From positions 253,501-317,500 of the forward strand of contig JAODUO010000640.1 in the NCBI GenBank assembly GCA_025642075.2: a stretch of DNA of 64,000 nt, read 5' to 3'. Shown in pieces: positions 1 through 64,000 of this stretch. The position numbers and the translations under genes were made by a program. The notes below the pieces were generated by a model. It was not told the DNA's origin, made no database searches, and saw only the letters and a program-made list of their open reading frames with translations. Numbering within the stretch: position 1 is the stretch's first letter; each line of letters starts with the position of its first letter. This DNA comes from Ridgeia piscesae. Taxonomy: Eukaryota; Annelida; Polychaeta; Sabellida; Siboglinidae.

Positions 1-375
1 TCGGTCAGTGATGTTGTCTCATGTCACCAACAGGTCGGTCAGTGATGTTCTCATGTCACCAACAGGTCGGTCAGTGATGTTCTCATGTCACTAATGGGTT
101 GGTCAGTGATGTTCTCATGTCACCAACAGGTCGGTCAGTGATGTTCTCATGTCACTAACAGGTTGGTCAGTGATGTGTCATATCAACAACAGGTCGGTCA
201 GTGATGTTGTCTCATGTCACCAACAGGTCGGTCAGTGATGTTCTCATGTCACCAACAGGTCGGTCAGTGATGTTCTCATGTCACCAACAGGTCGGTCAGT
301 GATATTGTCTCATGTCACCAACAGGTCGGTCAGTGATGTTGTCTCATGTCACCAACAGGTCGGTCAGTGATGTTG
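1..375. repeat. 32-bp minisatellite containing the INTS13 splice acceptor
   Basis: About 11 tandem copies of a roughly 32-bp unit (GTCGGTCAGTGATGTT followed by CTCATGTCACCAACAG) run from the left edge into the INTS13 exon. The real exon begins at 359 with GTCGGTCAGTGATGTTG, coding the RSVML that precedes EQPRK. So each unit repeats the end of the intron (CACCAACAG) plus the first 16 or so coding bases. Some units carry an extra TGT, and the array continues left of the window. Confidence 0.93.
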
Positions 376-1609
376 GAACAACCGCGCAAGACTGGAAACA
401 AAGTCATCTCACACATGTTGACAAGTCATGGAGGAGAGATCTACATCCACATCTTGATGACATCGCGGTCAATCCTGGAAGACCCTCCTTCCATCAGTGA
501 GGGCAGTGGGGGCCGCATCACCGACTACCGCATTAATGTAGGTCATACACATCCCTGTTGGTCATGCACACTGACTACTTCATCAGTGTGGGTCACACTG
601 TATTGACTATTACATCATCATCATCATTGTGTAGCCATAGTGTCCCGTGGTTGGGCGAAGGCCTCAGCATGCTGCTTCTACATCTGTCTATGTTGTGCTA
701 TCCTCTGCTAGATAAACCCTTCCAGTAGTCGTCTAGTTCATCTCTCCACCGTCCTCTAGGTCTTTTCTTTTTGTAGGGTCTCCAGGTGATACGTAGTTTC
801 CATCCAATGGTTGTCTCGTATCTTGCTATTGTTATGACACTGACTACCACATCACCATAGGCCAAACATCATTGAAGGTCATGCATCACTGACTACATCA
901 CGGTCTACTGCATGACTATAAATCACACATCATTGACTACCACATCAATATTTGTTTAAAAAATCAGATTACACATACTTTGACATTTCTATAAAACACT
1001 GATTCGGAAACAGATTTGACTCAGTGTTCCAATAATGACATTTAAAAACATGTTTCCATTATGTTATATGTTGTAATGTTTTAAAACATTCAATTAAATA
1101 CAGTCTTAACAAAATATAAGGAAATGCAATGATAACCAAGACATGCTGTAATTACACTGTATACTCACGTGTGTGTGTGCACACGCGGGTGCGCATGCAT
1201 GCATGTGTGTGCTCCAGACACCACTATAGCCCCTGCCCTAGTGTGTGCAATGTTTCAGGACTTTGGAGAGATGATGCGTCAGAACTGGCTCGCTCCAGTC
1301 GCAGATGTTTCTGGCTTTGAAGAGCTACCCATACAGAGAGGTAGCGTTTATTCATTATCAAATTAAACCAAAGCATAGCCATAATATGAAAATACTGTGC
1401 AATAAATATAAGAGAAATTAAGCATTTTAATGCGAGTCTGTTGTGATGGTCAGTGTTGGTTTCAGCTTCCAGCTACTTGTGTATTATGTCAGTGCGTATG
1501 TTTTATATACTATATATTTAGTGATACACCTTATTGTACATGGTATCAAGATGGTTCCCATAACGCGATATGACTGGATTATTGAAGACCAGATAAATGA
1601 GACATGACT

Positions 1610-1642
<33 letters not shown>

Positions 1643-4600
1643 TATATATATTATATATAATGTACATATATATAATATATATATATATAATATATATGTA
1701 TATATATATATTATGTGTATACATATATAATATGTATATATTATATGTATATAATAATATATATATATTATATGTATATGTATATAATATATATAATGTA
1801 TATACATATATAATATATATATATATATAATGTATATACACTGTACATATATAATATATATATCCACACCTACTACAAACACCAGCCCTGGTAATAATAA
1901 TAAAACAAAGACAAATATGAAAATAAAAGACACATCACATTTATTTGTCAGAAGTGATGTGGACACGTGTTGACTCAGTGATGTTGTAGTGGTCAGTGTT
2001 GACTCAGTGATGTTGTAGTGGTCAGTGTTGACTCAGTGATGTTGTAGTGGTCAGTGTTGACTCAGTGATGTTGTAGTGGTCAGTGTTTTTTTGCAGCAAG
2101 GAGTCAGTTGGAGAGAATTACACGGCACTGGCCACTGGTCATCGGTGACACCATCATTTTCAACCTGCTCCCGGTCAGTCATAGTTTTCTTTGCTAATTG
2201 TGCAGTTGGGCAGTGAATGTGGTCAAGCTACTTGACAGGCCAGTCTTCTGTATGCTGTCACACGGTGTACTGAGTTGTAAGGTACCTGTACATGGTATGA
2301 GCCCACTTAAGACCAAGCTAAGTAGAACTTTGATAACTAGAAGTATTGCCCTACTGGTTTCACTTATCCAGAGTGTACTGTCATTGTTTATTTGAGAATG
2401 AAAACTGTAATGGCCTAAACAAGATCCAAAGACTAACAGAAATTAGAACTCATTAATTTTGTTTCATTCATTCAATTTAAAAGTGTTGTTGTTGCAGCAA
2501 GTACAGCCTCTTTCACCAGTAATCATTGCTGTGTGTTGTTGTTGCAGCAAGTACTGCCTCTTTCACCAGTAATCATTGCTGTGTGTTGTTGTTGCAGCAA
2601 GTACTGCCTCTTTCACCAGTAATCATTGCTGTGTGTTGTTGTTGCAGCAAGTACTGCCTCTTTCACCAGTAATCATTGCTGTGTGTTGGTGTTGCAACAA
2701 GAACTGCTTATTTCACCAGTAATCATTGCTGTGTTGTTGTTGCAATAAGAACTGCCTTTTTCACCAGTAGCCATTGCTGTGTGTTGTTGTTGCAGCAAGT
2801 GATGCCTCTTTCACCAGTAATCATTGCTGTGTGTTGTTGTTGCAGCAAGTGCTGCCTATTTCACCAGTAATCATTGCTATGTGTTGTTGTTGCAACAAAT
2901 ACTGTCTCTTTCACCAGTAATCATTGCTGTGTGTTGTTGTTGCAACAAGAACTGCTTATTTCACCAGTAATCATTGCTGTGTTGTTGTTGCAGCGAGTAC
3001 TGCCTCTTTCACCAGTATTCATTGCTGTGTGTTGTTGTTGCAGCAGCAAATACTGTCTCTTTCACCAGTAATCATTGCTGTGTGTTGTTGTTGCAGCAAG
3101 TGCAGCCACTTCCATCACTAATCATCAAGGAAACGATGTCAGAATCCGAGTCACTAGAATGCAAGAAAGCCATCTATCGACTCGTTTCCATGGAAAGTCA
3201 CAATGAACCACTGCCGGTGCCCCCTAGTGGTACACGCGGTAAAGGACCTAAGCGGTGAGACATTTAAGAAAATTGACATATCTCTGTTGGGGTCATGGTG
3301 GGTATGTAGGAAACTGGGAACACGTCCTACCAGGGTAGTTAGTGGCCTGAGAGGCCATAGCCTCATACTGGGTGAGAGGCCATAGCCTCATACTGGGTGA
3401 GAGGCCATAGCCTCATACTGGGTGAGAGGCCATAGCCTCATACTGGGTGAGAGTCCATAGCCTCATACTGGCCTTATTTTGGCTTTGTAGTGAGCTCATG
3501 GCCTTATATTGAGCTTATGGCCTTTACTGGGCTCTGTCTTATTTTTGGCTCATGGTCTTGTCAGAGCTCATGGTCTTATTTTTGGGTAATGGCCTTATAT
3601 TAACTCATGGCTTTATGTTTGATTAATGGCCGTATGCTCAGCTCAAGGCTAGGGACATGAGATAACACAAGTTTTCATTTTTTTCAGTTGTGACATCAAC
3701 ATTATTATTTTAATGTTTTTAAACAAAAAAATTGGCATAGCATTACATATAGACACATTATGGATTGACAGCAATGTCTTTAGAACAACAACTAGTACCA
3801 TCACTATTGTACATGGAAAATAATTCTATAATAAAACGTAATAAAAAGCACCTGAAAGAATACTGTGATTGGTTCGGCTGTCATGACAATCACTGACACT
3901 TGATGTTGAGGTTCACCATTAATCACACACAATACATCAACTTTATGTTGGCCAGAGAGGAGCAGTATCGCCAGATGTGGAGTGAGCTGGAGAAGTTTGT
4001 GCGTGCGCATGCGGGCTCCTCCAGCATGCACCACAAGGTGCTGGAGTGTGTGCTGGAGTGCAAGAAGCCGTCGGTGGACGACGGCCACGGAGGCTCGCCC
4101 ACTGGGGAGGACAGGAAACCATCACTCCTAGAGCTGGAGCAGGCCGCATGGAAGGAACTGGACAGGTGAACAGTCTCACAGTCTCACTGTGCCACCAGGG
4201 TCCTGTGCACTCTTGCACAACCATAGTGGTATTACTCAGTTTGACTTGTTCTATCAAAAGAAACAAAACATTGATTTAATTAGTGGTACAGTTAGAACCA
4301 CTACATACACATACACAGACATCATTTTATAGGAACATATTATGTTTAGCATTCAGAAGCATGTGAAAGGAGGATTTGACATCATATTGAAGAGGATGTA
4401 ATGTCACAATGAAACAATAATTATTATAGTTTTGATTACAAAAAAATAGAACCTGCAAAGTGTCTAACTGGTCAATATTTGACATCAGTCTTTAGTATTG
4501 GTTGTATGGTGTTGTGAGAGTGTGTTGCTGTTGGTGGCAGGTATGAGAAGGTGCCAGACAGGCGGGACACACTGAAGATAGACACACCAGAGTCTCCTCC

Positions 4601-6175
4601 GCCGACCAAACGCATCAAGGCAGAGAAACCACATGCCATCAGTCGCACCACTGGTAAACACAGTCACACGTACACATGTCAGTCGCACCACTGGTAAACA
4701 CAGTCACACTTACACATGTCAGTCGCACCACTGGTAAACACAGTCACACTTACACATGTCAGTCACACCACTGGTAAACACAGTCACATTTACACATGTC
4801 AGTCGCATCACTGATAAACACAGTCACACTTACACATGTCAGTCGCACCACTGGTAAACACAGTCACACTTACACATGTCAGTCACACCACTGGTAAACA
4901 CAGTCACATTTACACATGTCAGTCGCACCACTGGTAAACACAGTCACACTTACAACACATGTCAGTCACACCACTGGTAAACACAGTCACACTTACACAT
5001 GTCAGATGCACCACTGGTAAACACAGTCACACTTACACATGTCAGTCGCACCACTGGTAAACACAGTCACACTTACAACACATGTCAGTCGCACCACTGG
5101 TAAACACAGTCACACTTACACATGTCAGTCGCACCACTGGTAAACACAGTCACACTTACACATGTCAGTCGCACCACTGGTAAACACAGTCACACTTACG
5201 TATGTCAGTCACACCACTGGTAAACACAGTCACACTTACACATGTCAGTCGCACCACTGGTAAACACAGTCACACTTACGTATGTCAGTCACACCACTGG
5301 TAAATAAAAATGATGGTGGTGGGTCTTCTGAGTCATTCACGAGCTGAAGGTTGTTTTCAGCTTGTCAGTGACAATATGTTGTTGTTGTTGACAGGTCACG
5401 AGTCACTGTTGTCAATGTGGACCAGCAGACTAAAGGCGCAACATTCAAATCATCATGCCGAGTTTGCTGGCCGGGCAGAGAGCAACGGCCACAAGGCAGA
5501 CCTGTATATACATCTCAATGACAACCCTAAGGGGTAAATACCAATACTTTTACATTCTGATAGTTCCTAGTCGATTGCTTAACAGTATTAGAATAAAACA
5601 ATAAAGTATCCAGTTTTGCCATCTATTTATGCTGTGGTACTTAGAGTAATGCACATATATTTATATATTACCAGTGAAATGGTGTAATGTTTTATGCTGA
5701 AGTATAAGCTTAATCAATTCACTGAAGTTCACTGAAGACACAGGTACAAGGCAGTGATTGGTCTAAGCTGTAAGGAATATTTTGTATGTAAAAAACCAGC
5801 ATTTTGGTTACTTGTGACAGTGTGAAGTGATAAACGTGACTAATGTTCATTGTAATTCATGTTACAGTACCGCTAGACTGTAAGGTGCTGGCATGTATAA
5901 TTACGGAGTAATACATTAGATCTAACTGGTGTAATGGCAGTAGGTTGCCACAGTGAATACAGCTAGTTTTCGTTCAAGTCATGTGCTCGAGTTAGATGTC
6001 TCTTATAAAACATGGCAGTAACATGTCTACCCACCTGACACCCTTTAAACCTATGCTACCACCTGTAATATATGTTGTATTACAAAACCAAAGTAACACC
6101 TGTACTTACCTATGCTCTCTTTCTTTCAGAAACAAGAAAAATGGTGGCATGCCAGGGAAGACGAATGGCACATAG
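359..6175 (+). CDS. INTS13: Integrator complex subunit 13 (INTS13/Asunder), C-terminal half, 8 exons
   Basis: Coding exons: 359-537, 1259-1340, 2097-2173, 3097-3254, 3956-4165, 4541-4653, 5395-5533 and 6130-6175 (stop TAG at 6173-6175). All introns are GT/AG and the phases agree across all joins, giving about 334 residues. The rest lies left of the window. Recognised from memory of human INTS13/Asunder (about 706 aa) by blocks such as LLEQPRK-like, KVISHML.SHGGEI, SRSILEDPPSISEG, TDYRI.DFGE, GTRGKGPKR and EQYR.MW.ELE..VRAH, ending in an EFAGR..S motif. INTS13 belongs to the INTS10-13-14 module of the nuclear Integrator complex, which cleaves nascent snRNA and paused transcripts. Asunder is also linked to dynein localisation. 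A basic PPTKRIKAEK stretch (exon 4541-4653) fits a nuclear localisation signal. Three of its splice sites lie at the ends of tandem arrays that repeat the splice site. No frameshift or internal stop was seen. Confidence 0.95.
625..845 (-). mobile_element. Decayed LINE 3'-end fragment in INTS13 intron
   Basis: Read on the minus strand, this stretch gives KRPRGRWRDELDDYWKG and, in another frame, HAEAFAQPRDTMAT. These resemble the conserved C-terminal tail of many non-LTR retrotransposon ORF2 proteins (arginine-rich RW.DE.....W, then a short EAF...WD motif). The frames are broken and no reverse-transcriptase core is visible, so this is a short dead remnant. The clade cannot be set from so little sequence. 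Confidence 0.6.
1600..1862. repeat. AT-rich microsatellite (TA)n
   Basis: Almost pure alternating TA with GTA interruptions, in the INTS13 intron between 1340 and 2097. Open frames on both strands here (runs of Y, I and M) are a product of low complexity and not genes. Confidence 0.95.
1965..2090. repeat. 29-bp minisatellite just upstream of an INTS13 acceptor
   Basis: About four copies of TTGACTCAGTGATGTTGTAG plus TGGTCAGTG end six bases before the TTTGCAG acceptor of the exon at 2097. The unit contains intronic sequence only, so the splice site itself is not repeated here. Confidence 0.85.
2484..3125. repeat. 50-bp minisatellite containing an INTS13 splice acceptor
   Basis: About 12 copies of a 50-bp unit: GTTGTTGTTGCAG, then CAAGTACTGCCTCTTTCACC and AGTAATCATTGCTGTGT. 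The true exon at 3097 starts after the same GTTGTTGTTGCAG and reads CAAGTGCAGCCACTTCCATC ACTAATCATCAAGG. The unit is therefore the acceptor plus about 27 bases of exon start, diverged in detail. Every copy keeps a TTGCA.C-type acceptor or a one-base variant of it (TTGCAACAA in some). Confidence 0.93.
3362..3475. repeat. 25-bp minisatellite GGTGAGAGGCCATAGCCTCA...
   Basis: Four to five copies downstream of the INTS13 donor at 3255. The real donor (CG|GTGAGACATTT) is about 110 bp away, and apart from the shared GGTGAGA the unit does not match the exon edge. A loose series of similar TCATGGCCTTAT motifs continues to about 3640. Confidence 0.75.
4634..5305. repeat. 40-bp minisatellite containing an INTS13 splice donor
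   Basis: About 16 copies of CAGTCGCACCACTG then GTAAACACAGTCACACTTAC ACATGT. The real exon ends at 4653 as ..ATCAGTCGCACCACTG|GTAAACACAG, so each unit carries the last 14 exon bases plus the donor and the start of the intron. Nearly every copy retains GTAAAC; one near 4811 reads GATAAAC. The period is not a multiple of three. Confidence 0.94.
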
Positions 6176-6486
6176 TCGGGAAAGCTAGCCGAGGGTACAA
6201 CATATATCTAGACATATTCACATGACCTGAAGAAATATTGAGAAGTGGGAAGATAAAACAGCAAACTACAGACATGACAAATATTGAAATACAATTTTAT
6301 GTGAATTGTGTCAGCTGAAGCACAGTTTGTATGAATTGTATGACTTATGCGACAAACTGATGAAATCACAATGATACTACATCATTGAAGTACGTGGTAC
6401 AACCAGTTTTATTGCGGAAATGTACCAACTTTAAAAAAAATTCTATGACAAAGGACCTAATACACTATTTTTTTATGAAATCGAGG

Positions 6487-6630
6487 AATAAAGTCAAATG
6501 GTTTGTTTAGTTATTAATGTTCTGTACAAACAGATTTGTTTATTTGATAATAAACACATTGGTACTTTTAACATGTTCTTTGTAAATAAACATTTGATAT
6601 ATTCTGTGCTTATTGTAGACAAATAAACTT
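6487..6630 (+). promoter_or_regulatory. Poly(A) signal cluster, probable INTS13 3' end
   Basis: Four AATAAA hexamers (6487, 6549, 6585 and about 6623) follow the INTS13 stop by 310-450 bp in AT-rich sequence. This fits a short 3' UTR. Which signal is used cannot be told from sequence. Confidence 0.6.
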
Positions 6631-6889
6631 TTTTTAAATTATAAAAAAATCTGGATTACAAATATGTATTCACATGGCCTAAGTCGACAACAAATAGATA
6701 TAATAATGATTCTAGTGTTGTAGGAACAACTGTCAGACCATATTCAGTTCTAGATGGAAAATACTTATTTAGGATGTTGGTGGTTTATTTTAAGATATGC
6801 TATGGGCACTGCCATTATTGAGATTTTCCCCCAAAGCTTGGCCCTACAATCTGTATTTGTAGTGATGTCTCATAAGGTTGAATGTGTTA

Positions 6890-9306
6890 CCTTGTTGTGG
6901 TTGCTCTGTTGACTGAAACTGACAGCTTGTTATGGTTGCTCTGTTGACTGACACTGACAGCTTGTTATGGTTGCTGTGTTGACTGACACTGACAGCTTGT
7001 TATGGTTGCTCTGTTGACTGACACCCACAGCTTGTTATGGTTGCTCTGTTGACTGACACTGACAGCTTGTTATGGTTGCTCTGTTGACTGACACCCACAG
7101 CTTGTTATGGTTGCTCTGTTGACTGACACTGACAGCTTGTTATGGTTGCTGTGTTGACTGACACTGACAGCTTGTTATGGTTGCTCTGTTGACTGACACC
7201 CACAGCTTGTTGTGGTTGCTCTGTTGACTGACACCCACAGCTTGTTATGGTTGCTCTGTTGACTGACACTCACAGCTTAGCTTGTTATGGTTGCTGTGTT
7301 GACTGACACCCACAGCTTGTTATGGTTGCTCTGTTGACTGACACTGACAGCTTGTTATGGTTGCTCTGTTGACTGACACCCACAGCTTGTTGTGGTTGCT
7401 CTGTTGACTGACACTGACAGCTTGTTATGGTTGCTCTGTTGACTGACACTGACAGCTTGTTATGGTTGCTCTGTTGACTGACACCCACAGCTTGTTATGG
7501 TTGCTCTGTTGACTGACACCCACAGCTTGTTATGGTTGCTCTGTTGACTGACACTGACAGCTTGTTATGGTTGCTCTGTTGACTGACACTACAGCTTGTT
7601 ATGGTTGCTCTGTTGACTGACACCCACAGCTTGTTATGGTTGCTCTGTTGACTAACACCCACAGCTTGTTATGGTTGCTGTGTTGACTAACACCCACAGC
7701 TTGTTATGGTTGCTCTGTTGACTGACACCCACAGCTTGTTATGGTTGCTCTGTTGACTGACACTGACAGCTTGTTATGGTTGCTCTGTTGACTGACACCC
7801 ACAGCTTGTTATGGTTGCTCTGTTGACTGACACTGACAGCTTGTTATGGTTGCTGTGTTGACTGACACTCACAGCTTGTTATGGTTGCTCTGTTGACTGA
7901 CACCACAGCTTGTTATGGTTGCTCTGTTGACTGACACCCACAGCTTGTTATGGTTGCTCTGTTGACTGACACTGACAGCTTGTTATGGTTGCTCTGTTGA
8001 CTGACACACAGCTTGTTATGTTTGCTCTGTTGACTGACACCCACAGCTTGTTATGGTTGCTCTGTTGACTGACACCCACAGCTTGTTGTGGTTGCTCTGT
8101 TGACTGAAACTGACAGCTTGTTATGGTTGCTCTGTTGACTGACACTGACAGCTTGTTATGGTTGCTCTGTTGACTGACACCCACAGCTTGTTATGGTTGC
8201 TCTGTTGACTGACACCCACAGCTTGTTATGGTTGCTCTGTTGACTGACACTGACAGCTTGTTATGGTTGCTCTGTTGACTGACACCCACAGCTTGTTATG
8301 GTTGCTGTGTTGACTAACACCCACAGCTTGTTATGGTTGCTCTGTTGACTAACACCCACAGCTTGTTATGGTTGCTTGTTGACTACACCACAGCTTGTTA
8401 TGGTTGCTCTGTTGACTGACACCCACAGCTTGTTATGGTTGCTCTGTTGACTGACACTGACAGCTTGTTATGGTTGCTCTGATGACTTACACTTACAGCT
8501 TGTTATGGTTGCTGTGTTGACTAACACCCACAGTTTGTTATGGTTGTTCTGTTGACTGACACCCACAGCTTGTTATGGTTGCTCTGTTGACTAACACCCA
8601 CAGCTTGTTATGGTTGCTCTGTTGACTGACACCCACAGCTTGTTATGGTTGCTCTGTTGACTGACACTCACAGCTTGTTATGGTTGCTGTGTTGACTGAC
8701 ACTCACAGCTTGTTATGGTTGCTCTGTTGACTGACACTCACAGCTTGTTATGGTTGCTCTGTTGACTGACACTCACAGCTTGTTATGGTTGCTCTGTTGA
8801 CTGACACTCACAGCTTGTTATGGTTGCTCTGTTGACTGACACTCACAGCTTGTTATGGTTGCTCTGTTGACTGACACTCACAGCTTGTTATGGTTGCTCT
8901 GTTGACTGACACTCACAGCTTGTTATGGTTGCTCTGTTGACTGACACTCACAGCTTGTTATGGTTGCTCTGTTGACTGACACTCACAGCTTGTTATGGTT
9001 GCTCTGTTGACTGACACCCACAGCTTGTTATGGTTGCTCTGTTGACTGACACCCACAGCTTGTTATGGTTGCTCTGTTGACTGACACTCACAGCTTGTTA
9101 TGGTTGCTCTGTTGACTGACACTCACAGCTTGTTATGGTTGCTCTGTTGACTGACACCCACAGCTTGTTATGGTTGCTCTGTTGACTGACACCCACAGCT
9201 TGTTATGGTTGCTCTGTTGACTGACACCCACAGCTTGTTATGGTTGCTCTGTTGACTGACACCCACAGCTTGTTATGGTTGCTCTGTTGACTGACACTCA
9301 CAGCTG
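6890..9306. repeat. 35-bp satellite array, about 69 copies, intergenic
   Basis: The unit is CAGCTTGTTATGGTTGCTCT GTTGACTGACACCCA, with a few common variants (CTCTG/CTGTG; ACCCA/ACTGA/ACTCA). Variants form local runs: a long ACTCA block lies at 8690-9000. It starts about 260 bp past the INTS13 poly(A) cluster. No exon edge is recognised in the unit, although it begins with a CACAG acceptor-like string. Open frames rich in QSTEQPQQA on the minus strand are repeat translations. Confidence 0.95.
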
Positions 9307-10390
9307 TTGGGGTAAGAAACGTGTCTTTGCAAGTGGCAACAATTATCTCCGTTCAGTTGCAGAAGAAACCAAATTACTTGTACACTGTACATGTGTATTG
9401 CTAAATATGTTAAATACTTGTTTATGAAGGATAGATGCTTGAAATATGGTGCAGTTGCCATTTTTTTTATAGTACACATGTTTATACCAACATCTGTTAA
9501 TAGTATAATGAAGAAAAAAGTAAAGAAACCAACTGACATGACAGCCTTAACTTGTTGAAGAAAACTTAAAAGGGCAAAAAGAAGTGCCATACTTATTATG
9601 TCTTATATAATATTTAACATTTCCTGAAATTAAAATGACACAAATTGAGGCAGTCTGATTGTTTTATTGTGAAATCATGTTATGCAGGATAATCTATATT
9701 TGGGTGACCCTGTGGTAGTTCAAAATAATGTTTGGTGCGACAACATATATTTGTTTTCCATAAAAGTATATGACTTGGCTTAAGAATATAACAACTGACT
9801 CTTTATGATTAAGCTTAGTTATAGTGTGAAAGTCAAGACAGCAATATATTGTAAAACTGCATTTGTTAAGACTACTTTCGACATACAATTACCAAGCTAA
9901 TGTGTGTATATAATATGGTATTTACAAGCTTAAGTGTGCTTATTTATGCAAAATGTCCAATCGTCCGATTTCTGATTTCTAAGAACACACAGACATAATA
10001 GTTCCATCAGTTATGCAGCCTATAATATTAATACACATATTTATTATTATAAATCGTTTGCATTTCATACCTAACGACAACACGCCCATAAGAGCATAAG
10101 TTACATTACTCTCGTGTATACATCAACCATCATATTGTATAAAAACGTGGGGGGAATGTTTGTCAACTTCCAATGTTATTGAACAATTAAGTTAACGTTT
10201 CCTGGCAACTTGCACGAGTTCCATCACATAGAACAATGACATTCTTTTCCAACAGTAACACGTGCGTACACAACAAAACAACTCCCAAGGAAAACGTTTG
10301 CATGCTGTCTGGGTAGCCATATAACTGTATTCACATTTACTTAGCATTACATATAACAACATAGAGCCTATCTCTATTCCCTTTACTATA
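9307..10390. other. AT-rich intergenic stretch, nothing recognised
   Basis: I see no exon with similarity to a known protein, no RNA gene and no terminal inverted repeat between the 35-bp satellite and the GC-richer block starting near 10400. The minus-strand open frame over 9273-9590 starts in the satellite's flank and has no recognisable domain. Confidence 0.5.
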
Positions 10391-10394
10391 GCAT

Positions 10395-10765
10395 GTTTTA
10401 TGTGTGTGCGTGCGTGCGCGGGCGTTTGCATACGTGCGTTGGCGGTTCCACAGATGGTAGCACAGACAGCCTAGCTATACGCTCGGGAAACAAAAATTCT
10501 CCAAATGCACCCCTCGATATTGAGTCTCCCAAATCATGCTCACTGGCGCCGGAATTACTTCATCCACCCGTCCGATCTCGACCCGTCGACGGATCGTGAT
10601 ACACTGGGCAAGGTAGTATTAAAAATGTTTCGCTGCTACGTTCAAAAATTATTGACATATTAATTGTCCAGTCCTTGACGCGGGCCGTTGCGCAAACGGT
10701 CTATGGGACAAGTAATGCTAGCGCAAGCATAACGCGAGTTCCCGCCTCACGAAGTATGCAGCCAA
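10395..10765 (+). promoter_or_regulatory. CpG-rich block, candidate promoter and 5' non-coding exon of TMEM243
   Basis: CG dinucleotides become frequent here (for example CGTGCGTGCGCGGGCG, CCGTCCGATCTCGACCCGTC, TTGACGCGGGCCGTTGCG), in contrast with the flanks. A possible donor, GGGCAAG|GTAGTA, lies at 10612. It could end a non-coding first exon joined to the acceptor at 12197 (TTTCAG|AGCAGTGAAGTC ATGG). This is inference from composition and position only. Confidence 0.35.
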
Positions 10766-10792
10766 TATTAACGCATGCCAAGCAATATATAT

Positions 10793-10860
10793 GTGTGTGT
10801 GTGTATACATATATTTATAATATATATATATATATAGATAGATAGATAGATAGATAGATC
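10793..10860. repeat. Compound microsatellite (GT)n-(TA)n-(GATA)n
   Basis: A GT run, then TA, then about seven GATA units, immediately after the CpG-rich block. Confidence 0.95.
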
Positions 10861-11423
10861 AATGTCCCTGGCGCGAGAGGGGGGTGTTTCCGAAAATCGC
10901 GCGCTGTCTCAAATTCACGACAATCTCGATCAGTGGTTCCATCTGGTGGATATGTTTAGGGGTCATGTGATTTGTCATATGGCCTGTTACCGACAAAATA
11001 CATGAGAAATACATAGCGTACGACGGAGAAAGAATGGGTCGTTCATCTCAGTGTCATGCATTTTAACAAACATCGTTTGCGACAGTTATGACTGTGATCC
11101 TAAGATAGTGAACGTTGTAGAAGAACACCCGTAGACTCCGCTGTGGTTGCATATTTACGACGAGTTGACCCTCGGTTACTGCTACCGACTGACAACTCCC
11201 ACTCAATTACCGTGTGTACAACTATTAGTCACTAGACATCGTCGGTAATCACGTCGATTCTGGTTGGCCGGCTGATTCCACATTTCTCCGTGAAATAGAT
11301 TAGGTTTTTTTATTAAACGTACAACTGAATACCTTAAATAAAAGGTTGGTAGCTTAATTGCTTTACTGAAGAATTATTAAGCCAACCAGTTCACGCTGTC
11401 GTTCTGTGATTTCCGATCAGAGT

Positions 11424-11770
11424 CTAAGGTGGTTTCCTCCAAACAGCCCAAATCGGAGCTAACGCAGTTTTTTTTACAAGCAGTTTGGGTGTCATGAAAC
11501 GGAGGTTCATGACTGCTGTTTGAAAAGCTATGGGGTTTTCTATTTCAGTAACATGTGGTGGGATCTTATTCCATATGCGGATTGCTCGGGGGTAGAAAGA
11601 AAACATGCACATGCGGTACCTGGTGGCTATGTAATATGGCCACAGTTTTTTTGACGGTTTGCTATTTGTGGGACCATGTTTGTAGTTTGATCAGGTCAAA
11701 TTGGAGGATGTTGCTATCAGTTTCAGATGTGATTTTGCAATACATGATGCTGTCATCGTCAAATTAAGAG
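11424..11770 (-). mobile_element. Decayed LINE reverse-transcriptase fragment 1
   Basis: On the minus strand from about 11767, the reading is FDDDSIMYCKITS, then a short linker, ILQFDLIKLQTWSHK and a stop. This matches the catalytic F/YADD box and following helix of non-LTR reverse transcriptases (usual form F-A-D-D-S/C..LY). The Ala is replaced by Asp and the frame is broken. Further along, 11612-11424 reads FYPRAIRIWNKIPPHV followed by an AFQTAV segment, the usual C-terminal end of Jockey/CR1-superfamily ORF2. The intervening part appears deleted. It is a dead copy. Confidence 0.75.
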
Positions 11771-11799
11771 TATGGGGGATTGAATGTTGTTGTTTATGT

Positions 11800-11826
11800 C
11801 ATTTATATATATATATATATATATAA
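11800..11826. repeat. (TA)n microsatellite
   Basis: A short pure TA run next to the LINE fragment. Confidence 0.9.
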
Positions 11827-12209
11827 ATAGAACTGGTCCTGATTTGTGGAAGAAGACATGTCGAGCGGTTAGATTCCCAATTACTTGACGTAAGCCATAA
11901 ACAAATTTTATTTCAGTCAATTTTACTCGTGGATATTGTTGACTTTCAGCAGAGGACATAATTGACACAACAGTTTCAGTGACAGACAATTTAAGGCTTC
12001 TAGTTCTAGTTTTTTTTTTCAGCACTCAGGTGTCAGCAGGGTTCTATTAGTATTGCTAAATTCCGCCCATAGCTCCCTGGCATATCAATCTATCTAATGA
12101 CAACTGGATTTGGTTATTGACTATGAGATTGATCAACCCCCTCATATTCGAATATTTCTACACATGTTTAATGGTAACATTGTAATTTTTGTTTCAGAGC
12201 AGTGAAGTC

Positions 12210-18622
<6,413 letters not shown>

Positions 18623-18635
18623 CTACTTCTTCCAT

Positions 18636-19375
18636 GCACCTCTCACACAGGCTGCCTAGTGACTGCCCCCAGACAGTGCTCAGCCAGGCTGCCTAGTAAC
18701 TGCTCCCAGACAGTGCTCAGCCAGGCTGCCTAGCAACCACTTCCAGACAGTGCTCAGCCAGGCTGCCTAGCAACCACTTCCAGACAGTGCTCAGCCAGGC
18801 TGCCTAGCAACCACTTCCAGACAGTGATCAGCCAGGCTGCCTAGCAACCACTTCCAGACAGTGCTCAGCCAGGCTGCCTAGCAACCACTTCCAGAAAGTG
18901 ATCAGCCAGGCTGCCTAGCAACCACTACCAGACAGTGCTCAGCCATCCTGCCTAGCAACCACTTCCAGACAGTGCTCAGCCAGGCTGCCTAGCAACCACT
19001 TCCAGACAGTGCTCAGCCAGTCTGCCTAGAACCACTTCTAGACAGTGCTCAGCCAGTCTGCCTAGCAACCACTTCCAGACAGAGCTCAGCCAGGCTGTCT
19101 AGCAACCACTTCCAGACAGAGCTCAGCCAGGCTGCCTAGCAACCACTTCCAGACAGTGCTCAGCCAGGCTGCCTAGCAACCACTTCCAGACAGAGCTCAG
19201 CCAGGCTGCCTAGCAACCACTTCCAGACAGAGCTCAGCCAGGCTGCCTAGCAACCACTTCCAGACAGTGCTCAGCCAGGCTGCCTAGCAACCACTTCCAG
19301 ACAGAGCTCAGCCAGGCTGCCTAGCAACCACTTCCAGACAGAGCTCAGCCAGGCTGCCTAGTTGTTGCTTCCAGA
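18636..19375. repeat. 37-bp minisatellite in the TMEM243 3' UTR, about 20 copies
   Basis: The unit is CAGGCTGCCTAGCAACCACT TCCAGACAGTGCTCAGC. The first copy begins about 25 bp after the stop codon, so the array should be transcribed as part of the mRNA unless the transcript is cut very early; no AATAAA lies between the stop and the array. Confidence 0.92.
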
Positions 19376-20768
19376 CACAAGTATGAGTGCTAGATGCATC
19401 AGATGAGTGTGTTAGTGCATGTAAAGTCATCTGATAATAAGCATTGTTGTGATCTCCCACTGTTCAACAAACGTAATGTAAAATATTACATAGTAAATGA
19501 ATGAAGAAATAGACTGTTGGTTACACTGGTGACATGAGTGACCAGGCAATGTGAGATTATAAAATGTACATTTATGCTAAGTTAAAACATTGATGGAACA
19601 TAACTAATACAACTGTTTGGCTCATGCTGAATCGGCCTGTGACTTAACACCCAGTCGACTGTGACAGTTGACACTGTCCTTGAGTGTCACCAGTGACAGA
19701 TGAGTGGAGGCAGGTGTGTAAATCAGCAGGTGTATCGATCTACACTTGATCTTTGAGGTCTCACAAAGTTGTTCTTCTGATGACTCAACACGGACTCGGT
19801 TGACATGTCAACTATTTTATGATGACACCAAGAAGGACATTGATAGCTGTCAGTCTGCTAGAGGTGTATGCCATCAGTCGGTGTTCATTTCTGTTTTCTA
19901 CACTGATATGCCTTAAATATATAATTTTCTGTTGTTAATATTTTTCATACATATGAAGTTGAGTTCATAAACAATACATTGTATATAATTATATACTTCA
20001 GGTGTGTGTAGTGTTCATGTGATTAATGTAAATTAATAAATTATGAAATACAGATATAGTAGAACTTAACTTGGTTATGAGATGTAAATATGGTATGTGT
20101 TGCTTGTGTTTTAGCACATATCACATTTATGTATGTATATATCTAGCTACATATTTACATTTCTCACCTTTCCGTCTTCTTCCTGTGTGGTGTCTGTCTG
20201 TGTGTATACATACACACACGCACACACCACACAGGGAGAAGACAGGGAAATGTGAGAAATAGATATCTATATGAAATCATACAGCTGTATTTATACGACT
20301 AGAGGCAGGCTATAAATAATGAATCTTGAGAATGTGGGAGCGTATGTATGTCATGAGGACACCAGTTGATATGTTGCTGGTCTTACATCTTCTTTCTTCT
20401 CAATGTCTTGCCAGTTATTTTTTGTGTGAACCAATGCAGTGGTGTATGTGAGTACTCAATAAAAGTTGACTGGTAACTGTAAGTTGACCACTGTGGCCCT
20501 GAGACGAGCCAGTGTGACCAGCAGTCATATTGTGGTCACCCTCAGTCTACCCACCTCAACAAACATAGTTGAAAACATGGTCTATGCTGGTTGCACTGAA
20601 TCAGTTGGATGGCTGCCCACTGAGAGACAAATATGCAAGTTACATGTGTGTGTATGTAAGCACAGGACACTTTGCACTTCCAAATGTTCAGTGTAAAATT
20701 AAATAAAGCTAGTGCACACAATATTGGTACACAGCACAACTTACTGGGTGAATTAAATTCAACACAGC
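19376..20768 (+). other. TMEM243 3' UTR/downstream region with poly(A) candidates
   Basis: AT-rich non-coding sequence. AATAAA hexamers occur near 20034, at 20458-20463 and at 20702-20707, any of which could end the TMEM243 transcript. An imperfect inverted repeat around 20153-20260 (CATTTCTCACCTTTCCGTCT TC... with ...GAAGACAGGGAAATGTGAGA AATAG) could form a hairpin. No exon was recognised; the small open frames have no known domain. Confidence 0.45.
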
Positions 20769-20769
20769 A

Positions 20770-22757
20770 CAACTTTCTAGATCACGAGTCCAACACAGCA
20801 CAACTTGCCAGATCACAAGTCTAACACAGCACAACTTACTGGATCACATGAGTCCAACACAGCACAACTTACTAGATCACATGAGTCCAACACAGCACAA
20901 CTTACTGGATCACATGAGTCCAACACAGCACAACTTACTAGATCACATGAGTCCCAACACAGCACAACTTACTAGATCATACGAGTCCCAACACAGCACA
21001 ACTTATTAGATCACACGAGTCCCAACACACCACAACTTACTAGATCACAGGAGTCCCAACACACCACAACTTACTAGATCACATGAGTCCAACACAGCAC
21101 AACTTACTAGATCACATGAGTCCCAACACAGCACAACTTACTAGATCACATGAGTCCAACACAGCACAACTTATTAGATCACACGAGTCCCAACACAGCA
21201 CAACTTACTAGATCACATGAGTCCATCACAGCACAACTTACTAGATCACACGAGTCCAACACAGCACAACTTACTAGATCACATGAGTCCATCACAGCAC
21301 AACTTACTAGATCACATGAGTCAAACACAGCACAACTTATTAGATCACATGAGTCCCAACACAGCACAACTTACTAGATCACATGAGTCCCAACACAGCA
21401 CAACTTATTAGATCACATGAGTCCCAACACAGCACAACTTACTAGATCACATGAGTCCATCACAGCACAACTTACTAGATCACATGAGTCAAACACAGCA
21501 CAACTTATTAGATCACATGAGTCCCAACACAGCACAACTTACTAGATCACATGAGTCCATCACAGCACAACTTACTAGATCACACGAGTCCAACACAGCA
21601 CAACTTACTAGATCACATGAGTCCAACACAGCACAACTTACTAGATCACATGAGTCCATCACAGCACAACTTACTAGATCACATGAGTCAAACACAGCAC
21701 AACTTATTAGATCACATGAGTCCCAACACAGCACAACTTACTAGATCACATGAGTCCCAACACAGCACAACTTATTAGATCACATGAGTCCCAACACAGC
21801 ACAACTTACTAGATCACATGAGTCCAACACAGCACAACTTATTAGATCACACAAGTCCCAACACAGCACAACTTACTAGATCACATGAGTCCATCACAGC
21901 ACAACTTACTAGATCACATGAGTCCCAACACAGCACAACTTACTAGATCACATGAGTCCAACACAGCACAACTTACTAGATCACATGAGTCCAACACAGC
22001 ACAACTTACTAGATCACACGAGTCCAACACAGCACAACTTACTAGATCACATGAGTCCCAACACAGCACAACTTACTAGATCACATGAGTCCAACACAGC
22101 ACAACTTACTAGATCACACGAGTCCAACACAGCACAACTTACTAGATCACATGAGTCCCAACACAGCACAACTTACTAGATCACATGAGTCCAACACAGC
22201 ACAACTTATTAGATCACATGAGTCCCAACACAGCACAACTTACTAGATCACGAGTCCCAACACAGCACAACTTACTAGATCACATGAGTCCCAACACAGC
22301 ACAACTTACTAGATCACATGAGTCCAACACAGCACAACTTATTAGATCACACGAGTCCCAACACAGCACAACTTACTAGATCACATGAGTCCATCACAGC
22401 ACAACTTACTAGATCACACGAGTCCAACACAGCACAACTTACTAGATCACATGAGTCCAACGCAGCACAACTTACTAGATCACATGAGTCCATCACAGCA
22501 CAACTTACTAGATCACATGAGTCAAACACAGCACAACTTACTAGATCACATGAGTCCCAACACAGCACAACTTATTAGATCACATGAGTCCCAACACAGC
22601 ACAACTTACTAGATCACACGAGTCCCAACACAGCACAACTTACTAGATCACATGAGTCCAACACAGCACAACTTACTAGATCACATGAGTCCAACACAGC
22701 ACAACTTACTAGATCACATGAGTCCATCACAGCACAACTTACTGGATCACATGAGTC
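20770..22757. repeat. 33-34-bp satellite between convergent TMEM243 and DMTF1, about 59 copies
   Basis: The unit is CACATGAGTCCCAACACAGC ACAACTTACTAGAT, with indels of one base in the CCCAA run and C/T variation. Higher-order blocks recur: a several-unit block with the ATCACAGC and TCAAACACAG variants repeats near 21185-21420, 21500-21780 and 22345-22600. No exon edge is present. Confidence 0.95.
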
Positions 22758-24083
22758 CAATTGATAATTTATTATTATTTGATTCCAAAACAATTTACTG
22801 GGTTTGGTAGATTTATTTCTTCTGACCCAAACTTCACAAATGCTATGACACAGATACAACCACCTACAGCAGCTAATTTTGCCTTTTTTCTACATATAAA
22901 ATAGTATTTAAGGATATAAAATAACCATTATAGCTACCAGCTATGATAGATTATATAAACATGTATTTTGCTGTAACCAAATAATAACTTTATTGCCAAA
23001 TTAGTTAAACCTTCTAGGTTGTAGATTGATCACTTTGATGTCATATTTTCTTTGGTTGGCTGATAGTTTTATAAACAGAAAATATATTATGTACATCACA
23101 CAACAAATGTATCTTTTGTAATTTCACAGTAAATTTATTTTGCCATTCACACTACAGAGTAACAGAATGAACAATTTTCTCACCAGAAACATTGTGCTTT
23201 GCAAAATGTATTACATACAACAGATTGTGTTGCAGTGAAAGAAAAGAATCGTTCATAAAGCTTTCACAATAAGCTTTCAGAACTTAGCAATGCAGTGGTG
23301 GCACATTTGGGAAGGGCATTTGTCTGTCATGTTTCCTCTATAACTACAGTTTAGCATGGACACAGTACTGGGCAACTAAGCTCAGTTTCCCTAGATCCAA
23401 GACAGATTGCAGGAGTGAGCAGTGAATAGGTTTCATTCTCACTGTGTATGTTACTGTTGCATTCACAGTGATGGGCAAAAAATATAAAATAAGTTTGTAC
23501 AACTGACCCAAATGTGGTACAACAGTACTGTATACAAAGTTACAAACATGCAGACAAACATCTAAAGTCACAATGACATATGCAAGTAGGCAAAGCAAAA
23601 GATAACATACACGAACAAAAATGATCACTTTTTAAAGTACAACAATTATGAGATTGTTTAAGAATTGTTAATATAGCTGTATATTTACATGATAATATAT
23701 CATGTTTGGGATATCAGAGAAATGTGTTGTTATAATGCCCAACTCAAATCAGTTATGATTCATCAGTATCACAAAATACACGTACAAGAACAGATATTTT
23801 CTGTCAGAAAAATAACTGTTCTTGCGTGTTTCAACCTGTAATTTATATCAAAACAATTATCAGGGATTTCTGCTTCTTATGAAAAGTGTTATAAATTGTT
23901 AGTGTTGACACCACAGCTGAATATTAACTTGTCTTTAAAAATGTAAACTTTACTTGTAAGCATATTTTCTGCAACATTTTATTACAGTCTATCAGAGAAT
24001 GAGAATTCTTACATCTTGACATATTTCAGAAATATTCAAGCATTCAGATGTTACTTTCAGCAAGATGACATATTCATGTAGTA
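22758..24083 (-). other. DMTF1 3' UTR and flank
   Basis: AT-rich non-coding sequence downstream (minus strand) of the DMTF1 stop. A minus-strand AATAAA lies at 22989-22994, and other TTTATT strings occur. A roughly 1.1-kb 3' UTR is plausible. No other gene was seen. Confidence 0.5.
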
Positions 24084-27000
24084 TTACGACTGTGCATTTG
24101 GTGAGCTGGCCTCATTGGATTGGTTACTTTTATCAACTTCAACGTCAGATGATGAGCCAATGAGATCAGTGCTGTCAGAGGATGTCAACATCGGGTCTGA
24201 AATCAAAGACGTCATAATCACTCATGGTGGCTACTGGCAGAGAAGCCAGAAACACTGGCATGCACACACTTTCTATTGGTGTTGGTTATGCTATGGAGAC
24301 TGAAGAATTGTTAGACAGCAGCTATGACATTTGACACTCTGTAAAGAGAGATACGTCTGCTGGCAAACAAAGCATGACCCATCAATTCTGAATAATCGTA
24401 TTTACCCAACTCAACCAATAAAGACATTGCACCACTATATTTATTATGTTGGCATGTTAGTGATTTATAATTTTCCATAACATAATCTATGATAAAATAA
24501 CTTATTCCTGCAGAGCAAACCTGGCATATAATTTCAACACAGTTATTCTCCACAGACATATTCAAACTTGCATCCTAACTTATTTATAACTGTCGCAGCA
24601 ATTATATCTCCTGATAACTGTTGTAAAATATCTTTAGGGAAATCGAGAACAATGCATTTAAAAGGAATATTAAATAACCTAGATACAGGGCACTTTGAGA
24701 AGTATTGACCAAGTTGTGAGTGACCGTATGTTTGCTGACCTGAGAGAGAAGACATGAGAATTAGGTCACCATCGCCAGCAGTGGAAGAGACGAACTCAGG
24801 TGGTGACGAGGCTGAGATGACAAGATGGGAGGTGACAGCAGTGGCATCCATGTCTGACTCACTCACCTCCTCCGTCCCGTCAATTGTCTACAGACACACA
24901 GCAGTTTTCTCAGTCATTTCATAATTCAGTTCACAAGTGCCTGGAGAATAACTTGTCAAAATACGAGATGTTTTGCAAAACCTTACTTTATTTGATCATT
25001 AATAACAGGACCTTAAAACATACACCTAGAGGTCCAGACCAGTGACATATCATGATGTTCTTTGAAATCTTATTTGACCAATAATGACACAGATAGTTAG
25101 CAGTGATACTCCAGACCATGCATGCATATTTCTATGTGTAATGTTGTTAATTTGAAGCATGTTGAAAAGACAACAGCCAAATGTGTTGCCTTTAAGAGAT
25201 CTTATCCTACTCTGTTGCTGTACGTCTCTATCCCGTCCTCACTGGACTGTCACAACACTGTGCATTGTTTGTCTCACCTCGATGGCAAACGCATCCTCCA
25301 CTTTGATCTGCACCTGTTCACTGATGTCTCCAGCCTCTTCCTGCGGCTCTCCATCCTCATCCACCTCCTCCGTGAAGGATGACAGCTGATCAACCTGACA
25401 AGTGACTCCTACATGTGACAACTGATCGACCTCACAGGTGGCCCCAGCATGTGACATCTGATCACCCTCACAGGACACTCCTGGATGTGACAGTTGATCG
25501 ACCTCACATGAGATTTCTGGTTGTGATAAATGATCGACCTCATGTGAGACCCCTGGTTGTGACAGCTGATCCACCTCACACGAGCCCCCCGGATGTGACA
25601 GCTGATCCACCTCACACGAGCCCCCCGGATGTACCTCTTCTTCTGCAGCCATGGCCTCGAGGCCTGCAGCACAACAGCACGGCAACCTTAGACAGTTCCT
25701 CATCTCGACTCCAACATGCCTGATCCAGATGTAATGTATAAAGCTTATATAATTTGACAGCATTTCCAGAGAACTGTTTTAATGCATAACAAATATGTAA
25801 CACCGGCATAAATTGGACTAAATCAAAACTTAAACTGAGAAGTAGTCATATCAATAATGGTTAGTATACATGTTATTACTAAATACGTTTTTATTTACTA
25901 CCTATAAATAATGAAATAACTAACATAAATTACAATTATAAATTTGTTCTGCTGTTACTGTAAAGTTACAGCCACAAGAATACTACGGAGTTGACAACAT
26001 ACTCTCTGTGACGCTGCCTTGGTCTGTCATAGTTTCTTGCAAGTGCATCAGAGTGGCTGTGTCATCTGTGTCATCTGTGCCATTGCTGTGTTGATCATCT
26101 GTTGCCTGCAGGACGACGTGTTGTGGGTTCATGCGCACCATCACATTGGGAGTGGCCTTGAGGGATGGCTGTAAACACAGGGCCAAGTCAAGTGTGTTCA
26201 TGTGCACCATCACATTGGGAGTGGCCTTGAGGGACGGCTGTAAACACAGGGCCAAGTCAAGTGTGTTCATGTGCACCATCACATTGGGAGTGGCCTTGAG
26301 GGACGGCTGTAAACACAGGGCCAAGTCAAGTGTGTTCATGCGCACCATCACATTGGGAGTGGCTTTGAGGGATGGCTGTAAACACAGGGCCAAGTCAAGT
26401 GTGTTCATGCGCACCATCACATTGGGAGTGGCTTTGAGGGATGGCTGTAAACACAGGGCCAAGTCAAGTGTGTTCATGTGCACCATCACATTGGGAGTGG
26501 CCTTGAGGGACGGCTGTAAACACAGGGCCAAGTCAAGTGTGTTCATGCGCACCATCACATTGGGAGTGGCTTTGAGGGATGGCTGTAAACACAGGGCCAA
26601 GTCAAGTGTGTTCATGCGCACCATCACATTGGGAGTGGCTTTGAGGGATGGCTGTAAACACAGGGCCAAGTCAAGTGTGTTCATGTGCAACCATCACATT
26701 GGGAGTGGCCTTGAGGGACGGCTGTAAACACAGGGCCAAGTCAAGTGTGTTCATGTGCAACCATCACATTGGGAGTGGCCTTGAGGGATGGCTGTAAACA
26801 CAGGGCCAAGTCAAGTGTGTTCATGTGCAACCATCACATTGGGAGTGGCTTTGAGGGATGGCTGTAAACACAGGGCCAAGTCAAGTGTGTTCATGTGCAA
26901 CCATCACATTGGGAGTGGCCTTGAGGGATGGCTGTAAACACAGGGCCAAGTCAAGTGTGTTCATGTGCAACCATCACATTGGGAGTGGCCTTGAGGGATG

Positions 27001-30000
27001 GCTGTAAACACAGGGCCAAGTCAAGTGTGTTCATGTGTAACCATCACATTGGGAGTGGCTTTGAGGGATGGCTGTAAACACAGGGCCAAGTGAAGTGTGT
27101 TCATGTGCAACCATCACATTGGGAGTGGCCTTGAGGGACGGCTGTAAACACAGGGCCAAGTCAAGTGTGTTCATGTGCAACCATCACATTGGGAGTGGCC
27201 TTGAGGGACGGCTGTAAACACAGGGCCAAGTCAAGTGTGTTCATGTGAAACCATCACATTGGGAGTGGCCTTGAGGGACGGCTGTAAACACAGGGCCAAG
27301 TCAAGTGTGTTCATGTGCAACCATCACTGGGAGTGGCCTTGAGGACGGCTGTAAACACAGGGCCAAGTCAAGTGGTTCATGTGACCATCACATTGGAGTG
27401 GCCTTGAGGATGGCTGTAAACACAGGGCCAAGTCAAGTGTGTTCATGTGCAACCATCACATTGGGAGTGGCTTTGAGGGATGGCTGTAAACACAGGGCCA
27501 AGTCAAGTGTGTTCATGTGCAACCATCACATTGGGAGTGGCCTTGAGGGATGGCTGTAAACACAGGGCCAAGTCAAGTGTGTTCATGTGCAACCATCACA
27601 TTGGGAGTGGCCTTGAGGGATGGCTGTAAACACAGGGCCAAGTCAAGTGTGTTCATGTGTAACCATCACATTGGGAGTGGCTTTGAGGGATGGCTGTAAA
27701 CACAGGGCCAAGTGAAGTGTGTTCATGTGCAACCATCACATTGGGAGTGGCCTTGAGGGACGGCTGTAAACACAGGGCCAAGTCAAGTGTGTTCATGCGC
27801 ACCATCACATTGGGAGTGGCCTTGAGGGACGGCTGTAAACACAGGGCCAAGTGAAGTGTGTTCATGTGCAACCATCACATTGGGAGTGGCCTTGAGGGAC
27901 GGCTGTAAACACAGGGCCAAGTCAAGTGTGTTCATGCGCACCATCACATTGGGAGTGGCCTTGAGGGACGGCTGTAAACACAGGGCCAAGTCAAGTGTGT
28001 TCATGTGCAACCATCACATTGGGAGTGGCCTTGAGGGACGGCTGTAAACACAGGGCCAAGTCAAGTGTGTTCATGTGTAACCATCACATTGGGAGTGGCC
28101 TTGAGGGATGGTTGTAAACACAGGGCCAAGTGAAGTGTGTTCATGTGCAACCATCATACTGGGAGTGGCCTTGAGGGGCGGCTGTAAACACAGGGCCAAG
28201 TGAAGTATGTTCATGTGCAACCATCACATTGGGAGTGGCCTTGAGGGATGGCTGTAAACACAGGGCCAAGTCAAGTATGTTCATGTGCAACCATCACATT
28301 GGGAGTGGCCTTGAGGGACGGCTGTAAACACATGGCCAAGTGAAGTGTGTTCATGTGCAACCATCACATTGGGAGTGGCCTTGAGGGACAGCTGTAAACA
28401 CAGGGCCAAGTCAATTGTGTTCATGTGCAACCATCACATTGGGAGTGGCCTTGAGGGACGGCTGTAAACACAGGGCCAAGTCAAGTGTGTTCATGTGCAA
28501 CCATCACATTGGGAGTGGCCTTGAGGGACGGCTGTAAACACAGGGCCAAGTCAAGTGTGTTCATGTGTAACCATCACATTGGGAGTGGCCTTGAGGGATG
28601 GTTGTAAACACAGGGCCAAGTGAAGTGTGTTCATGTGCAACCATCATACTGGGAGTGGCCTTGAGGGGCGGCTGTAAACACAGGGCCAAGTGAAGTATGT
28701 TCATGTGCAACCATCACATTGGGAGTGGCCTTGAGGGATGGCTGTAAACACAGGGCCAAGTCAAGTGTGTTCATGTGCAACCATCACATTGGGAGTGGCC
28801 TTGAGGGATGGCTGTAAACACATGGCCAAGTGAAGTGTGTTCATGTGCAACCATCACATTGGGAGTGGCCTTGAGGGACAGCTGTAAACACAGGGCCAAG
28901 TCAATTGTGTTCATGTGCAACCATCACATTGGGAGTGGCCTTGAGGGACGGCTGTAAACACAGGGCCAAGTCAAGTGTGTTCATGTGCAACCATCACATT
29001 GGGAGTGGCCTTGAGGGACGGCTGTAAACACAGGGCCAAGTCAAGTGTGTTCATGTGCAATCATCAAATTGGGAGTGGCCTTGAGGGACGGCTGTAAACA
29101 CATGGCCAAGTGAAGTGTGTTCATGTGCAACCATCACATTGGGAGTGGCCTTGAGGGACAGCTGTAAACACAGGGCCAAGTCAATTGTGTTCATGTGCAA
29201 CCATCACATTGGGAGTGGCCTTGAGGGACGGCTGTAAACACAGGGCCAAGTCAAGTGTGTTCATGTGCAACCATCACATTGGGAGTGTTGGTGTATATGC
29301 ATATCCTGTGTCAAGGATATGGTGTGGACTATGATGTGGTCAGACTCACCTGTGTCAGGGGCAGGGTGTGGTCTATGATGTGATCAGACTCACCTGTGTC
29401 AGGGATAGGGCGTGGACTGTGATGTGATCACACTCACCTGCGTTAGGGACAGAGTGTGGACTATGATGTGGTCAGACTCACCTGTGTCAAGGACAGAGTG
29501 TGGACTATCATGTCGTTAGACTCACCTGTGTCAGGGATAGATTCTGGACGATGATGTGGTCAGACTCACCTGTGTCAGGGATAGAGTGTGGACTATGATG
29601 TGGTCAGACTCACCTGTGTCAGGGATAGATTCTGGTCTTTGATGTGGTCAGACTCACCTGTGTCAGGGGCAGGGTGTGGACTATGATGTGGTCAGACTCA
29701 CCTGTGTCAGGGGCAGGGTGTGGACTATGATGTGGTCAGAGGTCATGTTGGCGGTGGTGAAGGAGAGGGCGGGGTTGCTGTGGGGTTGGGTGATGAGGAA
29801 GGTGCCCTGCGCCTGTGTGCTGCCTGTTGTGGGGTTGTAACCCTGCACAACCTCGTATGTCTGGTAGGTGCTGCCACCCCCGTCATCCAAGGCAGGACTG
29901 CCATCTGGAAGGAGAGAGAGACATGTGAATGTGTTACTTGGCCACAGAGTCAGTGACTACCTCTGGGTAGCACCTGCATGACAACAGTTTGTTGAAGGAT

Positions 30001-33000
30001 TCCTTCCAAATTAGTCAGTACGATATAAAGCGTCATCAGAGAAATAATTATGATATGTCAAGTATCCATACAATATAACAGCACAGCAAAGAATCATATA
30101 CACTTACGACATGTCAGATATATTACATATGAAAACCAGTTACAATATATTGGTATAACATTAATTTAAATGTCATTTTGTGTTATCATATCTATGTGAC
30201 ATAATCTCACCTGCAGTTAACATGGGGATGGTGATGATGTTGGGGACAACATTAACTTGTGGGAAGTCGATCTGTTGCAGCTTGAGCAGGCCCCCAGCCC
30301 CCTTCACCCCCCGCAGCTGGTTGTGGGCATTGCGAACATATTCCACAATCTCTACAACACCACCAGAAATAATGGCCATGATCAGTGATCAACTTCATGG
30401 GAATTAGGCCACAATTAACACAGAATAGTGTAATGATGATGTACTGTAGAGTGAAGAACACCTAAGACTGAGACAAAATGAGTGACCGAGTGAAGGAGCA
30501 GTCATCTACTTGAAAACACAAGTCTGCCAATTTGATCCACAGATCAGGAAGGAGAGACACTACACAGGGCTGGGAATCAGAGACATTACACAGACCTGGG
30601 AAGGAGAGACACTACACAGGGCTGGGAATCAGAGACATTACACAGACCTGGGAAGGAGAGACACTACACAGGGCTGGGAATCAGAGACATTACACAGACC
30701 TGGGAAGGAGAGACACTACACAGGGCTGGGAATCAGAGACAGTACACAGACCTGGGAAGGAGAGACACTACACAGGGCTGGGAATCAGAGACATTACACA
30801 GACCTGGGAAGGAGAGACACTACACAGGGCTGGGAATCAGAGACATTACACAGACCTGGGAAGGAGAGACACTACACAGACCTGGGAATTAGAGACACTA
30901 CACAGACCTGGGAAGGAGAGACACTACAGGTCTGGGAAGGAGAGACACCACACAGACCTGGGAAGGAGAGACACTACACAGGGCTGGGAATCAGAGACAT
31001 TACACAGACCTGGGAAGGAGAGACACTACACAGACCTGGGAATTAGAGACACTACACAGACCTGGGAAGGAGAGACACTACAGGTCTGGGAAGGAGAGAC
31101 ACCACACAGACCTGGGAAGGAGAGACATTACACAGGGCTGGGAATCAGAGACATTACACAGACCTGGGAAGGAGAGACACTACACAGACCTGGGAATTAG
31201 AGACACTACACAGACCTGGGAAGGAGAGACACTACAGGTCTGGGAAGGAGAGACACCACACAGACCTGGGAAGGAGAGAGACACTACACAGACCTGGGAA
31301 GGAGAGAGGCACTATAAAACACTACACAGACCTGGGAAGGAAAGAGACACTACACAGACCTGGGAAGGAGATACACTACACAGACCTGGGAAGGAGAGAG
31401 ACACTACACAAACCTGGGAAGGAGATACACTACACAGACCTGGGAAGGAGAGAGACACTACACAGACCTGGGAAGGAAAGAGACACTACACAGACCTGGG
31501 AAGGAAAGAGACACTACACAGACCTGGGAAGGAGAGACACTACACAAACCTGGGAAGGAGATACACTACACAGACCTGGGAAGGAGAGACACTACACAGA
31601 CCTGGAAAGGAGGAGAGACACTACACAGACCTGGGAAGGAGAGACACTATACAGACCTGGGAATGAGAAAGACACCACACAGACCTAGGAAGGAGAGAGA
31701 CACTACACAGACCTGGGAAGGAGAGACACTATACAGACCTGGGAATGAGAAAGACACTACACAGACTTGGGAAGGAGAGACACTACACAGACCTGGGAAG
31801 GAGAGACACTACACAGACCTGGGAAGGAAAGAGACACTACACAAACCTGGGAAGGAGATACACTACACAGACCTGGGAAGGAGAGACACTACACAGACCT
31901 GGGAAGGAAAGAGACACTACATAGACCTGGGAAGGAAAGAGACACTACACAGACCTGGGAAGGAGAGACACTACACAGACCTGGGAAGGAAAGAGACACT
32001 ACACAGACCTGGGAAGGAGAGACACTACACAAACCTGGGAAGGAGATACACTACACAGACCTGGGAAGGAGAGAGACACTACACAAACCTGGGAAGGAGA
32101 GACACTACACAGACCTGGAAAGAGACACTACACAAACCTGGGAGGAGAGACACTACACAGACCTGGGAAGGAGAGACACTATACAGACCTGGGAATGAGA
32201 AAGACACCACACAGACCTAGGAAGGAGAGAGACACTACACAGACCTGGGAAGGAGAGACACTATACAGACCTGGGAATGAGAAAGACACCACACAGACCT
32301 AGGAAAGAGAGAGACACTACACAGACCTGGGAAGGAGAGACACTATACAGACCTGGGAATGAGAAAGACACTACACAGACTTGGGAAGGAGAGACACTAC
32401 ACAGACCTGGGAAGGAGAGACACTACACAGACCTGGGAAGGAAAGAGACACTACACATACCTGGAAAGGAGAGCATCTGGTACTCTGGCACGTGTCTCTT
32501 CATTGACCACCACTTGCCTCGCAGCCATTGGGGGGATCTCACACTGCAACATATCACACAGAGTAAGCACCACAGCCAAGCGTCGACTTGTATTTAGCAC
32601 ATCAATGAGTGTAGAGAATTGAGTGAGAGATGCAGGTGACGCAGGGAAAGAAGCACTGACCTGCTCCAGTCTTTGGCGAGCTGTGACCAGTCAATCTGAG
32701 TCTCATCCACCAGCCCGGTCTCAGCAATTCTACAAACACACATGGTCTCTCAACACTCTACATAATCTATCAACACTCTATATAATCTCTCAACACTTTA
32801 CACAATCTCTCAACACTCTACAAAATATCTCACCACTCCACACAATCTCTCAAGACTCTACACAATCTCTCCCAATTCAACACAATCTCTCACCACTCCA
32901 CACATTTTCTCACCATACCACACAATCTCTCACTGCTCTACACCTTCTCTCAACACTCTACACCATCTCTTAACACTCTACACCATCTCTCACCACTACA

Positions 33001-36000
33001 CACAATCTCTCAACACTCCACACAATCTCTCAACACTCCACACAATCTCTCACCATTCCACACAATCTCTCACCATTCCACACAATCTCTCACCATTCCA
33101 CACAATCTCTCACCTCTCCAAACAATCTCTCCACACTCCACACAATCTCACAACACTCCACACTATCTCAACACTCTGGACAAACTTTCAACATTCCACA
33201 TAATCACTCAACACTTGAGACAGTCTCTCAACACACCACATGATATCTCAACACTCCACACAATCTCTCAACACAACATGACAGACATAACAGCAGTAGA
33301 ATGTCATGTAAAGTGTAAATACTGATGTAGGTGAGTACTTATTGAGCAGAAGAATGTCGTCATCCCGGGTCCACTCCGAGCCCCCCGTCTGCTTCCAGTT
33401 CAAGTAGTTCAGCCATTTGGTACGACACTGCTTCTCTGACCGCGTTGCAACCTTCTCCGCTACCGATGCCCAAGACAGTCCACTTGTAATGTTTTCCCCT
33501 AGAAAAAGGAACAATGCATGTTTCATTAGGCATCATTATCATATGCAAATATGGCAATAGCTATTCTGAATTTCAGACTTCTGTTTACCAACAAAATAGT
33601 ACAATGTGATATCTGTCTTGCCTGGCCATAAAACTCATACACAATCTTACCTGGCCATCCTCCAGACAATTCTTACACAATCTTACCTGGCCATACTCCA
33701 TACAACTCATACACAATCTTACCTGGCCATCCTCCAGACAATTCTTACACAATCTTACCTGGCCATACTCCATACAACTCATACACAATCTTACCTGGCC
33801 ATACTCCATACAACTCATACACAATCTTACCTGGCCATACTCCAGACAACTCATACACAATCTTACCTAGCTATACTCCAGACAACTCATACACAATCTT
33901 ACCTGGCCATACTCCATACAACTCATACATAATCTTACCTGGCCATACTCCAGACAACTTGTACACAATCTTACCTGGCCGAACGCCAGACAACTTGTAC
34001 ACAATCTTACCTGGCCGTACTCCAGACAACTTGTACACAATCTTACCTGGCCATACTCCAGACAACTTGTACACACTCTTACCTGGCCGTACTCCAGACA
34101 ACTTGTACACACTCTTACCTGGCCATACTCCAGACAACTTGTACACAATCTTACCTGGCCGTACTCCAGACAACTTGTACACAATCTTACCTAGCCGTAC
34201 TCCAGACACCTTGTACAAATCTTACCTGGCCGTACTCCAGAAAACTTGTACACAATCTTACCTGGCCGTATTCCAGACAACTCATACACAATCTTACCTG
34301 GCCGTACTCCAGACAACTTGTACACAATCTTACCTGGCCGTATTCCAGACAACTCATACACAATCTTACCTGGCCGTACTCCAGACAACTTGTACACAAT
34401 CTTACCTGGCCGTACTCCAGACAACTTGTACACAATCTTACCTGGCCGTACTCCAGACAACTTGTACAAATCTTACCTGGCCGTACTCCAGAAAACTTGT
34501 ACACAATCTTACCTGGCCGTATTCCAGACAACTCATACACAATCTTACCTGGCCGTACTCCAGACAACTTGTACACAATCTTACCTGGCCGTACTCCAGA
34601 CAACTTGTACACAGCTGCAGCAAGCCTCGTCTCTTCTTCAGGCAGCCATTTGCCTGTCAGACAAATCATGAATATGTCACATACAGATAATCTGATACAA
34701 AACACTCAAGTGGGAATAGTTGAGGATATAGAACTACTTTATAATAACATGATCGCAATGATACTTTTGTTCAATTAAGCTGATTATTTCTATACAGACT
34801 GTACCTCATATCATGTGGTTTATACATTTCTAGAGAGGTAAAATTCAAAAATACTACTGATGATGACCGACAAAATTTTTACTTCATATTTGAAGCCTGA
34901 ATGTAGAGACAGCCAGTGACGAGCATTACCATTATTAAATGCAGATCAGCTGCTCTGCATTATATACTAGTCTACGTTAGATATTAACATGCAATTGACT
35001 AATGAATCACATACCAAACAAATTTTCATAATAAATGCGTTTGCTTATGAACTATCGTGGCCACCACGATGAACAATTACGTTACAAGATACACCTAAAT
35101 GTAGTAAATTAGAATTCCATATAATTTGGTGCTTACATATCCTGGAATTTGTTTTATAGTTTGTTTATAAATATCATGCAGCCATGACTGGAGTGTCAGG
35201 ACTTACCTGAGTTACACGTGTCCTTCATGAGTCGACACCTGTCTTTGACGGAGGAGGCACTGCGGCCAAGGGAGGCTCCGATACTTGCCCAGTCGCTGCC
35301 GTGCTTTGTGCGCAGTCTGAAGTCATACAACCAATGTTGCTCATTTAGTCATATCAACATCACCAGTAGTCAGGACAGGTAGCTGGTGCTATATACATCA
35401 TTGCCAATTCATTATTACAGTGTGTGTTTTTACACAAAGTAGTACAATACAATAAAATGTACATATTTCTATTGCATCCTGTTCTGACTAAACTGTTGAA
35501 AATTCATTAAAACATATCATGCATACCAAAAAAATCAAAACAAAAAAAACTAGGATATATTTCTCTATAAACAAACTATGGAAAATGTAAACTAGATGTC
35601 TCCTATATGATAAATTCATATAAAGAAATTATTTAAAATAAACTATTAATCGCTGAGCCATAGAACATACATTACTGTAACTAAACATTTTGCTTGCAAC
35701 TCACAGTTTGAGTTGCATAATCTCCTCCTGTGAGTATTTGCCGATGTGGTTCTTCTGGTCGTACATGCGGATCACACGACGGTAGACAGAGAACAGTGGC
35801 CTCTGCAGGCCACGAGCAATTGTACGGTAGAAATCTTTGCGTTCGTCTTTCGACATCTCAAATACAATCATTGTTGGATCAGTAATTGAATTTTGCTGCA
35901 ACAGATAGAAAAAGGAAGCTGTAGATAATAATTTATATTCACCCTTTTATTAGAACACTGATGTAGTATTAACCAGATGCAGACACAAGTGATGGCTGGT

Positions 36001-39000
36001 GATGCCTGTGTTACACTTGCAAGTGCTTGTGTCTCTTCTAGCACAGCTTTCTCATTCAAATGTTTATTTAAGAAAGATTTTTTCTTATACTGCCTCCTAC
36101 TACAGTATTCTATTTAAGTCAAGTAATTGCACACCTGATGCAGTGAAACAGGGTTGAAGGCAAAATATACAGTTGTCATCACTTAAAATATGTCATCACT
36201 GTAGAGAGTAGAGACAGATGTTTGGTTAGTGAGACACAGAACTGAGGCAGTAAAATAGAGTTCAAGGTCCACTCACTTTGCAATAGTTGGCAATGTTGGC
36301 CTGAAGTAGTTCAACCTCCTCCTTTGTCCATTGTCCTTGCTTCCACTGGTGACCTGGTGACATGACAACACCCCTGTCTCTGTCACCAAACACTCAGTCA
36401 TAGCTATGGCCTGGTGACATGACAACACCCCTGTCTCTGTCACCAAACACTTAGTCATAGCTATGACCTGCCTGGTGACATGACAACACCCCTGTCTCTG
36501 TCACCAAACACTCAGTCATAGCTATGACCTGGTGACATGACACACCCCAGTCTCTGTCACCAAACACTCAGTCATAGCTATAACCTGGTGACGAGTCAAT
36601 GCCCCAGTCTCTGTCACCAAACACCCAGTCATAGCTATGACTTGGTGATGCGTCAACAGCCCAGTCTCTGTCACCAAACACTCAGTCACAGCTATGACCT
36701 GGTGATGCGTCAATACCCCAGTCTCTGTCACCAAACACCCAGTCATAGCTATGACTTGGTGACACGTCAACAGCCCAGTCTCTGTCACCAAACACTCAGT
36801 CACAGCTACGACCTGGTGACGCATCAATACCCAAGTCTCTGTCACCAAACACCCAATCATAGCTATGACTTGGTGACAGGTCAACAGCCCAGTCTCTGTC
36901 ACCAAACACTCAGTCACAGCTATGACCTGGTGACGAGTCAATACCAGAGATGGAGTAATTGTACTCGTGTACTCGTACTCGTACTTTTTGAGTACTCATA
37001 CTCATACTCGAGTACAAAGGAAAGTAATCGTACTCGTACTCGAGTACATTACCAAAGTAATCGTACTCATGATTACTTCTTACGATTACATTCTTTTCAT
37101 ATGAATGTCAAGGGGTCAAGCAAATATATATAGATAAAAATGGCAATATTAGTAGTAATCTAACAAATGTAATAATAATCAAGGTATTCATTTTCTATTA
37201 CTGTTGAGCATTTCAGTTAAATAAATATTCAGTCAGATTTCCCTAATTAAGAGAAGCCACATCACCTCACCCTCCTGCTTAGAACAAAGTACAAGTTATA
37301 TTGTGACAGTCCCTGGGAAGCACTGCAGGAGATAAGCATCCCCTAACAACTTGCTTTGTAATTTTAGAAGCCAGGCCATATGCCCCACCTGTACTGTTTG
37401 CTCTGTCAGTAAGGTGTGAATGACTGGTCATATTTCCAACATCCAGAATCCTAACTGGGTCTGGGCGGTTAGTTGCTAAATCACTGTCTATTATGTTTAA
37501 TTAAGTGCAAACTGTAAACCTGTCTAAATCAACAACTATTCTGTGTTTGTCCCATCCAGACATGGGGTCAAATACATTGAAATGTATTTAAATACAAATA
37601 TTCTTGAGGGATTACAAATACTTTTAAAATATAAATGTATTTAAATATGAATACATTGAAAAGTATTTCAAATACTTTTTCACATATTTTTCAAATACTT
37701 TTCATTTTGTATTACTATATAGGTAAAAGAAAAGCAACACATATATTGAGACATCTAGTTTATAGGCATAATTAGTGTTTTGCTCATATGATGACAGGCA
37801 GACCAGTGCTAGGGAGTATTGTTATTGCTAACTGCATCACAGTGACAACTGACTGAAAGAGGTAAAGGCCAAAATATATTGTTTGTATGTTAAGCCAGGA
37901 GGTCCATAATAATATAATGCCTATGTTGCCCTCAGAAGAGACACTGCTAATCATTGCTAATGTTGTGAGGAAGGCTCAACTTCAAAGTCAGCCAGGAAAC
38001 CAGAATAACCTGGTGCCAAATTGAAGCCTGACTAAAGAACAAAAGGGGATATTGACCTATGGTCACTGTTAGGTGTTAATCCATCCTCAGGCTCTGAGCA
38101 AACACAAGTTGTGGTCACTGCAGGGTCATGGGGGAAGCCTGCTGTTAAGTGTCTTCATCAGTAATTAGCACTGTAGGGTGAAGTTGCAGTGCATTAAGGT
38201 AATCAGTTTGGCAGGCATTACATGTGACAGTGAAAAAAAATGTTGATACTGACAATGTATTTGAAAACATATTTGAAAAAGTCAAATACTTTAGGAAAGT
38301 ATTTAAATACAAATACTTTTAATTCCTAAACATCAAATATAAATACTTAAAAAAGTATTTAAATACTTTCAAATACAAATGTATTTGACCCCATATCTGG
38401 ACCCATCTGATAAACTACATATTTGAATTGGATACTCTTTTGAATATGCCCCCCTGGTTTTGAAGTGTTGTTATTGTAATGTATTTGAAATTCTTAAATG
38501 CCTCATATTTTTATTTGATTCAGAAACCATAAATTAAATTATTAATCCAGCATTAAATGATTCATCAAATACCTGAGACAGTCGGCTAATTATTAATAAT
38601 AATAACACCTGGAGAGTGGATAGCAGTAATCAGTTAGAACATTAGTGATACAACATCAGAACAAGAATGACACCTAGGGTTTCCACGAAAGTCGCGTTTA
38701 TATTAGAAACAGGATATTCATTAAAGTAATCATGAAAGTAATCATGATTACATTGTAAAGTAATCGTAACAGTACTCGAGTATATTGTAAAGTAATCGTA
38801 CTCATACTCGAGTACATTTATTTTCTGACTACTTGTACTCATGCATGTTCAAAGTAATCGTACTCGTACTCGAGTACATTTGTATTGTACTCACTCCATC
38901 CCTGGTCAATACCCCAGTCTTTGCCACCAAGCACCCAGTCATAGCTATGACTTGGTGACCCGTCAACAGCCCAGTCTCTGTCACCAAACACCTAGTCTTA

Positions 39001-42000
39001 GCTATAACTTGGTGACACGGCCCTGGTGATGCATCAATACCCCAGTCTCTGTCACCAAACACCCAATCATAGTTATGACTTGGTGACGTGTCAACACCCC
39101 AGTCTCTGTCACCTCAACACCCCAGTCTCTGTCACCTCAACACCCCAGTCTCTGTCACCTCAACACCCCAGTCTCTGTCACCTCAACACCCCAGTCTCTG
39201 TCACCTCAACACCCCAGTCTCTGTCACCTCAACACCCCAGTCTCTGTCACATCAACACCCCAGTCTCTGTCACCTCAACACCCAGTCTCTGTCACCTCAA
39301 CACCCCAGTCTCTGTCACCTCAACACCCCAGTCTCTGTCACCAAACACCCAATCACAGCTATGACTTGGTGACGTGTCAACAGCCCAGTCTCTGTCACCT
39401 CAACACCCCAGTATCTGTCACTTCAACGCCCAGTCTCTGTCATCTCAACACCCCAGTCTCTGTCACCAAACACCCAATCTTAGCTATCACTTGGTGACAT
39501 GTCAACAGCCCAGTCTCTGTCACCTCAACACCCCAGTATCTGTCACCTCAACATTCCAGTCTCTGTCACCAAACACCCAATCATAGCCATGACTTGGTGA
39601 CGTGTCAACAGCCCAGTCTCTGTCACCTCAACACCCCAGTCTCTGTCACTTCAACACCCCAGTCTCTGTCACTTCAACACCCCAGTCTCTGTCACTTCAA
39701 CAGCCCAGTCTCTGTCACCTCAACACACCAGTCTCTGTCACTTCAACACCCCAGTCTCTGTCACCTCAACACCCCAGTCTCTGTCACCTCAACACCCCAG
39801 TCTCTGTCACCTCAACACACCAATCTCTGTCACTTCAACACCCCAATCTCTGTCACTAAACACCCAATCATAGCCATGACTTGGTGACGTGTCAACAGCC
39901 CAGTCTCTGTCACCTCAACACCCCAGTCTCTGTCTCTTCAACACCCCAGTCTCTGTCACCTCAACACACCAATCTCTGTCACTTCAACACCCCAATCTCT
40001 GTCACTAAACACCCAATCATAGCCATGACTTGGTGACGTGTCAACAGCCCAGTCTCTGTCACCTCAACACCCCAGTCTCTGTCACTTCAACACCCCAGTC
40101 TCTGTCACCTCAACACCCCAGTCTCTGTCACTTCAACACCCCAGTCTCTGTCACCTCAACACACCAATCTCTGTCACTTCAACACCCCAGTCTCTGTCAC
40201 CTCAACACCCCAATCTCTGTCACATCAACACCCCAGTGTCTGTCACCTCAACACCCCAATCTCTGTCACTTCAACACCCCAATCTCTGTCACTAAACACC
40301 CAATCATAGCCATGACTTGGTGACGTGTCAACAGCCCAGTCTCTGTCACCTCAACACCCCAGTCTCTGTCTCTTCAACACCCCAGTCTCTGTCACCTCAA
40401 CACACCAATCTCTGTCACTTCAACACCCCAATCTCTGTCACTAAACACCCAATCATAGCCATGACTTGGTGACGTGTCAACAGCCCAGTCTCTGTCACCT
40501 CAACACCCCAGTCTCTGTCACTTCAACACCCCAGTCTCTGTCACCTCAACACCCCAATCTCTGTCACATCAACACCCTAGTCTCTGTCACCTCAACACAC
40601 CAATCTCTGTCACTTCAACACCCCAGTCTCTGTCACCTCAACACCCCAATCTCTGTCACATCAACACCCCAGTCTCTGTCACCTCAACACCCCAATCTCT
40701 GTCACCTCAACACCCCAGTCTCTGTCACCTCAACACCCCAGTCTCTGTCACCTCAACACCCCAATCTCTGTCACATCAACACCCCAGTCTCTGTCACTTC
40801 AACACCCCAGTCTCTGTCACCTCAACACACCAATCTCTGTCACTTCAACACCCCAGTCTCTGTCACCTCAACACACCAATCTCTGTCACTTCAACACCCC
40901 AGTCTCTGTCACCTCAACACACCAATCTCTGTCACTTCAACACCCCAATCTCTGTCACCAAACAGTTAACATAAGCACCACAGCTTCACCAAATGTTCAA
41001 GTGTAATTCATTCATTTATCAAACATATTTTTAATTATATTATGTACATCACTATATTTTCATAAGTAGAATGATTATAAATACAACCAAATGCCAGAAA
41101 TGCGTCACATGATATATGACATGAGCTGTAAGTGACCTTCAGTGTGAGTGTAACTACCTTTGCTCTGTAGAGCCGCCTTGTCATCACGTGTAGTGAACCA
41201 GGCCTGTGTGACGTCCAGCTCCTGGCCCTCCGCCCCAGCCTTCACTGTCTGCAGTGACAGCAACACAAACACAATGACATGTCATCTTGATAGAGAACCC
41301 ACTACAGCATGACATAATAATGTGGTTGTGACAATAGTGTACTGTACACATTGGACATCTGATTTTCTTCCAGTTCAATTCAACTGTTCAAGTACATCAA
41401 ATGTACATAAAAAAGCAATTAAAATAAATGGTTGAAATGGACAGGCATTATTTTTACAATTCTATTTATAGATCTATATGCAACTGAAAATTACAATGCT
41501 AGCCAAATGATTGAAAAAAAGTCAAGATGGTGTTAACATAGTGCATACTATACAAGGATGTGGCTGATAACACTGCTTCTTCTGATTGTGGACATTCAAG
41601 GATAAGGGTGATGTCAACACTCCTTGAAGTTGGTGATAACACTATTTTGTGCCATCTCCCCTCTCCTACACCATCTCCCCTCACCTGTGCCATCTCCCCT
41701 CACCTGCACCATCTCCCCTCACCTGTGCCATCTCCCCTCACCTGCGCCATCTCCCCTCACCTGTGCCATCTCCCCTCACCTGTGCCATCTCCCCTCACCT
41801 GTGCCATCTCCCCTCACCTGTGCCAACTCCCCTCACCTGTGCCATCTCCCCTCACCTGTGCCATCTCCCCTCACCTGTGGCATCTCCCCTCACCTGTGCC
41901 ATCTCCATGTGTTCCTCCTCGGTCTCCCCTGTCTCCAGACTCACAGCCTCACCAGTTTCTTCACCTGTTCCAGGGGATGGAAGAGCTTTTTATGACCTAG

Positions 42001-45000
42001 ATACTCATGCTAGTACACTGATTCATCATTAATACACTTACATATACTTATTAACCATTTATTATATACTTTATACACCCCTCCTGGTACCAACCAAACT
42101 TCACATACTCTTCCCAACCAAGTTTCATTCGCCCCTCCCTGAGGCCTACCATATTCAGGCATGTGAGATAAAAAATAAAATCTCAAACACATTACTTTTA
42201 TGTACTGAAACACCACACCACAAATAAAAACTGAAAGTTTACAGTACTCTGCAAACAGTTGGATGGTACTGTGGATATCATTTTCAAAACACAAACAAAA
42301 CAAAATCATAATGCATTGTAAAACCCACATATGTCCTAAGATCCTCGGATGAATAACCCAAGATTGATCAATGTCACACTGAAGATGTGATGTTATTTAA
42401 AATAAAATGAACCACGTCCACTGGTTCCCTGGTATATACCCCTGCCTCAAGTCAGTACTTTTGGTTCATTGTTCAATCTAATAGATATTTCCTCGGGGGA
42501 TTCCTTCCTCATTTGCTTTCTAAAAGGTTATATTTGACATAGCCTCTCGAGTGTTATGTTTGCAGTGCAATGCTTGTGAAAGTGTTGCCGATATATGGGA
42601 ATCACAGGCGAGCTCACAAACATTGTATGTGACATATTTATTGTTAGATTGCTTCGTGCAGAGCATTAAATTTTGCATGTTATGGCGATCTTTCCCGATC
42701 CTATTTTATAATCATTGTCCACTAAACTACTTGCAGTCACCTTTCAGTTGTAGCTTGGCGATTATGTCAACCATAAAGTAATTACTGTGATGGAAATGAT
42801 TTAATAATAATAAACAATATGGACAGTAGCGGGCGAGTAGCAAGACTTGCAAAGAAAGGGTGCATCTGTTTGGCAAGTGGCCAGACATGTAACGAGAGAG
42901 CACTTCTGATTGGCTCACATGTTTGAGTGGTGACATCGAGCGATCGTGTTCATTACTAGTCCACATGCCATCTAGCGAATTGCGTTACTGTCATGTTGTT
43001 TATGCCAAATATTACTATAATCCTTTCATCAATGTTTTGACACTATCGTGTGTGACGTTCCTGACACCCTTCAAGAACATTCAGTGAAATCCAAGAACAT
43101 TCCCGGGAACTTGAATGAAAAATTCAAGAACATTTCGGCAATGTGTGGGGACCTGGCCCTGGCAATGTCTAGTTACACCCATGTTACTCGCTGACTACTT
43201 GCTGAAAGTCTACTTCAAAATACCTTCCACAGTCAGTCTAACAGCCTCAATTGGTATAATAACTCTACTCAGTTGAACACTGTAGGGCATTTTGGCAACA
43301 TGTTGACGCAGAATCTTAAAATAAGTTTGACTTATATCATTGAAGCGATACAGAACAAAAACAGCCTGACTGGGTTCGCGGGAAACCTACAACAACATTG
43401 GCTGAACACGACGTAATATATATTGGATAAACCAATCTGTAGGTGTTCCACTTTCCCGATTCCGAGCGCATCAATGGGAATGTAAATTTCTGACTCAGAC
43501 CATAGTAACCATAGTAAAATTTGCCTTATTTGGGCATTTACTATATAATGACATGCAGTTTTCCCAGTGGTATGCGTATGCTAATTGTAACCTGTGCCCT
43601 CATTTGCAGTTCCTAGCTAATCAAAATGCAGATTACTTTTAAAAGGATGACATTTGCAAATGCGGTCTACGGCACACCTCAAATCAAGACAAATTTTTTA
43701 TTTGTTATCCATTTCAGACAAGTTTTACATATTAGAAAAACGAAAACTTCGGATTTGGATGAATCACAGAAATGGCCAAATCGGGTTCACGAACCGCAGA
43801 ATTCCACGGAAGTTTTGCATGCCTGCATACTTCACAAACTTCTCCCTAGTATCTTCAACAAGAGAGCTGGAGGGCACTACTGATACTCAACATCATAACC
43901 TTATGTGTCGGCTGATAATCTAAATACACAGCACTGAAGGAGACTGGCTGCTACTAACTCCACCCAGTCACCCACCCACCTGTAATGTTGACAAGGTATG
44001 ATCCATGGCTACCATCCAGGTCTGTCTTCTGTCTTTTGGCAGGATGCTGTGAGGGAATGGTAGCAGTCACAGGGTGCACTGCTACAACAACATGTCACAC
44101 AGTTGAACACTAAATGCACCACTACAACAACATGTCACACAGTTGAACATTAAGTGCACCGCTACAACAACATGTCACACAGTTGAACACTAAGCCACTA
44201 CTACAACAACATGTCACACATTTGAACACTAAGTGCACCGCTACAAAAACATGTCACACAGTTGAACACTAAGTGCACCGCTACAACAACATGTCACACA
44301 GTTGAACACTAAGTGCACCGCTACAACAACATGTCACACAGTTGAACACTAAGTGCACCACTACAACATGTCACAGAGTTGAACACTAAGTGCACCGCTA
44401 CAACAACATGTCACACAGTTGAACACTAAGTGCACCGCTACAACAACATGTCACACAGTTGAACACTAAGTGCACCGCTACAACAACATGTCACACAGTT
44501 GAACACTAAGTGCACCACTACAACATGTCACAGAGTTAAACACTAAGTGCACCGCTACAACAACATGTCACACAGTTGAACACTAAGTGCACCGCTACAA
44601 CAACATGTCACACAGTTGAACACTAAGTGCACCACTACAACATGTCACACAGTTGAACACTAAGTGCACCACTACAACATGTCACACAGTTGAACACTAA
44701 GTGCACCACTACAACATGTCACACAGTTGAACATTAAGTGCACTGCTACTACATGTCACACAGTTGAACACTAAATGTACCATGCAACACGTCACACAGT
44801 CCACTAAGTGCACCTCTACAACATGTCACACAGGTCACTGGGTGCACCTCTACAACATTTCACACAGGTCACTGGGTGCACCTCTACAACATGTCACACA
44901 GGTCACTGGGTGCACCTCTACAACATGTCACACAGGTCACTGGGTGCACCTCTACAACATGTCACACAGGTCACTGGGTGCACCTTTACAACATGTCACA

Positions 45001-45747
45001 CAGGTCACTGAGTGTCCATCTATAACATGTCACATCTTGCATCTAGTGATTTGTAGTCACTGGTTCAAAAAGGAGATGGCTTTGTAAAGGAGGGACCAGT
45101 CCTGAGATACAACAAAGTTGGCAACAAAAGAATCCAAGTGGGAAACTTGGCACCTCTATCATGTCAGTTCTCCAGTGAAACAGTTGACTGTCATAAGTGA
45201 GTGACTTACATGCGAGCGTGCCATCTGCAGACAGGATGATCACTTGATGTCCATTGAGGTTTCCACATGTGGCTGAGTTGACAGTAGATGCTAGTGCTTC
45301 TGTGCTGGCAACTAACACCTGATTCATTTCAGCCTCACTCACTTGTATCTGTTCATCTCCCTTCAACCCACCCTGCTCTCTGTCTATCCCTTCCTCCACA
45401 CAGCTCACATCTTCCTCCATGGCTGTCACGACAACAGTGTTACTCATCCCATCTTCTCCCATCATCGACAAACTTCCATCATCAACGATGTTGTTACTTG
45501 TTGCAAGTGACAACACACTTTGTTTGAATGCCTCTGCAGACACAATACCGTCATTGTCAGGAAGGAGAATGATTGCGGGACTCCCATCATTCACTTGCTG
45601 TATGATGACTTTATTCTTGTCTGTCACCTCTGTCTCTTCTGAGATGTCATGCAGTAATGTCTCGTCATTCTCCTCAACAGTGACAATGTCACCAGACACA
45701 TCTGGAGGGGTCTGTGTGTCAACATCAGCTGTCTCTATCTCTGTCAT
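24084..45747 (-). CDS. DMTF1: Cyclin D-binding Myb-like transcription factor 1, complete coding sequence in 17 coding exons
   Basis: Coding exons in transcript order: 45747-45210, 44081-43980, 41964-41894, 41248-41158, 36353-36277, 35895-35705, 35316-35207, 34653-34585, 33498-33339, 32729-32661, 32543-32461, 30351-30211, 29904-29702, 26168-26003, 25663-25278, 24887-24740 and 24196-24084. Lengths sum to 2718 nt (905 aa plus stop) with every phase consistent; human DMTF1 is about 760 aa. Blocks recalled from the human protein: TQAWFTTRDDK (about residue 250), GHQWKQGQW, FEMSKDERKDFYRTIA (about 305), RSASSVKDRCRLMKDTCN, TRSEKQCRTKWLNYLNWKQ (about 435) and WSSVRSPQWLRGKWW (about 490). These cover the Myb-type DNA-binding repeats (residues about 268-520). 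The acidic N-terminus and the low-complexity C-terminus fit activation regions. It is a nuclear regulator; in mammals it activates ARF and binds D-type cyclins. The ATG follows an acceptor (TTTTCAG|AATG), so an upstream non-coding exon exists. Seven of its junctions carry splice-site arrays. Confidence 0.95.
25383..25634 (-). repeat. Coding 36-bp repeat in DMTF1 exon 15, seven 12-aa units
   Basis: Seven tandem units of the form SHPGGSCEVDQL (variants SQPGVSHEVDHL, SQPEISCEVDQL, SHPGVSCEGDQM, SHAGATCEVDQL, SHVGVTCQVDQL) in frame with the rest of the protein. It lengthens the C-terminal region and partly explains why the protein exceeds the human length. I know of no such repeat in vertebrate DMTF1. 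Confidence 0.9.
26122..29290. repeat. 69/70-bp minisatellite containing a DMTF1 splice acceptor, about 45 copies
   Basis: On the minus strand the unit is TTGACTTGGCCCTGTGTTTA CAG followed by CCGTCCCTCAAGGCCACTCC CAATGTGATGGT and TGCACATGAACAC. The true exon begins at 26168 with the same acceptor and CCATCCCTCAAGGCCACTCC CAATGTGATGGTGCGCATGA ACC. So each unit holds the acceptor plus about 46 exon bases. GTTTACAG is kept in essentially every copy. The eight or so exon-proximal copies are 69 bp, and most others are 70 bp because of one extra base (TGCAACC for TGCACC). Confidence 0.95.
29290..29750. repeat. About 44-bp minisatellite containing a DMTF1 splice donor
   Basis: Nine to ten copies. 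On the minus strand the unit is GTGAGTCTGACCACATCATA GTCCACACTCTATCCCTGAC ACAG. The exon ends at 29702 as CTCTGACCACATCATAGTCC ACACCCTGCCCCTGACACAG|GTGAGTCTGACC, so each unit repeats about 40 bases of exon end and the GTGAGT donor. It abuts the acceptor array of the next exon, so this intron consists almost wholly of two splice-site arrays. Confidence 0.94.
30540..32476. repeat. 26-bp minisatellite derived from a DMTF1 splice donor, about 75 copies
   Basis: On the minus strand the unit is TCTCCTTCCCAG|GTCTGTGTAGTG. The exon ends at 32461 as GCTCTCCTTTCCAG|GTATGTGTAGTGTC, which is the same segment with GTATGT at the true site. Copies keep CAG|GT but mostly read GTCTGT, a weaker donor. Length variants include added GA (ACCTGGGAAGGAGAGAGACA) and GGAAAGAG types that cluster at 31320-32450. 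Plus-strand open frames (RRDTTQTWEGETLHRPG) are repeat translations. Confidence 0.92.
32735..33290. repeat. About 20-bp minisatellite upstream of a DMTF1 acceptor
   Basis: Diverged copies of CACTCCACACAATCTCTCAA (plus strand). On the minus strand the last copy, TGTTGAGAGACCATGTG, runs into the TGTTTGTAG acceptor of the exon ending at 32729. The unit stops short of the splice site. Confidence 0.88.
33622..34618. repeat. 36-bp minisatellite containing a DMTF1 splice donor, about 27 copies
   Basis: On the minus strand the unit is TGTACAAGTTGTCTGGAGTA CGGCCAG|GTAAGATTG. The Myb-region exon 34653-34585 ends in exactly TGTACAAGTTGTCTGGAGTA CGGCCAG|GTAAGA. Nearly every copy keeps the strong GTAAGA donor. 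Copies far from the exon (33620-33950) carry ATGAGTTGTATGG-type substitutions, so divergence grows with distance. A few units are one base short. Confidence 0.95.
34660..35206. other. DMTF1 intron, nothing recognised
   Basis: AT-rich intron between exons 35316-35207 and 34653-34585, with no repeats or coding similarity seen. Confidence 0.5.
36340..36944. repeat. About 57-bp minisatellite containing a DMTF1 splice acceptor, part 1
   Basis: On the minus strand the unit is GTCATAGCTATGACTGAGTG TTTGGTGACAGAGACTGGGG TGTTGACATGTCACCAG. The exon at 36353 starts after the same ..CATGTCACCAG and reads GTCACCAGTGGAAG, so units end in the acceptor and share the first exon bases GTCA. About ten copies precede the hAT-like insertion at 36945, and the array resumes at 38905. 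Confidence 0.88.
36945..38904. mobile_element. hAT-like non-autonomous DNA transposon, copy 1 (1,960 bp)
   Basis: The ends are inverted: CAGAGATGGAGTAAT... and ...ACTCACTCCATCCCTG. It is flanked by a perfect 8-bp duplication, GTCAATAC (36937-36944 and 38905-38912). Termini of the CAG.G.TGG type and 8-bp duplications are hAT hallmarks. Sub-terminal regions are dense in short palindromes of the form TACTCGTACTCGAGTAC. No transposase is visible. It interrupts the minisatellite in the DMTF1 intron. The second copy lies inverted at 52623-54534. Confidence 0.9.
37557..38399. mobile_element. Nested hAT-like element inside copy 1
   Basis: The termini are inverted: CAGACATGGGGTCAAATACA and TGTATTTGACCCCATATCTG. 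They are flanked by GTCCCATC (37549-37556) and GACCCATC (38400-38407), an 8-bp duplication with one mismatch. AAATAC/GTATTT motifs fill the sub-terminal parts. The same insertion is present in copy 2, so it predates the spread of the outer element. Confidence 0.82.
38905..40970. repeat. DMTF1 acceptor minisatellite, part 2, dominated by a 23-bp derivative
   Basis: It continues the array at 36340-36944 beyond the hAT insertion. Most of it is a shorter 23-bp unit, CACCTCAACACCCCAGTCTC TGT, embedded in longer higher-order blocks bounded by CCAATCATAGCCATGACTTG GTGACGTGTCAACAG. Those blocks recur at about 39580, 39880, 40020, 40310 and 40450. The 23-bp units have lost most of the acceptor context. 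Confidence 0.92.
41640..41907. repeat. 19-bp minisatellite containing a DMTF1 splice donor, about 13 copies
   Basis: On the minus strand the unit is GGAGATGGCACAG|GTGAGG. Exon 41964-41894 ends ..CATGGAGATGGCACAG|GTGAGGGG. Every copy keeps CAGGTGAGG. This is the shortest splice-site unit in the window. Confidence 0.93.
41966..43978. other. DMTF1 intron 2, nothing recognised
   Basis: About 2 kb without satellites. It is GC-richer in parts of 42540-43480, with open frames at 43626-43923 (plus strand) that have no domain I recognise. It may hold old mobile-element fragments. No exon can be supported. Confidence 0.4.
44072..45030. repeat. About 40-bp minisatellite containing a DMTF1 splice acceptor, two subfamilies
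   Basis: On the minus strand the unit is TTCAACTGTGTGACATGTTG TTGTAG|CGGTGCACTTAGTG. The exon opens at 44081 after the same ACATGTTGTTGTAG and reads CAGTGCACCCTGTGACTGC. Near copies (44082-44780, about 18) form one subfamily. Distal copies (44800-45030, six) read TTGTAG|AGGTGCACCCAGTGACC, which is closer to the true exon start. The repeat thus contains the acceptor and exon edge. Confidence 0.9.
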
Positions 45748-45748
45748 T

Positions 45749-47237
45749 CTGAAAAGAAGTAATCACTTTGTTGAATGAGAGGTGTACAATCCATGTGACA
45801 TTTAAACAAGACAGGGGGCCGACTATGATTCCCTTACTTGAGTAACATGGGTACCAATCGAACAACCAAGTTCACTTGTTCATGTGACCATTCTTGACCT
45901 AAATTAGCCAGATTCACTCGAGTAAGTAAGGTCGGTAGCAATGACAGGGTCAGCCAACTGGGAATGTAGGTCCCATATGCACAAGAAATTAATTAAATAT
46001 TACATGAAACAATCATTTAATGCTATATTAAAGTCACCACTATCTATGGATTATGATGTACATAAGACTGACAAGATAACTATCACGTTTACACAGATTA
46101 TTTTATTTATTTATGTAAGGGGGTTTATATGTCTGTGATCATGATCTTTGCTGGTCGGTTGGTTTACTTGTGTAGAATAAACAGGATTCTACATTAAATG
46201 TATGCATCACAACCCTTCTTGGTAAGTGAAAATCCATTGCCTAAGCTAACCACTGACTCACAGAGTTCCTCATAATTTGCAGTGCAATTGACTGATGTTC
46301 ATTTATTCATGTTTATATATCAACTAGTACTGGCTATAAATAATGTATCCCACAATTTGTTTATTACAATTAATACATAGATCTTTAATTTTTAATGACT
46401 CCAGTATTGCTGACTGAAGTAGTTATATAATATTAAAAACATAATAATACACATATTCTAATCTAGTTCAGTAGTTGTTCATCAATTTGATTGTTTTTTT
46501 CTTGAAAAAGTGTCTAATATGACCTACACTAAAAAATTATATTTGTAGATATATTATTGTAAATTTGACCTTTTTGGAAACGCACCCTTTGCATAAATTC
46601 TACCACTCGTAATTAGATTACTATGGCATAGGCATTCTATAATTTGTTGTTTTATTAACGTTAAATTTAGCTGATGAATTGGGATACACGGTGAATGTGT
46701 GCATTTGGCATAAATTGCACCTGGTCAGGCTGATGAATATTAAATGTATCGACTATCGTCCATGACTTGTTCCCTTTGTGAGCTGCTCGGGTATGTGAAA
46801 CACATTGTTCTGAAAACATAGTTAAATGTGATAAACATCGGGCGTCCCAAGAACACTGATGCGGGTTTTCATATAAGGCCCGGCACGGGCAATTGCTTTA
46901 CGCACGTGTTTGGCAGAAAATTGCTATGTTTTCGTCCGGGTGCTTCTTTAAGAACCAGGATGACTAAAGACCAGGATGTCACCTCCACCAGGTGCGCTCT
47001 CCAGACGGAGTGATACAAGATGACATTATTAACTTTTATTAATGTTTTTATTGCCAACGACATATTATAACATACTATAATGTATCTATGACATGACTAT
47101 ATATCCAATATATATTGATATAATAAATAAATGCATATTTAATTTGTGCATATTTGTATGCGCGGATTATACAACTTTATACAGAGTGCAAGGGTTGCAA
47201 TCACGCGACCGAACACGTGAACGAGACTTCGGCTAAC
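45749..47237. other. Head-to-head spacer between DMTF1 and SUCLG2, candidate promoters
   Basis: About 1.5 kb between the two start codons. It is AT-rich except for CG-bearing patches at 46840-47010 (GGCCCGGCACGGGC, GCACGTG) and 47155-47240. At least one non-coding DMTF1 exon must lie here or further right, because the DMTF1 ATG follows an acceptor at 45748. Promoter placement is inference; no TATA-type element was singled out. Confidence 0.4.
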
Positions 47238-50200
47238 ATGGCAGCTCTCAGTAGAAACGTGACTTTAGCAGCACGTAAACATTTGCTGAAACAGGTAAAT
47301 AGCGCTACTGCATTCTTAATAATTTTATTTGTTGCATGTCATTTAAAATACACTGACTTTGAAGCAGTGTAGTTGTCAAAATATGTGGATGACATTTGGC
47401 CTTCGCCTTGGCCTGGGCTTCCATGGGCCCTTGTTAATGTGCGCCGTCGTCCTGAAACCTTGGGGCTGGAGCTGGGGGTCAGCTGCTATTGAGTATTGGA
47501 TACAGTTCTCAGCCAGCGTTCGTCATATGGTGCAGTCGTCATCGATCATACGCCTTTAAATGTATATTTACAACACAGCGAAGCATGAATTGATAACATA
47601 TTTCAATTTTCTTCTAAGACTAAAATAAGTATGACATTTTATTTAGAAAAAATTGAAATTACAATTTTTTTGGCATTTCACACTGAGCAGTTCTGCAATT
47701 TAGTTGGATAATTCACACTAACCCTAATCATTCAGCATACCCAGGTATATTATCTTTGCATCTTAAAGTTGACATACCTAAATGTGTGTGCAGTGGTTAC
47801 ACTTGTGTCTGTGGTATTTGTTTCACAATTATTCCTACTCGCAATAATTATTAACTTCTATAACATTATTTAATAATGTATTTATCTGTATTTTATATTG
47901 TTTTACTAATGCATGTTTGTTTACGAACGCTGCACACAAATTTCCCTTCTGGACAATAAAGTTTTATTGTATTGTATATTGAAATGATTTTAATTTTACA
48001 CACATTAATCTATATTTACATTTTAATTGTTATATATTGATTTATGTTAATGTCTTAAATTATTATTATTATTCTCTAATCAGTTTTAAGCAAAAATGCA
48101 TAGATAAAATATAATATATGTAAAAAAACAAATTTATGTAAGTATGACATTAAAACATTTTATCTATGCGTTTTTGCTTAAACTGATTAGAAAATAATAA
48201 TTTCAGACATTAACATAAATCAATATATAACAATTAAAATGTAAATATAGATTAATGTGTGTATAAAATTATAATTCAAGGCATTTCAATATACAATAAA
48301 ATCAAACATAAGTATATATATAATTTATATAAAAATTATATACTTATGTTTTGAATTATAATTATATCATTCCCTTATTGTTTTAACAAATTGATACTTT
48401 GTCATGTTTTATGTACCCATTTCAGTTTATATGATTGCCAAGAGAATTAAATTATTTTATAAATAAACTGCAGTACTGCAGGTAGTCTTGGTTTTGTCAC
48501 TGGTCTTGTTTTATGAAGACGTAGCTGAGTGGTGTTCACATTACATTGATGTGTCATTTTCTAAACATTATCTTCTGTTCTAGCATCAGATTTTTGCTTG
48601 AACTGTTCTGTTGTGTGCAAAATCGAACTGGAGAGTCATCGAACTGGAGAGTAGTTTCCTTGAAAGAAGTGATATGTCAATGAGTCAAATACTTTAATCA
48701 ATTACTAGAATAAACAGTATATATTGCAACTCAGGTTGTGCTATTGGAAAAGTGTCCTGGACTGTGTACTAGACTAATGTTCAACATTGGACTGCTTATC
48801 CCAGACAAACAGACTAGTGTTAATGTCAAGCCCTGCAGATCACTGCAAAAACACCATCTCATGTCACAATATTCAAGACCCTTTTAATGTTGATATTTCA
48901 ATATAATTAATTGTTGCGGCTAGCATTATTATGATTATCATTATCACAACTTATGCAGTATGTGTAATATGTGTTGTTTTATTTCCAAACATTAAATCTG
49001 TCAAATAAAAAATGCTTTGTGTCTGCCCTAAAATAATAAATTTTAAAACATAATGTTTTTAGCATATTTGTTAATTAATTAACTCTGTCAATACAAAATA
49101 AAACCGACAAATCCTCCCGTCAAGCAACTTGTTGTGAAGTAAAGATGTTGTACAAGTAAATAACACATTTGAGTACATTTGTGACCCAGCACAGCAACAT
49201 CAGGAATAAGTAGGAATATCACTTTTTGAGTTAAAGGTACCATGTGAAAGGTAAATTTATGGGCTTTCCAATGGTACCAAATACAAATGTCTAGCTGTAT
49301 TGGTCGCCAAGTTATTGTTTTATAAAGAGAAGGTGTACCAAGTCATTTTCTGAAAACCGATTCTGAGAAAAACAGCTTTAAAGTTTAATGAAGTATTTTA
49401 ATACATGTGCAACATGAAGACAGCTCACAGGAATGTGAAATTTGGCACAGTTGTAGACCACATCAAAGTGCACAGTGTGATGAAATTTCATCTTTGCAGC
49501 TTTTATAGTTCCAGAGATATCCCTTTTGAACATTCTGCACCAAATCGGAAATCGACAGTAAAATGTTTACAGAATCTAGCCATGTGTTCTGACACAGCAC
49601 GACACACTCGGACACAGTCACTGCTTCTTTTGTCATTTTTTGATGTGCCAATGGCAGCAGCCACTTCACGTGATGGGAAGACTGTTGCAGCAGTGGACTG
49701 GTGCGGCTTCGGATGTGTCGGCTTTGCTCTGGACAGTTGATGTCCGCAGACTTCATTGATCTTGTAAAACAAACACTACTGGTGAATGTTGAGGCATGGT
49801 TCTGTAGGTAGAGCAGCAGGAGGCTAGACTCCTCGCCTGTGCTGCAAATCGAACCGCTGTTTGTCATCGGATGGCTGCTTCCTGGCGAACACGACACTGG
49901 GTTCTTCAGACTTACGTCTGATACAAAACAAACATTAACTTAACTTCTTATATACAAAACATTTAATCCTGCAAAGGTTTATGTAATGACTGTCAATTAT
50001 TTCAAACTGGAGATATGGACAGTTGATCTTTAAATCAGATGACATATACATAGTGAGCCCAGCAGCTAGGTAAAAAAGCAGGCTAACAGCATAATTGACG
50101 AATACCTTGGATCATTTAGAGTCGGCTCTGAATATTATAAACCTTCCATCCCATTCGTTAACATCAGTAAATAAAAATGTTTTCTTTCTTACCTGTTACA

Positions 50201-53200
50201 AAACATTACTCCCCTCCCCTAATAATAAAAAATATTCTACCTAATAAATGTGATCATTAATTTCATGAAGATCTACGATAATAACAAGCAGGTATAAATA
50301 AGTGAACAACATAATTCTAAATGAATTATGGTACTAGTATATTACCGTACTAGTACATTACCAGTGACATTGATACTCTCACAGTCACAGCAAAGCCACG
50401 GGTTTATGTGAGTCATGGCATGTCATTGTTAGAGAGCTCAATGTGACAATGAGTTAGGCTGAGCCTGCCACCACAGCAAAACAGTCAATAGAGCTAGTAT
50501 AACTTACCCTCAGTCTGGCTGTCATCTCCTTTGCATTCGTTCGGGCTGTCAAACATTTTTGCCAATCCATGAATTGTTGACAGCAAGGTCTAGCATAAAA
50601 CACCTGCAACCGCAGATGAATCTACGAACGTGTTCAAGTTCTTGGTATAAATCTACGAGTACATTTTCAGCAGCGTTGGCGTTGCGATCCATGATCAAAG
50701 CTGTCAATGTCAGCTGTCACTTGGTATTAGTCTTCCTCGCCACTTTTGCACTCAGCGCCAAAACGACACTCCCTGATTCACTGTTGTTGTCTGACACGTA
50801 CGAATCCAGTAAACTCCCCATCCGATATGCACCCAATAGTTGTGTCAAAGATTCGTTGTCAAACACTCCGCGCAGATTTTGCCACCGCGGCCATCGCTGA
50901 GTGCTAGGCCTAGGTCGATCGATGTCTATGTCACGCTGCTGTGCAACATCCATACTGTTGTTGAGCCTATCACTGCACAGGTTAAAACCTATGTAACTAA
51001 CAACTAAAACTACGGCACTGACAACTTAATAATAAATTAGAATTCGCAGATTTTATGCAAAAACGATGTCCGGTGCACCCGATGTCGAAGCAAAACAAAC
51101 ATGGTTTCTTGTGGGTTTAAAGGTCAGCCGCCAATCAGCGGGGCACATCATATCACGTGATTTCGCCAACGTGCTCTTGTTTACGTTTTAGCCCCGTTTT
51201 CAAGCATTTTAATTGGCTTTATACTGACATGTGACAAATTTCGTGCGTGGGAATACATCCCATAATAGTTCAGCTTCAAAACGATACCAATATGGCGGGG
51301 GTAGGCAAGATGTACGGCGGACACGATGCATCTGAATGAAGCACATTTTTCGTTCTTCATGCTCACTGAGATCGACATAGCTGTTCCAAATATCTCTTTT
51401 TAGCAATGTTATAACTCGTTTTATGATGTTACAACAGCATAATAGTAATCTACGATAACTACATTAACTAAATTCACCTATATCTGAAAATTGACCTTTC
51501 CATCCAAAAATACCCATTCGCGCACTTTGAAGCTGATTTGCCAGGTTCGGCAATCCCGACTTATTCCTGATTTTGCTGTGCTGGGTCACATTTACCTCAA
51601 AAGAAAAATAGACATACCACATAAACAGATAATTGACTAAATTTAAAGTTTATTGAAATATAGCCAGCCAGTCTTTCAACGTTTGTTGTTTTAGGTGTAA
51701 ATGTGTAATAGTCAGCAAATGCAGTGTCTCCCAACATTTGTTTTGGATTTGAGTGTGTAGTCAGCCAGTGCAGTGTGTTTCAATGTGTGTTGTAGGTGAG
51801 AACGTGTAGTGAGCCGGTGAGATGTCTCAACCTGCAGGAGTTTCAGAGCAAGAAGCTGATGGCCGACAATGGCATAGCTGTGCAGAGGTTTCAAGTGGCA
51901 CAGACACTCAAAGATGCAGAGAACATCTCCAAGAACTTCAGTATGTGCAGCTGGAATGTGATTTGTGCCAGTATATTTTTTACTTTTATTTAAATATTAT
52001 TTGTATGAATGGCCTCACGTGACAGTAAGGGATCATCTTAGATCGGCAGTGACCAGTGCGAAAGACTTCTAAATTAAAACAGAAATTTTTATTAAAAATA
52101 TACCATAGTCCCATACTCATCACATCATGGTCACATATCTTGTAAGTGGTGTGTTCTTGTGTTTGGGCAACGGTTCATTGTTCAACCGTTTTGGTCCCCC
52201 TTTAATATTGGTGCAATTTTTCAGATGTGCGTGAATATGTGATCAAAGCCCAGATTCTGGCCGGTGGACGTGGAAAGGGGGTGTTTGACACAGGGTTCAA
52301 GGGAGGAGTCCACCTTACTAAAGAGTATGTTGTTTGTATAGCAAACATTCATAGAGAGACTTCAAATAATCCTCTTGACCACCATCATACTCAAACTCTT
52401 AAGTAATTACCTGGATAACATTAATCCTACACCTCAGTCTCTTTGACAAGATCACACTTCATACAAGTCCATATGTTGGGCAACTTTGCTGGATCTGTGC
52501 AAACTGATTCCTCACCAAAATGTCTGGCATTCAACTGACCGAACAAGGTACAGAAGAGGAACACATGACTTGACTCACACACACGCACACATGCACACGT
52601 ACGCACGCACACATACACACACCAGAGATGGAGTGAGTACAATACAAATGTACTCGAGTACGAGTACGATTACTTTGAATATGCATGAGTACGAGTACGA
52701 GTACTCAGAAAACAAATGTACTCGAGTACGAGTACGATTACTTTATAATATACTCGAGTACGATTACTTTACAATGTAATCATGATTACTTTCATGATTA
52801 CTTTAATGAATATCCTGTTTCTAACATAAAGGCGACTTTCATGGAATCCCTAGGTGTCATTCTTGTTCTGTTGTTGTGTCACTAATGTTCTAACTGATTA
52901 CTGCTATCCACTATCCAGGTGTTATTATTATTAATAATTAGACGACTTTCTCAGGTATTGGATGAATCATTTAACACTGGATTAATAACTTAATTTATGG
53001 TTTCTGAATCAAATACAAATATGAGGCATTTTAAAATTTCAAATACACATGATCAAATACATTACAATAACAACACTTCAAAACCAGGGGGGCATATTCA
53101 AAAGAGTATCCAATTCAAATATGTAGTATATCAGATGGGTCCAGACATGGGGTCAAATACATTTGTATTTGAAAGTATTTAAATACTGTTTTAAGTATTT

Positions 53201-56200
53201 GTATTTGATGTTTAGGAATTAAAAGTATTTGTATTTAAATACTTTTTCAAATATTGTTTCAAATACATTGTCAGTATCAACATTTCTTTTTCACTGTCAC
53301 ATGTAATGCCTGCCAAACTGATTACCTTAATGCACTGCAACTTCACCCAAATTTGCTAACTACTGATGAAGACACTTAACAGCAGGCTTCCCCCATGGTC
53401 CTGCAGTGACCACAACTTGTGATTGCTAAGAGCCAGAGGATGGATTAACACCTAACAGTGACCATAGGTCAATATCCCCTTTTGTTCTTTAGTTAGGCTT
53501 CAATTTGGCACCAGGTTATTCTGGTTTCCTGGCTGACTTTGAAGTTGAGCCTTCCTCACTACATTAGCAATGATTAGCAGTGTCTCTTCTGAGGGCAACA
53601 TAGGCATTATATTATTATGGACCTCCTGGCTTAACATACAAACAATATATTTTTGCCTTTACGTCTTTCAGTCAGTTGTCACTGTGATGCAGTTAGCAAT
53701 AACAATACTCCCTAGCACTGGTCTGCCTGTCATCATATGAGCAAAACACTAATTATGCGTATAAACTAGATGTCTCAATATATGTGTTGCTTTTCTTTTA
53801 TCTACATAGTAATACAAAATGAAAAGTATTTGAAAAATATATGAAAAAGTATTTGAGATACTTTTCAATGTATTCATATTTAAATACATTTATATTAAAA
53901 AAGTATTTGTAATCCCTCAAGAATAGTTGTTGATTTAGACAGGTTTACAGTTTGCACTTAATTAAACATAATACTAGACAGGGATTTAGCAGCTAACCGC
54001 CCAGACCCAGTCAGGATTCTGGATGTTGGAAATATGACCAGTCATTCACACCATACTGACAGAGCAAACAGTACAGGTGGGGCATATGGCCTGGCTTCTA
54101 AAATTACAAAGCAAGATGTTAGGGGATGCTTATCTCCTGCAGTCCTTCCCAGGGACTGTCACAATATAACTTGTACTTTGTACTAAACAGGAGGGTGAGG
54201 TGATGTGGCTTCTCTGGGAAGAGAAGGTATTAATTAGGGAAATCTGACTGAATATTTATTTACCTGAAATGCTCAACAGTAATAGAAAATGATTACCTTG
54301 ATTATTATTACATTTATTAGATTACTTCTAATATTTCCATTTTATCTGTCTAATATATTTGCTTGCAACTGTTCATATGAAAAAAATGTAATCGTGAGAA
54401 GTAATCGTGAGTACGATTACTTTGGCAATGTACTCGAGTACGATTACTTTCCTTCGTACTCGAGTACGAGTACTCAAAAAGTACTCGTACTCGAGTATGA
54501 GTACGAGTACACGAGTACGATTATTCCATCTCTGACACACACGCACTCACACATATGCACACACATACATACACTCACACACATGCACACGCACACACCC
54601 ACACATATACACTCACGCACACACACATACACTCACACACATGCATACACACACGCACACACGCAGTCACGCACACACACATGCATACACAGCTACTGGC
54701 AGCATTTGTTCAAGTATGTGTATTCCCAAACAAAAGCCATAGCGATCATTTGAACAATCCTAGACAGAATGTTCTCACTAGCCAGAAGACATTGTTGGAG
54801 AAACCTCATTGAACCTTACATGATATGTTCTGTCTGTGCTGAATCAATGCACAATAATTCAATGACATAAAATATCACATTATTTTAACTCTGCGTCCCA
54901 GAATGGCTGGCATGGCCTTAGATTCACTGTCTCTTAGACTAGTAAGTTCAAAAGGATGGTAGAACAACAATTTGTTGTTGAGGTCTCCGGCTGTGGTGCA
55001 GTGCATTGTGGAGTAGCACAAATATTGTGACTTTATTGTCTACCCGCCACATACAATCTTGAAAACTTCTTGCATACCCCTGGGGCATATGTAGTACTAC
55101 TGATTAGACAAATTAATAAATGCCAACATTTTTATTTAGCTATACACATGTTTGTACTAACATTTATGTTGTACTTGTGCAATGCACACATGGATGTAAG
55201 TAGCTCAATTTTTAGGTATATATTTTTAAATATAAAAATTGGTTCTAAATGTTCTAAATATGGGTGTATGTTTACCACATGGTTGCTGCTCCGAGGCTAC
55301 GACTCATCTGGGAAACATCGCTCCAGTGGCATCTACACACACATGCCTGCACACATGCCCACACATGCACGCACGCACACACACGGGTCAATCTGTTTGT
55401 CGTTATTTATGCACTGTATATTTGTGTTATAATAGGCCAGAGAAAGTGTCTGACATTGTTGCTGACATGCTGGGGAACAAACTCATCACTAAACAGACTC
55501 CAAAGGGTGGTGTCAAGGTCAACACGGTAAGTATGTGAACAGTATGGAGATTAGAGAAAGATAGCCAGAAGGGGGAAGTACACTGTGATGTTTGAGCCTT
55601 GTTGATGCTGGAGTCGAGGGCAGAACGTTTTTAATATGTGAATTACCTCTCTAGTGCTGGAGATGGGTGCAGGGGGGTGGGAAATACCTTTGTGATTCTG
55701 TAGATGGGTGCAGGGGGTGGGGAAGTAACCTTTGTGCTTCTATAGAGTGGTGCAGGGGGTGGGGAAGTAACCTTTGTGCTTCTGTAGAGTGGTGCAGGGG
55801 GGTGGGGAAGTACCTTTGTGATTCTGTAGATGGGTGCAGGGGATGGGGAAGTACCTTTGTGATTCTGTAGATTGGTGCAGGGGATGTGGAAATACCTTTG
55901 TGATTCTGTAGATTGGTGCAGGGGATGTGGAAGTACCTTTGTGATTCTATAGAAGAATGCAGTGGGGTGGAGAAGTACCTTTGTGGTTCTATAGATGGAT
56001 GCAGGGGGTGGAGAAGTACCTTTGTGATTCTGGAGATGGGTGCAGGGGATGGGGAAGTCACTTTGTGATTCTGTAAATGTGATGCAGGGGTTGGGGAAGT
56101 ACCTTTGTGATTCTGTAAATGTGATGCAGGGGATGGGGAAGTACCTTTGTGATTCTGGAGATGGGTGCAGGGGTTGGGGAAGTACCTTTGTGATTCTGTA

Positions 56201-59200
56201 AATGTGATGCAGGGGTTGGGGAAGTACCTTTGTGATTCTGTAAATGTGATGCAGGGGGTGGGGAAGTACCTTTGTGATTCTGGAGATGGGTGCAGGGGTT
56301 GGGGAAATACCTTTGTGATTCTGTAAATGTGATGCAGGGGTTGGGGAAGTACCTTTGTGATTCTGTAAATGTGATGCAGGGGTGGAGAAGTACCTTTGTG
56401 ATTCTGTAGGTGGGTGCAGGAGTGGAGAAGTACCTTTGTAATTCAGGGGATGGGGAAGTACATTTGTGATTCTGTAGATGGATGTAGGGGGTGGGGAAGT
56501 ACCTTTGTGATTCTGGAGATTGGTGCTGGGGGTGGGGAAATACCTTTGTGATTCTGTAGATGGGTGCAGGGGATGGGGAAGTACCTTTGTGACTCTAGAG
56601 ATGGGTGCAGGCATGTAAGTGATGTTGGACTGATGTAGTTATGTCCGCTGTAGGTGATGGTGGCTGAGGCGCTGGACATTGAGCGGGAGACATACTTTGC
56701 TATCCTGATAGACCGGACATATGGCGGCCCAGTGCTTATAGGCAGCCCTCAGGGGGGCATGGACATAGAGGAGGTGGCAGAGAGCAGTCCTGACGCTATA
56801 TTTAAAGTATGTCCTCATTATACAGTTTACATGTCATATATTCCTTATCATTGTTAAAGTATAGTAAATCTATGAATCATTTTATTTTTCTTGCCGAATC
56901 CACAACTTTATGAATATTTGTTTTACCCCATAAAAACTTATAGTTTTGATATTTTATGATTAACACATTTTACATCAAAACTTAAAATGAATGGATGGAT
57001 GAATGCAGAATATCTTAGTAATATAAAAGATACCAATTTATTCATTACATCAAACATTGCATTGCATAATTTTAGTATCCGTTTAGTTAAAGTGACAGTT
57101 GAGGTGATATTGTTCATAATTTCTTATTTCAGCAACCAATTGACATAATGACAGGTTTGAGAGAGGAACAAGTGACTGACTTGGTGAAGAACCTTGGCTT
57201 CACCGGTGACAAGGCTTCACTGGTGACACTTTCACATCAATGTTTCTCATCATATCTCGCACTGTGCTTGTAGAATGGCACAAAATCAAAAGTATTTTTT
57301 CTGGAATCCTTTGGAAAATATAATGAAAATAGTGACAATCTGTTGTAGAAAACATGTCACTTTGGGATAAATTAAGAAATATTAGTGTGTTTATGGAATA
57401 ACATTCAGTGAGATCCACCCATGTCCACTATATTCTGTGAAGTTGTGAACTTATTAAACTTAAGATATTCTGTACTTTCATGTGTAAAATTTAATGATCT
57501 TTCAGTCAAAACTTACCAATTGTAGAATGATTGAGTGAATCTATTGGAAGCCTTAGCATTCCCCATAAGTATGCAGTGAGTGATATATGTTTCCAGTAGT
57601 TCAAAAATAAAAGGTTAATACAGAGAGTTTGGTGTGATTTGTAGGCTGCGACACAGATAAAAAAGTTGTACGAGCTGTTCCTGAAGGTAGACGCCACACA
57701 AATAGAAATCAACCCCTTCGCTGAGACGCCCGATGGCCAGGGTAAGTCTTGTCTAAATAGTATATTTGTTGAGACGCCTGATGGCCAGGGTAAGTCTTGT
57801 CTAAATAGTATATTTGTTGAGACGTCCGATGGCCAGGGTAAGTCTTGTCTAAATAGTATATTTGTTGAGACGCCCGATGGCCAGGGTAAGTCTTGTCTAA
57901 ATAGTATATTTGTTGAGACGCCCGATGGCCAGGGTAAGTCTTGTCTAAATAGTATATTTGTTGAGACGTCCGATGGCCAGGGTAAGTCTTGTCTAAATAG
58001 TATATTTGTTGAGACGTCTGATGGCCAGGGTAAGTCTTGTCTAAATAGTATATTTGTTGAGACGCCTGATGGCCAGGGTAAGTCTTGTCTAAATAGTATA
58101 TTTGTTGAGACGTCTGATGGCCAGGGTAAGTCTTGTCTAAATAGTATATTTGTTGAGACGCCTGATGGCCAGGGTAAGTCTTGTCTAAATAGTATATTTG
58201 TTGAAAGGTCTGATGGCCAGGGTAAGTCTTGTCTAAATAGTTTATTGGTTGAGACGCCTGATGGCCAGGGTAAGTCTTGTCTAAATAGTATATTTGTTGA
58301 AAGGTCTGATGGCCAGGGTAAGTCTTGTCTAAATAGTATATTTGTTGAGACGTCTGATGGCCAGGGTAAGTCTTGTCTAAATAGTATATTTGTTGAGACG
58401 TCTGATGGCCAGGGTAAGTCTTGTCTAAATAGTATATTTGTTGAGACGTCTGATGGCCAGTATGTCTTGTCTGGCTCACCAATCTTATTACCGTCATTTT
58501 ACTGTGTAACTGAAGAACAATTTCCATTTTTAATGTGATGTTTTAAATGTACAAGAAAATCTTTTGAATCTTATTGAGTATTAGAAATAAGTGTAGTAAC
58601 TAGTAAGTTAATTCATTATCAACATTTCACTTTGCTTTCTCTGCCAAAGAAATGATCTGTAAATCTATAGTTTTATTTCCCTGTTACGTTATGTTTTTGT
58701 GTAATAAATTTAAATAATGATCACTGTGTTTTTACTTTAATTTTTCAGTGGTGTGCTTTGATGCAAAAATCAACTTTGATGACAATGCTGAGTTCCGACA
58801 CAAGGACATCTTTGCCCTAGATGACGAGTCAGAGAGTGATCCCCGCGAGGTGGAGGCCGCTCGCCTCAACCTCAACTACATTGGCATGGATGGCAACATT
58901 GGCTGTCTAGGTACGACCTCATGTCTACAGGACAACTGGCCTGTGATTGCTTAAAAAAACATGAAAAGGAAAGGCATGAATATATTTGGACTACATCGAG
59001 ACACTTCCCACTGGATGAAGTCAGTATTTTATGTTGTGGAGAATGGTGCTGTTCTACATATAGGTATATGACCCTGGCTGAACTCTAGGTTGCATGTTGC
59101 AGTGAATGGAGCGGGGCTGGCCATGGCCACTATGGACCTGGTCCAGTTGCAGGGCGGGCGGCCAGCCAACTTCCTCGATGTGGGGGGAGGTGTGACTGAG

Positions 59201-61165
59201 ACACAAGTCTGCTCAGCATTCAAGATCCTCACCTCTGACAGTCAGGTGGGTGCATGTTGAACGTCACATGGATGGGTGCATGTTGACAGTCAGGTGGGTG
59301 GGTGCATGTTGACAGTCACATGGATTGGTGCATGTTGACAGTCAGGTGGGTGGGTACATGTTGACAGTCACATGGATGGGTGCATGTTGACAGTCAGGTG
59401 GGTGGGTGCATGTTGACAGTCACATGGATTGACAGTCAGGTGGGTGGGTACATGTTGACAGTCACATGGATGGGTGCATGTTGACAGTCAGGTGGGTGGG
59501 TACATGTTAACAGTCACATGGATGGGTGCATGTTGACAGTCAGGTGGGTGAGTGCATGTTGACAGTCACATGGATTGGTGCATGTTGACAGTCAGGTGGG
59601 TGGGTACATGTTGACAGTCGCATGGATGGGTGCATGTTGACAGTCAAATGGATGGGTGCATGTTGACAGTCACATGGATTGGTGCATGTTGACAGTCACA
59701 TGGATTGGTGCATGTTGACAGTCACATGGATGGGTGCATGTTGACAGTCAGGTGGGTGGGTGCATGTTGACAGTCACATGGATGGGTGCATGTTGACAGT
59801 CACATGGATGGGTGCATGTTGACAGTCACATGGATGGGTGCATGTTGACAGTCACATGGATGGGTGCATGTTGACTGTCACATGGATTGGTGCATGTTGA
59901 CAGTCACTTGGATTGGTGCATGTTGACAGTCACGTGGATGGGTGCATGTTGACAGTCACGTGGATGGGTGCATGTTGACAGTCACATGGATGTGTGCATG
60001 TTGACAGTCAGGTGGATAGGTGCATGTTGACAGTCGCATGGATGGGTGCATGTTGACAGTCACATGGATGGGTGCATGTTGACAGTCGCATGGATGGGTG
60101 CATGTTGACAGTCGCATGGATGGGTGCATGTTGACAGTCAGGTGGTTGGGTGTGTGTTGACAGTCAGGTGGGTGTGTGTGTTGACAGTGGGTGGGTGTAT
60201 GTTGACAGGCAGTTGGGTATATTTGGAGGTCTCTGTGTATCCAGGTGAAGGTGATCTTGGTGAACGTATTTGGAGGTATCGTCAACTGTGCGACGATTGC
60301 ATCAGGCATCATTGAGGCATGTCGGATCACTAGCCTTGACCTGCCTGTTGTCGTCAGACTTGAAGGTACGTATGTTTCCTGTCTGCTGCAACAACATGCT
60401 CAATTCTTTCCATTTAAAATTGTTTGGTTTGTTTGTTTTGACAAAAACTTACTCATATTTACGAATGTTGTTTTTCGTCTTGTTCAAAAGAGAACAATGT
60501 AAGTGACTGAATGTTTACACTCGTGTTGTTGCCCAAGAGAGAACAATGTAAGTGACTGGATGTTTACACTCGTGTTGTTGCTCAAGAGAGAACAATGTAA
60601 GTGACTGAATGTTTACACTCGTGTTGTTGCCCAAGAGAGAACAATGTAAGTGACTGGATGTTTACACTCGTGTTGTTGCTCAAGAGAGAACAATGTCGGT
60701 GACTGGATGTTTACACTCGTGTTGTTGCTCAAGAGAGAACAATGTAAGTGACTGGATGTTTACACTCGTGTTGTTGCTCAAGAGAGAACAATGTCGGTGA
60801 CTGGATGTTTACACTTGTGTTGTTGCTCAAGAGAGAACAATGTAAGTAACTGGATGTTTACACTCGTGTTGTTGCTCAAGAGAGAACAATGTCAGTGACT
60901 GGATGTTTACACTCGTGTTGTTGCTCAAGAGAGAACAATGTAAGTGACTGGTGACTGGATGTTTACACTCATGTTGTTGCCCAAGAGAGAACAATGTAAG
61001 TGACTAGCAGGTTACACTCATGTTGTTGCAGGGTCGAATGTGGACAAAGCTAGACAACTCCTGGCTGACAGTGGACTCCCCATTGTCACAGCTGGCAGTT
61101 TTGAGGACGCAGCGATCAAGGCAGTCGAGTGTCTCAAAGCTGAAAAGACACGCCAAGTAGCATGA
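47238..61165 (+). CDS. SUCLG2: Succinyl-CoA ligase (GDP-forming) subunit beta, mitochondrial; 11 coding exons, complete
   Basis: Exons: 47238-47294, 51796-51940, 52225-52324, 55436-55526, 56654-56806, 57133-57222, 57645-57741, 58749-58910, 59103-59245, 60245-60365 and 61032-61165. The sum is 1293 nt = 430 aa plus TGA, all phases consistent; human SUCLG2 is about 432 aa. It catalyses the substrate-level phosphorylation step of the TCA cycle (succinyl-CoA + GDP + Pi to succinate + GTP) with the SUCLG1 alpha subunit in the mitochondrial matrix. Residues 1-19 (basic, no acid residue) look like an import signal. [12 protein letters not shown] (30-41) and [13 protein letters not shown] (76-88) are the ATP-grasp nucleotide region; [35 protein letters not shown] and [15 protein letters not shown] follow. 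The C-terminal ligase domain shows [31 protein letters not shown] and VVRLEG. Sequence favours SUCLG2 over the ATP-specific paralogue SUCLA2. Two donors are embedded in splice-site arrays. Confidence 0.96.
47971..48300. repeat. Large AT-rich palindrome, arms about 140 bp
   Basis: The left arm 47971-48110 is matched by the reverse complement of 48157-48300 with few mismatches; for example AAGCAAAAATGCATAGATAA AAT pairs with ATTTTATCTATGCGTTTTTG CTT. The loop is about 46 bp. It lies in SUCLG2 intron 1. It could be a foldback MITE or a recent inverted duplication. A second, smaller hairpin (AACATAAGTATATA... ...TATATACTTATGTT) lies at 48304-48352. Confidence 0.88.
48485..49176. other. SUCLG2 intron 1 segment, nothing recognised
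   Basis: AT-rich intron between the palindromes and the terminal-inverted-repeat element; no feature could be supported. Confidence 0.4.
49181..51589. mobile_element. DNA transposon with 30-bp terminal inverted repeats (2.41 kb), unclassified
   Basis: The left end (49181-49210) is GTGACCCAGCACAGCAACAT CAGGAATAAG. The right end (51560-51589) is its inverted copy with one mismatch. Both are flanked by ATTT (49177-49180 and 51590-51593), a candidate 4-bp duplication. Inside, minus-strand frames 50953-50717 and 49897-49463 and a short frame starting near 50697 are GC-richer than the flanks and have no domain I know. No intact transposase is visible. Superfamily is undecided: ends and a 4-bp duplication do not fit hAT (8 bp) or piggyBac (TTAA). 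Confidence 0.82.
50504..50953 (-). pseudogene. Possible degraded or cargo coding segment inside the 49181-51589 element
   Basis: Minus-strand frame starting [16 protein letters not shown] and running 78 codons to a stop, followed closely by a second frame starting [20 protein letters not shown] donor-like GAG|GTAAGTTA lies at about 50504. Codon-like composition suggests descent from a real exon, but I cannot name the family. It may be a broken transposase or a captured gene piece. Confidence 0.3.
52552..52622. repeat. CA-rich microsatellite (target of the hAT insertion)
   Basis: CACACGCACACATGCACACG-type repeats just left of copy 2. The same CA-rich track resumes at 54535-54690 on the other side, so the element split one microsatellite. 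Confidence 0.9.
52623..54534. mobile_element. hAT-like non-autonomous DNA transposon, copy 2 (1,912 bp, inverted relative to copy 1)
   Basis: It starts CAGAGATGGAGTGAGTACAA and ends ...TTATTCCATCTCTG, flanked by an 8-bp ACACACAC duplication (52615-52622 and 54535-54542) inside a CA repeat. The sequence is the reverse complement of copy 1 along its length, including the nested element (its terminus at 53142, preceded by GATGGGTC). It lies in SUCLG2 intron 3. One end of the nested element is missing: about 60 bp lost near 53925. Confidence 0.9.
54535..54692. repeat. CA-rich microsatellite
   Basis: Imperfect (CA)n with GCA, TA and CT interruptions. It is the right half of the track split by the hAT copy. 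Confidence 0.92.
54700..55420. other. SUCLG2 intron 3 right part, nothing recognised
   Basis: Unique AT-rich intron with a short CA/CG repeat (about 55335-55385) shortly before the acceptor at 55435. No exon was found. Confidence 0.4.
55655..56615. repeat. About 41-bp minisatellite in SUCLG2 intron 4, about 22 copies
   Basis: The unit is GTACCTTTGTGATTCTGTAG ATGGGTGCAGGGGATGGGGAA. Each copy has CTGTAG followed by (A/G)TGGGTG. The true acceptor downstream is CGCTGTAG|GTGATGGTGGCTG at 56654, so a distant origin from this acceptor is possible but not clear. A minus-strand 323-codon frame across it is a repeat translation. Confidence 0.92.
57724..58470. repeat. 48-bp minisatellite containing a SUCLG2 splice donor, about 15 copies, frame open
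   Basis: The unit is GAGACGCCTGATGGCCAGG|GTAAGTCTTGTC followed by TAAATAGTATATTTGTT. The real exon ends at 57741 in ..GAGACGCCCGATGGCCAGG|GTAAGT. All interior copies keep the near-ideal GTAAGT donor; the last one (about 58459) reads CCAGTATGTC. The unit is 16 codons with no stop in the exon's own frame, giving an uninterrupted 290-codon frame. Confidence 0.95.
59236..60215. repeat. 27-29-bp minisatellite derived from a SUCLG2 splice donor, about 35 copies
   Basis: The exon ends at 59245 in TCTGACAGTCAG|GTGGGTGCATGTTGA. The array alternates GACAGTCAGGTGGGTGGGTG CATGTT (donor kept) with GACAGTCACATGGATGGGTG CATGTT (donor lost, CACATGG). Donor-bearing copies are scattered in the left half, and the right half is mostly the donor-less type. 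Confidence 0.92.
60486..61020. repeat. 49-bp minisatellite upstream of the last SUCLG2 acceptor, about 11 copies
   Basis: The unit is GTGACTGGATGTTTACACTC GTGTTGTTGCTCAAGAGAGA ACAATGTAA. The acceptor at 61031 is preceded by TTACACTCATGTTGTTGCAG, so the unit holds the same pre-acceptor tract but with TTGCTC or TTGCCC where the real site has TTGCAG. The AG itself is not repeated. Confidence 0.92.
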
Positions 61166-63020
61166 GACCGTGTCACCTGCATATCTGATGAAAAAGTATA
61201 AGCTAAACTGGCACGTGACTGTGTCACCTGCATGCTTCATGACTAAGCAAAAGGCTGAATAGAGGCGTGAAATGGCACGAAAAAATGCCAACACAAAACA
61301 AATGACATGCACAAAACTGTGGACATCAGAAATGTTTTAATCTCGACGTTTTAGTGCCAGCTGAAGACATATTTACATATGTGTGATTCTCTCTGTACTT
61401 GCAGAATCTCCCTCTCTGGTGCTGAGTGATTGCACCACAAATGGCAGCCTGCAGTATTTATACATCCTCACATAAACATAGTATAGTTATCATCCCACTT
61501 ATTGTATGCATATGTTACTTTAATCATTTGATTGATGATATTACTGGCACATTAATTTACTATCTCTGTTGAGAATGATTTAGCATGTACATCAAATATA
61601 TTAATGTTTGTATTTATGGTTTTACCTTTAGTGACTGTTTACCTAAGGTTAAGAAAGGTGTGAAGGTTCACGCGAGGAAACTGGCTGGGAAATGGAAACA
61701 TTTCACGTTTCTAAAGGAAGTGGCAGAAGTTTCAAATGTTAGGAAATATCAGGAGTTTTACAGGGTGAGACTAATTAATGTTAGGTAATATTTCTGGAGT
61801 TTAGCATTATGAAAATCAGGTTATGAAATGACATGGTTTATGTGCCATCTGCAAGTATACATGCAGGCATGTGTGCATGCGTGTGTGTGAGACTCATGTG
61901 GACGGTTCGTGTTGGAAGAGTTAGACACAGTTGCTCATAAGGTGTAGATGTTAGAGATTGTACAATTGTCACAGATTGCTGTTGACCCTAATGTATGACT
62001 AGCTCAATTTCACAGAATCCATGTGGTTGTATTAACAAATTTAAATTCAACTGTCGACATAATACAATGCAATCTGACCTATTTATTGAGAATATGATCA
62101 TATGTAAATTCTACTATGCTATCATCATGTCAGTGAGTAATAATATGTAAATAAGGTTTGTTGAATCCATGCAGTTTATTTTGTGAGATACTTGACTTGG
62201 CAAAAGTAAAATTAATCTTGCAGTTTTGTATCCATCTCAGGACAGTATTTTGTATATGTGACGTTGACAGTGATTATGTTGGTAAAGTGGTGTATGTAGA
62301 AACGCTGCTTTAAAGTATTTACCACAATTCTGGAGCATATCTTATTTGTATTTGATATAATTTCACCAGCCCCTGGTAAAGATATATTTCCTTGTTTTTT
62401 TTCTTCCTATTTACTTGTTTCTCAAAAACTTAATATCAAGGGTATTTTCATAATGGTCATCTAAAATTTGTATATACTTTTGCCAACAAATGATACACAT
62501 TTTCCATAGAGAACACGGACGCCGGTTTATGTGTGCCTTGCTGGCTGCACCATAGTTGTGTGATTCTCTGCTTCATTTACCTAGTTTATTTGCACTTTCA
62601 GATATTTATGTTCATATCAGTGATAGCAGATCACACATTGGTATTATAAATCGTTGTAACACACATGATAATAAACGCATACTCTTTATCACATCAGATA
62701 AATTACCTGTCATTTAGCTTACTGAATCTATGTCCCAGCTATGACAACCAGGATGTTCTGTTTGCACCTTTCAAGTACTTTAATTAGTCGAGGTGGCTAA
62801 TAATTTAACACATCATAAAACAGTCGTGCCTGTAAACCGTTAAGATTCTATCTTGTGTGTGGATGTGATACATGGACAACACCATGATTCCAGAGATACG
62901 GAATGCTGTGTGGTTTGCTTCTGTGCTGCTATGCCATTCCTAACAAATGAATTAGTGATTTAACACCAATAACTATTGCACAGCATGTCAGTTGTTAGGA
63001 ACTGAAAAGACCTTTAGACT
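61166..63020 (+). other. SUCLG2 3' UTR and flank
   Basis: AT-rich non-coding sequence. A clear AATAAA lies at 62670-62675, and no strong one was seen nearer the stop, so the 3' UTR may be about 1.5 kb. A small plus-strand frame at 61585-61788 has basic residues but no known domain and sits in the presumed UTR. Confidence 0.45.
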
Positions 63021-63024
63021 GGCC

Positions 63025-64000
63025 CATAACGCATTGACTTGGAGCACACAGTTGTATCACCTAGCCACAGAGTGACAACTTGGAGCACACAGTTGTATCA
63101 CCTGGCCACAAAGTGACAACTTGGAGCACACAGTTGTGTCACCTGGCCACAGAGTGACAACTTGGAGCACACAGTTGTATCACCTGGCCACAGAGTGACA
63201 ACTTGGAGCACACAGTTGTGTCACCTGGCCACAGAGTGACAACTTGGAGCACACAGTTGTGTCACCTGGCCACAGAGTGACAACTTGGAGCACACAGTTG
63301 TATCACCTGGCCACAGAGTGACAACTTGGAGCACACAGTTGTATCACCTAGCCACAGAGTGACAACTTGGAGCTCACAGTTGTGTCACCTGGCCACAGAG
63401 TGACAACTTGGAGCACACAGTTGTATCACCTGGCCACAAAGTGACAACTTGGAGCTCACAGTTGTGTCACCTGGCCACAGAGTGACAACTTGGAGCACAC
63501 AGTTGTATCACCTGGCCACAGAGTGACAACTTGGAGCTCACAGTTGTGTCACCTGGCCACAGAGTGACAACTTGGAGCACACAGTTGTGTCACCTGGCCA
63601 CAGAGTGACAACTTGGAACACACAGTTGTGTCGCCTGGCCACAGAGTGACAACTTGGAGCACACAGTTGTGTCACCTGGCCACTGAGTGACAACTTGGAG
63701 CACACAGTTGTGTCGCCTGGCCACAGAGTAACAACTTGGAGCACACAGTTGTGTCACCTGGCCCCCGAGTAACAACTTGCAGCACACAGTTGTGTCGCCT
63801 GGCCACAGAGTGACAACTTGGAGCACACAGTTGTGTCACCTAGCCACTGAGTGACAACTTGGAGCACACAGTTGTGTCACCTGGCCACAGAGTGACAACT
63901 TAGAGCACACAGTTGTATCACCTGGCCACAAAGTGACAACTTGGAGCACACAGTTGTGTCACCTGGCCCCTGAGTGACAACTTGGAGCACACAGTTGTGT
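63025..64000. repeat. 41-bp satellite, about 24 copies, running off the right edge
   Basis: The unit is GAGTGACAACTTGGAGCACA CAGTTGTGTCACCTGGCCACA. It is unbroken to the last base of the window. There is no adjacent exon in view, so whether it borders a splice site is unknown. Confidence 0.95.

Follow-up and report, generated by a model that had tools for sequence, protein, structure and literature searches.

Tandem arrays built from exon-intron border sequence in three genes of the tubeworm Ridgeia piscesae

The window, a stretch of 64,000 nucleotides of DNA from the deep-sea tubeworm Ridgeia piscesae, carries exons of INTS13, DMTF1 and SUCLG2, with tandem arrays in the introns of each (Table 1). 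Gene models and borders were derived from homology, and the reading frames are open after splicing. The SUCLG2 model is identical to a public R. piscesae protein (P0121) over all 402 residues queried, the INTS13 model matches INTS13 in the PDB, which gives homology support to its borders, and the junction residues of DMTF1 align with those of ten chosen homologs, loosely so at 44081 and 41894, in a variable part of the protein.

Table 1. Tandem arrays of the window and their relation to exon borders. Exonic bp are those lying within the array.
Gene	Array	Position	Strand	Relation to border
INTS13	32 bp	1..374	+	straddles acceptor 359, 16 exonic bp; end part of a longer array (34-bp unit) that starts upstream of the window
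INTS13	29 bp	1959..2087	+	ends 9 bp before acceptor 2097; exonic bases absent
INTS13	50 bp	2483..3125	+	straddles acceptor 3097, 29 exonic bp (79% identity to unit)
INTS13	25/19/37 bp	3348..3635	+	intronic, 93 bp past donor 3254; tests took in 3348-3471 only
INTS13	40 bp	4639..5304	+	straddles donor 4653, 15 exonic bp
DMTF1	36 bp (12 aa), in frame	25380..25632	-	entirely within coding exon, separate from border arrays
DMTF1	70 bp, ~45 copies	26123..29287	-	straddles acceptor 26168, 46 exonic bp
DMTF1	44 bp	29305..29740	-	straddles donor 29702, 39 exonic bp
DMTF1	26 bp, ~74 copies	30547..32473	-	straddles donor 32461, 13 exonic bp
DMTF1	20 bp	32746..33274	-	ends 16 bp before acceptor 32729; exonic bases absent
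DMTF1	36 bp	33638..34613	-	straddles donor 34585, 29 exonic bp
DMTF1	57/23 bp	36350..40959	-	acceptor 36353, 4 exonic bp only; split by mobile-element-like insert
DMTF1	19 bp	41648..41906	-	straddles donor 41894, 13 exonic bp
DMTF1	40 bp	44074..45034	-	straddles acceptor 44081, 8 exonic bp, 7 matching unit
SUCLG2	42 bp	55657..56611	+	intronic, ends 42 bp before acceptor 56654; exonic bases absent
SUCLG2	48 bp	57722..58472	+	straddles donor 57741, 20 exonic bp
SUCLG2	26/52 bp	59236..60188	+	straddles donor 59245, 10 exonic bp with edge set by eye (TRF edge 59245)
SUCLG2	49 bp	60480..61029	+	ends 2 bp before exon start 61032; exonic bases absent

A preliminary description had listed twelve splice borders with a neighbouring minisatellite. 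TRF found an array at all twelve, with periods of 19 to 70 bp, which is within the minisatellite range. The accompanying claim, that each unit is made of exon-edge plus intron-edge bases, held at eleven of them (8 to 46 exonic bp) and was marginal at acceptor 36353 (4 bp). At donor 59245 the TRF edge leaves 1 exonic bp, and it was shifted by eye to 59236 because TGACAGTCAG recurs within the array. The exonic share of the unit averaged 0.54 over 11 arrays and was indistinguishable from a uniform distribution (KS P = 0.28), which argues against a fixed cut at the junction. Copies have diverged among themselves, with a mean identity to the consensus of 0.89 to 0.98. An all-against-all BLAST of the 24 arrays of the window returned matches only between the halves of one split array, ruling out a dispersed family of units within the window and agreeing with the view that a process, not a repeat family, is at work.

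Besides the border arrays, there are four that lack exonic bases and end 2, 9, 16 and 42 bp short of an acceptor, and a fifth that begins 93 bp past a donor. The statement that arrays never extend into the exon was partly definitional, since the end of an exon is set by whichever copy gets spliced; beyond that it fails for the array inside the DMTF1 coding exon and at SUCLG2 donor 57222, where a duplicated 17-bp segment is present in two copies, the first of them exonic. Sense-strand G skew, a hint of R-loops, was positive in 14 of 18 array pieces, but the difference from array-less introns reached only P = 0.051.

We consider it likely that DNA spanning an exon edge was duplicated and amplified neutrally, with selection keeping the exon-most copy only. 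A segment of 19 to 70 bp that happened to span an exon-intron border, with the junction at any point in it, would first be tandemly duplicated, and later growth would proceed by ordinary minisatellite turnover through slippage, unequal exchange or gene conversion. If splicing stayed with the copy adjoining the exon, purifying selection would act on that copy alone; the remaining copies would turn into intron, and the intron would lengthen as many repeats joining exon-edge to intron-edge sequence accumulated in it. These mutational steps are what we infer. Where the copied residues are conserved, homolog comparison indicates that copying ran from the exon edge into the intron: the 39 exonic bp of the unit at 29702 encode SDHIIVHTLPLTQ, conserved across ten chosen DMTF1 homologs, and upstream of the window many copies of a 56-bp INTS13 unit encode DTVTLKWCTPRTN, which closely resembles a human sequence entered by hand. 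Protein conservation and one public protein suggest that the exon-most copy is the spliced one; in a comparison of proteins rather than RNA reads, the public SUCLG2 protein is identical to the model spliced at the exon-most donors.

We considered the possibility that borders are not preferred at all, duplications arising uniformly and selection removing those that fall in exons. Since array-bearing introns are short apart from the array, seeds would then often touch a border; indeed, the DNA outside the array had a median of 175 bp in 15 array-bearing introns versus 384.5 bp in 16 array-less ones (P = 0.004). How far the count exceeds chance varies with the null model. Ten of the 16 arrays in complete introns straddled a border, a count taken from the same window as the border hypothesis itself, and a pooled null that places seeds anywhere in these introns expects 1.7 (P = 5e-7). 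A null restricted to the array-free DNA of each array's own intron already expects 6.1, as uniform seeding would have it, yet ten remains above this (P = 0.02; P = 0.0066 with a floor of 100 bp on unique intron DNA). The own-intron null was not rejected for arrays lying within 100 bp of a border (16 of 16 versus 14.1 expected, P = 0.072). On the other hand, uniform seeding should favour long introns, and the three longest (2015, 3111 and 4501 bp) held no array in the count, element satellites and a CA run in the 3111-bp intron having been set aside. We regard uniform seeding as unlikely, though it deserves more weight than any other alternative, and a preference of arrays for borders, through more births or better survival there, as probable. 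Low-copy tandem duplications that could be nascent seeds were few, mostly near chance score, and did not distinguish birth from survival. A candidate cause would be highly divergent alleles: exons may then form islands of identity where homologs pair, so that unequal exchange would be concentrated at their edges.

The survey beyond the window covered 20 stretches of 10 kb (13 near KH-domain hits and 7 on the window's scaffold, the last three of which include 17.5 kb of N) and 8 hand-picked stretches of 4 kb. The eleven KH stretches outside HDLBP held 18 arrays of at least 100 bp, nine of which entered the count; those left out were one in stretch L005, where no exon was recognisable, and eight in L018, L019 and L020. 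Upstream on the window's scaffold there were 23 arrays, and the 8 within INTS13 introns were judged. Of the resulting 17 arrays, 5 straddle a border (in INTS13 and HNRNPK), a lower share than within the window, and 11 straddle one or sit within 50 bp of it. The 5' half of INTS13 alone was not significant, with 2 of 7 straddling (P = 0.13 under the pooled null, 0.30 under the own-intron null). One border array upstream of the window has ~116 copies. HNRNPK, on a different scaffold, shows the same border-array design. No array of at least 100 bp was found in HDLBP, also on a different scaffold, with 17 exon blocks in 20 kb; border arrays are therefore not universal, and the phenomenon is not pervasive in the sense first proposed. 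The proposal that amplification favours splice sites was partly supported, under both nulls within the window and more weakly outside it.

A further reading, that the arrays record the birth of introns by tandem duplication, or a junction process coupled to splicing or templated by RNA, is very unlikely. For amphioxus globins, duplications of this sort have been put forward as a source of new introns (PMC3087553), and DMTF1 intron 26169-29701 consists of array except for 17 bp. Yet in this intron, the only one tested and the one with arrays at both ends, each end lies in an array of its own and the units of the two are unrelated; the ends do not derive from one duplicated segment, as the AGGT criterion for intron gain would have it. 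An RNA-templated step would moreover fix the position of the junction, which is observed at any point of the unit.

Copy numbers come from one assembly, and arrays or array lengths could in principle be assembly artefacts. The published R. piscesae assembly is described as built from Illumina libraries with a contig N50 of 10.42 kb (PMC9921365); upstream of the window, the spacer between two INTS13 arrays is rich in small indels, and an INTS13 exon of ~30 residues expected between these two was not found. However, the assembly analysed here comprises 628 Mb in 4875 contigs, versus 574.96 Mb published, the copies have diverged, the units differ between arrays, an insert splits one array, and the design recurs in HNRNPK on another scaffold, all of which makes an artefact highly improbable. 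Least credible is the suggestion, also made in the preliminary description, that selection retains the copies as spare splice sites that aid splicing or give alternative isoforms: across the 11 arrays scored in register, 234 of 260 copies of the junction have an intact splice dinucleotide, and the 59245 array holds 12 exact CAG|GT, yet among copies these dinucleotides are conserved no better than the unit's other dinucleotides (mean percentile rank 0.375, one-sided permutation P = 0.94; 12 arrays, that at 59245 out of register), and just 3 of the 12 units have a length divisible by 3, so that most alternative copy use would shift the frame.

The border arrays are of a known kind, the mirages of amphioxus, and this vestimentiferan tubeworm, an annelid and not an amphioxus, appears to be a new host. 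The amphioxus report that the preliminary description mentioned exists and is cited in PMC3087553. As described there and in PMC3902484, mirages are tandem repeats across exon-intron boundaries, 5' and 3', in Adh3, the globins BflGb6 and BflGb9, PGBD5 and troponin C; the Adh3 unit measures 10 to 72 bp, many mirage units retain AG or GT, regular splicing is apparently undisturbed, and length instability of the Adh3 mirage between individuals is reported. The Ridgeia arrays are alike in having a unit across the true boundary (11 of 12), minisatellite size and the retained AG or GT. They differ in copy number, with each border array of the window holding ~10 to 74 copies and one upstream ~116, versus 3 and 6 units described for BflGb6, and in that 11 of them lie within ~60 kb of an annelid genome; the globin mirage units, given as 150 to 160 bp, exceed those of any border array here. 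Internal tandem repeats of human segmental duplications also place ~30-bp units at exon-intron boundaries and alter gene structure, but, according to PMC2812944, they vary between paralogs, average 160 bp in total, can stay exonic and can activate new introns. Earthworm metallothionein genes likewise offer large intronic minisatellite clusters in an annelid, but these have a mean monomer of ~180 bp and lie in the first intron, and the excerpted text of PMC12783039 does not mention a splice junction inside the unit.

That borders are preferred sites of minisatellite birth or survival outside chordates, and that border-anchored amplification is a recurrent, convergent means of intron lengthening, we put forward tentatively, as possible rather than probable. 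Should border arrays prove recurrent among annelids, as they are in amphioxus, they would be more than a cephalochordate oddity. They would then call for caution in annotating genes and assembling genomes of this sort, the ~200 decoy splice sites of this one window would form a natural set for the study of copy choice by the spliceosome, and intron lengthening would have a concrete route that can be dated.

The gene models (Table) were built on open frames, GT/AG borders and homology. The window (G000:C640:253501-317500) lies within a 412,324-base scaffold of R. piscesae, a siboglinid annelid of the vestimentiferan tubeworms. The SUCLG2 model agreed with the R. piscesae protein P0121 (NP493_640g03039) at 100% identity and 100% query coverage and matched the GDP-forming succinyl-CoA ligase beta chain in PDB, as INTS13 matched PDB INTS13 (E 2.8e-94). 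The DMTF1 model found its matches among DMTF1 proteins of many animals; in a 45-row, midpoint-rooted tree it grouped among protostomes, apart from hemichordates and vertebrates (100/99), with nemerteans adjoining it at weak support. Residues on both sides of DMTF1 junctions 36353, 34585, 32461 and 29702/26168 aligned with ten chosen homologs, except that one of these, P0059, has no left side at 34585. Alignment was loose at 44081 and 41894, in a variable part of the protein, and the last DMTF1 exon has an end that was placed by hand and is unsure.

Table. Gene models and other features of the window
Feature	Position	Strand	Remark
INTS13	window	+	partial model
DMTF1	window	-	model
SUCLG2	window	+	model
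Open frame, 243 aa	12836-13564	-	sole Pfam match ALKBH8_N
Mobile-element-like copies, inverted	36945-38906; 52621-54534		main pieces 89 and 93% identical
Exact two-fold 8-bp repeat	36346-36361		across acceptor 36353
Two-copy 17-bp duplication	57196-57228		across SUCLG2 donor 57222; first copy exonic

The 243-aa frame looks like C-terminal sequence of a non-LTR retrotransposon. The mobile-element-like copies carry GTACTCGAGTAC satellites near their ends, and one of them is located within the DMTF1 array 36350-40959. Seven more arrays lie outside the three gene models (5538-24769 and 61158-64000), at roughly 0.5 per kb of DNA free of arrays.

The preliminary description had listed twelve borders at which the repeat unit contains a splice junction. 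At 11 of them the unit does span the junction and includes between 8 and 46 exonic bases, whereas DMTF1 acceptor 36353 is marginal, its array including 4 exonic bases only; the array edge at SUCLG2 59245 was placed by eye. The exonic share of the unit averaged 0.54 in the 11 arrays with at least 8 exonic bases, indistinguishable from uniform. Identity between exon edge and unit consensus ranged from 72% (a value depressed by an indel) to 100% in 11 arrays in register, 59245 being out of register and excluded. DMTF1 intron 26169-29701 holds one array at each border, leaving 17 of 3533 bp array-free.

The excess over chance was assessed on 16 arrays in 31 complete window introns, straddling meaning at least 5 exonic bp. 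The first array, whose intron is cut by the window, was excluded, as were TA and CA runs, satellites of the mobile element, the array within coding sequence and the 3480-3635 pieces; array 36350-40959, which is split, was scored as one, non-straddling. Ten of the 16 straddled a border, as against 1.7 expected for seeds of equal unit length placed anywhere in the tested introns (pooled null, P 5e-7). With the seed in the array-free DNA of the array's own intron, the expectation is 6.1 (P 0.02), or 5.1 with a 100-bp floor on the array-free part (P 0.0066). Fourteen arrays straddled or lay within 20 bp of a border, the 4-bp case at 36353 included (pooled, 3.0 expected, P 4e-9; own-intron, 9.7 expected, P 0.006), 15 lay within 50 bp (own-intron P 0.033) and all 16 within 100 bp (own-intron P 0.072). 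These P values are optimistic, because the hypothesis came from the same window. Non-array DNA per intron had a median of 175 bp in the 15 array-bearing introns and 384.5 bp in array-less ones (P 0.004).

Upstream, the 5' half of INTS13 has seven arrays in seven complete introns; two of these arrays straddle donors, one with 10 and one with 26 exonic bp (P 0.13 under the pooled and 0.30 under the own-intron null). Added to those of the window, they make 23 arrays in 38 introns, of which 12 arrays straddle, against 2.3 (pooled, P 3e-7) or 7.2 (own-intron, P 0.012) expected. An eighth INTS13 array (56 bp, about 116 copies, 6.3 kb) extends across the next donor and takes in 49 exonic bp, counted from the TRF edge at 18840 to the exon end at 18888. 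The human protein predicts an exon of about 30 residues downstream of this array, but none was found between two arrays. The spacer between these (C640:248600-248957, about 5100-5457 of the 10-kb stretch L002) is full of indels; the assembly may have collapsed there, or the missing exon may have diverged.

KH-domain genes on other scaffolds were named by tblastn with hand-entered proteins, and their flanks were judged by eye, without full gene models. Both HNRNPK arrays of at least 100 bp straddle acceptors by this criterion. Arrays stop short of an acceptor by 23, 21 and 18 bp in a FUBP-like gene, an IGF2BP-like gene and one that we take to be ankyrin-KH-like; a further array on the latter's stretch has its nearest acceptor about 130 bp away. 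Of the arrays in the PCBP-like gene, one lies 45 bp past a donor and the other two are interior. Altogether, of 17 arrays outside the window, 5 straddle a border and a total of 11 either do so or come no farther than 50 bp from one. The proposal that border arrays are pervasive is not supported as it stands: HDLBP (17 exon blocks, 20 kb) has no array of at least 100 bp. Arrays of that size cover 41.8% of the window, 63% of the upstream 40 kb, 5.0% of 12.5 readable kb downstream, 16.5% of eight picked 4-kb stretches, 9.1% of 11 KH stretches and none of HDLBP. Arrays are common in this genome, and the window is part of a region rich in them.

Minisatellites at exon-intron boundaries change gene structure in human segmental duplications (PMC2812944), and a minisatellite is tied to alternative splicing in C. 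elegans (PMC4039745). Earthworm metallothionein introns contain minisatellites too, but the accessible text mentions no junction within the unit (PMC12783039), unlike the units described here. The amphioxus counterparts differ in their host; the window is annelid, not amphioxus, DNA. No title among the matches listed concerned border arrays in annelids, in a search mostly outside subscription literature, and the main texts of three siboglinid genome papers contain no mention of 'minisatellite' or 'tandem repeat'. That border arrays are new for annelids is only likely.

The suggestion that spare splice sites are useful found no backing: no extra conservation of GT/AG was found in the copies, and 9 of the 12 units have a length that would change the frame. 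At the two borders examined, the exon edge was the source of the copies, because the copied residues are conserved in other animals. A DMTF1 coding exon contains an in-frame 36-bp (12 aa) minisatellite (25380-25632), which fits selection, rather than the mutational process, keeping arrays out of exons. The data agree with neutral amplification with one copy pinned: the arrays would amplify neutrally while that copy stays.
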